The notes beneath the pieces were generated by a model. That model searched no databases, was not told where the DNA came from, and was given only the letters and a program-made list of their open reading frames with translations. From contig CAUYUJ010015726.1 in assembly GCA_963575745.1 (NCBI GenBank), positions 1,422,031 to 1,486,030 of the forward strand: DNA of 64,000 nucleotides, read 5' to 3'. Shown one piece after another: positions 1 to 64,000 of this stretch. A program made the translations under genes and the position numbers. The stretch comes from Prorocentrum cordatum (taxonomy: Eukaryota; Sar; Dinophyceae; Prorocentrales; Prorocentraceae). Position 1 is the stretch's first letter. Every line of letters starts with the position of its first letter.

Positions 1-530
1 CCGGGGCTCTCTTGGAGGGCCTCTTGGAGCCTTCTTGGGGCGTCTTGAGGGCCGCGTGGCCCTTCTGGAAGCCATCTTGGGTCGTATCGGAACGCTCCTG
101 GGGCCCTCTCGGGGCGACCGGGACGTCTCTTGGGCCATCTTGGGCGGACTGGGAGGCCCGGGGGCCGCCGCCAGAGGAGCGTCCCGGGAGGCCCTCCTGG
201 GCCGTCTTGGGGCTGTCTCAGCCGTACTGGGGCGTCCTTGGGCGCCTCTTGGGGCTTTTTGACCGCTCCGATGTCTAAGGGAGCTGATATCCTAAAAACG
301 TACATATTAAAAGGGAATAGGGGCCATTTCGGTTTCCCGGGGCGCTCTTGGGGGGCCTCTTGGCGGCCTCTTGGGGCGGCTTGAGGGCCTCTCGGCCCTT
401 CTGGAAGCGATCTTTGACGGTCTTGAAGCGATCCTGGAGTTCTCTCGGCTCTGTTGGAGCCTTCTTGGGCGGACTGGAACGCGCGGGGACCGCTGGAGGG
501 GCGTCCCGGGAGGGGGCCACCACCTATGTA
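1..530. repeat. degenerate CTTGG/GGCC minisatellite, left block
   Basis: About 500 bases made of imperfect units around the words CTTGG, GGGGC and GGCC. Frames stay open only because of the composition, giving Leu/Gly/Trp-rich peptides with no domain. The same word family in opposite orientation (CCAAGACGGCC) fills 8575-9160 on the other side of the retroelement. A short non-repetitive patch lies at 276-314. No gene is supported. Confidence 0.75.
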
Positions 531-1101
531 CAAGGGGGGTTCTGGTGTGTGTGTGTCGTTGTACATGTATACATACGTATGTAAATGTACGCTCGTATGT
601 ATACGTATGTGTATGTGTATGTGTATATGTATGTTCATGTGTATATGGATGCGTACATATGTTTATGATATGTATATGTATGTATATGTGTATTGATATA
701 TGGAACTGCCTAGTTTTGTAGATGTATACGTGTATATATATATAAGTGGATATGCCTGTGTATAGGAATGTGTAGGTGTATACGAATATCATATGTCATC
801 GTACATGCTCGTGTACATGTAAATGTATATGTATGTGCACAAGCATATGTACATGTATGTGCACACTCCATGCGTATGTATACGCATATGTATGTGCAGC
901 TGTACGTCGTATGTACACGTAAGTACAACTGTATATGTATACGCGAATATGTATGTACATGCTTGCACAGTTGGTACATTAAGACGTGCATGTGTACGCA
1001 TATGTAAATACAAATGCATAGTTGTATGTGAGTCTATATGTATATGTGACTGTGCGTGATTGTGCATATATATATACATATGTATGTATATAAATATATA
1101 T
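531..1101. repeat. TATG/TGTA microsatellite, left flank of YR element 1
   Basis: Alternating purine-pyrimidine DNA dominated by TATGTA, TGTGTA and ACATATG words, ending in a short AT run that abuts the B2 repeat at 1102. The same type of DNA resumes at 8008 directly outside repeat A1, so the retroelement lies inside a single microsatellite field. No gene is visible. Confidence 0.85.
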
Positions 1102-1531
1102 AGCCCGGGCGTTTACTACACTGACCAGGACGATGCATATTTATCGTGGTGAGACCGCGACGGCAACACGATGTGTGCCGCCGCTGAGCGAAACCCAGAC
1201 TGCAAGAGAGAAGCGAAAAGAATATTCGATCGAGCCTCGAGCTCGAGACCGCACCCCATTCGAAAGTGGGGTCTTGCCTCAAGCAAGGTAGGGTGGGCAG
1301 GAGCCTTGAAAATTACGGAACACAGTTTGGGCGCGGCCAGATCTGTCACAACTCGGCTTAAAGTTGTGAAACATCCAGCCCGGGCATTTACTACACTGAC
1401 CAGGACGATGCATATTTATCGTGGTGAGAGCGCGAAGGCAAAACGACGCGTGCCGCCGCTGAGCGAAACCCAGACTGCAAGAGAGAAACGAAAAGAATAT
1501 TCGATCGAGCCTCGAGCTCGAGACCGCACCC
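1102..1531 (-). repeat. B2-A2-B1 terminal repeat cluster of YR element 1
   Basis: B2 (1102-1256) and B1 (1377-1531) are both 155 bp and begin AGCCCGGGC, end GACCGCACCC, and differ at a handful of positions. A2 (1301-1375) lies between them, abuts B1, and matches A1 at 7933-8007. A 44-bp spacer (1257-1300) separates B2 from A2. Adjacent B1-A2 is expected because the A and B halves rejoin in the circular cDNA intermediate of split-direct-repeat elements. Confidence 0.88.
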
Positions 1532-1567
1532 GATCCCACATTAGTAATATGGCCCGCTAGGGCCGCA

Positions 1568-2440
<873 letters not shown>

Positions 2441-2444
<4 letters not shown>

Positions 2445-4417
2445 GGAACGGACTTGCGGAATAGCGCTGGCCCTGAAGCAGCGCCGTAGATACCTGCGGA
2501 CTTCGCCCTCGGAGAAATCGTTGGCAGGCCGCGGCGGATGGCGCTGCCTGGGCCCAAAGCAGCGGCGAGGCGCGAGGGCAGCCGCACCGCCGACAGCGGG
2601 CCCGCGAAGCCGAAGCCCTCGGACATCACGTTGCTGAAGTTCGCCTCCACGGCGCGTCCCAGCACAAATACGTCCTCGGGCACCTTCGCCATCTCCAGGA
2701 GGAGGCGCGTGGTCTTGCCGTACCTCTTGAGACTGGCGAGGGTGGCCCACTGGCCTCGGACCTTGACCTCCTCTTGGCATCTGGAGCCGGTCACGAGGTC
2801 GTCGCTCGCGCCGCCGCGCCTCAGCGAGTAGAGGTGAGGCGACAGCGGGTCGAGGCCGAGGATCTGCACCAGCGACGCGAAGAGGCGCTGCAGCTCCGCG
2901 GGTGAGATGTCCCAGAGGCTGCCGCCGGGATGCGACTGGGCCTTGAGGGCCTCCAGCGAGGGCAACAGCCAGTCGCAGCGGTCGAGCAGGACAGCTGCGT
3001 CGAACATGCCCGTCTTGCTCGGGTCTCCGACCGACGCGTCGTGGAGGGGCAGTCCCCGCGAGCTGCACTGGCGGCCAGCCGCGATCTTCGGCGCCACCAA
3101 GTGCGAGCCGCGCAGCTGGAACGTCTCGAGCGGCCGCAGGTAGGCGATGAACGCGAGCGCCACCCAGATGCACATACGCGGGTGGCCCAAGTGGCGAAGG
3201 CAGCCCGCCAGGGCAAGGGCTGCCGCTCGAGAGAGCGGGGGCCTCATGCGCGGAGGCACCCTCCGCCGCCATGCCACCAGACAGCGGGTCGCTCTGGGGA
3301 GCTTCTCGGCCGTCGCCTTGTCGAGCTCCGGGAGGAAGTGCGACAGGCTCGCCAGCAGCTTCGAGGCCTCCTCGACGCTCGACCCCTCCAGGAACTCCGC
3401 GCTGAAATGCGAGACCAGGAGGGTGTCCAGCTCCTGCGGCGAGCTCCAGTCCGCCCCGATGCTCTGGCAGAAGCTGGCGAATGCGGCGGCTGCGCCCAGG
3501 TACAAGCGCTCGGTGCCCGGCTTGACGGCCAGGCGCTCCAGCAGGCTGAGGTTGCCGCACGCCTGTCGCTGCTTCGCCTGGCGGGTCGCTGACGGCGCCC
3601 GCTGCCCCTTGAGCAGGCCGGCCCGCGACGTTGGTCGAGCCTTCGTCCGCGCCCGCCTCCCGCGAGCGGCCTTCGGCGCCATGCCGAGAGTCGTGAGCGC
3701 CACCGGAGGTGTCCGGCTCCGAGAGCACAAGGAAGGGTGGAAGCGGTGAAAAGGCGTCAGCCGCCGGAGTGCTGGAGCCAAGAAGGCTACGCTGCGGACG
3801 CTCTCGGCGATGTGGCCCCACGAACCAGCCCGGCCTGCCCCGAGAGGGGGCATCCGAAGGGTTGAGCTCCGAGGGATCCATCTGATGTGGAACCGGGACC
3901 CAGACACCAACGATAGGCAGGCCAGCTTGCGAAGAGGCCGAAGAAGGTGATGAGAGGCGCCTCGGCCCTTGCAGGCCGCTAGCGCCAACGACGAGTTGTC
4001 TGCCAGCAGGACCGCCCTCCGATTGAACGCCTCCGAGGACCTCAGGATGTGCTTGGCGGCCACCATGAGGGCCTCACCTTCAAGCTCCAAGTTGGCGGAC
4101 CCGAAGACCTTCGAGGCGAACACGGTGACCCACGGGCCCTCAAGGATGCCCCTCGGCACCCCCTCGAACCTGGCCTCCGAAACCTCCAGAAACTTCTGAA
4201 CATCAATGAACTCGTCGGCGTTATCAGTGCTGCCCACGGGGTCTCCAAGGGCTGGTGGCACCCGATCAGGACATGCAGGAACCGAGCAGCCAGCGGGCTG
4301 CCCGCAGTCGTCGGAGGGAAGGTTGAGGGCGTTTCCCCCCCCCCCCCCCCCGAGCTCGCTCAGCGCCCGCCACGTGATACCTCCAGCGCCCTGCGTACCG
4401 ACCAGCGATGCCAGCAC
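2441..4417 (-). CDS. RNase H C-terminus plus tyrosine recombinase, YR element 1
   Basis: The open frame is 658 codons. Residues 95-185 hold the C-terminal RNase H half (LLADNSSLALAACKG near 137-151, FHIRWIPRSS near 176-185), joined by frame slip at a C homopolymer (4338-4354) to the RT frame upstream. A basic linker (245-290) leads to a tyrosine recombinase at about 285-585: N-terminal SAM-like helices, box I Arg428 in YLRPLE, box II at 528-538 (HLYSLRRGGAS), Trp557 in RGQW and the nucleophile Tyr566 in KRYGK. The catalytic set appears present, though the usual His of HxxR is displaced two residues. In these elements the enzyme integrates the circular cDNA. The stop overlaps the ATG of the methyltransferase ORF. 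Confidence 0.8.
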
Positions 4418-6107
4418 GCTCCGGCGCCACTACACGAGTGCACACACCGACGCCGAAGAGGGAGGCGTCGGAAGAGGCAATAACATTATGCCAAGGGATA
4501 TCGATCTTGGTGAACAGAAGGGGGGGGATCGACCGAAACGTCCACAGTCCTTGCCGAACACTCGGCCGCAGCTTCTGCGGGGTCTCGCCCACAGACTGCA
4601 TCTACTTATAAGAAGCGCTGAAAAATGCCAGCACCTCTCTCCGAAGAAGCGCAATCCAGGTGATGTGCCCCATGATTACCTGCAGAGCCGAGCCGCTGCA
4701 CACCCCGCGCCTGAGCACGGCCTCGATACCGCACCGAAGACGCCACAGGTTTTTGGCCTTCACCGGCACCGTAGATCCGTTGGTGACCTCGAGACCGACG
4801 AACGACGCATCACGGCTGGCAGGGCTCAACTCATGCACTTAAAGCCCCAGCGACTCCAGTCGGCGGCATGCTCTGTCCAGGCCGTCCTGAACTGCGGCTC
4901 GATCCGAGCCAAGAATCATGAAATTATCGACGTACCCAGCGCCCGCCGTGTCCGACGCGCGCTGGAGGGACACAGCCGGCAGTCCGTCCTCGATCGCGTT
5001 CGTGGCATCGACACCCTCCTTCACCAGTGCGCGACGAAGAACGCTCTGACAGATGCGCAGGGCCCAGGACCATCCCATCGGAAGGACGCAGACGCACGGG
5101 GCAATCATTTCATCCGGGGCCACAGGGGTCTCGTCGAGTTCCACTATACCAAAATGCCTAGCAGCGATCGCGGGCAGCCTGAAAATCTCGTCCAGCCCGT
5201 CGGGGATCGCAAGCATATAAAAAGCACACTCGATGTCGCCAGCTGCAAAGAATGTCTCCCCCCCTACGTTCTCGAACCCCGAGAAGGCTCCCGGCATCGG
5301 AAGACCTGTCCGAGGAGGGTCCACAAAACTGGTATTGGCGGCTCTCGCGTCAAAGATGAGTCTGAGGTCGTCAAACTTTTTGGCGACAAAAAACACGCCC
5401 ACGGTGGCAGAACGTCCTGCGGCTCTGCGATACTTCACCATCCCGCGCTGCCTAAGCTCTGCTACAAAATCGCCATAGGCAAGCGGGTGATGCTTCAGAA
5501 CTGGATCAGTGTAGGGCCCATTCGGACACAGCTCCGCGCGCAGAGATTCCGCAGCAGCAGGCGATCTTAGCGCATGATCGCGCCAGCGGCCGAGCCAATC
5601 CGAGTCGGCCCGCGCGAGACAGTCGGCGAGCGCCGACGGAGCATTGCCCCTGGCGGGCCAAGAGACGCTGCCCTTGGCGCACGGCCGTTGGGTAGAGGAC
5701 ACATCCGAATAGAGACCTGACCCAGCGAAGATCGCGTCGAGGGCCCCCAGGGGAAACGAGGGGTCGCCAGGAGGGGCGGGGGCGCCCAGGCAAGCCGACT
5801 CGATGTTCCGAAGGGCGCACTCCTGACTAGCATTCCGCACCGAAGAGGGCGGAGAACTGAAACCGAAAAACTGGTTGAGGCAAGCCGCGCCGTCGCGAGC
5901 CCAGGCCAGAGCGTGAGAACTTCGCGCCAGACGCCGGGCCGTGCCACGTGAGAGAGGTGCCTTAACGCGGGCGTTAGAGCCAGCGCCAGGAGCAGGGAGC
6001 GGAAAGATGTCCCGATGCCGAGCAGGACACTGGGCAGACGCCTCTGAGCAGTTGATTTCAGCTCGTGCAGGCTGGCCGCCCGGAGACGCCGCTGGCCGGG
6101 GAAGCAT
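4266..6107 (-). pseudogene. reverse transcriptase and RNase H N-terminus, YR element 1
   Basis: One minus-strand frame carries RT and RNase H with two in-frame stops (TAA at 4839-4841, TAG-type break at 4602-4604). RT fingers and palm are recognisable: FFVAKKFDDLRLIFDARAAN, GDIECAFYMLAI with the first catalytic Asp, PMGWSWALRICQ, and GYVDNFMILG, where the usual YxDD is YVDN as is common in DIRS-type RTs. After the second stop an RNase H core begins (VIASSDASLFGVGV). Reading is lost at the C homopolymer at 4338-4354. It would copy element RNA into cDNA; the stops show that this copy cannot. Confidence 0.82.
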
Positions 6108-7916
6108 CGCCCCTGCTCCTGCTCTCTGTTGCCCTCGGGGCCCTTCTTTGGGCGCGCCAGGACACGCTCCTCGCGTGCCTTCCGGCGCTCCTTCATCGCG
6201 GAGTATTCCTTCGAAAGCTCACTGGCGATCCACTCAGTGAAAGCGGGCATGATACAAAGGTTACCGCGCACAAGGTCCGTGCCTCGCGCGAGGTGGGTGT
6301 CGAAGCGATCATCACTTCCCCCCGCGATCTTGCCCCGGTGGCGCCCCTCGGCCACCTGGAGCTCACGGGCGGCCAATTCGGCCGAAGCAACATTTGGCAG
6401 GTTAAGCTGGTCATAGCACGCCAGGGTCTCCAGCAACCTGCATGCACATTCGTGCGAGTCGACATGGGGATCACCAGGCTGAAGTTTGCAATCTGCTCGC
6501 CATCTATTGTCGCTTCCGAGAGGTGTGCACCCGTTTGATACAATGAACCTACAAACCCATAAACAAGTTCTGGGACCCCGCGCGGGCCAGTCATCCCACG
6601 CATCTTCCGTGAAGAGCGACACTGCGTCTCTAAACTCCCGAAAACGACCGCCAGTGGCATCGTGCAGCACAGGACAAGTCCGAGCGTCGCCATGAGCACC
6701 GACGGCCGGGGGAGGCGCAGCGGCCGCGCATGGAGGAGCTCCAAACGCCGCCGCGGCGGCCGGCGCGACAGGGCCTCCTGCCCCCGCGGCCTGAGCGGGA
6801 GGGACAGCGGGCCCGGGCGCAGGACCGAGGGCAGCGGCGAGGCGAGCGAGGCCCCCTCCAGGGGCGGGGACACCCCCGCCCGCGGCGGCGACCCCTCCAG
6901 GGGCGCCGGCCGCGAGCAGGGGGGCGGGCGGAGGTGCAGCGGCTGGCGCAGCATCGCCGGCGGGGCCGCCTGCCCACGGGGGGCCCGCAGCGCCACCAGC
7001 AGCAACGCCAGGAGCGCCAGCCGCTGGACCCCCCCCCCGCGGCGGCCGGGACAACCGCAGCGGCATCTCCCCCAGCGGGTGCGCCAGCCACGGGTGCCCC
7101 GCCCACCAGCGGATGGACGACGCCCGCCGGGGGCTCCAGCCCCATTCGGCGGTGGCACTGCACGCGCGCCAGGGTGAGCTCGGCGACCGTCGGCAGCACA
7201 CGGAACCTGTGGTAGGCGGCGTGCGGACCAGCCTGCGCCACAATCGAATCGGGGCCGGGAAGCCTGACCCAGTCGAGCACATCCCCACCGCGCAGCAGCT
7301 CCTCCTCATACTCATCAAGGTCTGGGGTCATGACGCCCAAGCCCACGAGGTAAGTGAGCGGTGTGCCAACGCAGCATCGCACATGCCAGAGCTCAGGTCC
7401 GCCGACGTTGTACCGCATGGCGAAGAACTCCCCCTCCACCAGGCCGAGGGGGTGGCCACCAGCGGCTGCTGCCGCCATCACTGAGCACGAGCAGCCCGTC
7501 GGGCACGCGCGGCTGCCGACTGAGCCCTGGCCAACTCCACGAGGTCGAGCGCCTCGACCGCGGGCGTGGGCTCGCCGAGCTGCTGCGTCGCCTGCGAGCC
7601 AGCCTGCATGGGCAGCTGGCCTCCTCCTGGCGCACCGCCCGGCGCCAGTGCCTGGCGCGAGGCGCTCGAGCTGCACCCCGATGAGGACGCCTGTGGCCAG
7701 GACCCCGGCGAGCAGACCCGCCTGCTCCAGCGCCGGCGTGCGCTCGTGGATCACCTCCTTGAAGCTGGTTGGCTCCACGGGAGGGCAATCGCAGTGCACC
7801 ACTGGCGCGCAGTCTGGGCAGCCCTGCCCACGATTGGCCCAGAGAAGGAAACTATTCGAGACTCCTCTGGCGAGTTCGGGAAGAACCTCGCGCGCCGCCT
7901 GCCGAAAGACGTGCAT
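6050..7916 (-). pseudogene. ORF1/Gag-like protein of YR element 1, with membrane helix
   Basis: The first ATG inside repeat A1 is at 7916, 17 bases after the repeat. The N-terminus has a Cys-rich motif (CPDCAPVVHCDCPP) followed by a hydrophobic helix (LLAGVLATGVLIGVQL). A second block starts near 7478 (EFFAMRYN, TPDLDEYEEELL, WVRLPGP). After a Pro/Ala/Gly-rich, frame-shifted spacer (about 6650-7100) comes a helical block (GRFREFRDAVS, YDQLNLPNVASAELAARELQ) and a basic tail (ERRKAREER). The same blocks in the same order occur at 61490-59815 in the second YR element, which supports a real protein family. Function is inferred to be Gag-like from its position; no zinc knuckle is seen. Confidence 0.62.
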
Positions 7917-7932
7917 AGGCCGTGGCCTGCTT

Positions 7933-8007
7933 GAGCCTTGAGAATTACGAAACACAGTTCGGGTGCGGCCAGATCTGTCACTACTCGGCCTAAAGTTGTG
8001 AAAACAT
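7933..8007 (-). repeat. A1 terminal repeat of YR element 1
   Basis: 75 bases starting GAGCCTTGAGAATTACGAAA and ending GTGAAAACATC, nearly identical to A2 at 1301-1375 and in the same orientation. It marks the 5' (minus-strand) end of the element. The microsatellite begins immediately outside. Confidence 0.88.
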
Positions 8008-8340
8008 CAATATACATGCATGTAAATGCATATGTATATGCACATGCACGTGTATTTGCATATGCGCATGTATGTGTATTCGTAAGTGGGTTCGAACAGA
8101 CATATGAATGTGCATATCTATACGTATGTGGGTATGTACATGTATATGTATAGTGTATGTTCAAGGGTGTATGTGAAGGTATTCGTAGATGTATGTGTAT
8201 ACATGAATGCTTGCATGCATATGCTTATGCCGATGCACACATCTATATGTGGTTATGTATAGAGTTGCATTTATACGTGTGTATGGACACGCATACATGC
8301 ATAGACATTCATGCATATAAACTTATACATGCATGCGCCC

Positions 8341-8390
<50 letters not shown>

Positions 8391-8570
8391 ATATATACAT
8401 ATGTATACATGCGTATGCATATAGATACACGTATGCCAATATACTTGTGGATGCGTATTTATCGTTGTGAGTAGATACGCATATGGTGATGTATTGTATA
8501 TGTATATAAAAATATACAAACAGCTGCACTAATACAATAGGGGTATCTGTGCACACAGAAACGGATATGC
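8008..8570. repeat. TATG/TGCA microsatellite, right flank of YR element 1
   Basis: TGCATA, TATGTA and a pure TA run (about 8340-8400), the same kind of DNA as 531-1101. All open frames are composition artefacts rich in Tyr, Met and His. No gene is visible. Confidence 0.85.
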
Positions 8571-9165
8571 CTTGATCTCCGGCGTGCCAGCCAGGCCACG
8601 CCCTCACAGACCCTGGGGGGGCCAAAGACGGCCCCAGAGTGCTCCGAGAATGCCCCAAGACGGCCTAGAGTCGACGAGCGCTCGGTCCAGGACGCTCCAG
8701 ATGGCCTCCAGACGACCCAAGAAGCCCCCAAGACGCCCCAAGAGGCCTCCAATAGCACTCCCAAGAGAGCTTCACGAGGCAGCAATTGTCCCATTCCGTA
8801 TGGGAAACATACCTGTTTACCATATGCCACTTTTCGGCCTTGACGGCGTCCAAGACGGCCCCAGAAGCCCCCCAGATCATCCCAAGACGGCCCAAGCGGC
8901 TCACAAGAGGTTCCCAAGAGGGCCCCGAGACGGCCTACGAGGGCTCCAAGACGGCCCAAGAAGCGCCCAAGACGGCCGAAGAGGGCCCTCAGAGGGGTCC
9001 AAGAGGGGGCGCTCGAATTGAGCTTTCGAGCCCTTCGCCTCAAATCAGCCCCCAAGACCGCCAGCAGGCCCCCCAGAGGCCCCAATAGGTCCCCCAGAAA
9101 CCTCAAAAAGGCCCCTCAAAAGGCTCCAGAGAGGCCTCCTGCCAGGCCCCGGTAGCTCTGCGATC
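8571..9165. repeat. degenerate CCAAGACGGCC minisatellite, right block
   Basis: Imperfect units around CCAAGACGGCCC and CCCCAGA, the reverse complement of the word family at 1-530. It carries a non-repetitive patch at about 8775-8835. Long Pro/Arg/Lys frames on both strands are artefacts. Confidence 0.72.
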
Positions 9166-9644
9166 ATATACCGATCCGAGGCACAGCAGATGTGTCAGTA
9201 TGTATATGCATGTGAGTCTGTGTGTATGTGTGAGTCTGTGTGTATGTGTGTATGTGCGAATGTGTGTCAGTGTCTGTGTCTGTGTCTGTGTCTGTGTCGG
9301 TGTCTGTGTATGTGTATGTGTATGTGAATGTGTATGTATGCATGTATGTATGTATGGATGGACGGACGGATGGATGGATGCATGGATGGATGTATCTATG
9401 TGTATATTATATCTATATAGCCCCCAGGGCCCCCAAGAGTCCCCCCATAGGCCCAAGAAAAGGCCCCCGTACGCCGTAGCTCTGATCACTGAACTCACAA
9501 ACGACAGCGCGCCATATCCGTCCCAATGCGACCATATACCGATCCGAGGCACCAACGTGTCAGCATGCGCGTATAAATAGAATGATGCGTGTATGTCCAT
9601 AGATGTGTCTATATATATATATATGTATACGCACACTAAAAAAC
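9166..9644. repeat. TGTGTC / GGATGGAC microsatellites with a duplicated 40-bp tag
   Basis: TGTGTCTGTG runs (9220-9330) and ATGGATGG runs (9345-9400). The phrase ATACCGATCCGAGGCA followed by GTGTCAG occurs at about 9168-9205 and again at 9533-9570, each entering microsatellite DNA. No gene is visible. Confidence 0.7.
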
Positions 9645-10764
9645 GATACCAAAGAAAAGCCCAATCATATGTTTGGGGGGCTGCAGGGCAATGGAGGCCA
9701 TGAGGGCTGTAGGGCTATAAGGCTATAAGTCTCTGGGGCATTAGGGCTATAGGGCCATAGGGCTATAGGGCTATTAGAGCTATAGGTCTATAGGGCTATG
9801 GGGCTATCGGGCTATAGGGCTGTAAGGCTATAAAGCTACAAGGCTATAGGGCTCCGGGCACCCGGGCACCCGGGCACCCAGGCACCCCCGGGGACCCCCG
9901 GGCACCCCACCCCCGGGCACCCCGGACCCCTGGGCACCCACCCGGGCCAACCACCGAAATCAGCGACGAAGCTCACCTAATCATCTGATATTGGAGAAAA
10001 ACCCAATCAGAGTCTTTCCTGGTCCTAATCTTAAGAGAGATCATTTTGTGATTGCTCCTTAGGCTTATGACTGCGAGGGCTATGAAGGCCAAGAGGGCTG
10101 TAGGGCTATAGGGCTATGAGGCTATAACGCTATAGGGCTGTAGGGCTATAGTGTTATAGGGCTACAGGGCTATAGGGCTATAGGGCTATGGGGCGATACG
10201 GCTATATGGCTGTAGGGCCATAGGTCTACAGTGTTATTAGGGCTATACTGTAGGGCTATTGGACTATAGGGCTATATGGCTAAAGGCTGGGCCCCCGGGC
10301 CCCCGGGCACCCCCGGGTACCCAGGCCCGGCCACCGAAATCAGCGACGTAGGTCACCTACGCATATGAATCCGCTAGGACCCCTACAGAAGCAAGCTCTG
10401 ATTGTGAAATGAATCAGCTAGGACCCCTACCGAGGCAAGCTCTGACTGTGGGGAACATATATGATACCGGAGAAAAGCCCCAATTAGATTTTTGTTTAAG
10501 GCTATAGGGCTATAAGGCTATAGGGCTATTGGGCTATAGGGCTATACGGCTATCGGGCTATAGGGCTATAGGGCTATCGGGCTATAGGGCTATAGGACTG
10601 TGACCGATAGGGCCATAAGGCTATGAGGCTATGGGGCTATAGAGCTATATGGGCTATGGGGCTATAGGGCTATAGGGATATAAGGCTATTAGGGTTATAA
10701 GGATATAAGGCTATAGGGCTACAGGGCTATATGGCTATACGGCTATAGGGCTATAAGGCTATAG
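9645..10764. repeat. GGGCTATA / CACCCGGG higher-order satellite, left part
   Basis: Three successive blocks share one order: a lead-in with GGAGAAAAGCCCAAT-like sequence (near 9650, 10003 and 10469), an array of GGGCTATA units, and in the first two blocks an array of CACCCGGG units ending in CCACCGAAATCAGCGACG. The phrase GCTAGGACCCCTACAGAAGC occurs near 10374 and as a variant near 10412, and again right of the large transposon near 27272. No coding sequence is seen. Confidence 0.82.
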
Positions 10765-10767
10765 GGC

Positions 10768-11045
10768 TACTGCTTCGAGAATGGTGGTTCTTATGCTAGT
10801 TGCACCATAGGTACAGCTAGGTATAAGATACTTATAGCAAGGGATAAGTACCTAAGTATTTCTAACTATTTCTATGTGCCCTTAAGTATTTGTCTTGTCG
10901 CATAACTATACTTAGGTTAGTTATAAGTATTTCGATGATTATTAATGACGTTGGAAGATACTTGTAACTACCGCTAAGTTACTTACCCGTGCTGAGATGC
11001 AATATTTATAAGTAACATATATGTTACTTATAAGTAACTTATAAC
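10768..11045. repeat. left terminal inverted repeat and subterminal repeats
   Basis: The first 45 bases match the complement of 27050-27092 with few mismatches. Inward lie many AAGTA, TACTTA and CTTATAAG words, ending with a cluster of CTTATAAGTAAC around 11009-11045. Dense short subterminal motifs are where CACTA transposases bind in plant elements; by analogy these are candidate binding sites. Confidence 0.78.
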
Positions 11046-12573
11046 TTCCTTCCATCCCTCCTTCGCTTCTCTTCCCCTCCCGCCGCGCGCCCGCCCGCCG
11101 CGCCGCAGGGACGTCGCGGCCCGCGGCCCCCACGCAGAAGAGGACGAGAAGGAGGGCGAGGATGAGGACGAGGAGGAGGAGGAGGAGGGGGAGGAGGGAT
11201 GAGGAGGAGGAGGTGGATGTAGTTTTCAGGAACGATTTTCGGATTTGGGGAAATCTTTTTTTGGATTTGGTGAGGTTTTCTGGATTTGGGGAGGTTACCT
11301 GGATTTGAAGAGGTTTTTCAGGATTTGGGATTTGCCCATCGACCTGGAGCTCGTCGCGGCGCCGCCTGGTGGGTGCTCGCCGCGGTAGCGATGGCGATCG
11401 CTTGGGTGGGGAGGAGGGGGATGGGGAAGGTAGCGATGTCGATCGCTTGGATGGGGAGGAGGAGGAGAAGCGATGGCGATCGCTTGGGTGAGGAGGAGGG
11501 GGATGAGGAAGGTAGCGATGGCGATCGCTTGGAGGAGGAGGAGGAGGAGGAGGAGGAGGAGGAGGAGGAGGAGGAGGAGGAGGAGGAGGAGAAGCGACGG
11601 CGATCGCTGGGGGAGGTGAAGCGATGTCGATCGCTTGGAAGGAGGAGGATGAGGACGGGAAGGAGGAAGAGAAGCGATGGTGATCGCTTGGGGGAGGGCG
11701 GGGCGGGGGGAAGAGGACGAGGGGATAGCGATTACGATCGCTGGTCTTTTGTTTTCGCGCTTGCGGGCGCGCGGCGCGCTCCGCGCTTGCGGGCGCGCGG
11801 CCTCGCCGCGGAGGCGGAGTCGACGGCGGCGGCATTTGCGCCTTCGCCGCCGCTGGCGCCGCTGGCGGCGCTGGCGGCGCCTTCGCCGCCGCTGGCGCTT
11901 TCGCCGCGGCGCGCGCCGCCTTGGCCTTCGCCGCCTTCGCCGCCGCCTTCGCCTTCGCCGCCGCCCCCTTCTCCTTCTTCTCCTTTTTCTCCTTCTTCTT
12001 CTTCTTTTCCGCCTTCTCCGCCCTCAGCTGCGCATTTTCCGCCTGAAGGCGCGCCTGCTCCTCCCTCCGCAGCAGCTGCGCCCCCTGCGCCTCCTTCCTC
12101 AGCTGCGCGTTCTCCGCCTTCAGCTCCGCCTCCCGCCGCAGCGCCGCGTCCCTCTCGCCGATCGCGATCGCTAGCTCGCGCTCCGCCTCATTCGTCGTCG
12201 TCGTCGCCGCCGCCGTCGTCGTCGTCTCGTCGTCATCGTTTCCCGCCTCCTCCAGCCACAGCGAGAGCTGCACGGCGCGCTCTGTCTGCTCCGCGTTGAC
12301 AGTCTGCAGAGGCGGGGGGAGGGGGAGAGGGGCGGTGGAGTGAAGGGAGGAGGGGGTGGGGGGAGGGGCGAGGAGGGGGAGGAGGGGGAAGGATGAGGTG
12401 GAGGAGGAGGAGGAAGGGGAGGAAGCGGAGGAGGAGGATTCGGGGGAGAGCGATGGCGATCGCTGGGAGGAGGGGGTATCCGCCTCCGCGAGCTGCTGCA
12501 GCAGGTTGTCGCGCTGGCGCCTGAGCGCCAAAGCGCGAGCCCCCTGCGCGAGCTCGCGCGGAGCACCCCACAT
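10942..12573 (-). CDS. cargo gene 1: coiled-coil, Ala/Lys-rich protein
   Basis: ATG at 12573, minus strand, the only cargo gene so oriented. The first 230 residues have a Gln/Leu-rich start (RRQRDNLLQQLAEA), a Ser-rich linker, then an acidic-Thr run (DDDETTTT) and a long coiled coil (REAELKAENAQLRKEAQ, QAENAQLRAEKAEKKKK) followed by Lys/Ala repeats. Beyond about 11745 the frame runs through the intergenic AGCGAT dyads (seen as SDRHR peptides) and is unlikely to be functional, so the true end may lie near 11745. Cargo gene 7 shares the DDETTTT run and the LRAEN-type coil, suggesting paralogy. Upstream on its own strand both share AGATCACTG. Function unknown; a structural or DNA-associated role is a guess. 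Confidence 0.5.
   Translation of the reverse strand: MWGAPRELAQGARALALRRQRDNLLQQLAEADTPSSQRSPSLSPESSSSASSPSSSSSTSSFPLLPLLAPPPTPSSLHSTAPLPLPPPLQTVNAEQTERAVQLSLWLEEAGNDDDETTTTAAATTTTNEAERELAIAIGERDAALRREAELKAENAQLRKEAQGAQLLRREEQARLQAENAQLRAEKAEKKKKKEKKEKKEKGAAAKAKAAAKAAKAKAARAAAKAPAAAKAPPAPPAAPAAAKAQMPPPSTPPPRRGRAPASAERAARPQARKQKTSDRNRYPLVLFPPPRPPPSDHHRFSSSFPSSSSSFQAIDIASPPPAIAVASPPPPPPPPPPPPPPPPPPPPSDRHRYLPHPPPPHPSDRHRFSSSSPSKRSTSLPSPSPSSPPKRSPSLPRRAPTRRRRDELQVDGQIPNPEKPLQIQVTSPNPENLTKSKKRFPQIRKSFLKTTSTSSSSSLLPLLLLLLVLILALLLVLFCVGAAGRDVPAARRAGARREGKRSEGGMEGSYKLLISNIYVTYKYCISARVSNLAVVTSIFQRH
11381..11742. repeat. AGCGAT-N4-ATCGCT dyad cluster 1
   Basis: Eight dyads in 360 bases (about 11388, 11433, 11472, 11515, 11592, 11622, 11674, 11729), mostly followed by TGGG/TGGA and separated by GGA-rich DNA including a pure GGA run at 11530-11592. 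It lies 3' of cargo gene 1. Confidence 0.9.
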
Positions 12574-13110
12574 CGCGCCTCCGCGCCCCGCGCGCGCGAG
12601 CCCCGCGCGCCTCCACGAGGCAGAGCGGCTGCGCGCGGCGCTCAGTGATCTCCTTTATCATCATCCACCTTCCTTTCAGCGATCGACATCGCTTTCCTTC
12701 TCCTCATCTTTTTTCCTTCTCCTCATCGTCATCGCCGTCGCTTCACCTCCCCCAGAAGGAGGAGGAGGGGCGACGGGGGGAACAGCGATGGCGACCGCTT
12801 GGGGGAGGGGGGGAGGGGGGAGTAGGACGTGCACGGACCGAACCCTACGGGTTGCAAAAACAAGAGAGGAGGAGGAGGAGGTGGAGGAGGGATCATAGGA
12901 GGAGGGGGAGGGACGGGGGATGTAGCGACGGCGATCGCTTGTGTGAGGAGGGGGGGGATGGGGGGAGGTTGCGATGGCGATCGCCTGGAGGAGGAGGAGG
13001 AGGAGGAGAAGGAGAAGCGACAGCGATCGCTTGGGGGAGGGCGGGGAGGAGGAGGGAGAAGCAGAGAAGCGATACCGATCGCTAACTTAAGTAGGCGGCA
13101 ATCGTTTTGA
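12450..13110. repeat. AGCGAT-N4-ATCGCT dyad cluster 2, between divergent genes 1 and 2
   Basis: Dyads near 12451, 12677, 12789, 12925, 12973, 13018, 13068 and a half site near 13108, some with single mismatches. They occupy the divergent interval between cargo gene 1 (minus) and gene 2 (plus), the one place where two promoters would lie back to back. Otherwise the interval is GGA/TCC-rich and carries no gene. Confidence 0.82.
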
Positions 13111-13121
13111 ACGATCGCTGT

Positions 13122-13141
13122 GCATAGCCGTTGTCGGCTTT
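13122..13141 (+). promoter_or_regulatory. spliced-leader-like dyad before cargo gene 2
   Basis: CATAGCCGTTGTCGGCTTTG, compared with the dinoflagellate spliced-leader core AGCCATTTTGGCT, keeps TAGCC and GGCT with one extra base between. It lies 53 bases before the ATG. It may be a relict leader from a reintegrated mRNA or a promoter dyad. Confidence 0.4.
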
Positions 13142-13193
13142 GTAGTCGCGGGTGACGCCCGCGTGCGCGACGCGAGTGACGCCCGCGGGCGCC

Positions 13194-14678
13194 ATGGCGG
13201 CCGACCTGGTGAAGCAGCTGAAGGCCGCCAAGTCGGTCCTCGCCCAGATCGGGAAGAAGTCCGACGCGTACAAGGAGATCGCGGAGGCGCAGAGCGCCAT
13301 GGCGATGGCCATCATGGCGCCGTGGGCCTTCATCTCCGCCGAGGACTCGGCCATGCTGGTCCTGGAGATCGGCCAGATGCCTTTCGGCAAGAGGGCGCTT
13401 GCCACGCTGCTCGGCCGCGTCACGACGTTGGCGACGGCCTCAGCGCAAATGTTGGCCGCTAACGCGGCCGCAAGCGCGGAGCTGGCGGGGTCGGGCAGGA
13501 CGCCGATGCAGGACTTCTCGTCCATCCTCGCCTACCTCACGAAGAGGCAGTGGGACAAGATCCTGGACGAGCGCAACGACTTCATGGGTCGGGTTGCGGT
13601 CGTCCTGCAGGCTTGCAAATCCCTCGGGTGGCGCACGCTGCATGAGCCGACGGTTCAACTGGCGGCGTGCGTCGCCCTCCTCGTGGACGGCTTCGATTGG
13701 ACGATGCGCATGTGTCCGATGGCACAGTGGGGCTATTTCAAGCGGGCGAAAACATACGCCAAGAAGCTCCTGCCGTGGAAGTTGTGTAAGCAGCTTGCCG
13801 CGACCGAGCCGTCCTTCGTCAGCGAGCTCCCTGCGGACCCGACTGACATGCCGAAGGTGCACCCCGAGTGGTACTCGCGCGCGTATGGTGGCGGAGGGGA
13901 GGCCCCAGCAAACGAGTGCCCGCTGGACCGCACCATGTTGATGGTGCTGTGCGACGCGGTCCCGATGCGAGAGTCCAAGGCTCGCCTCAAGGCCACGTCC
14001 GATGGCAATCGGTCGTCCGTCGACATGGCGTTGCAGCTCGCGGAAAGGGCGATGACGATGCAGGGTGGCGGCCGCCAAGGTGCGCGAGACGGCGTGCCAT
14101 GCAGGCGTTGCACTCCGCAGCCCATTGCGCCCGCCACGGACGGCGCGATTCCGATCGGCGACACGGAGTCGGCGCCGCCGCCGACGACGCACAGCGCGGA
14201 GGAGGCCAGGGACAAGATCTTCGCGAAGCTCGGCGGCAAACAATGCCTGCCAGATGTGGCCAAGACGCCGCCGAGCGAAGACGAGTCGGAGGGCAGCGAC
14301 GGGGGCGACTCCGATAACAAGAGCGCCGACGGCGTGGAGGAGGCGGAGCCGCCGCCGCCGATGAAGAAGAAGCGCAAGGCCGCTGGCGACGGCCACCCCG
14401 CGCCCCCCAAAGCCAAGGCCAATGCGAAGAGGAAGAACAAGAAGAAGAAGAAGACTGAGGCCAAGCACGTGGGCGCGAAGGGGGTCAAGAAACCACCGAA
14501 ACCCGCATATGCGGTGGAATGGTCCCGCAACCAGGTCATGTGCCGCACGGGTATGAAAGGTCCAGGCCAGTCGACGGCCATCAAGTTCAGCGACCACGGC
14601 GGCAGCAGCGACAAGGCGATCGCTGCGGCTAAGAAGTGGGTGCGCAAACAGGAGAAGAAGCTCGGCATCCACACTTGA
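13194..14678 (+). CDS. cargo gene 2: helical protein with C-terminal AP2-like domain
   Basis: 494 residues from the ATG at 13194, chosen because it lies downstream of the leader-like dyad. Residues 1-280 are helical and non-repetitive (QLKAAKSVLAQIGKK, DFSSILAYLTKRQWDKI, LLVDGFDWTMRMCPMAQWGY). A disordered acidic then Lys-rich spacer follows (SEDESEGSDGGDSDN, RKNKKKKKTEAKH). The last 55 residues, VEWSRNQVMCRTG through IKFSDHGGSSDKAI and AAAKKWVRKQ, fit the AP2/ERF pattern of three strands and a helix found in plant, apicomplexan and dinoflagellate DNA-binding proteins and in some mobile-element nucleases. A sequence-specific DNA-binding role, perhaps on the element's own dyads, is an inference. 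The frame is intact. Confidence 0.68.
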   Translation: MAADLVKQLKAAKSVLAQIGKKSDAYKEIAEAQSAMAMAIMAPWAFISAEDSAMLVLEIGQMPFGKRALATLLGRVTTLATASAQMLAANAAASAELAGSGRTPMQDFSSILAYLTKRQWDKILDERNDFMGRVAVVLQACKSLGWRTLHEPTVQLAACVALLVDGFDWTMRMCPMAQWGYFKRAKTYAKKLLPWKLCKQLAATEPSFVSELPADPTDMPKVHPEWYSRAYGGGGEAPANECPLDRTMLMVLCDAVPMRESKARLKATSDGNRSSVDMALQLAERAMTMQGGGRQGARDGVPCRRCTPQPIAPATDGAIPIGDTESAPPPTTHSAEEARDKIFAKLGGKQCLPDVAKTPPSEDESEGSDGGDSDNKSADGVEEAEPPPPMKKKRKAAGDGHPAPPKAKANAKRKNKKKKKTEAKHVGAKGVKKPPKPAYAVEWSRNQVMCRTGMKGPGQSTAIKFSDHGGSSDKAIAAAKKWVRKQEKKLGIHT

Positions 14679-14769
14679 TCGGCAGGGGTGCTGCGACGAT
14701 GCAGCCTGCATGCGTGTGCTCGCACACGACTAGATAGCCGATTATGGCTATGAATAGGGAGTGGTGGAG

Positions 14770-15110
14770 GAGGGGCAGCGATGATGATCGCTTGGTGTAG
14801 GGATGGTTGTTCGGGGGGGTGCAGGGATGGAGTTGCATGACAGCGATGGGGATCGCTTGAGGTCGGTTGGGCAGGGCAGCGATGATGATCGATTGTGGTT
14901 GCAGGGATTGTAGATTAGTTTGCAGCGAGTGCAGATTGCAGCGATGGCGATCGCTTGGGGATTTCAGCGAGTGGAATTGCAGCTGTCGTGGAGATGGTGA
15001 TGGAGATTGCAGCGATGGCGATCGCTAGAGTGGACGTGGTGATGGGAGGGGAGGTGGATGAGGTGGAAGAGCAAGAGGCGGAGGAGCGATGGCGATCGCT
15101 GGGCATGTGC
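14770..15110. repeat. AGCGAT-N4-ATCGCT dyad cluster 3
   Basis: Six dyads (about 14780, 14843, 14880, 14940, 15013, 15087), the first ones with G or A substitutions in the spacer. It fills the interval between gene 2 and gene 3, which otherwise holds GTGG- and TTGCAG-rich DNA and no gene. Confidence 0.88.
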
Positions 15111-15140
15111 GCACATTGCGCACATCATTGCATGCATCAC

Positions 15141-15160
15141 ACTAGCCATTTGGGGCCCAG
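15141..15160 (+). promoter_or_regulatory. spliced-leader-like dyad before cargo gene 3
   Basis: ACTAGCCATTTGGGGCCCAG is the closest match in the window to the dinoflagellate leader core, sharing TAGCCATTT, the following GG and the terminal AG. It lies 65 bases before the ATG, after a GCGCACATCATTGCATGCAT stretch that is also found before gene 4 (16907-16930). Confidence 0.5.
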
Positions 15161-15224
15161 CAGGTGGCGCGCCAGCGCCTACACCAGGCCCAGCGCCTAC
15201 ACCTGCGCCTGCACCAGCGCCGCC

Positions 15225-16493
15225 ATGGCGCCGCCCCACAGCCGCGGCCGTCGCGATGCCGCCGAGGAGTTCTTCGCCTTCGCGAACGAGGCAGCGGGCG
15301 TCTTCGCAAACGCGGCGTTGGCTGCTCATGAGGAGGCGCCGCCCGAGGCCGCGGAGGAGCACGGGGAGGAGGCGCCGCCCGAGGCCGCGGAGGAGCAGGA
15401 GTCTCCTTTAACAGAGGCCGCCGCGAAGGAGCAGGAGGAGGCGTCCGAGGCGGGTGCGGAGGTCGAGACGCACGATGCGCCAGACGTGCTCCCGGAGATT
15501 GCGGCGTCGCCAGGCGAGGAGGGCGCGGAGGTCGAGGAACCCGCGGCGGCGGAGGGGCAGGCGGCGGAGGAGGAGGAGGAGGAGGAGGAAGCGGTGCCTC
15601 GCGAGGAGGTGCCCCTCGTCGAGGTCGTGTCCTCGCCGCAGGCGCGCGATCCTCGCGACAGCCGCTCGTCGGGCGGCCAGTCGGGCCGCTCGTCGCTGTC
15701 GCTCAGCGCGCCGCGGCCGTGCGTCTCGCGCCGCGATTTGGCGGCCGTGCGTCAGGCGGCAGCGGCTGCGGCGGCCGAGGAGTCAGCGGCCGCGCCGCCA
15801 GCGGCGGCTCCCGCGCCGCCCGCGCCGACGGCCGCGGAGCGCTCGCGGAACCGCAGCCCGCGCGCCCTCGACCCGCGCGCCAAGGGGTCGCAATGGCCTC
15901 GGGTGCCGCCCCACCCGCCTCTGGCGCCGCCCCCCCCTGAGGCCGTGGCCGCGGCGGCGTGGGCGAGGGTCTACGAGGAGCGCGCGGCTGGCCAGGGGGC
16001 GGGCTACACCGAGGAGCAGGTCGCCGACCTGCGCGGCGAGGCTGCGGCGGCGAAGGCCCTCGGCTTGCAGTGGTGGCAGCGCGGCCCTGCGGGCCCAGCC
16101 GAGGGGGGGCCCGAGACGTGGCGCGGCCAGCGGCACCGCGCCAACACCAAGCAGTGGGCCAACCGCGGGGGGAGGAACAGGGAGTACTTCGCGAAGAAGT
16201 ACGGCGGCGGCGCGCCAGGCAAGGTCCCCGCTGGGTCGCGCCCCGACCCCCGCAGCGGCGTCAAGGGCGGCGGCAAGGGCGGCGGCAAGGGCGAGTCCCT
16301 GGCTCCCCCCCCCGCGGGGCCGCCCCCGCCCGCCGCGGCGCCGCGCGCGGTGCGCCCGCGCATTGCGTCGCCCGCGCGCCCGCTGGCAACGGCGCCGACG
16401 CCAGGGGCAGCGCCGCGGCCATCGACAGCGCCGCTGCCGCCGTGGCGCAGAGGCGTCCCCGCCGCCGTCCCGCCGCCGTCGCGGCTGACGTGA
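15225..16493 (+). CDS. cargo gene 3: acidic/basic low-complexity protein
   Basis: 422 residues from the ATG at 15225. Residues 5-30 look ordered (RRDAAEEFFAFANEAAGVFA); then imperfect acidic repeats (EEAPPEAAEEHG, EEEEEEEEAVPREEVP), a Ser-rich segment and Ala/Pro runs. About residues 270-360 are the most protein-like: WARVYEERAAGQG, ALGLQWWQRG, and a Trp/Arg/Asn-rich patch QWANRGGRNREYFAKKYGGG, followed by a GGGKG basic tail. No known domain is recognised. The frame is intact despite extreme GC content, which argues for selection. Flanked by gene 2 and gene 4 in the same direction, each with its own upstream dyads. Confidence 0.5.
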   Translation: MAPPHSRGRRDAAEEFFAFANEAAGVFANAALAAHEEAPPEAAEEHGEEAPPEAAEEQESPLTEAAAKEQEEASEAGAEVETHDAPDVLPEIAASPGEEGAEVEEPAAAEGQAAEEEEEEEEAVPREEVPLVEVVSSPQARDPRDSRSSGGQSGRSSLSLSAPRPCVSRRDLAAVRQAAAAAAAEESAAAPPAAAPAPPAPTAAERSRNRSPRALDPRAKGSQWPRVPPHPPLAPPPPEAVAAAAWARVYEERAAGQGAGYTEEQVADLRGEAAAAKALGLQWWQRGPAGPAEGGPETWRGQRHRANTKQWANRGGRNREYFAKKYGGGAPGKVPAGSRPDPRSGVKGGGKGGGKGESLAPPPAGPPPPAAAPRAVRPRIASPARPLATAPTPGAAPRPSTAPLPPWRRGVPAAVPPPSRLT

Positions 16494-16589
16494 GGCGCGC
16501 GGCGCCCTGGCGCGGCGCCGCTGGCGCCTGCGCTGCAGGCGCGGCGCGCTGGGGGTGCGGCGCCTCTTCGCGCCGTGGGCGCGCATAAG

Positions 16590-16890
16590 CGATCTACATG
16601 CGATTGCCGCTCCAGGCGCTGTGGCAAAACGACCGCTTGTGTGTGCAATAGCGATTACGATCGCTTGTGTGTGCAATAGCGATTACGATCGCTGAGGGGA
16701 TGGGAGGTGTCGCTGAAGGGATGTGAGGATGAGGGCCGACGACTAACGATTACGATGTGTGGATGGGGATGTGAGGATGGGGATGGCTATTACGATCGCT
16801 GGCTGAGGGGATGTGACGACTTCTGGCGACGACTGACAAAGGCGACGACCGACGACGACAAAATTGGGTGGGGGAGCGATTCCGATCGCT
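16590..16890. repeat. AGCGAT-N4-ATCGCT dyad cluster 4
   Basis: Dyads with a TTACG or TTCCG spacer near 16648, 16677, 16791 (half) and 16877, plus weaker forms near 16587. The spacer type differs from the GGCG/GTCG of other clusters. No gene is visible between 16494 and 16928. Confidence 0.8.
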
Positions 16891-16928
16891 GGCCTTGTGC
16901 TCACAGCGCACGCATCATTGCACGCATT

Positions 16929-16948
16929 GCATGGCCATTGTCGGCTCC
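16929..16948 (+). promoter_or_regulatory. spliced-leader-like dyad before cargo gene 4
   Basis: GCATGGCCATTGTCGGCTCC keeps GCCATT and GGCTC of the leader core with one extra base. It lies 138 bases before the ATG of gene 4, in a 5' region homologous to that of gene 3. Confidence 0.42.
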
Positions 16949-17085
16949 ACGCGCAGCGCGCCCATCGGAGCGGATCGCCTGCGCCCAGCGGGGCGTGTCT
17001 CCATCGGCGCCCGCCCGCGCCGACGCCAGCGCCGACACGAGCGCCGTCGTCAGCACCGACGCCAGCTCCGTCGCCAGCACCGACC

Positions 17086-18054
17086 ATGTCGTCCGACGTC
17101 GCGGCAGCCTGCCCCGTCAAGACAGAGGAGGAGTGGTACACGGTCGGCTGCCCCGTCAGCAACTGCAAGGCCAAGTGCTACAAGGAGAGCCACGCGGAGT
17201 GCTTGGAGTGGCTCTTCAACCACTTGGCGACGTCGACGGCGGAGAGCCACAAGTTTCTCAAGACGGCGAGCGGGCCCAACTTAGAGGAGATCAACCGCCT
17301 CCTGGACGACGCCAACGCGGAGCGCCTCAGCGACAGCGAGGTGGCGGCGTGGCAGAAGCACCAGGCCGAGAAGGCGGCGGCAACCGCGGCCAACCCCTAC
17401 AAGACGGCGCCCGCCGCCAGCGCAGGGGCCGCCGCCGCGGCCGCCGCCAGCGCAGGGGCCGCCAGCAGTCGCGGGCGCGATCGCCGCGCGCGATCGCCTG
17501 CGCGCAGGCGCAGCAGCAGCCGCAGCCACCGCAGCCACCGCGGCCGCCCCGCGCCGCGCACGCCGCCCCGCGGCCGCGGAGACGACCGCGCCCCCGCGGC
17601 GGCGGCCAGCCTGGCGACTGCGGCGGCGCACAAGCTGCAGCAGACGGCGGAGCAGCTGCAGCAGCAGCAGCAGCAGATGCGGCAGCAGCAGCAGCATATA
17701 CAGCAGCAGCAGCAGCTACAGCAGCATATGCAGTTGCGGGTGCAATCGACTGCAAGCCTGACGGGGAAGGCTGCGCCGTCCGCGGCGCCCGCGGCGATGA
17801 ACCTGATCATGGCGCCCATGACAGGAGACGTCTCGCTGCCCGACGTGCCCCCCGAGACCGAGTTCAGGCTCAGCAAGGCGCGGGCCGATGCGCTCATGGA
17901 CTGCCTGAAGCGGGCGGAGCGCTGCGCCAAGGTGGCGAAGGAGACGTGCCTCAAGGCGTCTCAGGCGTTCGAGCAGGAGGAGACGTCCCTGAGGGCGGCG
18001 AGGGAGCAGGTCGCCGAGACGATGGGCGCGTCGGTGCAGCTCAGCGGGCTCTGA
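17086..18054 (+). CDS. cargo gene 4: Cys/His N-terminus, SR-like and Gln-rich protein
   Basis: 322 residues from the ATG at 17086. Residues 8-45 hold a possible zinc site (C-x10-GC-x4-C-x3-C-x5-H-x2-C with a following FNHL). A helical region follows (FLKTASGPNLEEINRLLDD), then an Arg/Ser-rich block (RRARSPARRRSSSRSHRS) reminiscent of SR proteins, a Gln-rich coil from CAG repeats (17640-17730), and an ordered C-terminus (LSKARADALMDCLKRAERCA, FEQEETSLRAAREQVAET). The mixture suggests a nucleic-acid-associated protein, but no family is recognised. The frame is intact. After the stop the DNA is GC-rich and then enters dyad cluster 5. Confidence 0.55.
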   Translation: MSSDVAAACPVKTEEEWYTVGCPVSNCKAKCYKESHAECLEWLFNHLATSTAESHKFLKTASGPNLEEINRLLDDANAERLSDSEVAAWQKHQAEKAAATAANPYKTAPAASAGAAAAAAASAGAASSRGRDRRARSPARRRSSSRSHRSHRGRPAPRTPPRGRGDDRAPAAAASLATAAAHKLQQTAEQLQQQQQQMRQQQQHIQQQQQLQQHMQLRVQSTASLTGKAAPSAAPAAMNLIMAPMTGDVSLPDVPPETEFRLSKARADALMDCLKRAERCAKVAKETCLKASQAFEQEETSLRAAREQVAETMGASVQLSGL

Positions 18055-18244
18055 ACAGTGGCAGCGGGCTTTGGCGCTGCTCAGCGGGCTCTGGCGCTTC
18101 CCAGCGACATGTGGGAGGCGACCCTGGAGCCCGACATCATCTTCGTCGCGGCTCGCTGGCGCTCTGTGGCGTTCGCCGCCTGCGGCCGCGGCCGCGGATC
18201 GCGCCGCCGCATGCTTATGAATATGAAATGAGGAGAAGGAGCAG

Positions 18245-18790
18245 GAGAATGAGGATGATAGCGATGTCGATCGCTGGGTGGGGGGTGGGGGGTAGCGATG
18301 TCGATCGCTTGGAGGAGGATAAGAAGGAGGAGGAGGATAGCGATGTCGATCGCTGGGGGAGAGGGGATAGCGATGTCGATCGCTGGGGGGAGGAGACGAA
18401 GGAGGAGGAGGAGGAGAAGGATACCGATGTCGATCGCTGGGGGTGAGGGGGGATAGCAATGCCGATCGCTGGGGGGAGGAGGATGAGGAGAAGTAGAGGG
18501 AGGATGAGGAGGATAGCGATGTCGATCGCTGGGGGGTGGGGGGTGGCGGGGGTGGGGTGGGGTGGGGGAAGGTGGATCGCGATGCCGATCGCTGGGGGAG
18601 AATGAGGAACAGGGGGAGCGATTGCGATCGCTTGGGGGAGGTAGCGATGTCGATCGCTTGGGGAAGAATGAGGATGATGAGACGGAGGGGAAGCGATGGT
18701 GATCGCTTGGGGGAGGTAGCGATGCCGATCGCTTGAGGGAAGAATGAGGATAATGAGCAGGAGAGGCATCGATGGTGATCGCGTGGGGAG
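18245..18790. repeat. AGCGAT-N4-ATCGCT dyad cluster 5 (densest)
   Basis: About fourteen dyads spaced 25-50 bases apart, many with a GTCG or GCCG spacer, in GGA-rich DNA. The cluster runs up to the central inverted repeat. Frames here give only Ser/Asp-Arg-His peptides from the dyads themselves, so there is no gene. Confidence 0.92.
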
Positions 18791-18810
18791 GTAGTTACCC
18801 TGGTAACTAC

Positions 18811-19139
18811 CGTAACTATCGCAAGTTACAACCAATGTTATCATTTTGTTATCCTTTTGTTATCCTTTGGTATCCTTTGTTATCCTGGTCACTGGGTCAG
18901 ATAGGATAACAAAAGGATAACAAAAAGATAACACTGGGTCAGATGGGATAACATGTTATCCTAACTGACCCAGTGTTATCCTTTTGTTATCCTAACTGAC
19001 TGGGTCAGATAGGATAACATGGGTCAGATAGGATAACATGTTATCCTAACTGACCCAGGGATCAGGATAACAAAGGATAACAAAGGATAACAAAAGGATA
19101 ACAAAAGGATAACATTGGTTGCCACTTACGATAGTTATG
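18811..19139. repeat. central long inverted repeat of GGATAAC iterons
   Basis: Arms of at least 95 bases pair about a centre at 18975: CGTAACTATCG (18811) with CGATAGTTATG (19139), ACCAATGTTA with TAACATTGGT, CTGGGTCAG with CTGACCCAG. Each arm is an array of GGATAAC/GTTATCC iterons at 8-10 base intervals. Two perfect 16-base palindromes GGATAACATGTTATCC lie at 18946-18961 and 19031-19046, each between CTGGGTCAG-type arms. The centre lies within 50 bases of the midpoint of the transposon. A replication origin, resolution site or protein-loading platform is possible; none can be chosen from sequence alone. Confidence 0.9.
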
Positions 19140-19238
19140 CCACTTATTCGAGTAAGTATCGACATCGAGCGATACTCACCGCTGCCTCCCCGAGCGATGC
19201 TGATCGCTGACGCGCGTAGCTTACCTGATAACGGCACT

Positions 19239-19259
19239 ACGCAACATGCGCGGCTCAAG
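19239..19259 (+). promoter_or_regulatory. spliced-leader-like end before cargo gene 5
   Basis: ACGCAACATGCGCGGCTCAAG ends with GGCTCAAG, the exact last eight bases of the dinoflagellate spliced leader; the first half matches poorly. It lies 70 bases before the ATG of gene 5. Confidence 0.4.
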
Positions 19260-19328
19260 AGCCAGCGACCGAGGTCGCTCGACTATCGGTGAGAGCGCAC
19301 CGCCAACGGTCGCGGGGCGTTGCGAGCG

Positions 19329-22073
19329 ATGGCCGCGGGATGCGGCGGCGCGCTGACCAGCGCGGTCGACGAGGCGGCGGCGAGCGAGGACAGCCAGGCG
19401 ACGTTGCAGTTGGCAGGCGCCGCGGGCGCAAGCGTCCCCGAGGACGCCAAGCTGCTGGACATTCTCGCGGTGGATCTCGGTCTCGAGGGCGCGACGGGCG
19501 CGGGGGGCGGAACCGCGGAGGCGGAGGCGCCCGAGAAAAAGGAGGTGGCGGCTGAGGAAGGCGAGGAGGCGACCGAGGGGGACGGAGCCGCGGAGGCGGA
19601 GGCGTCCAAGGAAGAGGAGGTGGATGCTGAGGGAAGCGAGGATGCGGCCGAGCGGGGGCCGATGAGGAGGCCAGCCGCCGCCAGACGCAGGCGCAAGCCG
19701 AAGAAGGTCAGGGCGAAGTACGCAGGCCCGAAGGGCCCGCCGCCCAAGGCCACGGCCAAGGTGAACGCCAAGGCCGTGGCAAAGGAGAAGGCAATGGCAG
19801 TGGCCGCAGCCAAGAAGGCGCCGCCCAAGTTCGCCGACATCGCGAAGTGGATGCAGCCCACTTCGAGGGCGAAGGCGAGCGGTGGTGTGCCCACCCTGAG
19901 GCTCGGCGAGAGTGCGCCCTCGCCGAAGGACGGCGATGGGGCGCTGCAGGTGGGCAAGGCGAAGGCGAAGGCGAAGTCGAAGATGAAGGCGACGGTGCAA
20001 GAGTTGTCGTCGCCGCCGTCTCGTCCGCGAAGGTGCACCTCGGACACCGAGTCCCAGGCGTCGGCGGGCATGGGCGAGGAGCCGACGGCAGGCGCCTCGC
20101 CGAAGTTTCGAGTCGGATCGTTCGCGGCGCTCAGCTCGCCTGACAAGCGCGCAGCACCGCTCTCGCTCGACGCCGTCGAGAACGAGTTCCTCTGCGACAG
20201 GTGCGACCAGCCGTGCGACGTCATGAAGGCGTACCCAGTGCGGATGACGAAGAAGGGCCAGATCTACAGGTGCGCGTTGTGCAGCACGCGGGGGGTGCAA
20301 GCGAATCGGGCGCCCGAGTGGAAGGAGATGGCCGCGAAGCTGAAGGACTTCAGCATTGAGGAGAGGGTCGGGTTCTGGAAGAAGATCCGCGCCTGCAGCG
20401 GCCAATCAAGCGTCAAGGCCATGGCCCAGGCGACCTTGAAGGCGATCCACGAGAAAGGGACGCGGGCGGGCAAGCGAGGCGGCTACTACCCGCTGAGCTG
20501 GTACAAGAGGCAAGGCTTCCCGTGGAGAAGGATCAGGAAGACGTGCACGGACACGTTGAACCATGCCGTGATGGGGTTGTGCTACAAGGTGGACATCCAC
20601 GAGATCGAGAAGTGGGAGGCCAACATCGCGCGGCGTGAGAATGAGTATGGGGCATCGCGCGCCGCCGAGGCCGAAGACGGGCTCGAGGCTTCAGGCTCAG
20701 ACGACAAGGAGCCCTGCACCAGAAAGACGCCCGCATCCGCGCAAGCGGGGGCCGAGATCGCCGACGACAGCGCCGAGGAGGGCGATGAGGAGAGCGCCGA
20801 GGACCCCGACAGCACCGCTGATGTCGATGATGCCGGGGAGTCCGACAGCACCGAGGGCTCGGAGCAGTTGCAGAGTGGCAGCGGTGACTCGGACAGTTTT
20901 GGCCTCGAGACCTCGGGCGAGGACTCCATGGGGGACGGCGACGGGTCGCACGGCGGACAGCCGCCTCCAGTGACTCCTGGCGGATCGAACGATGAGAGCA
21001 GCGACGACGGCACGCCACCCCCCCAGAACAGAAAAATGCAGATCAAGGACAAGCCCAAGGGGGGCAAGAGCTCTAAGGACAAGGATAAGGAGAAGGAGAA
21101 GGAGAAGTCCAAGAGCAAGGCCGCCGATAAAGATAAGGACGCTGATAAGGACAAGGGAAAGTCCAAGACAAAGGACACCGATAAAGATAAGGACAAGCAT
21201 AAGGACAATGACAAGTCCAAGAGCAATGGCAAAGACAAGGCTAAGGATAAGGATAAAGACAAGGAAAAGGTCACGGCCAAGAGCAAGGGCGCCGATAAAG
21301 ATAAGGACGCTGGTGAGGGCAAGGATAAGGACAAGAGCAAGGGCAAAGATAAATATAAGGAGAATGATAAGGACAAGAGGGCGAACAATGACAAGTCCAA
21401 GAGCAATGGCCCTGATAAAGATAAGGGCAAGCATAAGGCCACGAAAAAAGACAAGGACAAAACCGACGACAAGGCCGACGGTAAGGACAAGAGCAAGGGC
21501 AATAAACATGATAAGGATAAGAGCAATGCCAAGGTCGATGGCAAGACCAAGGGCAAGAAGCGGGCGAACGAAGGGGCAGCCGAATCTTCGACAAAGAAGA
21601 TGAAGAAGCAGAAGCCACCGACCAGCTCCTCGCAGAGCGGCAGCGACATCGAATCGGGGAGCTCGTCGCCTGCGCACCCGCGCGTCGGCGAGACCGCCAA
21701 GGAGCGCGCGGCGCGCGAGAAGCAGGAGAGGAAAGAGCAGAGTAAGAAAGACAAGGAGGCGCAGCAGCAGAAGCTCCTGGCCACGCGTACCCTGAGCAGG
21801 ATTGTGGCGCCCATGTACAAGCTCGAGTCGGCGCTCAAGTGCGACGGGGTCGGGAAGATCCCCGAGGCTACGCTGGTTCACGCGAAAAAGCTCATGGACA
21901 CGCTGACCAAGATGAAGAAGGTCGCCCATAAAGTCAGCAGTGGCAAGGTCGCACCTTCGGAGTTCACTTGGTCCGCCCAGGATGTCAGCGACATGTCGAC
22001 GCAGGCGGCGGCGCAGAGCACTCTGGTGATGTCGATGGCCAAGGCGTACCTTGTGACTGCGAAGTCCTCGTGA
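19329..22073 (+). CDS. cargo gene 5: large Lys/Asp-repeat protein with zinc-binding centre
   Basis: 914 residues from the ATG at 19329, the largest intact cargo gene. The N-terminus is acidic (EKKEVAAEEGEEATEGDG) and then Lys-rich (RRRRKPKKVRAKYAGPKG). About residues 280-440 form the ordered core: a four-cysteine site (FLCDRCDQPCD and YRCALCSTRG), EWKEMAAKLKDFSIEERVGF, GGYYPLSWYKRQGFPWRRIR and NHAVMGLCYKVDIHEIEKWE. An acidic spacer leads to about 190 residues of KDKDKDKSK repeats, in which the DNA is an AAGGACAA-type minisatellite (21060-21560). The C-terminus is a coiled coil (REKQERKEQSKKDKEAQQ) and a helical end. The architecture suits a scaffold on nucleic acid. No known family is recognised. 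Confidence 0.6.
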   Translation: MAAGCGGALTSAVDEAAASEDSQATLQLAGAAGASVPEDAKLLDILAVDLGLEGATGAGGGTAEAEAPEKKEVAAEEGEEATEGDGAAEAEASKEEEVDAEGSEDAAERGPMRRPAAARRRRKPKKVRAKYAGPKGPPPKATAKVNAKAVAKEKAMAVAAAKKAPPKFADIAKWMQPTSRAKASGGVPTLRLGESAPSPKDGDGALQVGKAKAKAKSKMKATVQELSSPPSRPRRCTSDTESQASAGMGEEPTAGASPKFRVGSFAALSSPDKRAAPLSLDAVENEFLCDRCDQPCDVMKAYPVRMTKKGQIYRCALCSTRGVQANRAPEWKEMAAKLKDFSIEERVGFWKKIRACSGQSSVKAMAQATLKAIHEKGTRAGKRGGYYPLSWYKRQGFPWRRIRKTCTDTLNHAVMGLCYKVDIHEIEKWEANIARRENEYGASRAAEAEDGLEASGSDDKEPCTRKTPASAQAGAEIADDSAEEGDEESAEDPDSTADVDDAGESDSTEGSEQLQSGSGDSDSFGLETSGEDSMGDGDGSHGGQPPPVTPGGSNDESSDDGTPPPQNRKMQIKDKPKGGKSSKDKDKEKEKEKSKSKAADKDKDADKDKGKSKTKDTDKDKDKHKDNDKSKSNGKDKAKDKDKDKEKVTAKSKGADKDKDAGEGKDKDKSKGKDKYKENDKDKRANNDKSKSNGPDKDKGKHKATKKDKDKTDDKADGKDKSKGNKHDKDKSNAKVDGKTKGKKRANEGAAESSTKKMKKQKPPTSSSQSGSDIESGSSSPAHPRVGETAKERAAREKQERKEQSKKDKEAQQQKLLATRTLSRIVAPMYKLESALKCDGVGKIPEATLVHAKKLMDTLTKMKKVAHKVSSGKVAPSEFTWSAQDVSDMSTQAAAQSTLVMSMAKAYLVTAKSS

Positions 22074-22204
22074 GGGCCCGCCGCCATCAGCTACAGCGCT
22101 GGGACCAGCGTGCGGCCGTGCGGTAGCAGCAGGCTTTGACGCCGCTCGCCGCCCCGCTTTCGCGCCCCGCCCCGCAGCTGGTGGGTGGCGCACATGTGTA
22201 TAAA

Positions 22205-22402
22205 AAAAGCGATGGGGATCGCTGGGGTGAAGCGATGGCGATCGCTTGTGGAGAGGGGAGCGATGGGGATCGCTGGGGTGAAGCGATGACGATCGCTTAG
22301 GGAGAGGGGAGCGATGGGGATCGCTGGGGCGAAGCGATGGCGATCGCTTAGGGAGAGGGGAGCGATGGGGATCGCTGGGGTGAAGCGAGGGCGATCGCTC
22401 GG
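22205..22402. repeat. AGCGAT-N4-ATCGCT dyad cluster 6, regular tandem array
   Basis: Four near-identical units of about 51 bases, each holding one GGGG-spacer and one GGCG/GACG-spacer dyad (22208 through 22385). This is the most regular cluster and leads directly into the 5' region of the transposase gene. Confidence 0.9.
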
Positions 22403-22441
22403 GCGGGCGTTGGCGAGGATGGGCTCGCGATGGGGGCTAGT

Positions 22442-22462
22442 TGCTCAGCCGTTTCGGCTCGA
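22442..22462 (+). promoter_or_regulatory. spliced-leader-like dyad before the transposase gene
   Basis: TGCTCAGCCGTTTCGGCTCGA keeps AGCC-x-TTT-x-GGCTC of the leader core and lies 43 bases before the ATG at 22505. The whole block 22391-22503 is repeated before gene 8 at 26152-26264 with roughly one mismatch in ten by eye. Confidence 0.48.
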
Positions 22463-22504
22463 CTCGCGAGTGACGCGCGTCGCTCGTGGCCAAGCGGCGG
22501 CGCG

Positions 22505-24541
22505 ATGCCCAAGCGGCGGCGCGATGGCCCCGAAGCGGGGTCGGGCATCCGATGTCCGCGACCTCAGGCGGCCAAGCGGCGTCGGCTATCCGATGCCATC
22601 GCTACGCATGGCGTATCTGGCAAGGCCCTCGTTCGCATCGCCAAGAAGCTCGCGAAGCCTGGCCATGCGCAAGAGCTGACGGCTTACGCGGTCCAATCCA
22701 CCATTGAGGGCGTATTCGACGACGTCGGGGCGACAATCGAATTGCCCATGCAAGATAACGAGCCGCCCTTCGCTTGGAAGCTCGCCAGAATCGACAAGCT
22801 CCTGCGGTATGTTTGCAAGGCCAGCCCCGTGTAAAGTGAGCTTCTCGCGGTGGTCGCGAACCGCGTCCGCGGCGCGCCGCTCTCGCTGGTGCTGTACATG
22901 GACGAGGTGACACCAGGCGACGCGCTGGCCCTGAGGCACGATCGGAAGTTCTGGATGATCTTCTTCACGTTCCTGGAGTTCGGGGCTGACATGCTATGGA
23001 GGGAAGAGCTGTGGCTACCGCTGGGGTGTCTGCGAACGAAAGCGAGCAATCGCGTGGACGGCGGCATCTCCTGTGCCACTCGACTCCTCATCAGGGAGAT
23101 GTTCTTCGGATCCTCCAGGCTCGCGGGAGCTGGCGCGCACGTGGAGCTGGCCAACGGCACTCCGATGCTGGTGCGGGCGCGCCTCTCCAATCTTCTCGCA
23201 GACATGGATGCGTTCAAAGGCATTCTGCGTTTGCGGGGTGCCAACGGCTGGAGGCCTTGCTTGCGATGCAAGAACGTGATCTTGAAGGGCGGTTCCGTCG
23301 ACGGCGACGGCGGCTACTTCGTCGACACCTGTTGTCACGAGCACGCGCGCTTCGATCGTCATTCAGACGCCGACGTGTGGAAACTGTGGGACGACCTCGC
23401 CGCAGCGGCGGCGACCGCGGGACAGCCTGGCCACATGACGAAGGGCAACTTCCAGAAGCTCGACAAAGCCAGCGGCTTCAACTACCATCCCAATGGCTTG
23501 CTGGAGGATAAGGAATTGCGGGCGATAATGAAGCCGTCCGCCATGACGTATGACAGCATGCACAACCTATGGAGCAATGGCACCGTCGGCTGGGAGGTGT
23601 TCGCGTTTGTGAAGGCGTGCCGGAGAAAAGCTGGCATCGGATGGCCCGAGCTTCACGCGTTCACGCGGCGCTGGCAGTTCCCGAGGTCGCACGGCAGAAC
23701 GGCAAAACATATGTTCACGCCTGGGCACGAGACCGCGTGCAAGAAATCATTCAAAGCAGGCGCCAGCGAGCTGATCTCGACCTTCTTCGTCCTTTTGGCG
23801 TTCGCCGAGGAGCGCGCCGTCCGCATCGGGTCGCTCGGGCGCGAAATAGCGTCCCTTCGGGCGTGCGGCCTGCTGGCGGACGCGTTCCTGAAGGTCAAGC
23901 GCGGGCGTGCCCCCCCTCGCAGTGACTTCATTGCAGCGGCTGAAGTCCATCTCAACTTGCACAAGCAGGCGTACGGCACCAAATACGTGAAGCCCAAACA
24001 CCACTACGTGTTTCACAACGCGGAGCAGGAGCCGAAAGAGCTCGACTGCTTCGTGACGGAGCGCCACAATAAGGTGGCAAAGGCGGTGGCCGAACCAGTG
24101 GAGAACACCGCGCGCATGGAGGCCACGACGCTCGCGGGCTGCGTATTGCAGCAAGTGCGGCAACTCGAGAAGATGGGGCCGACGGGCAACTCGCTGGTGG
24201 GAGCGCGTGCCGAATCTGACGGGTTGCGCTCCGTAGTCGGGGCCGCCGACGTCTCCGTGGCCAGGGGGCTGCGCTGGGAAGGGAACGCCTACAACGTGGG
24301 CCAGGTGGTTCGCTCGCGCGGCGGCGAGGTGTTTATCATCGACGCGTGCGCGGAGATTTCTGGCGAACTGCACATCGTCGCCCGCGGGATCGAGATCTCA
24401 ACGGGCGCGTGCGGCCTCAGCACTGGCAGCGTGGTGAACGAGCTCCTCGTCATCAAGATGTCCGACGCTGACCTGGATGGCGCTGTCTGGGCGTGGCGCG
24501 TGAAGAGCAACGGTGACTATGTCATCGCGCACGCGCGCTGA
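22505..24541 (+). pseudogene. CACTA/TNP2-like DDE transposase with one in-frame stop
   Basis: One frame of 678 codons from the ATG at 22505, broken only by TAA at 22832-22834; the reading continues in the same frame. The N-terminal 110 residues are basic then helical (PKRRRDGP, KALVRIAKKLAKPGHAQEL). The rest shows a TNP2 layout: Asp133 in LYMDEVTPGD, a MDAFKGILRLRG segment with CLRCKN, Asp350 in YDSMHNL (compare the DxMH of TNP2), a conserved KPKHHYVFHN, and Glu519 in FVTERHNK. These are the probable D-D-E residues of the CACTA/CMC superfamily. It would cut and join the element ends. The stop fits a CAA to TAA change; readthrough cannot be excluded. A KDZ-type transposase is the main alternative. 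Confidence 0.65.
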
Positions 24542-24584
24542 GAAACATATGGAAACATGCGCCGCGCCGCGGTGTGTGTGTGTG

Positions 24585-24850
24585 TGGGGAGCGATGTCGA
24601 TCGCTGGGTGAGGTGAAGCGATGCCGATCGCTTGGGTGAGGAGATGAGAGGAGGAGGATGAGGATGAGGAGGAGGAGGAGGGGGAGGGAGAAAACGATGC
24701 CGATCGCTGGAAGGAGGGGGGGACGGAAAAGACAATCGAGCGATGCCGATCGCTGGGTGAGGTGAAGCGACGTCGATCGCTTGAAGGAGGAAGAGGAGGA
24801 GGAGGAGGTGGCGGAGGAGGGAGGATAGCGATATCGATCGCTGGAAGATG
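24585..24850. repeat. AGCGAT-N4-ATCGCT dyad cluster 7
   Basis: Six dyads (about 24591, 24617, 24694, 24741, 24767, 24827) in GGA-rich DNA between the transposase and cargo gene 7. No gene is visible. Confidence 0.9.
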
Positions 24851-24950
24851 GGCGGGGGGTGGGAGGAGGAAAATAAGATCACTGCGCGCAGCGCGCAACC
24901 GTTCAGCTTTGGCGCGCTGCTGCCCCTTGGGCTCGCGCGGGGCAGGCGCG

Positions 24951-25209
24951 ATGCTGCCCCTGGCGGCCGCGCGCAAGCGCGCCTCGAGCTGGCCGAAGGC
25001 GGCCGCGCACGACGACGAGACGACGACGACGATGCGACGACGGCGACGAAGACGGCGACGAATGATGCGAGCTTGCCCGAGCGGCTGCTCGGGGAGGTGG
25101 AGCAGCTGCGCGGGGAGGTCGAGCAGCTGCGCGCGGCGAACGCCCAGCTGCGGGCGGAGAAGGAGGGGGCGGATAAGACGACGACGACGACGACGAGACG
25201 ACGACGAGA

Positions 25210-25261
<52 letters not shown>

Positions 25262-25665
25262 GGCGGCGACGACGACGGCGGCGGCGGCGGCGACGACGAC
25301 GACGACGACCCCCCCAGGTGGCGCGGCACTTGGCCCTCCAGATCGACATGCGCGACGTCGAGCTGGATCGGGCCGCCGAGCTGCTGAGCGTCGCGCGCCG
25401 CCGCGCCGCGGTGCATGCGGCGGCGCTGGCGCAGCTCAAGCAGGACGCGATGACGATCATCCGCCTGCAGAGGCTGTACGACGCCCCCGAGGCGGAGGCG
25501 GCCATGGCGTCGGCGGTGGTCATGGCCGACGCCCTGACGAAGCCGCCTCCGCCGCCGTGGTCCCCCCGTGAGGAGGGGCTCGCGGGCGGCGACGGGCGCC
25601 CAGGGTCGTCCGCGGACGCCCTGACTGAGCCGCCCCCGCCGCCGCGGCCTGCGCCCCCGCAGTGA
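24951..25665 (+). pseudogene. cargo gene 7: coiled-coil protein, frame broken by GAC repeats
   Basis: An ATG at 24951 opens a short frame with HDDETTTT. A second frame carries a coil (LLGEVEQLRGEVEQLRAA, NAQLRAEKEG), and a third, after a (GAC)n run at 25190-25312, carries an ordered C-terminus (LALQIDMRDVELDRAAELL, ALAQLKQDAMTIIRLQRLYD) ending at 25665. The DDETTTT and LRAEN parts match cargo gene 1. Triplet-repeat slippage by non-multiples of three probably broke the frame; a low-complexity functional reading is less likely. A leader-like CAACCGTTCAGCTTTGG lies at 24896-24912. Confidence 0.45.
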
Positions 25666-25699
25666 GGCGGCGCGAGGCTGCGCGCGCCAACAAGAAGCT

Positions 25700-26165
25700 T
25701 GGGGGGGGATATCGATGTCGATCGCTTGGGGGAGGTAGCGATGGCGATCGCTTGGAGGAGGAGGAGGAGGAGGAGGAGGAGGAGGAGCAGGAGGAGCAGG
25801 AGGAGCAGGAGCAGGAGGATGAGGAGGAGCAGGATCTGCATGGGCAGCCAGGGGGCTGCGGAGGGAGGAGGAGGAGTAGCGATGCCGATCGCGATGTGCA
25901 TGGGCAGCCAGTGGGGCCGCGGGATTTGCATAGGCAGCCAGGGGGGCTCGCGATCTCGATCGCCGCGAGGAGGAGGAGGAGGAGGATGAGGAGCAAGAGA
26001 GCGATGCCGATCGCTGGGGGAGGCGAAGCGATGTCGATCGCTTGGAAGGGGGAGGAGGCAGGAGAAGGAGGAAGAGGAGGATGACGATGATGAGGAGGAG
26101 GAGAGCGATGTCGATCGCTCGGGCGCGGGTGGGAATATGGGTGGAGCGATGGCGATCGCTCGGGC
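25700..26165. repeat. AGCGAT-N4-ATCGCT dyad cluster 8
   Basis: Seven dyads (about 25709, 25737, 25885, 26000, 26028, 26106, 26145) with GGA/GCA runs and three copies of a GGCAGCCAG-type phrase (25848, 25905, 25935). It precedes cargo gene 8. The long Pro/Ser frames on the minus strand here are composition artefacts. Confidence 0.88.
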
Positions 26166-26200
26166 GGGCGTTGGCGACGATGGGCTCGCGATGACGGCGA

Positions 26201-26220
26201 TTGCTCAGCCGTTTCGGCTC
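26201..26220 (+). promoter_or_regulatory. spliced-leader-like dyad before cargo gene 8
   Basis: TTGCTCAGCCGTTTCGGCTC, identical to the dyad before the transposase gene and set in the same 110-base context. It lies 71 bases before the ATG at 26291. Confidence 0.48.
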
Positions 26221-26290
26221 GCCTCGCGAGTGACGCACGGGGCGCTCGCGGCCAAGCGACGGCGCGCGCGCGCGCAGGAGGGGGCGCGTC

Positions 26291-26762
26291 ATGGACGATC
26301 TCCCCTCGGAACCGCTGCCACCTGGGCTGGTCGGCGCGAAGCCGTCCAGTGTCCCGCTGCCGCGAGGCGGCCCGTGGCCGAATATGGCCAACGCGAAGTT
26401 CTTCAAGATGCCGTCGCCCGCCGCTTTCGTTGCGGCCACCTCCAAGGACGCGGCGCCGCCGCCGCCACCCAAGCGGCCGCGCCTCGAGGTTGCAGCCGTC
26501 GGCCGAGAGGGAGCAGGCAATGGAGGTCCAGCGTTCGTGGGAGTTCGAAAGCGCCACCGTGCGCCCTCCCACCGAGGATGAGCTGGTGGAGCTGCTCGCG
26601 TCCCTGGGCGGGGATGGGTGGAACGACTCCAGCGTCCTCAGGCGGCTCCAACAGCAGGCCGAGCTGCAGGCGTTGAGCGAGGCGGAGGCGATCTGCTTGA
26701 CCGCCTTCCGCGACGGGCAGGGCGGCGAGGCGGCCCCTGAGGGTGAGCCCCCTGCGCGGTGA
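26291..26762 (+). pseudogene. cargo gene 8: small Pro-rich protein, one frameshift
   Basis: The ATG at 26291 opens a frame with a plausible N-terminus (DDLPSEPLPPGLVGAKPS, NAKFFKMPSPAAFVAAT, PPPPKRPRLEV with a nuclear-localisation-like KRPR). Near 26505-26520 the coding character switches frame; the new frame has MEVQRSWEFESATVRPP, EDELVELLASLGGDGW and RRLQQQAELQALSEAEAI and ends at 26762. The helical C-terminus starts with its own ATG at 26520, so two short proteins are possible, but one gene with a single-base shift fits best. No family is recognised. Confidence 0.5.
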
Positions 26763-26914
26763 GGAGGCCGCGCGTGCACTGAGGACGCGGCCGCGCGCGG
26801 TGAGGAGGCCGCGCGCCCCGCCGCGCTCATCGCTCTCCTCCCCCCCTCCCCCCCCTCACAGCGATCGACATCGCTCCTCCTCCTCCTCCTCCCAAGCGAT
26901 CGCGATCGCTTCAT

Positions 26915-27092
26915 TTCCCTAAGTAACTTATAAGTATCTTATAGTGTTAGCTTAAGTAACTTAAGAACATCAACTTAAGTTACTTATAAGTATCTTAGTA
27001 AGTACCCATAAGTAGCTCATGTAAGTAGCTATGTTACTTGCGATACTTATACATAGGGTGCAACTAGCGTAAGAGCCACCATTCTCGAAGTG
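26915..27092. repeat. right terminal inverted repeat and subterminal repeats
   Basis: AAGTAACTTATAAGTATCTTA words (26918-27050) lead into the terminal 45 bases, which complement 10768-10815. The end reads CCATTCTCGAAGTG, that is CACTTCGAG inward, the CACT-type terminus of CACTA elements. GGC follows at 27093. Confidence 0.8.
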
Positions 27093-27305
27093 GGCTATTG
27101 GGCACCCCCGGGCACCCGGGCACCCCCGGGCACCCGGGCACCCCCGGGCCCCCGGGCACCCGGGCACCCGGGCCCGGCCACCGAAATCGGCCACCCGGGC
27201 ACCCCTGGGCACCCGGGCACCCGGCCCCGGCCACCGAAATCGGCCGCTCACCTCACCACAGCATTATATCCGCTAGGACCCCTACAGAAGCAAGCTCTGA
27301 TTGGG

Positions 27306-27354
<49 letters not shown>

Positions 27355-27420
27355 TATATGTGCATATAGATGTGTTTTATGTGTGTATGTGTGTGCTTGC
27401 ACCCCCTCTGCTCTCCTTGA
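27093..27420. repeat. CACCCGGG satellite, right part, and TA run
   Basis: Opens with GGGCTATT, then CACCCCCGGG/CACCCGGG units, CCACCGAAATCGGCC twice, and GCTAGGACCCCTACAGAAGC (27272), all shared with the left satellite (9645-10764). A pure TA tract at 27307-27360 and TGTGTA words follow. No gene is visible. Confidence 0.85.
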
Positions 27421-27479
27421 GCTACAGCTGCCCTGCCTGGCCACACAATTTTTCGGAGACGGCGGCGTTCTGAGTCTGC

Positions 27480-30400
27480 GCCAGTTTGCCGGAGGTTAGT
27501 GCCCTCGCGGCAACGGCCCACATGGGAGTCTGTGCCAAAACATCCGTGGTGGCGACACGAGGAAGGCGGAAGGCGCGCAAGGCAAAACAATGTCTTGGAT
27601 GTGCCCTCGTCTCTGTTGCGGGGCACGCGCTTGCCATAAGTGCGCGCATCGGAGGCGACAGCGTAGCTTCTGGCGGTACTGATCCAGCATGGGCTCAGCA
27701 ATCAGAGCGAACAGAACTGTGCGCTCGCGCACCTGGGGTGGCAACTCCAGGAGCAAGCTGGCCGCCTCCTGATCGTACACCGCCATCGAGCGACTGGCCT
27801 GCCAGCGCCCCCTCCACTGCAACATACATCGGCAATCTCTCCCACTGCTCAAAGTGTCACGTCGCACCGCCGGCCCTCCAGCTGGCGAGGGTGAGGCCCG
27901 CGCCATCCGCAATGGAATCTCCCCCGAAAAGCTTCGCGGGCGCAAGAAGCTCGTCTCCTGGCTGCGCCCGCAAGGTCCCGGCCGCGCAGTCGGCCACCGC
28001 ATGCAGCTTAGCCGTGCCGCGGCCGCCCGTTGAGATGGGCGGGCGGCGGCTGAGTTCTCCCTTCCTTATCTGCTCGGCCACGGTCCATGTCTGCTCGCAG
28101 CTGAGGGCCTGTCCGCTCCTAGCGCAGGTTTGGGCCGCCCAGCGACCTGGCAGCGCCAATTTGCGAACGCGCCCCCACGATGCGAGTGACCGTCAGGTCG
28201 ACGGCACGGCGGCGACGCTGCCGCTGTCGGCGGCGTCGAGAGCGGGGCCCGCGTCAGGTTTCCAAGGATGCGGAGGCGGACACTGCTGGGAGCTGGAGCT
28301 GGAGACGCGACGCCGATCCATCTCTGGGCGGTCGTGGTCGCCACAAAGCTGCCCCGGTGCTTGGCGGCCCCTGCAGAAGCCAACCGCGCTCCGAGTGCCA
28401 GACGCAACTGGAGCAGGCAAGCGGGCAGCGAAGAGCACCACTCGTCCAAGCGGTGCTGCCGCGGCTCCCGGTCGTCCCCTGCGATGCCCAGGCGGCTCCT
28501 GAGTCCCTTTGCGCTACCAGCCTCCCGACTCAGGCCCGTGGTCGTTCGCTGATCTTGGCAGCGACTCGGCAACTGCCTCCCTGGAGGGTCTTCGGGCGCC
28601 CGTTGCCCTCGTCTCCACTCTGGCGTCCTGCTGCTGTCCTTCCTCCTCATGCTGCTCCCAGGGCTCCGCGGCGGCGAAGCTCGCTGAGGGCGGCCGCGCC
28701 CTTGACGAAGGCCATTGCGGCCGCGGTCCAGCTCGGGCAGGACAGCCGGCCGAGCGGGCGCAGAGCATCGTGCGCTGGGACCTGGCCGAACGAGCACCGT
28801 GGAGGCTCTGGGAGGTGCGTGAGCAGCCGCGCCATCGACCAGCGTCCCTGGTCGAGGGGTGCCTGCTCCATGGCGCAGAGCAACCGCATCCAGCTGCTGG
28901 GCCTGTAGCTGGCCCGCGACCGTGGCAAGGCCGTATGCCAGGTGAACGTCGCCCCGCGCCTTCACGTGCCTCTCAAAGAGTGCCCGCATGAAGCCGGCTC
29001 GACCTTCGGACTCGCTCGCGTCCGACGCCAATGCGAGCCTCGCATTGCCCCTCACTGTCTGGCTGGAGCTCGTTGGATTACTCTCGAGCCTCTTCTGGAC
29101 AGGTTCTGGCCCCCTTGGCCCAGGGAAGCTTGGCACCTCCCCCAGCCTTTCGAAACCAGCCATCAAGGCTCGCGAAGGGTCCGCAGCCGCCGCGCCGTGG
29201 CGCATCAGCAAAGATGTGGTGGCCTGGCTGGCTCTGGGTGGCGAGCGCCTGAAACGCTTTGACGATCGCGCCTTGACAGGCCAGTCCGCCCTTCTCAAGC
29301 GCCATCGCCGCTGGGGGCGGCCGGGCCGGGCGTACCTGTGCCCTCCCCGGGCCCCAAGCAGGCACTCCAGGGCCCCGTATAGCGGTCCGAGGCAGGATGG
29401 GGCAACTCCAAGGGGCTGCGCAGGGGGCCCTTCTCCCGCGCCTCCGCCTGCGACGTGGTCCGCGGCAGTGCTGCCCCAGCCAGCGCGGCCACCATGCCGA
29501 GGGCGTTTTCTGGCGCCGCGGGGGGATGCTGAAAGAGTCCACGCGTACAGCAGCTCCACGCCATGCCCGCGAAGGTTCAGCGCTGCTGCTCTTTGCTTCG
29601 GGACGGCCCCACACGCCGCGGAGGCCGGACCCTGATCCTCGCGCGCCTCCTCGTCTCCCCAGCGGATCTTGCCGAAAAGCGCCTGCAAGCCTACGGAGAC
29701 AGCGGATCGGAGGCCTCCTAGCATCGCTGGCGGAGGCGGCCCCCCACACAGCGCCCCAGGCTCGCTCGATCCTGGCCAGGCTGTCGACGAGGGCGTCTCG
29801 CTGCAGCATGCTGAGGCAGGCGACGTCGGCCGCGCTGGAGCTGGCCGCAGGCCGGGCGGCTTGGCCCGAGAGCCGCGGCCTGCTCCAGCTGGTGGATGCA
29901 CCTCGGAGGCGCCCGCCGCGGAGGCGAATGGAGTGCCTGCAGACAGCCCCTGCGACTCGAGCGGATCGCTGGCGATCAGGCCGGCACCGACGCGGAAGGG
30001 GGCGGACGACACCTGCTCCTCCGTGCTGCTGCTCCTCCTCTGCCTGTGCCGCCTCTCCCTCGCGGAGCCCTCCTGGAGCGCACGAGTCCCCACCGACGTG
30101 CCCGTGGCCAGGAAGGTCGAGCCCAGGGGGTGCGGCCGCCGTGGTCTGCATCTCGGTGCTGAAACTGACGATCGCATGGGGTAGCGCGACGTGCGAGATC
30201 GAAATGATCTCGTCGCTTTGGGTCTCCATCGTCGTCGGCTGCAGATACGTCCGTAACTCCCGCCACGAGGGCAGGGTTGAACACGCCAGCCAGCGGGGAC
30301 CACGTTCTGGCCCTCGACGTCGCTGGCAATCTCCTGCCCGGGCTCATCTTGCACAATGTCGCGCGCTGCAAGTAAGCTCCATCGTGGCAAGGCTTGCGAC

Positions 30401-30480
30401 ATTGGCTCAAGGCGCGGGTGGTTTCCCCGATAGCGGGAAAGCACGCGCAAGTTCAAACCTGCACACCTACGGAATAGGAG
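27480..30480 (-). pseudogene. decayed retroelement gag-like region
   Basis: A minus-strand frame stays open for 813 codons, but the protein-like stretches hop between frames, as in decayed coding DNA. The clearest runs are AGFMRALFERHVKARGDVHL then AYGLATVAGQLQAQQL (about 28890-28985), continued after a shift near 28885 by CAMEQAPLDQGRWSMARLL, THLPEPPRCSFGQVPAHDAL and PSWTAAAMAFVKGAAALSEL (28665-28885). Further pieces are LSMLQRDALVDSLARIERAW (29790-29850) and AVYDQEAASLLLELPPQVRE (27700-27790). It resembles the Gag-like ORF that precedes RT in dinoflagellate elements; no RT is found here. At least three frame changes are needed. Confidence 0.4.
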
Positions 30481-30604
30481 GTGAAAGCATAGAGAAGACA
30501 CACACACATATAGATATACACAGACGTATACTGATAGAAGTGTGTGTATCTAAAAATAAATCATGTACGTATAAGACATGCGTATGTTGGTGCTCTGTCC
30601 TTGC

Positions 30605-30790
30605 CCTGGGCCTCTATCAAGCGGCTCTTGCCCACCGACTGCTTGCCGAGGAGGATGAACTGGGGCATTGGGAAGTCCACTATGCCCAGCTTGTCCTCGG
30701 GGGGTCTGGGAGATCCTCTTCCTGCTTCTCCTCCTCGTGCATGCGCTCTGTAACCCTCTTCTGCTCCTTCTTCTCCTCCTCCTTCTCCTC
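30605..30790 (-). pseudogene. dynamin-family GTPase fragment (P-loop exon)
   Basis: Read on the minus strand, a short frame gives KLGIVDFPMPQFILLGKQ followed by SVGKSRLIEA. The P-loop GKQSVGKS (30624-30650) with the preceding hydrophobic strand is typical of dynamin-like large GTPases. Upstream, after one missing base in a run of six G/C (30699-30704), an acidic coil (TERMHEEEKQEEDLPDPP) leads in. After IEA the DNA diverges (GGCCCAGGGC), consistent with an exon end or with truncation. No downstream GTPase motif was found in the window. It may be a stranded exon, a retrocopy fragment, or a real exon of a long-intron gene. Confidence 0.62.
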
Positions 30791-30799
30791 CTCATCATC

Positions 30800-31600
30800 C
30801 TCCTCTCAACCCTCCCACCCCCCGCTCCTCAAATCGATCCTGCTGCTGACGATGCTGCAGAACATGGGGAAGGAACAACAGCAGGATAACGAGGATAACG
30901 AACTCGGGATCGATTACAGATATTATCAATACTGTTGCCATGGTAATTTCTCCTCTCACTCTCGTACTCATTCAATCACTCACTCACGTTCTCCCTCTCC
31001 CTTTCTCGCCCTCTGTGTCTCTCTCGTTGTTTTTCTTTCATTCCACCTGCATGCGAAACTGTGAAGGCCAAGCACATAGTGCGAAGCGCCTCTAAAGTCT
31101 TGCATTACCAGTGGCACGTGCGTGCCCAGGCTCACATAAAACACAACAAGGGGGGTCCCCGATGGGGTTGCCACAGCTTGCGACTACGAGAAATGCTGAG
31201 AACAAAAGCAACGGTTAGAGCAACGTTGGATAATCACCCTGGGAAACATCAAACTGCCACTGCTTTTCGAACAGTTACGCACGCAATCGCAGACAGCACC
31301 TGTATGTTCGTTGAGCGTGCTACTAAGGCATACATAAGACAGCATTGAGCAACGAATGGCTGTCAAACATTCGGAGCCGAAATCCTTGAACCCCTTTGTC
31401 TGTGAGAACTTCTGTTGAAATATTGAAGATCCATTGCGCGATTGGACTCTGAAGTCGCGACCTGCATGAGGGGTGCGTCCGGTTGTCAGAATGTTGACGA
31501 CATCCCGAACGAAACGGCCAGAACAAAACGGATGCGGCAACAAGTCATTGCCTTTGAGTTCTACTCCCTCGGAGAGGTGCGCATGACAAAGCACACATGC
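30800..31600. other. no gene seen
   Basis: TCC-rich DNA (30720-30830), a CTCACT/CTCTCC-rich stretch (30950-31040), then about 500 bases of mixed-composition DNA without a convincing frame, domain or repeat. Confidence 0.5.
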
Positions 31601-31601
31601 A

Positions 31602-31795
31602 CAAATGCATAAAACGCGTGTGGTCCAGCACAGGGCTGAACCTAAACGGTGTTTTCGTTTTCGTTTTGTTTTCGCTTTCCTTCGTTGTGTCCTCAATCCA
31701 CCTCTACCGCAAAACGAAGTCGAAACGAAAACGGCCCACGAAATCGCCAAAACACCGTTCAGGTCCAGCCCTGGTCCAGCATTCGTGCACGCGGG
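31602..31795. mobile_element. MITE-like fold-back element
   Basis: Two inverted arms of about 45 bases (31612-31657 and 31747-31793) share GTCCAGC, GCTGAACCTAAACGG and GGTGTTTT. Between them lies a GTTTTCG-rich left half and CGAAAACG-rich right half that also partly pair, so the whole 190 bases can fold into one hairpin. It encodes no protein. A non-autonomous DNA transposon is the simplest reading; no target duplication is evident. Confidence 0.6.
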
Positions 31796-32900
31796 GTAGG
31801 CTACGAGAACGAGCCCACCCGCAATGCCCAGCCCCCGCAGACATCTTACTTCCCTCGGCTTCCGCCGCGCTCCCACCGGCGGAGCCGCCCTCGCCTCGCT
31901 TCCGCGGGGGCCTCTCGCGGGCCTCGCGCTGGCCGCCGCCAGGGGCGAGAGGTGGACATCGCCATCCGTCGAGGACGAAGCCCTTTTGCCTACAATCGGA
32001 CTTGATTGGAGAGGACACGCGAGAGGACACAAGACCCTCCCGGGGGCCACGTTGTCACAGAAATGCAGGAGGCATGAGTCGCAAGACAGAGGACACGAGT
32101 GTACCCTTGATCTGGCAGGGTCGACCTCCTAATCTGGGCCGCCTGTATCCTCCCGCCCTCCCTGGCTGATCCGCAGCCCTGGCATAATGTTTGGGACACG
32201 TGGCCACTGGGGCAAGGCGCGTTAGAACGAGCCCATCCTCCTCAGTATCTTCTTCCGAACTCTCCCTGTGGCGCCCTGGGCCCAAGCCCCCAACCTTCTG
32301 CTTCCCCTCCTTTTCCTGCTGCTCCTCTTCATCCTCTCTGCCTCCCCCTGTTGCGGCGCGCTCGACTTGGATGCCACCAAGGCGCCCCGCCCGGAAGGGT
32401 CCCGGCGAGGACACGGAAAAAATACTTCTCTCGACGGCGACGCCTCCCTCGTCGTCGTCCTTCTCCTCCTCCTCCTCCTCCTCCTCCTCCTCTTCCTCCT
32501 TCTCCTCCTTCCCCCACCCCCATTTCCCCCTTCTCCTCCTTCCCCACCCCCCTCTCCCCCTTCTCCTCCTTCCCCCTCTCAGAAGCCCCACGGCGCCTCC
32601 AGCGGTCCCCCATGGCATAGCCCGGCCAGCGAGGTCGGCAGGAGGGGAGGCCCAGCCAGAGGCAAGGCAAGGGGGGCCCAAATAGAGTTAAGTCGGGCCT
32701 GTCCCCCTACAGGGGGATTTTGGACGAGAAATAAGAATTATCCCCGCAAAGCAACCTAACAGCGATGTGTATAAGCAGCATATCTGGAAGCATTCCCCTT
32801 AAGATTCAGGTGAGAATCCAATTGTAGAATTCTGCAGCTCTCGCAGTCGCAGTCGCTTTCGCAATGACAGTCGCAGTGGCAACGGCCTTAGGATCCAATG
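31796..32900. other. GC-rich and TCC-rich DNA, no supported gene
   Basis: Contains a TCCTCC run (32460-32580) and a phrase GTCCCCCTACAGGGGGA (32700-32717) that recurs in complement near 34938. Open frames are Ser/Pro- or Glu-rich products of the repeats. No domain is recognised. Confidence 0.5.
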
Positions 32901-32990
32901 GAATCCTAAGGATTCCTAGGGATTCCTGAGGCATCCTTAGGCATCCTTAGGAATCCATAGGAATCCTAAGGATTCCGAAGGATTCGCCTG
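32901..32990. repeat. GGAATCCTAAGGATTCC palindromic repeat
   Basis: Overlapping copies of GGAATCCT, AAGGATTCC and GGCATCCTTA, so that the block is partly self-complementary. It adjoins the CCTCAG satellite. Confidence 0.75.
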
Positions 32991-34276
32991 CCTCGGCCTC
33001 AGCCTCAGCCTGCCTCAGCCTCAGCCCGCCCCAGCCTCAGCCTCAGCCTGTCTCAGCCTCAGCCTGCCTCAGCATCAGCCTCAGCCTCAGCCTCAGCCCG
33101 CCCCAGCTTGCCTCGGCCTCAGCCTCAGCCTGCCTCGGCCTCAGCCTCAGCCTCAGCCTGCCTCAGCCTCAGCCTGCATCAGCCTCAGCCTCAGCCTGCC
33201 TCAGCCGCAGCTTGCCTCAGCATCAGGCACAGCCTCAGCCTCAGCCTGCCTCAGCTTCAGCCTCAACCTCAGCCTGCCCCGGCTTGCCCCAGCCTCAGCC
33301 TCAGCCAGCCTCGGCCTCAGCCTCAGCCTCAGCCTCAGCCTGCCTCAGCCTCAGCGTCAGCCTCTCAGCCTCAGCCTGCATCAGCCTCAGCCTCAGCCTC
33401 AGCCTCAGCCTCAGCCTCAGCCATCAGCCTCAGCCTCAGCCTCAGCCTGCCTCAGCCTCAGCCTCAGCCTGCCTCAGCCTCAGCCTGCATCAGCCTCAGC
33501 CTCAGCCTGCCTCAGCCGCAGCTTGCCTCAGCCTCAGCCACTGCCTCAGCCTCAGCCTCAGCCTGCCTCAGCTCAGCCTCAGCCTCAGCCTGCCTCGGGC
33601 CTCAGCCTCAGCCTCAGCCTCGGCCTCAGCCTCAGCCTCAGCCTGCCTCAGCCTCAGCTCAGCCTCTCAGCCTCAGCCTGCTCAGCCTCAGCCTCAGCCT
33701 CAGCCTGCCTCAGCCTCAGCCTGCCTCAGCCTCAGCCTCAGCCTCTGCCTGCCTCAGCCTCAGCCTCAGCCTCAGCTCAGCCTCAGCCTCAGCCTCAGCC
33801 TCGGCCTCAGCCTCAGCCTGCCTCAGCCTGCATCAGCCTCCTGCCAGCCTCAGCCTGCCTCAGCCTCAGCCAGCCTCAGCCTCAGCCTCAGCAGCCTCAG
33901 CAGCCTCAGCCTCAGCCTCAGCTTCAGCCTCAGCCTCAGCCTGCCTCGGCTTGCCTCAGCCTCAGCCTCAGCCTGCCTCGGCCTCAGCCTCAGCCTCAGC
34001 CTGCCTCAGCCTCAGCGTCAGCCTCTCAGCCTCAGCCTGCCTCAGCCTCAGCCTCAGCCTCAGCCTCAGCCTCAGCCTCAGTCTCAGCCTGCCTCAGCCT
34101 CAGCCTGCCTCAGCCTCAACTTCAGCCTGCCTCGGCCTCAGCCTGCGTCAGCCTCAGCCTCAGCCTGCCTCAGCCTCAGCCTGCCTCAGCCTCAGCCTCA
34201 GCCTGCCTCGGCGTGCCTCAGCCTCAGCCTCAGCCTGCCTCGGCCTCAGCCTGCCTCGGCCTCAGCCTGCCTCAGC
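32991..34276. repeat. CAGCCT hexamer satellite, 1.3 kb
   Basis: About 1,280 bases of CAGCCT units with periodic TGCCTCAGCC, TCGGCC and CATCAGCC variants. Three plus-strand frames stay open over most of it and give SASASA, PQPQPQ and SLSLSL peptides; these are artefacts. Confidence 0.95.
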
Positions 34277-34278
34277 TC

Positions 34279-34705
34279 GGGCATTCAAAATATGACACAG
34301 GACTGGTGTTCTGGGAACACGAAGATCACGAAGTGGCCCACAGTTGGCTCTGGGCAATCAAAATATAATACAGGAATGGTGTTCCGGGAACACGAAGAAC
34401 ACGAAGTGGCCTACAGTTGGCTCCGGGCATTCACAATGTGGCCTGGGAATAATGTTCTGGGACCACGAAGAACACGAAGTGGCCTGCAGTTCGCTCCGGG
34501 CATTCAAAATGTGGCCTGGGAATAATGTTCTGGGACCACGAAGAACACGAAGTGGCCTACAGTTCGCTCCGGGCATTCAAAATGTGGCCTGGGAATGGTG
34601 TTCTGGGACCACGAAGAACACGAAGAGGCCTACAGTTAGCTCCGGGCATTCAAAATGTGGCCTGGGAATGGTGTTCTGGGAATGGATTCCTGAAGATTTC
34701 TTTGA
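34279..34705. repeat. 73-bp tandem satellite, about 5.7 copies
   Basis: Units start at 34279, 34352, 34425, 34498, 34571 and 34644, exactly 73 bases apart, each opening GGGCATTCAAAATGTGGCCT or a close variant. They contain CACGAAGAACACGAAGTGGC. The first two units differ most from the rest. Confidence 0.95.
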
Positions 34706-36130
34706 ATTCCGAAAAATTCCTGAAGATTCCTGGGGTTGACCGGATCTGTCCGGATCTGTCCGGATCCCGCCCAGACCCCCCTGGGGCGTCAAGATGCTCT
34801 CTTTTGACACCACCAGAAACCTATCAGCAAAAGCTGTCAGGTAAATACTCCCAAAAGGCCCCAAACATGTTCAAAAATATATATTAAAAATAACACCCAG
34901 ACTGTTTCTAGACTGTTTTTTAAATATTCCTCCTGTAGGGGGACAGGAACGACTGAAAAGTAGAGGCAAGGGATCGAGGAAGGAGACTCGGAGAGCCCGC
35001 CCGCTCCGAGGCCAACCTCCCCCCCCCACCGTCCCGTCCTGAACCCTGGCCTTGACATCCCCGAGCACGTTCAGGAGCTCTGTGGGCCCCGTCGCCGCCA
35101 TCGCCGACCTCGGTCGGTGAAGCGCGCTCGTCCTGACTCGTCGCAGCAGTCGCCGCCATCCGCGCGCCGCCGCCCACGCCGCCGCCGCAGCAGTCGCCGC
35201 CGGCCGCGCGCCGCCGCCCACGCCGCCGCAGCAGTCGCCGCCGGCTGCCGCCGCCGCCGCCAGCCGCCGCCGCCGGCCGCCGCCGGCCGCCGCCGCGGGC
35301 TGTCGCCGCCGCAGCCGTCGGCACCGGTCGTCGTCGCCGCCGCTGGCCGTCGCCGCAGCAGCGGCAGCCGTCGCCGCAACATCCGCCGCCGCCGCTGCCG
35401 CCGCGGACCTCGGAGCGCTGGCTGGCGCACCGCGCCAGCGCCCCTTCAGCGGCGCGGCGCTCGGGGGCGCCGTCGGCGGACGAGCTCGGGCCGACAGTGC
35501 CGCTGGCCGCCGCCGCCCTGCTCCTCCACCGGGGCCGGAGCTGGGGCCGAGGCCAAGGCCAGGGCTGAGGCTGGGGCCGCGAGGCCCAGGCCAGGGCCAG
35601 GGCACGGGACGGAGCTGGGCCTCAAGCTAGGGCCGAAGCCGAAGCCGCCCTGCCCCTACCTTGCCGCCTCTCCGCCGCGTCGGGTTTGTGTACGACGTGT
35701 GTGCGCGGCAGCCCTCTTTTGACAACGGCTTGTTTCCATCCGCCCAGGTGTTGGACGCGTTTTGAACGGGGCTCACGGCGCCAAAGCGGGAACAGCACCC
35801 CCGGGGCTCCTACGCAGGCCTGCGGAGGCGCGGCCGCTCGCCCCGTGAACGCACAGAAGTCTCGAGACCGTCGGCCCCCCCTCCAGATCCCCGCGCAGGA
35901 GGTGTGCAGCCGCGTGGAGTCCGACTCTGGATCGTCCACCCACCCAGTCCGCGCAGCGCAGCGCGCTCGCGAATCGCCGAGGCAGCCGCGTGCTCGCCCC
36001 GCCCTCTCCGCGCCGCCCCCGCGTAGGCCACTACACGCCAGGGCACCTGGCGATCTGTTTCTGTTCCACGCCCTGCCCTGGGGAAGTCCCGACCCCTCCC
36101 TATAGGGGGTGGCTTCTCGGCCTGGATGAA
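34706..36130. other. GC-rich DNA with CCGCCG runs, no supported gene
   Basis: Begins with GATTCCTGAAGATTTC and GGATCTGTCC short repeats (34685-34770), passes a transition near 34870-34960, then about 500 bases of CGCCGCCGC-type DNA (35130-35530) and GGCCAGGGC words. Arg- and Ala-rich frames on both strands lack any domain. Confidence 0.5.
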
Positions 36131-36134
36131 CTTC

Positions 36135-36315
36135 CCAGAGGAGGAGGAGGGAGAGGGGGGGGAGGAGGAGGGGGAGGAGGAGGAGGAGGAGGAAGAGGAG
36201 GAGGAGAAGGAGGAGGAGGGGGAGGAGGAGGAGGAGGAGGAGTAGGAGGAGGAGGAGGAGGAGGGGGAGGAGGAGGAGGAGGAGGAGGAGGAGGAGGAGG
36301 AGGAGGAGGAGGACC
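36135..36315. repeat. (GGA)n microsatellite
   Basis: GGAGGA repeats with occasional AGG, AAG and GGGGA interruptions over 180 bases. No coding meaning. Confidence 0.95.
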
Positions 36316-36844
36316 TAAGGAACGGCCCGGAGGCCCGAGCCCAGCGTGGTCCTTCTGTCAGCGCCTTGACTTCGGAGATCTGGGCACCCGTGGCCGCGCC
36401 CTTCCCGCCTCGCCCTCCCCACGCCCCCCCCCCCTCTCGGGCGCAGGCGCTGCAGAGGTCTGCGCGGGCGCGGAGCCCTCCCCGCCGCCGCGGCCCTGGC
36501 TGGATCCTCCCGCCGAGCACCCGCCCCGCTGCCCGGCGGGTCGGTCGCGTAGGCGCGGCGCGTCCTGCTCCCCCCCAGCCCCCTCCTCGAGCCTCGAACG
36601 GCTCGCGCAGATGCCAAAAACCTGGAGGCCTCTAGAGACCCAGAGGATTCCTGGAGGCCTCTGGAGGCCCAGTCCTCTAGAGGCCTCTGCGGCACCAGGC
36701 TCCGGGGGGACCCACCTTCATTCTCGTCCTCGTCAGGGCCCTCCACATTTCCCTTCTCCTTCTTTCCCCTCCACCTCTTCCATCCACTTCTTCTCCACTT
36801 CCCCCGTCCTCCTTCTCCTCCACCTTTTCTCTTCACTTCTTATC
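36316..36844. other. GC-rich DNA, no supported gene
   Basis: Mixed GC-rich sequence with a GGAGGCCTCTAGAG short repeat (36625-36690) and a TCTTC/CCACTTC stretch. No domain in any frame. Confidence 0.45.
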
Positions 36845-36909
36845 TCTCCTCATCCCTCCTCCTCCTCCTTCTCCTCCTCCTCCTCCTCCTCCTCCTCCTC
36901 CTCCTCCTT

Positions 36910-36982
<73 letters not shown>

Positions 36983-37208
36983 GCAGCATCATCACCATCA
37001 TCATCAGCATCATTATCATCACCATCATCATCATCATCATCAGCATCATCACCATCATCATCAGCATCATCAGCATCATCACCATCATCATCAGTGTCAT
37101 TATCATCATCATCACCATCATCACCATCACCATCACCATTACCATTACCATCACCATCACCATCACCATCACCATCACCATCACCATCACCATCACCATC
37201 ACCATCAC

Positions 37209-37240
<32 letters not shown>

Positions 37241-37355
37241 GCATCAGCATCAGCATCAGCATCAGCATCAACATCAGCATCAGCATCAGCATCAGCATCA
37301 GCATCAGCATCAGCATCAGCATCAGCATCATCATCATCATCATCATCATAATATT
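36845..37355. repeat. compound (TCC)n-(ATC)n-(CATCAC)n microsatellite
   Basis: A TCC run (36850-36908), ATC repeats (36909-37120), CACCAT repeats (37110-37212) and CAGCAT repeats (37238-37328). Poly-Met and poly-Asp frames on the minus strand are artefacts. Confidence 0.97.
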
Positions 37356-37394
37356 CCATTGTCTAGAGGCCTCCTAGATGGGGTCGGAGTAGAT

Positions 37395-37575
37395 GGGGTC
37401 GGAAGATCGCGCCGCATCGCCGATACATCGACGATGGATCGGCGATGCATCGGCGATGCAACGGCGATGCATCGGCGATGTATCGGCGACGTCGGCGATG
37501 CATCGGCGACGTCGGCGTGAAGTAAATCGGGCTCCGCATCGAACAGCATCGTCGATGCATCGGCGCTGCGGCGCG
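37395..37575. repeat. GATGCATCGGC short tandem repeat
   Basis: CGGCGATGCATCGGCGATGT-type units over about 170 bases, flanked on both sides by a GGGGTCGGAGTAGA / CGACTCCGACCCC inverted pair (37381-37402 and 37588-37604). Confidence 0.8.
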
Positions 37576-37751
37576 ATCCTCCGACTCCATCGACTCCGAC
37601 CCCATCTGGGAGGCCTAGATTGTCTTCCTCCTCCATTGTCCTCGTCCTCCTCCGTCTCCTCCTCCTCCTCCTCCTCCTCCTCCTCCTCCTCTTCCTCCTC
37701 CTCTTCTCCTCCTCCGCCTCCTCGTCCCTTTCGCCGTCTTCCTCCTTGCCC

Positions 37752-38937
37752 TCAGTCCCCCGTCCCTCCCGCCCCCCTCGCCATAGCCGCCTTCCCGCTC
37801 CCGGCGCCCGCCCTCGCGCCGCCTGCCGCGCCCCGGGCGAGGCGGCGCGCGAGCTCGCCCCACTCCTCCGCGACGGATGCTGCCATGGCCGCCTTGCTCG
37901 AGGCCGCCGCCGAAACGGAGCCCGAGGGCGGCGTCGGCGGCACGGGCGGGACCGCCTGCGCCTTCGGCGGCGACCTCGGAGGCGTCTTGGGGGCGGGGCC
38001 CGGGCACTTCTTGAGGGTGGCGCCGGGCGGGCCGCTGCGCGGGCCGCGGCCGAGGCAGGGCACAGCGAAGAACCGTGGCGGGCGCTGCGCGGCTGCCCGC
38101 GGGGGATTCACAGGCGGCGGCTGCTTCGGCAGCGCTGTGCCTGTGGGCCGCCTCGCCCAATCCGGCCCGTCCTGCAGGGCCCCCTGACCTCCGGCGCCAC
38201 GACCTTCTGCGCGGCACAAGCCCCGTGGACCTCCTGACCCCAGCTCAGCGGCTGGCGCGGACTGCTCCTCCTCGCCTCGGCCCTCTTCGGCAGCCAGCCG
38301 CTCCTCCCGCTCTGCCGCGCGGCGCCGCTCCTTCTCCTCCACCGCGCGGCGCTCCTCGCGAGGCTGCTCCGCCGCGCGCCGCTCCTCCACCGCCGCCGCT
38401 GCCAAGGCCTGGCCTGGCTGCAGCGTGCCCGGGGCCTGGCCGGGCTGCTGCGCGCGGGCGGCGGCGGGGGGCGGCATCGCCGGGGCGCCAGCCGCGGGCT
38501 TTTCGCGCGGGGCCACGACGGTGGGCCGCGCGCGCGCCGGCGAGGCCACCACGGGGCGCGGCGCGGGGCGCTGCGCCGCCGCGAGGAGGTCGCCGGGCGC
38601 CCGGTGCTGCTCGCCCAAGGCCTGGCAAGGCGGGCGCGCAGCGGAGGCCACGGAGGGCTGCACTCCGGAGGGCCGCGTCCTGTCTGCGGCAGCGCACCCG
38701 ACCAGCCGCGTGCTCGGGGCAGGAAAATCCTCCGTCGAGGGCGCAGCGGCACCGCGGGGCGGCGTTACCGCAGGGGGCCGCGCTGCCGCAGCGAGGGTGG
38801 CGCCGGGTGGCTGCGCGGGGGCGGGTGGCTGTGTGCGGGGGCGGCCCCCCGCCGCCGGGGCGACGCTGGGCGGCTGTGTGGCGGCCGCGGTGCTGGGCTG
38901 CTGCGCGCTCTGGGCAGCGCCGGCTGCCTGCGCCACG
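37752..38937 (-). CDS. low-complexity Ala/Pro ORF with charged coil (doubtful)
   Basis: A minus-strand frame of 394 codons with no ATG at the nominal start (GTG near 38936; the frame continues upstream as QAKLARVAQ). It is Ala/Pro-rich with one charged helical segment (VEERRAAEQPREERRAVEE). No family is recognised, and GC-rich DNA keeps all frames open here. It could be an exon of a disordered protein or simply an artefact. Confidence 0.2.
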
Positions 38938-39063
38938 CGGGCCAGTTTCGCCTGCGCCTGGCTCGCGAGAGGGGGAGAGAGGGGAAGGAAGGGGGCGGGA
39001 TCAGTGGAAGGGAAAGGGGAGGGAGGGGGGAGGCGGGGAAAGGGGGGGAGGCGGGGAAAGGGG

Positions 39064-39235
39064 TGTGTGTGTGAGTGAAGTGTTTTACCTGCAGCGAGGG
39101 CTTAACAAAGCCGTTGTACCAAAGGCTGAAAGGTGCACCTGAACGCACAGACAATTTGGGAAGAAACGCCATCGGCATGCGAGCGCATACACACGTGCAC
39201 GATACACGCATGTCAACTAAGCTCGTACATTCACA
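39064..39235 (-). repeat. 3' LTR of the copia element
   Basis: Matches the other LTR with few differences, apart from a TG expansion at its outer edge (TGTGTGTGTGAG in place of TGTCAG). The inner edge is TTCACA/CTGATC. Confidence 0.93.
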
Positions 39236-39389
39236 CTGATCATAAATTCTTGTTCCCGAAATTGATTGGAACACGATCGCACGGATTATCTGGTTATTGG
39301 CGCCGTCTGGCGTAAGTAAATACCACAAGATACGAAAAGCATGCAAATGCGAACGGGTTTGCTCGGCGGTCAGGCGCAAAAAAAACAAT

Positions 39390-41137
39390 TCATTGGCCCT
39401 CGTCCGGGCCGGGTAAGTTCCTCGGGATGCGCAGCGAACCCGAGACCAGGCGACAGAACTGGCCTGTCAGATCCATCGTCTTAGTGAGAACGTCGGCCAA
39501 CATGTAAGCTGTGGGGACCCACCGCATCGGCACATGTGCCACGTTCATACTCTCGCGGGGGTCCACGGTAGCCTCCAGCTGCATTGCCTCACGCAGCCAG
39601 GCCAGATCCATAATCAGGCGCTTCTCCTGCGGGAGCTTACCGGCATCTCGCTGGAGGGTGTCATACAGCGACTTGCAATCCGTCACGCACGTGATCGGGA
39701 GCATACGAATGTTGGCTAGCATCTCACGGTTGGTCACGTCCAGGTCGGCATGCATCATCTCGAGAATCACAGCGCGCACGAATTCTGCTGAGTCAAACGC
39801 CTCGGTGCAACTCTGGGTCTCGGCAGCGAAAGTACTCCGAGCCACGCGCGGCAGCGTGTGGCTTCTCCAATCCACAAGGGCCGCCTTGCCCGGGCGTCCT
39901 TCAGCAACTGCACGCTCGCACAGGTAGACCAGGCACCCTGCCTGCGAGTGGACCTTCTCCCCTTGAGCGATCCGACGTAGGGCCTCGTCCTCGGTGAGCG
40001 CGTTTCCCCATGCAGCATCGTGGTAGACTATCAGGCACCACGGGGACTCCAAGTCCAGCTTGGGGATGTGGAACTTCTCGCTGGCCGAGCTCTGCAGCAC
40101 TCCGATAGCCTTGTTGACGTCCAGCAGGTCTTGGATGCAGGGAGCATTCTGCTTGCGCTGTGCCATAGATACCGTGCATGACAGGTCGGGTCTCGTCTCT
40201 CGAGCTGGCCATCCCACACTGCCGACTGCACTGCGATTGTCCGCGACCTCGCGGGCATTACACTCCAGGCTCGGATCACGCTTCCGGGCCTTGTCGATCT
40301 CGATCGGCTCGAGCCTGCCCTCGATGAAGGTCGACTGGTCCAGCAGGAAACCTTCTTCCCCGGGTCCGCCTGCAGCAGCTTCCCGCAGAACACCACAGGC
40401 ACGCGACGCCACTCGCCGAAGTTGAAGAGACCTCGAACTCCCTGACGTAGGGCCTGTGACTTCGTAGCTACGAGGAGATCGTCAGCATGTACGCAGACCA
40501 AGATACACAGCCTGCCATCCTCGTTAAAGCCGCGGAACACCGCCGGGTCGAGTCGGGACTGCATCATGAGGATGGGCTTGCCGTCCTCGTCCTTCAAGTC
40601 CGCCTCGAGCAGACCCCGACGCAGACGTCGCCACCATAGCCGCGGCGCGTCCGCGAGCCCGAAGATGCCCTTCTTGACCTTCAGGAGGCACCGAGGGTCC
40701 ATGTTCGGCAGGCCCTCCTTGGGCTGAGACATGTAGAGCTCCTCGGCGCGCCCGTGCTCCTCGCCCTGCATGAAGGCGCGCTCGATGTCGCCGGCCACGA
40801 TGTCGAAATCGTACGCCGCCGCCACTGCCAGGAAGGTGAGCACCGAATGCCTCGACACGGTCGGCGCGTCGGTCCTGAGCCCCATCGTGAGGTCCGGGTC
40901 ATTGTGGCCACCACAGCACAGCCGAGCCTTCGGCTTGGGCGGCGCGTCTTTGACTCCAGCGTTCTGGTTCCGGTAGAGGAACCTCGACGTCAAGATGCGG
41001 CTCTGGTGGACTCGCTCACGAACCTTCTGGCTTTCCTCGACTGCGGCTCGACGGCGTCGTAGTTCTCCCACTGCTTCCACTGCAACTCGGCCGCCTCGCG
41101 ATAGAGGGGGCGATCGCTGGCTGGGATCATGTTCCAT
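39390..41137 (-). pseudogene. copia reverse transcriptase and RNase H, frameshifted
   Basis: RT starts in one frame (SRILTSRFLYRNQN, KARLCCGGHNDPDL) with IVAGDIERAFMQG holding the first catalytic Asp, GIFGLADAPRLWWRRL, and the YxDD box as CVHADDLLVA, a His variant common in copia. Near 40375-40410 the reading moves to another frame (EEGFLLDQSTFIEGRLEPI) that continues through GWPARETRPDLS into RNase H (VYHDAAWGNA, STFAAETQSCTEAFDSAEFV, TDCKSLYDTLQ, MLADVLTKTMDL) and ends at 39390. The entry from the integrase frame near 41050 is also a frame change. It would reverse-transcribe element RNA and degrade the template. Confidence 0.88.
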
Positions 41138-43734
41138 GGCGTCTCCTTTTCCAGCGCTCGACGTTGCAGCCTCGTTGTGTTCCAGCTCCGCTTCGCGATC
41201 AGGCCGAAACTGAAATTGGCAAAGTGCACGGGTTGTTCTGGATGATCGCCTGGGTGCTGAAGCGGTCCGACAGGGAACGGCCGGAACACCTGGCTCTGCC
41301 GGGCTTGCAAAGCCGCCCGGCGCTTCTTGAACTCCTCCTTCGTGTAAGGAACTCCTTGCTCGGGTAGAGCTGGCTGAGGGGGCGTCGCTGTCGACGCTGG
41401 AGGCTCCGCGCGGGCCGATGACGCGGGGCGCGATGGCGCAGCTGCCTCCTGCCGCTTGCGGGGCGGCTCGTCCTCCAGGCGCTCGGCCGCGTCAGCCGGG
41501 CGCTTGTCCCTCTCGATCTCCTCGATCTCCTGCTCCAGCTCTTTCGCTCGCTCCTCGAGGGTGTCCCCGAGGTCCTGGCCTTCTCTCCGCTGCAGAGGTT
41601 GGGCCTTCTCTTCTGCTTCACGTGGTCCCCGCCCTCGGTCGTCTTCGTATTCTGGCTGGTCTTCCTTCTCAGCCTGGCGGATGAGCTCCTTCAGCTCCTC
41701 GATATTAGGATCGTCGCCCTGACCGGGCCACCAGATCTCCTCATCCTCAGCGGGTCGGAGCTGCTCGTGAGGAACTTGAACGGTTCCAGCGCCATGCGGG
41801 AGCCAGAAGTTGGACGCTCCCGCTGGGCCGATGACGACGGCTGGGCCTCGCCACTCGTGGAGCTTCGCCCCCTTGCGCAGCCGCCAGTAGAACACCAGGT
41901 CACCGTTCTGGTAGTTGATGCGGGTGACCCTCGGCTTCCGCAAGAGCGCTCGACGGAGCGCCTGACTATTCTGCAGCTCCACGAAGGCCGTCCGCGCAGC
42001 CGTGCGGATAGCCACCCTCCTGGCGAGCTCCGTGGACACGTGATGCATGCTGTGCTCTGCAATCTGGCCAGGCCGATCGATCAGGTCGGCAGACATGGTA
42101 GGCGAGCATCCGTACACCCACTGCGACGGTGAAAAGCCGCAGATCCGACGCATGTCGTTCTTGGCCTGGCAGGTCTGCCAGACGGCGGTCTCAAGGTCAC
42201 CGCGGCTCGTGACTGACTTGTGCTCGACGACGCGGTTGACCATGAGCTTGAGCCAGCCGCCATGCCGCTCAGTGCGGCCGTTCTGCCACTGCGCCTGGCC
42301 CGCCACGGCCTCGACGCGGACCCCCATCATGACCATGGCCTCCTGGAACTCGGCGTAGAACATGCCGTCCGGGTCGAGCCTGACCACGCTATGCGGTCCA
42401 GCAGGCCACAGCTCTCGGAAGACCTTAGCCACGGTGGCTGGCTTCCGGCTCTTCAGGTAGCGCGCGACGTGGTACGTCGTGGAGGCCTCGACGAGCGACA
42501 GGAACAGGTAGGGCTTCCCGTGCGCGTTGCGAAGGTAGAGGCCGTCGACGCCCAGCTCGTCATTGAAGCCGCCGACCGGCGACAGGCGAGAAACTCGATG
42601 AGATCCCGCAGCAGGCTTGGTCCTGTTGCACGTAGCACAACGCAGGTGCTTGGCGCCGCGGACGAGAGCGTCGTCCGCGCCGTTGAGCCTCAGGTTCCTG
42701 GCCAGGTCGTCGTTCGAGGGATGCCCGAGGTTCTGGTGAAGGCGCCGAAGGTGAGATCGAACCTCCAGCGGCAGGATGCCAGCCTTTTCTCCAAACGAGA
42801 TCGCTCGGGAGCCCATGGGCTCCTCCTCGGGTGCCTCGTCGTCCTCGTCGTCGACGTCCGCCGCTATGGCCTGGTAGCTCTGGTTGAGCACCTCCTCGAA
42901 CGCGTCGACGATACGCCGACTGAAGTCCTTGGTGTAGACCTGGCTCCAGGAGATGCCCTTGCTGCCATAGCCCTTCAGCTCCGCGTGGTCGTTGTCCTCT
43001 GCGCACCGCAGGCCGCAATGCTTCTCGAAACGCGCGTGAGTCGCCAAGATCCTCGTAGGCTTCTTGACTGCCTTCCCGGTCTGAGGGCAGGTGAGGCCGT
43101 GCGCGCACATGTCAGTCTGGAACTCGACCTCGCCCGGCAGTTGTCTGAGCCTCTTCCACGGGCCCTCGTTCCAGGACTGCCCCAGCCACGGGTGCTCCAG
43201 CACAGCAATGCGTCCGCCCGCGCACTGCATCCCGAAGAGCTTCTCGACTAGCTTCAGCGTCGGCAGCTCCTTCAGCCGCGCCCGCCGCAGGCGCTGCTTG
43301 TCTCCCTTGAACACGAGGTTCTGCATGTGGCTCCAGCTCCTGCAGGTCGGCTCGAGCACCAGGCCGTCCTGCTTCTCGCGATCCACGAAGTCGATCAGCT
43401 GCTGCTGGACATTCGGCTTCTTGAAATCGTCGCCGCACTCGATGTCCCAGGGCTGGCCGACACGAAAACCTGGACAAGCGGCCTCGCGCGATGCCGCGGC
43501 CTTGCCACCCCAGATCTCAACGAAGTTGATCTTGGCGCCGTCCTCGTCGACCGCGACGCGTACCTCTTTGGTGGCGTGCTCCCCCGCGGCCTTGGCGTAG
43601 CTGGCAAGGTTGAGGCCAGCCGACTCGCCGATGGTCGCCGCGAGGCACATAGCTGGCAGCGCCCACGAAGCCAGAGCGCCGCGAAGCCCGCGGAGCACGC
43701 GCTTCTTCATCCCGCGGCGCAGGGGCCGCTTCAC
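40990..43734 (-). CDS. copia methyltransferase-like domain plus integrase
   Basis: A 914-codon frame. Residues 70-235 form a methyltransferase-like domain: FVEIWGGKAAASREA (SAM loop), LVLEPTCRSWSHMQNL (catalytic-loop position, PTC rather than PPC) and RIAVLEHPWLGQSW. Then a zinc-binding GAG-pre-integrase (RRLHQNLGHPSNDD with RCATCNRT) and the integrase core: Asp in LGVDGLYL, Asp in VVRLDPDGMF and Glu in NGRTERHGG, the D-D-E set. A chromodomain-like segment (GDLVFYWRLRKGAKLHEW) and a charged linker (AKELEQEIEEIERDKRP) lead to RT. The start codon overlaps the upstream TGA. Methylation activity is doubtful because the Cys motif departs from DNMT consensus. Confidence 0.82.
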   Translation of the reverse strand: MKRPLRRGMKKRVLRGLRGALASWALPAMCLAATIGESAGLNLASYAKAAGEHATKEVRVAVDEDGAKINFVEIWGGKAAASREAACPGFRVGQPWDIECGDDFKKPNVQQQLIDFVDREKQDGLVLEPTCRSWSHMQNLVFKGDKQRLRRARLKELPTLKLVEKLFGMQCAGGRIAVLEHPWLGQSWNEGPWKRLRQLPGEVEFQTDMCAHGLTCPQTGKAVKKPTRILATHARFEKHCGLRCAEDNDHAELKGYGSKGISWSQVYTKDFSRRIVDAFEEVLNQSYQAIAADVDDEDDEAPEEEPMGSRAISFGEKAGILPLEVRSHLRRLHQNLGHPSNDDLARNLRLNGADDALVRGAKHLRCATCNRTKPAAGSHRVSRLSPVGGFNDELGVDGLYLRNAHGKPYLFLSLVEASTTYHVARYLKSRKPATVAKVFRELWPAGPHSVVRLDPDGMFYAEFQEAMVMMGVRVEAVAGQAQWQNGRTERHGGWLKLMVNRVVEHKSVTSRGDLETAVWQTCQAKNDMRRICGFSPSQWVYGCSPTMSADLIDRPGQIAEHSMHHVSTELARRVAIRTAARTAFVELQNSQALRRALLRKPRVTRINYQNGDLVFYWRLRKGAKLHEWRGPAVVIGPAGASNFWLPHGAGTVQVPHEQLRPAEDEEIWWPGQGDDPNIEELKELIRQAEKEDQPEYEDDRGRGPREAEEKAQPLQRREGQDLGDTLEERAKELEQEIEEIERDKRPADAAERLEDEPPRKRQEAAAPSRPASSARAEPPASTATPPQPALPEQGVPYTKEEFKKRRAALQARQSQVFRPFPVGPLQHPGDHPEQPVHFANFSFGLIAKRSWNTTRLQRRALEKETPWNMIPASDRPLYREAAELQWKQWENYDAVEPQSRKARRFVSESTRAAS

Positions 43735-44618
43735 CTGACCAGCTGGAAGCCGAGATCGAGGTGGTTCATCAGCTCCTTGTCCTGGTCGGTCTCGGCCACG
43801 CTCGACTCGGTCTCCGCCTTGCTCAGCTCGGACTCGTCACTCTCCTCGTCGACTCTCGTGAGGTCCTGGTCCGGGTCCCAGTCCACCTCCGGCGCCGGGA
43901 CCGCCGTCGTCGCTACTGTCCGAGTCGGTGCCGTCCGAATCCTTGCCAGGCGGTCTTCTTTGGTGTCCAGGCTCATGTGAGATGACGTACTCGGGGGACC
44001 TCGCTTCTTGACCTTGGCCTGGATCTCCCTCGCCATGGGAGGCGTGCTTGGAGTTGCCTTCGGGGGCGGTCCTGCGCTGCTCGACTGCGCGGACCTTCTC
44101 GAAGGAGTAGCCGAACCCAGCAAGGACTTCGCGGAGACGGCGCTGGAAGGTATCGGACCTTCTGCTGCTGCCCACGCCTTGATCCTGAGCTTCAGGGCGC
44201 CCGCCGCCCCGTCGATCGCGACGCCTGCAGCCTGGCAGAAAGCGATGGCCTCGGGCTTCTTGAGCTTGCTGAATCCCGACGCCAGTTTGGCCCTGGGGGT
44301 CCCCTTCTGGTGTCTTGCCTCCCCGGGCGGTCGTGTGGCTCGCAGGCTTCCCCGTAGGGCCGCGCACGTCTCGCTCCCCGAGGTATCCACTCCGATGGTC
44401 AGCAGCTCCGCGCGCAACTCCGCCTTCGTCATCTGAGTGATCCCCTTCCGAGTCGGTCTCATATGAGTCAACCTCGAGATGATGCACTTCCGGTAGCCCA
44501 TGCTGATCATCACGCCGCGCATGGGTGTCATGAGAGCCCGGGCCGCGTTCATCAAGATCTGGGCGAAGCGCCACCATGCCCGCCGAAGATCTGGTCGCTT
44601 CTGAATCTGGCCCGGCAT
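43731..44618 (-). CDS. copia spacer ORF with SAP-like helix
   Basis: 295 codons in the same frame as Gag-protease, separated from it only by the stop near 44691. A SAP-like helix pair (MTKAELRAELLTIGVDT, then KKPEAIAFCQAAGVAI) suggests nucleic-acid binding. The tail is acidic (DESDESELSKAETESS). It ends with a TGA overlapping the GTG where the next frame begins, which would suit termination-reinitiation or a programmed shift. Whether the upstream stop is a mutation or a designed readthrough site is open. Confidence 0.55.
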   Translation of the reverse strand: MPGQIQKRPDLRRAWWRFAQILMNAARALMTPMRGVMISMGYRKCIISRLTHMRPTRKGITQMTKAELRAELLTIGVDTSGSETCAALRGSLRATRPPGEARHQKGTPRAKLASGFSKLKKPEAIAFCQAAGVAIDGAAGALKLRIKAWAAAEGPIPSSAVSAKSLLGSATPSRRSAQSSSAGPPPKATPSTPPMAREIQAKVKKRGPPSTSSHMSLDTKEDRLARIRTAPTRTVATTAVPAPEVDWDPDQDLTRVDEESDESELSKAETESSVAETDQDKELMNHLDLGFQLVR

Positions 44619-44690
44619 GAGCCGTGAAGGGCTCAGCTGATATGGAACGTGAAACTGGACTCATCCTGATAAGTTGATTTGAGCCTTGGG

Positions 44691-46997
44691 CTACGGAAGT
44701 CGACGTACACGTTTGACCATCTCGAACGTTTGCTTGCTGCTTGTTTTGATAATGCCCTGCATGTTGACTGGCTCGACCTCCGTTTTGATAAGCTCGCGCT
44801 GCATTTTGATAAGCTCGATCTGCATTTTGATAAGCTCGAACTCCGTTTTGGCGATGCTGATCTGCTTTATCATGCTGTTGCTGCTCCAGGGCTTCGTATT
44901 GCTGCCGTGCTGCTGCTGCTGCTGCTCGTTTTTGTAGACCATGAGCGTTTGCTTGATGTCCTGGATCTGGCCCGGCACTTCTGGACGCTGAACCTGGCGA
45001 TGAGACGGCTGACGATCATGATGATGACCTTGAAAATGATATTGCATATCTGGCGCCGTCTCGTCCAGGACTGCTCCTGGCGGTGCCACCCAGCCTTCTG
45101 CTGGAAACTGAAACAGATTGAGCAGCGGATGCTGGGAGTCAGCTTCTGTGACCGGCACGGGTGGCACGCCCAGCTCCTCTGGGAAACTGAAGGTGCTGGC
45201 CCTCGGGTCGTCGCGGATCCCGAGCTGCTTCGCCGCTGGCCTCGAAAAGAGCAGCGGCAGGTCGCCTGGCACGATGCTGACTCGCAGAATACCTGAACTA
45301 GGATGTGAAATACATATCGGGATCAGCGCTGCAAAGGCGCTCCAGACCGGGTCGCCAGCTCCAAACCGAAACCGCTCCTTCTCGTCGACCCGCTGGCACC
45401 TCAGGCCACGCGTGCAACGCCTCAAGAGCGCCGCCCACAGCTTCAGCATGCTGTAGCCCATAACGCACCTGGTGCAGCCGCTGTCGTACATCGCGAACCC
45501 GACGCGCCTCCGCATCTCCTCGAAAGACGCGAAGATGAACACCGGGAACGAGAGGGCCAGGAAAGAGTAGAAGCCCTCGGTGGTGTTCGGCTTCCTCTCG
45601 GCAGCAGGCCTGGGCGCGCTCCTGGCCGCCGTCGTCGCCCTCGAACTCGTCGCTGTCATAACCCTGCGCGGCTCCGCCTCCGCACAGCCGCTGTCATGGA
45701 TAGCCAACATCGGCCTGCGGGCTCCCGACGAGGGCTGTCCTCCTCCACGAGTCTCGGGGCACTCCGGGTCGCCCTTCCAGTGCCCTCGCTGGTCGCAGGC
45801 CTTGCAGACGGAATTCTTCTTCAAGTCGTCGATATCCTTCTGCCTCTTGGGGTCTCGCTGAGCCTGATGCGGTGCCGGTGGCGGAGGGTCGCCCCGCTGG
45901 TTCTTGAAATCCTTCATTTTGAGCTTCGCACTCGTGAACTTCATTCGAAACTTATCCTCCTGCTGGAAACGCTTATTGCTCTCACGAAAACCTGCCACGT
46001 ACGCCTCCGCAAGTGACGCCGTGGTCTCCTCCTGGTCGTCACCGGGCTCCTGGTCGTCAGCGTCGTCCTCGAACTCATCCAGGCCCGGGAGGTCGATAGG
46101 GTCTCCACCGTTCGCCAGGAACGACTCCACGGCGTGGTACTCGTCCTCATCAAGGTCGTGCAGGTAGTTCTGGACGTGGTCCTGCACCTCCTCGTCCTCG
46201 GGCTCGGCGTGCATGGCGCGATGTTGTCCACCTCGTGGGGCGAACCTCTGAAACTTCTTGGGCTTGAATGGCTGATCGTGCCCGCGGCCGCCTGGTCTGT
46301 CGAACTCAGCAACGTTGGCGCAATTTCTCTCGGCCGCCGCGGACATCACCTTGAAATCGTAGTCGTTGTTCGCACTGGCCAGCACCATCGCACGTCGATC
46401 GCTTGGCAGCCGCAGCTTCTCCAGAAAGAACCATCCGAGCACGATCGCGGGCAACGTCACGGCAAACTTGGCCAGGCGATGCACGAGAGTGTTGAACCTC
46501 CTCTTGAATGTACGTATCTGCTCCTGGGGCCGCCTCTTGAGCAGGACAAAGAACTCGCGTAACACATCTCCTTGTCGCAAGGTCTCCTGCTCCTCGAAGC
46601 GGTCCCTGAGCTCGAGCATCAAGAACTCGAGCCCTTCTGGCTCGGCGAGCCTCTGCATGTCGATGTCCTCGACGGCGGCCCAAGCGTCGTCCTGCAGCCT
46701 CGCGTAGAGCGCTGGGCCGCGACGCTCGGACCTCAGGGACGCCGCCAGCTGCCAGGCCTCGACGCGCCGCGAGAAATCCTGCCAGCCGCTCCCGTCGAAG
46801 ATCGGGATCGGCAGGTTGTCCCGCGTGCCGCCGCAGTCCCTGTCGGCGCCTCCTCCGGGCGTCTCGGGCGCCGCTTCGTAGTCCTCCGCCTCCTCCTCGT
46901 CGAGCTGCTCGAAGTCGTCGTCGTCGTGTTGCCTCTGAGGAGGCAGAGCCCGATCCGCACGGCCACGGTCGGAGGCCCTCCAGGTGCGAGCCGCCAT
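44691..46997 (-). CDS. copia Gag and protease
   Basis: 768 codons from an ATG at 46997. After an acidic N-terminus, NLPIPIFDGSGWQDFSRRVE opens a copia-type Gag (UBN2-like: FLMLELRDRFEEQE, REFFVLLKRRPQEQIRTFKR). A CCHC knuckle (CKACDQRGHWKGDPEC) lies near residue 420 and the protease has the active-site DSGC in AMYDSGCTRCVMG near residue 500, where the following FRFGAGDPV fits the flap region. The C-terminal 60 residues carry heptad-like repeats (ELIKMQIELIKMQRELIKTE) coded by a short tandem repeat at 44760-44850. The reading ends at TAG/TGA near 44691, in frame with the next ORF. Confidence 0.87.
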   Translation of the reverse strand: MAARTWRASDRGRADRALPPQRQHDDDDFEQLDEEEAEDYEAAPETPGGGADRDCGGTRDNLPIPIFDGSGWQDFSRRVEAWQLAASLRSERRGPALYARLQDDAWAAVEDIDMQRLAEPEGLEFLMLELRDRFEEQETLRQGDVLREFFVLLKRRPQEQIRTFKRRFNTLVHRLAKFAVTLPAIVLGWFFLEKLRLPSDRRAMVLASANNDYDFKVMSAAAERNCANVAEFDRPGGRGHDQPFKPKKFQRFAPRGGQHRAMHAEPEDEEVQDHVQNYLHDLDEDEYHAVESFLANGGDPIDLPGLDEFEDDADDQEPGDDQEETTASLAEAYVAGFRESNKRFQQEDKFRMKFTSAKLKMKDFKNQRGDPPPPAPHQAQRDPKRQKDIDDLKKNSVCKACDQRGHWKGDPECPETRGGGQPSSGARRPMLAIHDSGCAEAEPRRVMTATSSRATTAARSAPRPAAERKPNTTEGFYSFLALSFPVFIFASFEEMRRRVGFAMYDSGCTRCVMGYSMLKLWAALLRRCTRGLRCQRVDEKERFRFGAGDPVWSAFAALIPICISHPSSGILRVSIVPGDLPLLFSRPAAKQLGIRDDPRASTFSFPEELGVPPVPVTEADSQHPLLNLFQFPAEGWVAPPGAVLDETAPDMQYHFQGHHHDRQPSHRQVQRPEVPGQIQDIKQTLMVYKNEQQQQQHGSNTKPWSSNSMIKQISIAKTEFELIKMQIELIKMQRELIKTEVEPVNMQGIIKTSSKQTFEMVKRVRRLP

Positions 46998-47049
46998 GGC
47001 ACGCGCCGAAGGTCAGCGCAGAGTGTGAGCGTAACGCAGACCGAAACAC

Positions 47050-47067
47050 ACAGGCTCCGGCTACCAA
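47050..47067 (-). promoter_or_regulatory. tRNA primer-binding site of the copia element
   Basis: On the minus strand TTGGTAGCCGGAGC follows the 5' LTR directly. TGGTAGC pairs with the ...GCTACCA 3' end of initiator methionine tRNA, the usual copia primer; only the first bases are expected to match in all species. Confidence 0.65.
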
Positions 47068-47233
47068 TGTCAGTGAAGTGTTTTACCTGCAGCGAGGGCT
47101 TAACAAAACCGTTGTGCCAAAGGCTGAAAGGTGCACCTGAACGCACAGACAATTTGGGAAGAAACGCCATCGGCATGCGACCGCATACACACGTGCACGA
47201 TACACGCATGTCAACTAAGCTCGCACATTCACA
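47068..47233 (-). repeat. 5' LTR of the copia element
   Basis: 166 bases from TGTCAG to TTCACA on the plus strand. Short LTRs of this size are common in dinoflagellate copia elements. Confidence 0.93.
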
Positions 47234-47238
47234 AGGGG

Positions 47239-47591
47239 GAGAGGGGGAGGACGAGGAATCGATTTCCCCAATCGGTTCGGCCTCTTAAGACATGCGCTCG
47301 TCCCTGACACGCCGACCATCTCTAGATCAATATAGGCGCACAAGCCCATGCGGCGCGAGCTCTGCACTTGGCTCGTGCGGCATTGGCTGGAGACTGTGCG
47401 CAAGCAGCGAAAACCACCCCGCAATCTACAAATTTCAAACACGTCGCCGTGCAACTACGCTTGAGCATGCGCTGGCTGGCAGGCAGGAAAGGGAATAGGA
47501 GGGGGAGGAGGAGCAGGAGGAGGAGGATGAGGAGGATCAGGAGGAGAAGAAGAAATAGATGTGGAGGAAAAGGAGAAGGAGGAGCATGATA

Positions 47592-47622
<31 letters not shown>

Positions 47623-48551
47623 GGAGGAGGAGGAGGAGGAGGAGGAGGAGCCATTGCTTCGGACCCAAAACGTCTGGGAGCAGAACGGCTCAGACGTCAG
47701 ATGTCAAGATTTGTCCAACTCGCGGGCCTCAGACGCAACCCCTTGCTGGGAGCATTTTTTCCGTCTGGTTGATGGCCCTGGAGACCGAAAGCGGCCCGCG
47801 AAAACCTACGTCTTGATGTTTCCAAGAGGATGAAGGGCTAAGGAAGGGCAGTCAGAGAAGCAAGCATCGCATAAGCATCTCTTTCGGAGGGCCGCGCAGA
47901 TTCTTGGGTAAGCGCTGGTCCCCCATGGAAGATGCTCCAGAGCAGATCCAAGCAATCCGCGCGCACTTCTGACAGTTTTTCTGTATGCAGGTTTCTTGTG
48001 CCAGTCGAGGAATAGTCGACGATGAGGGGGCGCGAGCATCGTGCACTGGTCGGGGCTGGTCGTCCCCCCCCCCCCCCAGCACCTGTCTCGGAGGAGCGAG
48101 CTCCAGGCTCGCACGAAAGCTGCTTCGACTGCAGCCTGGGTCTATGCGACGACGGTCGCCGTCGCCATCGCCATCGCCATCGCCGCCGCCGCTGCGTCGA
48201 CGTCGTCGTCGTGGTCATCGTCGTCGTTTTCGTCGTCGCCTTCGTCGTCGTAACAGTCGTCGTCGCGGCAGCGAGGGAAGAGGGAGGAGGATACAAGGTA
48301 AGGGAGGGATTGATCCTGGATCCACTTGCACAGCAGAGGAACAGGATGAGGAGCAGGTTGTCGTGGAGGAGGGGGGCTACGGAGAAGGAGGAGAAGGATG
48401 ATGATAAAGAGGAGGAGGAGGACGACGATGATTATGTTTATGATGCGGGTACTAATGATGATTATGATTATGGTGTTGATGGTGATGATGGTGATGATGA
48501 TACAGGTGAAGGTGAATATGAAGATGGATACGAAGAGAAATACTCAAAGAC

Positions 48552-48582
<31 letters not shown>

Positions 48583-48660
48583 GTGATGATGATGGTGATG
48601 ATGATGATGATGCCGAGAACGCAAAACAACGACGACGGCAGCGGCGACAGCAGCCCCGGA
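47239..48660. other. microsatellites and possible short exon, no firm gene
   Basis: (GGA)n and (GAT)n tracts at 47500-47650, a (CGTCGC)n-like run at 48140-48270, and (GAT)n/(ATG)n at 48400-48615. Between them, minus-strand 47838-48000 gives a protein-like run (LSEVRADCLDLLWSIFHGG then PSERDAYAMLASLTALP), and the plus strand has a GTAAGC...TATGCAG pair (47909-47989) that could be an intron. Neither is enough to call a gene. Confidence 0.35.
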
Positions 48661-48739
48661 GGCCATTGACATGCCCAGCGGGCAAGGCCCTCTTCTTGGG
48701 CACGGCCGCCACCTGTGGCGCCAGCGTGGGAGCGGGGGG

Positions 48740-48842
48740 CCTCCTCCTCATCTTTTTCCTGCTCCTGCTCCTGCTCCTGGTCCTGCTCCTGCTGCTCCTC
48801 CTCCTCCTCCTCCTCCTCCTCCTCCTCCTCCTCCTCCTCCAA
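48740..48842. repeat. (CTC)n and CTCCTG microsatellite
   Basis: CTGCTCCTG repeats (48757-48800) continue into a pure CTC run (48797-48840). Confidence 0.95.
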
Positions 48843-48954
48843 CAGAAACCCGATCTAGGCCAGGGTGGTTTAGGTAGTTTGTTGTTATATTCGAGCAAAA
48901 CGCCACCCAAACAGCACGCGAGCGGCCGCAGCCCGCGCCTTCTGCAATTCCAAT

Positions 48955-49690
48955 CTCCGAGCCCGAGGACCTCAACCCCACGACCTGACCCCAAAGACAT
49001 AGACCCTGACCCTGAAGTTCGAAACCTTAGGCCTTCGCTCCAAGACCTCAACCCTAGACCTACGACCCTAACCGTAACCCTAGAACCCTAACGCAAAGAC
49101 CCGATCCCGAACACTCAGACCCCAACCATAACCTTAAGACCCTCGGCCACGGAATCTCCCTTTAAGACCCTAACCCTATGACCGAACCCTACGGCACTAA
49201 CCCTAACCCGAAGACCCCAACACAAAGACCCGAATACTACGAACCTAACCCTGAGACCCTATAGCTAGGACCCTAATCCTAACCCTAACCCTGAGGCCCT
49301 GGCCCGGACAATCGCCCTAAGGCCCTAAGACCCTGACCCTGAGACCCTAACCCAAACCCTGATACCCTGACCCTAAGATCCAAACCCTAGACTTAGGACG
49401 CTGACACTAAGACCCGGACTTGACCCCTTAGACCCAAACCTTAACCGACGACCCGAACCCCAATGCTCTGACCCTCGGACCGTCCTCAGAACGTGAAGGC
49501 CCCAACATTCAAACTAAAACCTGAAACTTGATCCTAAGACCCTAACCCACGAAACCCTGACCTTCGACCATAACCCAAAGACTCTAACCCTAAAACCCAA
49601 GACCTAGGGACCTGACTCTAAGTCACTAGCCCCGACCCACATACCCGAACCCTCAGCATAACCCCACACCATAAGACCCTAATCTGAACC
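48955..49690. repeat. degenerate telomere-like CCCTAA DNA, block 1
   Basis: ACCCTAA, CCCTAAGACC and CCCGAAGACC words at irregular 6-12 base spacing. Canonical CCCTAAA runs are absent, so this is an interstitial degenerate array. It resumes at 50640-50824 and, past the second YR element, at 61576-62720. Confidence 0.85.
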
Positions 49691-50640
49691 CTAAGCAGCC
49701 TCCCACTCCGAACAGGATGTCGGCGCCGTCCAGGTGGCCGGGGGCGCGGCGGCCGCTACCCGCGAGGGCAGAGCAGCTGCCGAGGCGCGGTGGGCACCCA
49801 CCGCCAGCGCCGCCCACCCCCAACGTGGCCGGCGGCCCCTTGCCCGACATGGGCGGGCCGCCGGCGGGCCGCGCCTGCGAGGTCATCATTGTGCACATGT
49901 GATGTGAATTGAATTATGGAAAAGACTCCCCGGAGGGGCGGCACGTAATTCTGGAAGGGGGGCCGACGCGAACTGGTGATGGAAGATAGCCCGCCGGGCG
50001 TGGATACGCGAAGACATGCAAGACATCTCCCGCCCAACGCGCCGAGCGTCAAACCGAATCTGACGCAACTATGGCCCATGGCTCATGAGGCGCCGATTCA
50101 CCCCCTGACAATTTATTGTGCTCATGCATATGATACCAACCGTCTGTTTCCCGGAAAAACGATATGGTTTGCGAATTCGACCTCGCAGACGCCGGGGGCA
50201 CCCCGGGACCATAGTCTCCGAAATGACGGGACGTGGACCGGTAGTCTCAACCCGTGCTGGAGGGGCGGCCGGGCAATTTTCTCGCGCCTGGATAAAAGCG
50301 CCCTTATAGCGCCCCCGAGCCAAGACACGACGCAGGCGAAGTGGCCGCGCGATCCGGGAACCGGCCTTCGCGCACACAAGAAGCATAAGCTAGAAGAGAT
50401 AAAGACGAGATGATGAACGAAGGAGGGCGGGGGAAACCGCGACGCGCTATCCCCAGGGGCCCTGCAACGTCCACCCCTCCTTGCCCGCCCCCGCGCCCTC
50501 GCCCCTGACCTCCCCAGAATAGAAAACCAGTGGGGGGATTTGCCGCTGAAAGTCCGCCATGCCGCCGCGGCGCTTTCCGCGTTCCTCGCGGCGCCCTCGA
50601 CGAGGCCCTCCCCGTGCCAGCGCCTGGAAACTAATGCCCT
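49691..50640. other. unique GC-rich island inside telomere-like DNA
   Basis: About 950 bases with no CCCTAA words. A short plus-strand frame (49717-49902) ends PPAGRACEVIIVHM, without a recognised domain. The rest holds no convincing frame; it may be a remnant of an older insertion. Confidence 0.45.
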
Positions 50641-50824
50641 CGCCCTAATGCCCGAGTCCTCGGATCCCAACTCAAAGACCCGAGCCCGAAGACCTCAATC
50701 CGAAGACCCTAGCACTAAGATGCGAAACCTACCCCTGGCCCGAACTCTCTGACCCCAACCCTAAGACCCGAATCCTACGCCCCTAGCCGTAAGACCCGAA
50801 CCTTAATGCGAACACTAAAACCAA
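50641..50824. repeat. degenerate telomere-like DNA, block 2
   Basis: CCCGAGCCCGAAGACC and CCCTAAGACCCGAA words run right up to repeat B2 at 50825. This is the left flank of YR element 2. Confidence 0.8.
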
Positions 50825-51480
50825 GCACTTTACAACACGCGCCCCTTCCAGGCGGGCCCCCTTGAAACTCGGAGTCGCGTCGGCCTGTTGCGAAAAGGAC
50901 AGCAGAAGCGTCGAAGACTTGCAATTCTTTCTCGCGCGCCGTGCTCGGGCCCGCAACCCGAGGTCACTTGCGGTGGCGGTCGACAGAACAATCGCCTCGC
51001 GGAGCCTGCTGGCCCACTCGACCGGCGAGCTCGTGAAAACAGGGCGTCTGGCCAGACCTGAATTCAAGAGCCGATTTGCAAGAGTCCGAGCTGCACTGCA
51101 ATCTCCTCAACTCCAGCGTTTTTGCCAGGGCGGGGGGGGGGGGGGGGGGGGGGGCGGCAGAAAGGCTGGGGGGGGGGGGGTAAATTGCAGCGGAAGGGGC
51201 GAGAGGCACGCGCGCCAGCGTTGCGAGCAAACGCAATGCACTTCGCAACGGGCACCCCTTCCAGGGGGGCCCCCTTGAAACTCGGAGCGGCGTCGGCCTA
51301 TCGGGAAAAAGACAGCAGAAGCGTCGAATACTTACAGTTATTTTTGACGCGCCGAGCTTGGGCCCAAGACCCGCGGTCGCTCGCGATGGCGGTCGACGGG
51401 GCATTCTCGCGGAGCCTGCCTGCCCTCTCGGCCGGCGAGCTCGCGAAAACAAGACGTCGGGCCAGACCTGAATTCAAGGG
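50825..51480 (-). repeat. B2-A2-B1 terminal repeat cluster of YR element 2
   Basis: B2 (50825-51069) and B1 (51238-51479) both start GCACTT, share CCCCTTGAAACTCGGAG, GACAGCAGAAGCGTCGAA and GCCAGACCTGAATTCAAG, and diverge at perhaps one base in six. A2 (51155-51240) abuts B1 and matches A1 at 61501-61575, apart from a G-run expansion. Two long G runs (51131-51154, 51168-51180) lie at the A2 edge. Sequence is unrelated to the repeats of element 1, but the order is the same. Confidence 0.85.
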
Positions 51481-51586
51481 CCCGCAGCGCTGGAGTCAGA
51501 ATTCCCATATCAACTCCATTGGTAGCCGAGAGATGCTAGCAGGCGCGAGGCACTGGCGAGCAGGCAACGCGACTGGACTCAGAGGA

Positions 51587-52685
51587 GGAACGACAGCTGC
51601 TTGGCCTCCGCCCGCTTGGCCTCTGCCGTCACCGCAGCGGGGGGCCGCCTGAAGGGGGCGAGGGCGCGGCCGCTTTTCTGGCACCTCTGGACTGACCGAG
51701 CGCTGGCCCATCTTCCGGGGACCTAGATGTCAGGAAAAGTGCGAGCACCACGTAGATCATCCTCAGAAGGCCCACCATGCCGAGGAAAATGAGCGGTGAC
51801 CTTACTGGGTGCCCCAACAACGGCCGCCGCTTATTTCAGGGCCACGTTGTAGCTGGCGTAGGTGTGCAGGAACATGACCCGGCCCTGGCGGGCCCTCTGG
51901 GCGCCGTGGACGAGGGCGACGAAGGTGCCCGCCACGCCAGCGCGAGACTGGCCTTCGATGAGGGCGGAGCCGTCCTGGAGGCCAGTCTTGGTGACGCGCG
52001 CGTGCGCGACGTCGCCCATGACCGCCGCGGAGGCCCGCCCCGACGACCGGGCACATCTTGCTGTAGCCTGAACCGGCACTCGGAGGTAGCGCGGCGCCGG
52101 GGGGTCCAGCAGCTCGTCAGGGCGCAGGTAGGCGTCGAACTTCGCGACGAGGCCGCGGGCCGCCTGCAAGCCCGCCTCGGCCCCGAGCCAGGCCAAGCGC
52201 TGGGCCATCAGCGCGGCGGCCGCCCAGGAGAGCGGCTCGGAGGCGACGCCTGGCTCGAGCTCCCCCCAGCCAGAGAATGCGCACTTGCCCCTCGGGAAGA
52301 CGCTGAAACGGCGGGCCAAGGCGGCCAGCGCGTAGCGGGCAGCCACCTTGTTGCCGGCGTTCAGGAAGAGCATCTCGAAGTACTCCACGAGCAGCGAGTC
52401 AATCAGCGGCAGGCCCCTGCGCGCCCCGCAGTCGGCGACGGCGCCCGCGGCCGCGGCGAACGCGAGCACGCTGGCGGCGCAGCAGGCGAGGGTAGCCGGC
52501 CTGGGGGCGGCGAAGAAGGAAGCCGCGCGAGGTGTCAGCAGGCGCTGCGCGGGCCGACTGCGCTGCCGAACGTCCTCTGCCTCCGCCTCGTTCTTGGCCG
52601 CGCCCGCGGCGGCCCGAGCCGGCGGCCCCAGCCCTCGGCGTCGGCGGGCCAGAGCGGGGCACATTTTCGCGGGCAGCTGGGGCAA
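51587..52685 (-). pseudogene. tyrosine recombinase of YR element 2, catalytic Tyr lost
   Basis: One frame from 52685 with in-frame stops at 51831 and near 51735. N-terminal helices (LPLIDSLLVEYFEMLFLNAG) precede box I, Arg in FDAYLRPDELL. After the first stop comes box II HFPRHGGPSEDD with the canonical HxxR, then after the second stop GRWAS and RSVQRCQKSGR, where the nucleophile Tyr of the RYxK pattern (KRYGK in element 1) is Cys. Two stops and the lost nucleophile leave no activity. Its order of boxes is the same as element 1 and secures the family assignment. Confidence 0.78.
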
Positions 52686-52759
52686 TTAAGGGCCGGCTGG
52701 AGGTCGTTCATCCTGGCTGCGCGCCTGAGCTCGCCCTCCCAGCTAGTGACCGGGCATCA

Positions 52760-53340
52760 GTGGATCGCCATCGAGCCGCCGGCCAGCTGAGGGCGCGGCG
52801 CGCGCCAGGGTCCGCGCCGCGCTGTGGCAAGCCCCTGGCGGGCATGTTGCCGTAAGGGTTGTGCGCCAGAAGGCCTTGGGCCGACCCTGATGGTCACGGA
52901 CCTTGACCTTGCCCTGCGGGCGCTCGCGCGCGCAACTCCCAAGGCATGGTCTCCCCAGGGCCCCAACTCGAGGACATCGAACTCGATCCTGGTGGGCTTC
53001 TGGCACGGGGCCCCGAAGAGACAGCAGTCGAACGCCGTGGGCACCCGGCCATGCTGCCCCAAGAACTCCTTGAGCGGGCCCCGCGAGAAGAGCCGGGAGC
53101 TGCGTGGAATCTCAAGAGACCAGCGGACACCATGCTATGACGAACGCGCAAGCGGAGCAGACGAAGAGTGACGCGAGCACATCGCCGTCCAGCGCGCATA
53201 GCCGACGCGTCGTCGGGGCCCCGCCAAGCAACTGACCAGGGCGCACAAAGGGGTCCCAAAGCGCACGAACCAGACAACCGCGACGTGATCCACTTGCGAA
53301 CGACAGACTCGACGCCAGGCCTGAGCAAATCCCCCCCAGT
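52760..53340 (-). pseudogene. methyltransferase-like domain of YR element 2
   Basis: Frame-shifted pieces on the minus strand, lying between RNase H and recombinase: FGTPLCALVSCLAGPRRR (about 53210-53270, catalytic-loop position), RWSLEIPRSSRLFS (near 53090-53130, matching the LENPxxSRLW motif of this domain type) and PTAFDCCLFGAPCQKPTRIE (near 52980-53040). The motif order fits the domain in element 1 but the position differs: there it follows the recombinase. No intact SAM loop was recognised, and an upstream piece VACLIDVDFGDWGGFAQ is uncertain. Confidence 0.5.
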
Positions 53341-55455
53341 CACCGAAGTCGACGTCAATCAGGCAGGCGACCGCCAAACCGAGCGCGGCAAGAGCACCCG
53401 TCGGCCGCCCGCCGAGCACAGCCCGAGAAGGCGTCGAGAGCCGCGCGACGAGCACGAACCCGAAGTTCGGGGGCGCCCGAGTCCTGCGCGGCGACCGGCA
53501 GGGGCGGAGGCGGCGGCAGCCCAGCATCCTTTCTCGCCCCTTTTGGGCCAGATCGAGCATGCAGGTGCAATGTCCCTGGGGCAGGCAGCATGCGGGGTGG
53601 GGCCCCGACGCGCGTCCGCGGCCCGGCGCCACCGGACCTCGGCAGCGGGTGCCCAGGCGAGCGCAGCGGGCCAGCCTCCGGCCGTGCGGGCCGCCGAGCC
53701 CCGAACTTTCCACGGCGAAGCTGCGCGCCCAGGTCAAGCGCCGAGAGCAGGGCCCCGGCGGGGCGGGGGGGCGAGCCGCGGGCCGCACCAGCAGCCCCTG
53801 AAGCCCGCGGCGGCGGCCGCGGTCGGGGTCACGCGTGGCGCCCTCGGCCGGGCAGCGGCGACGGCTCGCGGGCCCCTGTGGCCTCGTCGAGCCGCTGCGC
53901 ATCCTGCTGGGGCCGCGCGGATCGCCCCCGCAGGGCCTCGTGGGCCGCCGGGCGCGCCTCTGGGAGCGACGCAGCCGCCGTCGGGGCCGCCGCGAAGGCC
54001 TGCGCGGGAGCGAGTCCGCAAGCCGACCCGCGTGGACACACTCCCGCCCGCGCGGCGGCGCCAGGTCGACCTGGGCCGCCCGGCGTCGGCGGTGGCGGCG
54101 GCGGCGGCGGCGGCGGCGCGGAGGCCCCCTCGGCCTCGTCGCGCCGCTCTGCCAGGGCCGGGCCCGCGCCCCCCGCGCGGCGCCCTGGCGGTGCTGGGGG
54201 CGCGCCTTTCTCGGGGATTCGTGTCCCGAGATGCCTGCAACCTCGGGGCGCAAACGCCTGGGTGCCGCTGAGCGGGGGCCCGAGGCGGCCGCGCCGCGCA
54301 ACGTCGGCCAGGCGTTCCAGCCGGCCTCCAACTCGCCGCTACCCTGGGCGGCGCACGCCGCGGAGCGCTCCCCCCGAGCCCGCGTCGCTGAGGTTGCGGT
54401 CGGCATCGAGGTGCCGACGCCGCCGGGAGGTGCCGCGGGCGATCTGGTAGGCGGCCGCGCGCCAGCAGAGGCAGGCAAGCCCGTGGCCCACGGCCCGCCC
54501 CTTCTCGATGGAGAGGAGCTCCGACACGTTGCCCCCCAAGCTGTGGCAAGCCGGGAGATGCGGCAGTCGAGCTGCCGGGCGGCGCGGCGCAGCCCGCCCG
54601 GGGCGATCTGGCCCCCAAGGAGGTGGATCGGGCCGCCGCGACGCCAGGCCCCCTCGACGACGAGGGCCCAGCAGCTGAGGTCAACGAGGCCCTCGAGCCC
54701 AACAGGCCGCGTCGTGGGCTGGAGGCGGCCCTTGAGCGCGCCTCGGGCGCGCTCGGTGGAGCGCAACGGCGGCGGCGCCCAAGCGGCCGCGCCAGCGGCG
54801 GCAGGCGCCTCGCCCAGCGCGCCGCCAGCCCCCGGGACCCAGCCTGGCGTGAAGGCCAGCGTCGGGTCCGACCGCTCCCCGTCGGGGGCGAACCTCCGCC
54901 GCGCCCGAACTGCCGCCGGCTGTCGTAGAAGTCGGACGTCAGCCCGACGACGACGCACAGCGTAGCCGGCCTCGGAGGAGTCCGAGCAGAAGACCAAGGG
55001 CGACATTGGCCTGTCGAGGAAGACGACCGCCTGGAAGATGAGTCCTCGGAAGAGCTGCACCTCGCGGCGGGCCCCCGCTGAAAGGGCGGCGGGGGGCCCA
55101 TGGCCTGGCTCTCCACGAAGCGGCGCGGCAGGTGGAACACCGAGAGGGCCGGCCGCAACGGAAGGCAGCGCTGAACACAGTGCCCGAGGAACACGCGGAT
55201 CTGCCAGGCTGCGCGCGGGACCCCGGGCCGCCCGAGTTCTTGGCAAGCCAGGTAGGGGCGCCAGGCGCGGTGGTCTGAGTGCCGCAGCCGCCTCCGCTTG
55301 CCATCGTGCTCGACTGCGACCGCGATGAAGCGCGTCGACGGGAGCTCGACGATGCCGCGATGCCCAGGGAGTCGAGCTTGCCCATCGCGCCCTGCAGCGC
55401 GGCGCCGAGGTCGTGGCTGGAAAGCCCCAGGAACGAGGCGTTGTCGACGTGAAGC
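53341..55455 (-). pseudogene. RT C-terminus, RNase H and linker of YR element 2
   Basis: The right end begins with HVDNASFLG (about 55430-55455), the counterpart of GYVDNFMILG in element 1, then ALQGAMGKLDSLGI. A different frame carries EVQLFRGLIFQAVVFLDRP and SPLVFCSDSSEAGYAV, where the first RNase H Asp is visible (about 54965-55060). The remainder to 53341 is GC-rich and shifts among frames; a long frame in it is open by composition. An in-frame TAG lies just outside HVDN, at the insertion edge. Confidence 0.62.
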
Positions 55456-55794
55456 GACTAAGGACCCCCCCGGGGTTTTCATTAGCACCGCCCCGTAATT
55501 GAATTATTATTATGGGGGGTTTTCGCCGAGCGAAATAATTAGCACCGCGCGCTTGAAAGGAAAGTGAATAATTCCTGCGCCCCGCCTCGGATGGCATCCC
55601 AATTGGAATTTTCAATCAGAAACAAGAATACGAATGAAAATGCGAATGAGAACAATAATAAAAATAAGGCGAATGTCACAGGTACTGCTGACACCGTAAC
55701 TGTTACTGCTACCGTGATGACGACGAAACCTGATGGCGTGATGCTACTGTTACTGCTACCGGAATGCTACTGTTACCGTGATGCTAGGCGATTC

Positions 55795-58700
55795 GTGAGG
55801 GTGCTCAAGCGATTTGGACAATTCTGTTAAGCAGTGTGAGGATGTCTCAAGCGATTTGGCGAATTCTAAGAGGGAATGTGAGGATTTATCAGGCGATTTG
55901 TGCCATTTTACTAAGATGTGTGAGGATGTTTCAAGCGACTTCTTCTTCCTTCTCTACTCTTTGTTCTGATCCGCTTGTTTTCCTTTAGAGAAATGCGTTT
56001 TTTTCGGCCGTCGTAGGGGGTGGTCCACCCGAGGGTATCGCCCCCACCCCGCACCGTAGCGTTATCCTAGCACCCGGCCAAAACAAATATCCGCGTGACA
56101 GCCAAATCGTGCTCGTCGTCGCCGAAAATACGAAGATACGAACGAAGATAAGAAGAATAAGAAGCAGAAAAGAACGAATAATACAACGAATGAGAAGCAT
56201 AATGCGACTGATTGTAAGAATACGGATAATGAGCATCGTTTTCCTCATGATCCTCACGGAATCGAGGTACTCCGAACAAAGCAGCGACCCTCACAGACTA
56301 CGAATGAGGATACGACTAAAACGAACGAAGATACGAACGAAGACTAAGAAGAAATGTGAGGATGTCTCAATGGATTTGGCCAATTCTATTAAGACATGTG
56401 AGGATGTCTCCAGCGATTGGGCCAATTCTAATAAGAAGTGTGAGGGTGCTCAGGCGATTTGGACAACTCTGTGAAGCAATGTGAGGATGTCTCAAGCGAT
56501 TTGGCTAATTCTAAAAAGAAGCACGAGGAGGTCTCAGGCGATTTGTGCCATTCTACTAGGACGCGTGAGGATGTTTCAAGCGATTTCCTCCTCTTCCTTC
56601 TCTACTCTTTGTTATGAGCCCCCTGTTTTTCCGATGGGGTTTCTATTGAACATCCTTTAGAGAAATGCGTTTTTTTTTTCGGCCGTCGTAGGGGGTGGTC
56701 CACCCGAGGGTATCGCCCCCACCCCGCACCGTGGCGTTATCTTAGCACCTGGCCAAAAAAATATCCGTGCGACAGCCACGTCGTGCTCGTCGTCGCCGTA
56801 ATCGTCGGAATACACCAATGGTAGATAGTTACTCCTGACAACCATGACATGGCTGAGAGGCCCAAGGAACAACTGATGTTTCAGGCGATTTGGCAAACTT
56901 TACTAAGAAATGCAAGGATGTCTCAAGCGAGCTTGCCAATTCTATTAAGAAATGCGAGGATATCTTAGGCGACGTGGCCAATTCTACAAAACGTATAAGG
57001 CGCCACTGTTTTTTTTCTGGGTACCTGGACTCCTGCCAGTACCTGGACTACTGCCTCCGAAGGCCCCTGAGAATAAGAGCTCCCTGGGCCCCGAGAGGCC
57101 CTGGGCCCCGATGGGGGGGGGTCAGGCGGATCGACCGAAGGCCTCTGAGAATAAGAGTTCCCCGGGTCATGAGAGGCCCTGGCCACTGAGGGAAGGCGAG
57201 GGGCCATTGGCTGAAGGCATCTCCAGGGCCCTGCTATGAGAACCCCTTGCGATACGTCTTGGACCGTCTTGAATTATTCTGGATCCCCTCGGCCATCTTG
57301 GATTATTATGAAGCTCCCTGGGCCGCGCAGGAGTCCTGAGGCTCCCTTAGTGGAAGTAAGAGTTGGAGTAGGAGTAAGAGGGGAGGGAGGGGGAGTTGGA
57401 GTAGGAGTAGGCGTATAGGAGTAGGAGTAGGAGTAGGATTACGAATAGGAGTACGAGTACGAGTAGACGAGTAGGCCAATTTTCCTCAGAATTGCGAGGA
57501 TGTCTCAGGCGACTTGGCAAATGCTTATAAAACTGCGAGGATGTCTCAGGCGATGTGGCCAATTCTATTAAGAAATGTGAGGATATCTGAAGCGATTTGG
57601 CCAATTAAGGAATGCGAGGATGTCTCGGGCGATTTGGCTAGTTAATTCTATTAAGAAATGCAAGGATGTCTCAAGCGATTTGGCCAATTCTACAAAGAAA
57701 TGTGAGGATGGCTCAGGCGAGTTGGCCAATTCTATTTAGAAATATGAGGATGTCTCATGCCATTTGGCTATTCCGGCTAAGAAGTGTGAGGATGTCTCAA
57801 GTGATTTGGCAAATTCTATTCGGACATATGACAATGTCGGATGTAATTTTGCCAATTCTACGAAGACATGTAAGGATGTCTCAGGCGATTTGGCCAAGTC
57901 TGTTAAGAAATGAGGATGTCTCAGGCGATGTGGCCAATTCTAATAAGAAGTGCAAGGATGTCTCAGGCGATTTGGCCGAGTCTGTTAAAACATGCGAGGA
58001 TGTCTCAAGCGATTTGGCAAATGCTGATAAGAATTGCGAGACTGTCTCAGGCAATTTGGCAAGTTCTATTTGGAAATGTGAGGACGTCTCAAGCGATTTG
58101 GCCAATCTCATCTGAAAACTGAACGCTTGAGCTCTGAAAGGGCGGCAAGCACAGGCAGGAACTCTCCTGAGCACTGAAAGGTTGCCCTAACATTGCCAGG
58201 ACTGTGAAAAGGCGAGCTGGGGGTGAAGGGGGGGATGGGGAAGGAGGAAGAGAAGGATTAAGCAATGTGAGGATGTCTCAAGCGATGTTGCAAATTCTGC
58301 TAAGAAATGTGAAGATGTCTCAGGCGATTTAATTCACTCTATTAAGAAGTGCAAGGATGTCTCAAGCGATTTGGCCAATTCTAATATGAAATGTGAGGAT
58401 GCCTCAAGCGATTTGGCCCATTCTAATAAGAATTGTGAGGATGTCTTAAGCAATTTGGCGAATTCTATTAAGAAATGTGAGGATGTCTGAAGCGATTTAA
58501 CAAATTCTACTAAGACATGTGAGGATGTCGGAAGCGAATTGGCCAATTCTATTAAGAAATGTGAGGGCGTCTCAAGCAATTTGGCAAGTTATATTTGGAA
58601 ATGCGACGACGTCTCAAGCGATGTTGCCAATCCTATTAAGAAATGCGTTGATGTGTCAGGCGATTTGGGCAATTGTATTAAGATATGTAAATATTTCTCT

Positions 58701-58860
58701 AGCGAGTTGGCAATTTTTCGTAAGAAATGTGAGGATGTCTCAAGCTGTTTGGCCAATTCTCGTGCGAAATGTGAGGATGTCTCGGGCGATTTGGCACATT
58801 CTGTTAAGAAATATGAGGATGTCTCAAGCGATTTGGCCAAGTCCATTAGGGCATGCGAGG
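55795..58860. repeat. 42-bp minisatellite open in three frames
   Basis: The consensus is GATGTCTCAAGCGATTTGGC followed by CAATTCTATTAAGAAATGTGAG, 42 bases. The length is 14 codons, so three plus-strand frames can remain open (KCEDVSSDLANSIK, MSQAIWPILLRNVR, and a third). Runs are interrupted at 55930-56340, 56590-56880, 57000-57480 and 58110-58260. A coding origin for the CEDVSSDLANSIKK reading, which has a heptad-like pattern, is possible but unproved. Confidence 0.88.
55985..56800. repeat. duplicated 140-bp block inside the 42-bp array
   Basis: Copies at about 55987-56125 and 56660-56795 share CGGCCGTCGTAGGGGGTGGT, the following CCACCCGAGGGTATCG and CCCCACCCCGCACCGT, and a CGTGCTCGTCGTCGCCG end. 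The preceding 42-bp units are duplicated with them, about 670 bases apart. Between them is AATACGAA/GAAGATACGAACGAAG simple repeat. Confidence 0.85.
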
Positions 58861-58861
58861 A

Positions 58862-59799
58862 TCAGGGTCGACCTGCGACGGGCCTTCGGAGGCCGAGATC
58901 CGCGCGACCCCGCGGACCGACGCGCGCTCCGGGAAGTCCACCCCGAAGTCCTCGGCGAGGCTGTCCGAGAAGAACTGGTAGAACGAATCCTGGAGGTCGA
59001 GAGAGGCCCCGAAGATCTGGGGCGGGGAGCTGTCAGCAGCGATGCCCCCGGCCTCGGTGAGCGCTGAGTCAGACCAGTCCTGCTCGCTGAGGGCGGCCGG
59101 GGGGGCTGGGGCGGCGCGCGGCGGCGCCCGGCGGGCGCGGTTGGCGTCGCGGGCATCGACGACCAGCCCGGTCCATCTCCTCTTCTTCTTGACGAAGAAA
59201 CACCTAACTCGCGACCTGATGCGCCGGCGGAAACCGACGAGGCCGCGCGAGGCGAGCCCGCGCAGGAAGTCCCGGCGGTGGCGGGCGTCGCTCGCAAGCT
59301 GCACGCCCCAATACGGCGTGACAGGCGGTTCGAGCTCGAGGTCCTGCCGCGCCACGCGGTCGGGCACGCGGGTGACGGCGTCGGGGCCGCGGAAGGCGTC
59401 GGCCGCGGACTCGGTGCAGACCTCTCCCATGTCTCGAGGCGCGACGGTGGACTGCCGGACCTTGAGCTTGGACTCCTTAGCGGGGCAACCTGGCAGGGCG
59501 CGCCGCCGTGCATAGAGCGAGCCGGACTTGGGGAGTTTCTGAAAGGGCTCCGCGAAGACGAAGGCCTGCCTGGCGGGGGCCGCGCTCCGCCGCGCACCGA
59601 CCGAGCCGCCAGTGGCGCGGGGGAGAAGTCGCCGAGCCCGAAGACCCTGCATCGGCTGCGCCACCAGGCCCGCGGCCACGAGGGCGCACCGCGCTGGCGG
59701 CGAGGCGGTTGACGGAGTGGACCGCCTCACGCGGCGTGCACGAGAGTGCTTCTGAAGAACCCGCCGGCGCAGGTGCGTGACTATCGCGGCGCCCCTCAA
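58862..59799 (-). pseudogene. RT N-terminal half of YR element 2
   Basis: A single minus-strand frame shows TPYWGVQLASDARHRRDFL, RVRCFFVKKKRRWTGLVVDA then RDANRARRAPPRAAP, and GASLDLQDSFYQFFSDSLAE with the first catalytic Asp, ending FGVDFPERAS. These line up with FFVAKK, RLIFDARAAN and GDIECAFYML of element 1. Codons stop making sense at about 58862, where the satellite begins. Confidence 0.78.
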
Positions 59800-59814
59800 A
59801 GGTCGACCGGCGGG

Positions 59815-61490
59815 CTAGGCCCTGGGCCGGGGCCCCCGGGCCGAACGCGGCAGCGGGCCCCCGCGCGAAGTCCGAGATCCCGTCGCCATGGGGAGGAGGG
59901 CGCGAAAGCTGCCGCGGCGGAAGGCCCCGCGGCGGCAGTCGAACAGGCCAGGGCGCCGCAGGGCGCCCAGCCCAGGAAGGGGGCTGCCTGGCCCCCCGCT
60001 ATCCGCCAGAGCCAGTGGCGCCGTCCTTGGGCCCCTTCGGTGGGGCCTTCGGCACCGCGGCCGTCTTGTCCTCCTGCCGCTGCCGACTAGACCGCGCGCG
60101 ACCTGGTCCCCAACCAAACTCTCGAACTCGGGATGCACCATGCCGCGTGCTGCCTGTGCCGTCCACGGCCGCGTCGAGGATCAGGTCGAGCCCCTCGAAG
60201 TCCGGAGCGCGAGGGTTCTGGCGGACGGACGGCGGACTCGAGCTGCTTGAGCCGCCTGATGAGGTACTCCGCGCCAGTGATGTTGTACAAGTCGAGCTGG
60301 TCGAACTGCTGCATCATCCTGAGCGTCGCGCAGATCGCGTGGTGTTCGCGGGCCACGATGCCCCGCTCGGCCACGCCGCTGCGGCGAAGCCAAGTCATGC
60401 GATGGTCCTCCCACGTGCCCTGGCCGCCGTCGCGGAGGGAGAGGACGGACTCCGGCGCGGCCCTCTTCCCCTGCAGATGCCGGCCTGGAATCGTCGCTTC
60501 CTTCATGCGCTGGACGGAGTCGCGGAACTCGATGAAGCGACCGCTGTCTGGGTCCGTCTCGTCGCCCACGATCCGAGGGTCGCGCCCAGCGCCGCCGCGA
60601 GCCCGTCGTCGATGCGAACGAGTCCCACATCCCCGCGACGCATAAGGACCTCCTCGTTGGCGACCACCTGCGACGGCACCTCCTGCCCGAAGCGCGGCGA
60701 CGTGGCGTCGCACACGACCACTTGTCGCCCCGGGAGCCCGACGACCCTGGCCAGGTCGAACCCCCAGATCGTCGCCAACGCCCGGGCCTCCTTCAGGTAG
60801 GCCTGCATCTCCTCCACCAGCACGTCGTCGAACGCATAAATGTTCCCTGCGTGCTGGGCGCGTAAGGGCCCAGCCCGGCAGCGCCAGGACCCTGTAGGTG
60901 GAGAGGTCCACGAAGGCTACCTCCCCGTCCAGCGTGAGCCAAATCCACTTCTGAGCGTCCCCCTTCACCAGCAGCACGCGGTGACGCCACTGATAGTTCG
61001 CGTCGTCCTCGAACCCAACCAAACACTGGCTGAACGGCTCGTGCCATGGCGGCTCTCAATCACGAGGAGCACCAGGAGGCCGGCGGCCGCGCCCCACAGT
61101 TGCCGGCGTAGCCACCGCCGCGGCGGCGCAGGCGGCAGCGGTGTCCTCGACGGCCAGCGCGCGGGCCCTGGCGGGCGGCCTCCCCAGCAGAGGCCAGGCC
61201 ACCCAGCAGACCAGCAGGGCGGCCGCGCCCACGGCCGCGCCCTCCGCGGCGGCGCGGCAGAGGTCGAGGCCAGTGTAGTGCCAGAGCGGGATCGGGCACG
61301 GCGGGCAGGGCTGGCACGGCGTGCCCTGCAGGTGCTCCCGGAGGACGGCCACGAGACCGCTGGAGGCGCCCGAGCTCTCAAACGCGCAGCGGCAGGTGAC
61401 CTCGGCGACTGCGCCGAGGCCGCTGCCCACCGAGCGTTCAGAGAGGGCGCCGAGGACCCATCCGCCAGCCGCGTGAGCCCACCCAGCCAT
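59815..61490 (-). pseudogene. ORF1/Gag-like protein of YR element 2, with membrane helix
   Basis: The ATG at 61490 lies 11 bases inside repeat A1. A Cys cluster (CQPCPPCPIP) is followed by a hydrophobic helix (GAAVGAAALLVCWVAWPLL), as in element 1. After a frame change near 61050, WRHRVLLVKG and VAFVDLSTYRVLALPG correspond to the second block of element 1, and farther on GRFIEFRDSVQRM, TWEDHRMTWLRRSGVAERG and QFDQLDLYNITGAEYLIRRL match the helical block. More frame changes follow. Conservation between two elements with unrelated terminal repeats supports a real protein. Gag role is inferred from position. Confidence 0.62.
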
Positions 61491-61500
61491 GAACTCTTCA

Positions 61501-61575
61501 CGGCAGAAAGGCTAGAGGATAAATTGCAGCGGAAGGGGCGAGAGGCACATGCACAAGCGTTGTGAGCGAATGCAA
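61501..61575 (-). repeat. A1 terminal repeat of YR element 2
   Basis: CGGCAGAAAGGCTAGAGGAT through GTTGTGAGCGAATGCAATA, matching A2 at 51155-51240 in the same orientation. Telomere-like DNA starts immediately outside. Confidence 0.85.
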
Positions 61576-62720
61576 TACCCTTTAAGACCCAAGCCCGAAC
61601 ACTGGTACCCTAACTCTATGCTTACTAAGGTCCTAACTCTAACCCGCAGACCCTAACCCGAATACAAGGCTGTACACCCTAGCCCGAAGATCTTAACCAT
61701 AGGAACCAAACCGTAAGGCCCGAATACCCTAACCCTAATCCTAGGGCCCCTCACCCTAAGACCCAACCCCTAACCCGGCCTAAGACCCGAACACTAACAT
61801 CCTGAGACTCTAAGACAATGACCCGAATGCCCGAACCCTAAGACCCTAACCCTGAGACCCACACCATGACCCCTAAGGCCCGAATCCGAATGCGTTACCC
61901 CGAACGCTAACCCTAAGACCCTGTTCCGAAGACCTTAAGACCCTAACCCTAGCCCTAAGGCGCTAACCATGAGCCCCTAACCCTATTCCTGAGGCCCTGA
62001 CCCACGGACCGTAACCCGAAGACCCACACCCAAAATAGCTTAAACCTAAAATCCCTACCCCTCGTACCCTGACCCGAACACCCTAAACTTAGCCTTCAAA
62101 CCCGAATCCCAACCCTAGAACCCGAACCCCTGGATCCTAACGCTAACCCTACAGCCCTAACCCGAAGACCACGACCCCAACTCTCTAAGGCCCTGACCTT
62201 TAAGACCTTAACCCTGGGACCCTGACCCAAACCCTCGTAACCTAATCATAACTCGAAGACCCGGACACTGCGACCAGAACCCTAGCACTAAAACCCCGAC
62301 ATTAAGATCTTAGCCCTAACTTTAAGACCCGGGCCCTAACCTCAAGACCATAGCCATACGTCCCTAACACCAACCCTGATACCCTGACCCTAAGACCCCA
62401 ACCCTAACCTTAGACCTTCACCCTGGGACCCCGATCCTCAGACCACAACCTGAAACCTAACCATACGACCCGTACCCCAACCCGAACACTCGAACCCTAA
62501 CTAGAACTAACCGTAGGACCCTAGACCTGGGATTCCAACCCACAGGCCCAAACCCTCATCCAAAGCCTTAGTCCCAAGACCCTACCATCAAAACCAGATT
62601 CCCCCTTACCCTAATACCCGAACCCTCAATCCGAATGCCCGAACCCAAACCTCAAAGCCTGAGCCATCAGGCCCTAACCCTGACCCTAAGACCCGAAACC
62701 TAAGACCTTACACTGACCCG
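61576..62720. repeat. degenerate telomere-like CCCTAA DNA, block 3
   Basis: 1.1 kb of ACCCTAA, CCCGAA and CCCTAAGACC words without a regular period, continuing the array at 48955-49690 and 50641-50824. No gene is visible. Confidence 0.87.
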
Positions 62721-63335
62721 AGCCTCGGGCGTAGCGCCGGCTTACATGCTCGCGCGCGCCCTCTGCGCGCTTTCTCCTCCTCAATTCCTTGTTCTCCTCC
62801 TCTCCCGCAACCGCCTCCAAAAACCAAACAAACATCAAACACAATCTAAACATAGAAACACAAACAAACCAAGCAAAACAAACAACAAAACACGACAACG
62901 ATAGCTTCGTACAAACCTTCCTGGACCATCCCATGCTTTTTTCTCCAGAAACAGATGTTTGCTTGTTGTTATGTCGGTTTGTTTGATTTGTGTTGGGCTG
63001 GTTTGTTCTTTTCACCAGCGCTTCCCAAATAGACGAAGCCCACAACTCGGCAAACCCACGGCAAACCCATGGCAAACCCGGCATCCCGAGCCCAAGCAGA
63101 CGAGACCAGCACCGCGGCAAACCCCACGGCACAGCACACTCACCGCGTTCGAGGCGTAGTTTTTCATGTTGCCCGCGGCGCCCTCCCCAAGACGCAAAAC
63201 CGCACGTCTGAACAAGCGGCGCTAGCGTGGTCGCGCAAGTTTCATGTACGTAGCAATATTGCCAACTGTTCCAAGGCCCTTGAAGTTGGGGATATCGGGA
63301 GAAGCCCCAGCACGCTTCGATAAACAGTACATTTG
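62721..63335. other. mixed DNA, no supported gene
   Basis: An A/C-rich stretch (62815-62905, AAACAAACC words) and a GCAAACCCACGGCAAACCC short repeat (63050-63130). A 302-codon minus-strand frame lacks any domain and is rich in Cys/Trp as expected by chance. The region may contain the 5' end of the copia element that starts downstream, but no LTR could be paired within the window. Confidence 0.45.
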
Positions 63336-63394
63336 CCGATCTCATCGCATTATGCGATGAGATCGGTGAGAAACTATGACATAGTTTCTCACCG
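63336..63394. repeat. two adjoining perfect hairpins
   Basis: The first is CCGATCTCATCGCAT, one central T, and its exact complement (63336-63366). The second is CGGTGAGAAACTATG, one central A, and its exact complement (63364-63394). Each is 31 bases with 15-bp arms and a single-base centre; they share CGG. They lie 200 bases before a copia gag. Confidence 0.93.
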
Positions 63395-63599
63395 ATAGCT
63401 AGACCGCGACCTTTACTGTTACCATTGCAATTACAGACCCCTTCTTGCAGCATTGGGTCTACATTGGGACCACGGCAACTCTGACAGCGACCACAGGTGG
63501 TCGCAGCAGCAGAAGCAGCAACCCGAAAGCCACCTCGCGGCGCAGTTGAGCACACAGACAGCGCGTGCCCGAGCAAGCTTCTGTCACTAACCAACCGCC

Positions 63600-64000
63600 A
63601 TGGCGACTAGTGCTGCCGCAACCAGCAGCGACGACAGAGCAGGAGGCGGGAACAAAATCCTCATCCCGTCCTTCGACGGCACGACAAAATCTACGAATAA
63701 CTACCGCAAGGAATTCGCCATCTAAGAGATCGGCACTGGCATCCCGGCAAACCGCCGCGGAGCTACGCTTCTGGCCGGACAGAGGGGAAGTCCAAGAGGC
63801 ATGCGAGGAGCTCAAGTTAGACCGTATCAAGGGTGACGGGTCGGTCGAGGTCTTCCTCACTTACCCCGATGAGAAATTCCCAGAGATCGTCGACGTGCTG
63901 AAGACACCAGCGCTACTGGAGACCTCCGTCAAGCTGGCATGCACCTGGCACAAGTTCGAGTATATTCGCAACTTCAACAACCGCTCCACCCTCATCAGCA
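63600..64000 (+). pseudogene. 5' part of a second copia gag (broken, cut by window end)
   Basis: The ATG at 63600 opens MATSAAATSSDDRAGG and KILIPSFDGT, the copia Gag start pattern also present as NLPIPIFDGS in the element at 39064-47233. TAA at 63723-63725 interrupts the frame (EFAI then EIGTGIP), and after a shift near 63785 another frame gives EVQEACEELKLDRIKGDGSV then FLTYPDEKFPEIVDVL and CTWHKFEYIRNFNNR, which runs off the window. The Gag would package element RNA. Sequence differs enough from the first copia to be another family. Confidence 0.72.

Follow-up and report, generated by a model that had tools for sequence, protein, structure and literature searches.

Boundaries of a 16-kb transposon

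The window, that is, the whole 64,000-nucleotide stretch of Prorocentrum cordatum DNA analyzed here, holds a block of genes between inverted repeats, which raises the questions of what kind of mobile element this block represents and whether its genes are core equipment or captured cargo. Copy comparison placed the boundaries of a DNA transposon of 16,318 bp at 10773-27090 and confirmed the large coding frames inside it. The copy in the window is defective. Its outline and ends are as follows:

10773..27090, forward strand: whole transposon, based on copy comparison
10771..10772, unstranded: left target-site duplication, TG
10773..10813, forward strand: left terminal inverted repeat, starting CTTCGAGAATGGTGG
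10829..11040, unstranded: left subterminal region with TTATAAGTA/TACTTA words
26920..27048, unstranded: right subterminal region with TTATAAGTA/TACTTA words
27050..27090, reverse strand: right terminal inverted repeat
27091..27092, unstranded: right target-site duplication, TG

The element begins with CTTCGAGAATGG and finishes with CCATTCTCGAAG. Inverted ends had been proposed in the initial annotation, and the match between 10773-10813 and 27050-27090 bears this out, with 37 of 41 bases paired and a score of 62, where 500 shuffles reached 27 at most. Across 27 copies these ends read CTTCGAG...CTCGAAG, and the letters outside them are variable, mostly CG, TG or CA. The same comparison does away with the CACT end read earlier at this locus, as the left 'TACTG' and right 'CACT' include flank letters; this end and the accompanying GGC duplication had both been drawn from the flanking satellite, and the actual duplication is the TG listed above. 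Enrichment of subterminal AAGTA/TACTT words was confirmed, with 11 in 10773-11060 and 10 in 26905-27090 (Markov expectations, 2.1 and 1.9).

Copies of the element in the genome

Searching the 4.13-Gb genome with the left end gave 121 candidates, the best 40 of which were 98-100% identical. At 36 of these 40 listed left ends a transposase gene lay inward in the same orientation, at a distance of 8-30 kb, and at 34 of the 36 this distance was 11.5-12.3 kb. The left ends without a transposase comprised a deletion derivative (C2348), two that were too near a contig end (C18600 and C3577) and, as the fourth among the matches listed, C21821. An inverted right end was present in 26 of the 30 copies examined, or 27 of 31 counting the window, confirming that the ends occur as inverted genomic pairs; left and right ends were 16.1-17.1 kb apart in all but one of the paired copies, and three of 20 short-fetched copies had no right end within the stretch read. 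Five copies were 99.6-99.8% identical over 16.2 kb, and of the 46 transposase matches measuring 2090 bp or more, among the best-scoring ones listed, 43 contained no stop. Values of dN/dS between copies ranged from 0.3 to 1.8 (pairs with dS >0.01) and are uninformative as proof of selection within the family. More divergent transposase families, at 67-68% identity, were also seen (C10402, C11869). Separately, a predicted host protein includes exons that consist of pieces of the transposon family.

Target-site duplication and insertion sites

A 2-bp target duplication, usually YR, flanked 21 of the 27 copies with both ends, window included (CG 10, TG 6, CA 4 and AA 1), and a 3-bp duplication at the constant boundary flanked none of the 27. 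The six copies lacking the 2-bp duplication were C3158 and C21821, where the left flank was common with another copy and the right flank different; C17871 and C3716, which represent one duplicated site; C11115, which adjoins an assembly gap; and C21233. Allowing the boundary to move by as much as 5 bp brought up longer matches (3-8 bp) at six of the first ten sites (C17925, C17758, C19329, C20758, C2348 and the window), mostly in repeats.

Satellite phase was regained at several sites when the flanks were joined, with the element and one duplication removed. This confirms the earlier claim that the array at the window rejoins in phase once the element is removed: the joined site has an 8-bp period at 74%, and those of C17925 and C7825 form a perfect 11-bp satellite and a 38-bp period at 94%, respectively. 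Tandem repeats exceeded shuffle level at 12 of 21 joined sites versus 110 of 400 random window positions; as some of the 21 sites are related, this is only suggestive of an insertion preference for tandem repeats.

These sites bear on the idea that the block is a segmentally duplicated host gene cluster that lies between repeats by chance. Flanks of 150-200 bp are indeed common to C17871/C3716, C1559/C20758, C15639/C1559b/C21821 and C3158/C19964. However, most flanks differ between copies as far as the very base where the inverted end begins, 2-bp duplications are present, and in-phase satellites are regained at several sites, so we regard segmental duplication as extremely unlikely.

The transposase and its relationship to known superfamilies

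The genes and their leaders are arranged as follows:

11758..12573, reverse strand: CC1, coiled-coil-like protein (part of a longer frame extending to 10942; 272 aa used in the comparison)
13194..14678, forward strand: ORF1, 494 aa, conserved family
15225..16493, forward strand: ORF2, 422 aa (copy comparison; frame backed by P0017)
17086..18054, forward strand: ORF3, 322 aa (copy comparison; frame backed by P0017)
19329..22073, forward strand: ORF4, 914 aa, with a Lys/Asp-rich repeat region between conserved ends
22384..22504, forward strand: leader of the transposase gene
22505..24541, forward strand: transposase gene (open part 22835-24541)
24952..25665, forward strand: CC2, coiled-coil-like protein (frame interrupted in the window copy)
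26145..26290, forward strand: leader of ORF7
26291..26762, forward strand: ORF7 (frame interrupted in the window copy; P0017)

The window transposase, whose frame starts at 22505, has one in-frame stop just before 22835. All eight family sequences displayed D, D, C(2)C, DxMH, H(3-4)H and E motifs, apart from the first D in the truncated P0007, with C(2)C and H(3-4)H placed between the second D and E. This layout is that of the EnSpm/Mirage/Chapaev/Transib ("CMCT") clade, the catalytic residues being those predicted from the motifs. No transposase Pfam model matched any of the eight sequences, TNP2 (Transposase_21) gave no match in them at E <=5, their consensus had no Pfam match whatsoever at E <=10, and no significant PDB match was obtained by sequence.

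According to one source, the CMCT clade comprises EnSpm/CACTA, Mirage, Chapaev, Transib, Plavaka, ESTA and Lanisha, with CA...TG ends in most cases, exceptions allowed, and 2-5 bp duplications (PMC12730594). The 2-bp duplication in 21 of 27 copies falls inside this range, whereas the ends are 5'-CTT...AAG-3' rather than CA...TG. The element further differs in its YR duplication, the lack of a Pfam match, its eight genes and its interspersed near-palindromes. Fungal PlavakaA, as described in the same source, resembles the element in clade and 2-bp duplications but has 5'-TGT..ACA-3' ends and another host (PMC12730594), and no sequence match with the element was detectable. The 8-bp duplication of KDZ elements (Zisupton and kin), a length given for Zisupton in that source (PMC12730594), was not found, the duplication here being 2 bp.

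The CACTA assignment made in the initial annotation did not hold up, given the CTTCGAG ends, the 2-bp duplication and the lack of a transposase Pfam match in eight sequences. If the element were a CACTA (EnSpm) transposon of the canonical type carrying captured host genes as cargo, its size, subterminal repeats and CMCT-type motif layout would be accounted for, and large CACTA elements do exist, such as soybean Tgmt* at 20.5 kb (PMC2613891). Inverted ends, large size, subterminal words in both orientations and a possible second DNA-binding protein are likewise shared with plant CACTA elements (En/Spm, soybean Tgmt*; PMC2613891). In contrast, 5'-CAC(TA)...GTG-3' ends did not occur in the 27 copies, the 3-bp duplication was absent from all of them, and Pfam models detected no TNP2 domain, which leaves room for remote kinship; the genes are also separate and apparently unspliced, with continuous frames. 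Moreover, the extra genes fell below every Pfam curated cut-off in the frames scanned and, unlike recent captures, are common to copies of two subfamilies. Canonical CACTA membership with captured cargo is therefore very unlikely.

The eight-gene set

Besides the transposase, the element contains seven further genes. Their order was unchanged across ten copies that were retrieved as 20-kb stretches and represent two subfamilies, with gaps only in truncated copies. CC1 was matched in 10/10 copies (partial in C17758 and C2348, in two pieces in C18900), as was ORF1, and ORF7 is a single open frame elsewhere (282 aa in C18900, 264 aa in C20758). The leaders of the transposase gene and ORF7 are near-identical (110 of 123 aligned columns). 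Because copies of two subfamilies keep both genes and order where untruncated, the seven extra genes look like core equipment rather than captured cargo, judging from gene content. The cargo reading offered initially is thus the less likely one, whereas the 16-kb transposon with its set of unknown genes, also proposed there, is strongly supported by the paired ends, the inward transposase, the satellite phase regained at several joined sites and the gene content common to the copies.

No frame scanned had a Pfam match above the curated cut-off, and host-gene capture was rejected on this ground. Low-scoring matches comprised Mucin (E 0.0022, in a low-complexity frame), YL1 (best E 0.019, in five of ten ORF1 members) and several coiled-coil models, such as bZIP_1 in CC2 (E 0.041). 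ORF1, once termed AP2-like, had no AP2 Pfam match in ten family members or in the C-terminal consensus. With regard to zinc binding, ORF4 has paired cysteines in the window and in P0018, and P0019 has Arg for the second Cys of both pairs (by eye); it matched no Pfam zinc family. None of ten large frames neighboring the element had a Pfam match at E <=0.01.

Large size, many genes and inverted ends could also suggest a virus-derived or virus-like mobile element, such as a polinton or giant-virus insertion. Yet no viral Pfam domain exceeded the cut-off in the frames scanned, which gave chance-level matches only, tblastn searches of IMG/VR contigs with the transposase and ORF1 recovered no relatives, and the CMCT-type transposase layout is combined with a 2-bp duplication; we thus hold a viral origin to be most improbable. 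Searching GTDB contigs by tblastn gave no prokaryote relatives.

Two non-coding features accompany the genes:

11387..26910, unstranded: near-palindrome AGCGATNNNNATCGCT, 46 exact copies, mostly in intergenic spacers
18792..19158, unstranded: foldback of 367 bp, arms of 120 nt, 86% complementary, present in 10/10 fetched copies

All 46 exact copies of AGCGATNNNNATCGCT in the window lie inside the element (66 allowing up to two mismatches), and nine other copies contained 433 inside the element and none in the flanks. The arrays, the foldback, the leaders common to two genes and the defective state of the copy had all escaped the initial annotation. Rfam had no match in the window, and the spacer motif pair was not found in IMG/VR.

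A proposed mechanism of transposition

Together, the matched inverted ends, 2-bp YR duplications, in-phase satellites at several sites, near-identical full-length copies, common eight-gene set and CMCT transposase motif layout make it highly probable that the element in the window belongs, as a defective copy, to a young family of 16-kb cut-and-paste elements that is present in high copy number in a Prorocentrum-type dinoflagellate. For this family, we propose that the transposase would cut at the CTTCGAG ends and that insertion would proceed with a 2-bp stagger at C-YR-G sites. At least one other protein, with ORF1 and ORF4 as best candidates, may bind to the subterminal TTATAAGTA words or to the arrays of AGCGATNNNNATCGCT; by analogy, such a protein would resemble TNPA, the partner protein in plant CACTA elements. 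Between genes, the AGCGATNNNNATCGCT arrays may function as units of RNA processing or of control across the whole element, and deletion derivatives such as C2348 would be mobilized in trans. A further-reaching proposal, which we think rather unlikely, is that the family forms a separate superfamily-level CMCT-type lineage with a modular organization of eight genes, where the AGCGATNNNNATCGCT arrays separate the genes and act as joints and control sites for gene and leader exchange between elements, somewhat like integron cassettes.

Implications for dinoflagellate genomes

The genomes of dinoflagellates are very large, and two reports cite transposons as a contributor to this size (PMC10666404, PMC11453091). 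In the literature searched, no large DNA element of autonomous type was described for dinoflagellates. The element described here is large and recently multiplied, and neither its ends nor its target-site footprint match those of plant CACTA elements. Its near-identical left ends number at least 40, frames are mostly intact among the best-scoring transposase matches, and the 'dark' gene families of ORF1, ORF4 and the transposase gain a home and a testable role.

Copies of the element across the genome

We searched an assembly of 4.13 Gb in 21,875 contigs, in which the window corresponds to C14877:1422031-1486030. The left 133 bp of the element occurred at at least 40 genomic places at 98-100% identity (the best 40 scored of 121 candidates). 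Ten copies were examined as 20-kb stretches and twenty by their two end regions, in addition to the window, 31 of the 40 matches in all. The right end lay 11.0-17.1 kb away in nine of the ten 20-kb copies; in the tenth, C1559, similarity to the element broke off and no right end was found. Among copies fetched by their ends, the region 15.9-17.3 kb inward of the left end contained it in 17 of 20. The terminal sequences were thus found as inverted pairs in 27 of 31 copies, window included. Copies with both ends measured 16.1-17.1 kb, except for C2348 (11.0 kb), which is a deletion derivative. A literature search, with most subscription journals outside its reach, returned no description of the element.

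A protein search with P0001, a transposase homolog, gave 63 matches from the best 62 scored of 3964 candidates, of which 61 were 87-92% identical and the other two 67-68%. By comparison of coordinates, a same-strand transposase lay 8-30 kb inward of 36 of the 40 listed left ends, and at 11.5-12.3 kb in 34 of these. The remaining four were C2348, C18600 and C3577, the latter two with a contig end too close for the transposase interval, and C21821, with no transposase among the 63 matches listed.

Ends and target site

The inverted ends described in the initial annotation are real: positions 10773-10813 and 27050-27090 match at 37 of 41 bases, with a score of 62 against a maximum of 27 among 500 shuffles. 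The subterminal AAGTA/TACTT words were likewise enriched: the left stretch held 11 and the right one 10, each against an expectation of about 2. When 27 copies were aligned at their ends, the constant part started with CTTCGAG and finished with CTCGAAG. Immediately outside it, 21 of the 27 carried a 2-bp duplication (CG 10, TG 6, CA 4, AA 1), and none, window included, had a 3-bp duplication at the constant boundary.

Removal of the element and one duplication restored tandem periodicity at the joined site: perfect for the 11-bp satellite of C17925, 94% for a 38-bp period in C7825 and 74% for an 8-bp period in the window, bearing out the earlier observation that the satellite rejoins. This restoration and the end alignment show that the "CACT" terminus first reported for the window is flanking CA followed by CTTCGAG, and that its "GGC" duplication is satellite. 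The GGC reading arose because sliding the boundaries by up to 5 bp yields longer flank matches, as at six of the first ten sites, mostly repeats and including the window's GGGCTA.

The window element is flanked by composite GGCTATAG / CCCGGGCA satellite. Three consecutive GGCTATAG-type arrays occupy 9703-10769; two are followed by a CCCGGGCA-type array, which for the third lies beyond the element. A stretch containing CTAGGACCCCTACAGAAGCAAGCTCTGA is present at about 10370 and again at 27270. Further along, 32990-34681 holds a 1.3-kb GCCTCA hexamer array and then a 73-bp tandem repeat.

Position -1 of the left flank was a purine in 31/31 copies and -2 a pyrimidine in 30/31, with C at -3 in 20/31 and G at +3 in 19/27 right flanks, counts in which some flanks are related and not all are independent. 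These preferences suggest a C-YR-G target.

Six of the 27 copies lacked the duplication. Two of them have the left flank of other copies: C3158 that of C19964, and C21821 that of C15639 and C1559b. C17871 and C3716 represent a single site; C11115 adjoins an assembly gap; and for C21233 there is no evident cause. C1559 and C20758 also showed mosaic sharing of flanks. Such flanks, common on one side and not on the other, were seen in C1559, C20758, C15639, C21821, C3158 and C19964, and could reflect recombination between copies or misassembly.

Gene content

Comparison of gene content between copies, as first proposed, revealed a common set in constant order over the ten fetched copies. ORF1, ORF2, ORF3, ORF4 and the coiled-coil gene CC1 were matched in 10/10, the transposase and ORF7 in 9/10 each and the second coiled-coil gene, CC2, in 8/10, all gaps coming from C1559 and C2348. 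Some matches were partial (ORF4 in C2348; CC1 in two copies, and in two pieces in C18900), some frames were broken in single copies, and ORF2 in group A was only 76-80% identical to the window over the main matches. GC content was 0.80-0.92 at third and 0.47-0.66 at second codon positions in the five frames checked, which fits coding.

Homologs of ORF1 were 52-99% identical, and those of ORF4 (residues 250-480) 99% and 47%. CC1 and CC2 lie on opposite strands, each close to one end of the element, and share a coiled coil and an acidic stretch (38.9% identity over part, a likeness weakened by low complexity); a Pfam scan of CC2 gave only sub-threshold coiled-coil models. Among copies, dN/dS was 0.3-1.8 (pairs with dS >0.01), a range that does not demonstrate selection; conservation across distant homologs suggests that ORF1 and the transposase are under selection.

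Repeats between the genes

All 46 exact occurrences of the near-palindrome AGCGATNNNNATCGCT in the window, and all 66 with up to two mismatches, fell within the element; nine other copies held 433 within the element, and their 37.7 kb of flank contained none. Coding intervals, set by hand, excluded 45 of the 46 (binomial about 5e-20). The middle read GNCG in 27/46 and ended in G in 44/46. Single-arm changes were mostly uncompensated (20 variants, one fully paired), which speaks weakly for a DNA-binding site rather than a conserved hairpin. Leader sequences of the transposase and ORF7 were identical at 110 of 123 columns (score 95 against at most 24 in shuffles), which means that spacers were exchanged or duplicated. 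For these arrays and the seven non-transposase proteins, any roles are ones we infer. One further feature, found in 10/10 fetched copies, could be either a fixed structure with a regulatory role or a nested element of old age:

18792-19158: 367-bp foldback between ORF3 and ORF4, rich in AGGATAACA/TGTTATCCT repeats

Transposase, age and intactness

The transposase had no significant Pfam or PDB match. Its homologs P0001-P0007 (31-92% identity) align over most of its length, P0007 being truncated. Conserved motifs occur in the order D in YxDE(V/I)TPG; D then GA(N/S)GxxPCxxC; DxMH; PKHHxxxH; and ER, and were kept in 8/8 sequences except for the first D in P0007. We assign the enzyme to the CMCT clade by motif layout only. 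The anatomy of the element strongly supports cut-and-paste transposition by a CMCT-type enzyme.

C16321, C3158, C19964, C17758 and C19329 share 99.6-99.8% identity across 16.2 kb. Against those five, C17925 is 99.2-99.3% identical, and a second group (C20758, C18900 and C2348) is about 97% identical to the first. Internal stops were absent from 43 of 46 listed transposase matches of at least 2090 bp, a figure that describes the best-scoring matches and not the intact share of the whole family. The window copy is probably non-autonomous, because its transposase contains one stop and its ORF7 and CC2 are interrupted.

Element sequence in a predicted host protein

The homologs P0017 and P0019 are both annotated as Prorocentrum cordatum, and the near-identity of parts of P0017 to the window makes this species the very likely source of the assembly. 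P0017 is a predicted KH-domain protein on a 628,083-bp contig, and the KH part is absent from the window. Stretches of P0017 match ORF1, ORF2, ORF3 and ORF7, in that order, each identical or differing by one or two residues by eye. Another copy therefore sits inside or next to the P0017 gene, its pieces used as exons by the gene caller or by the cell; exons from four transposon genes would represent either an annotation artefact or an exonised transposon.
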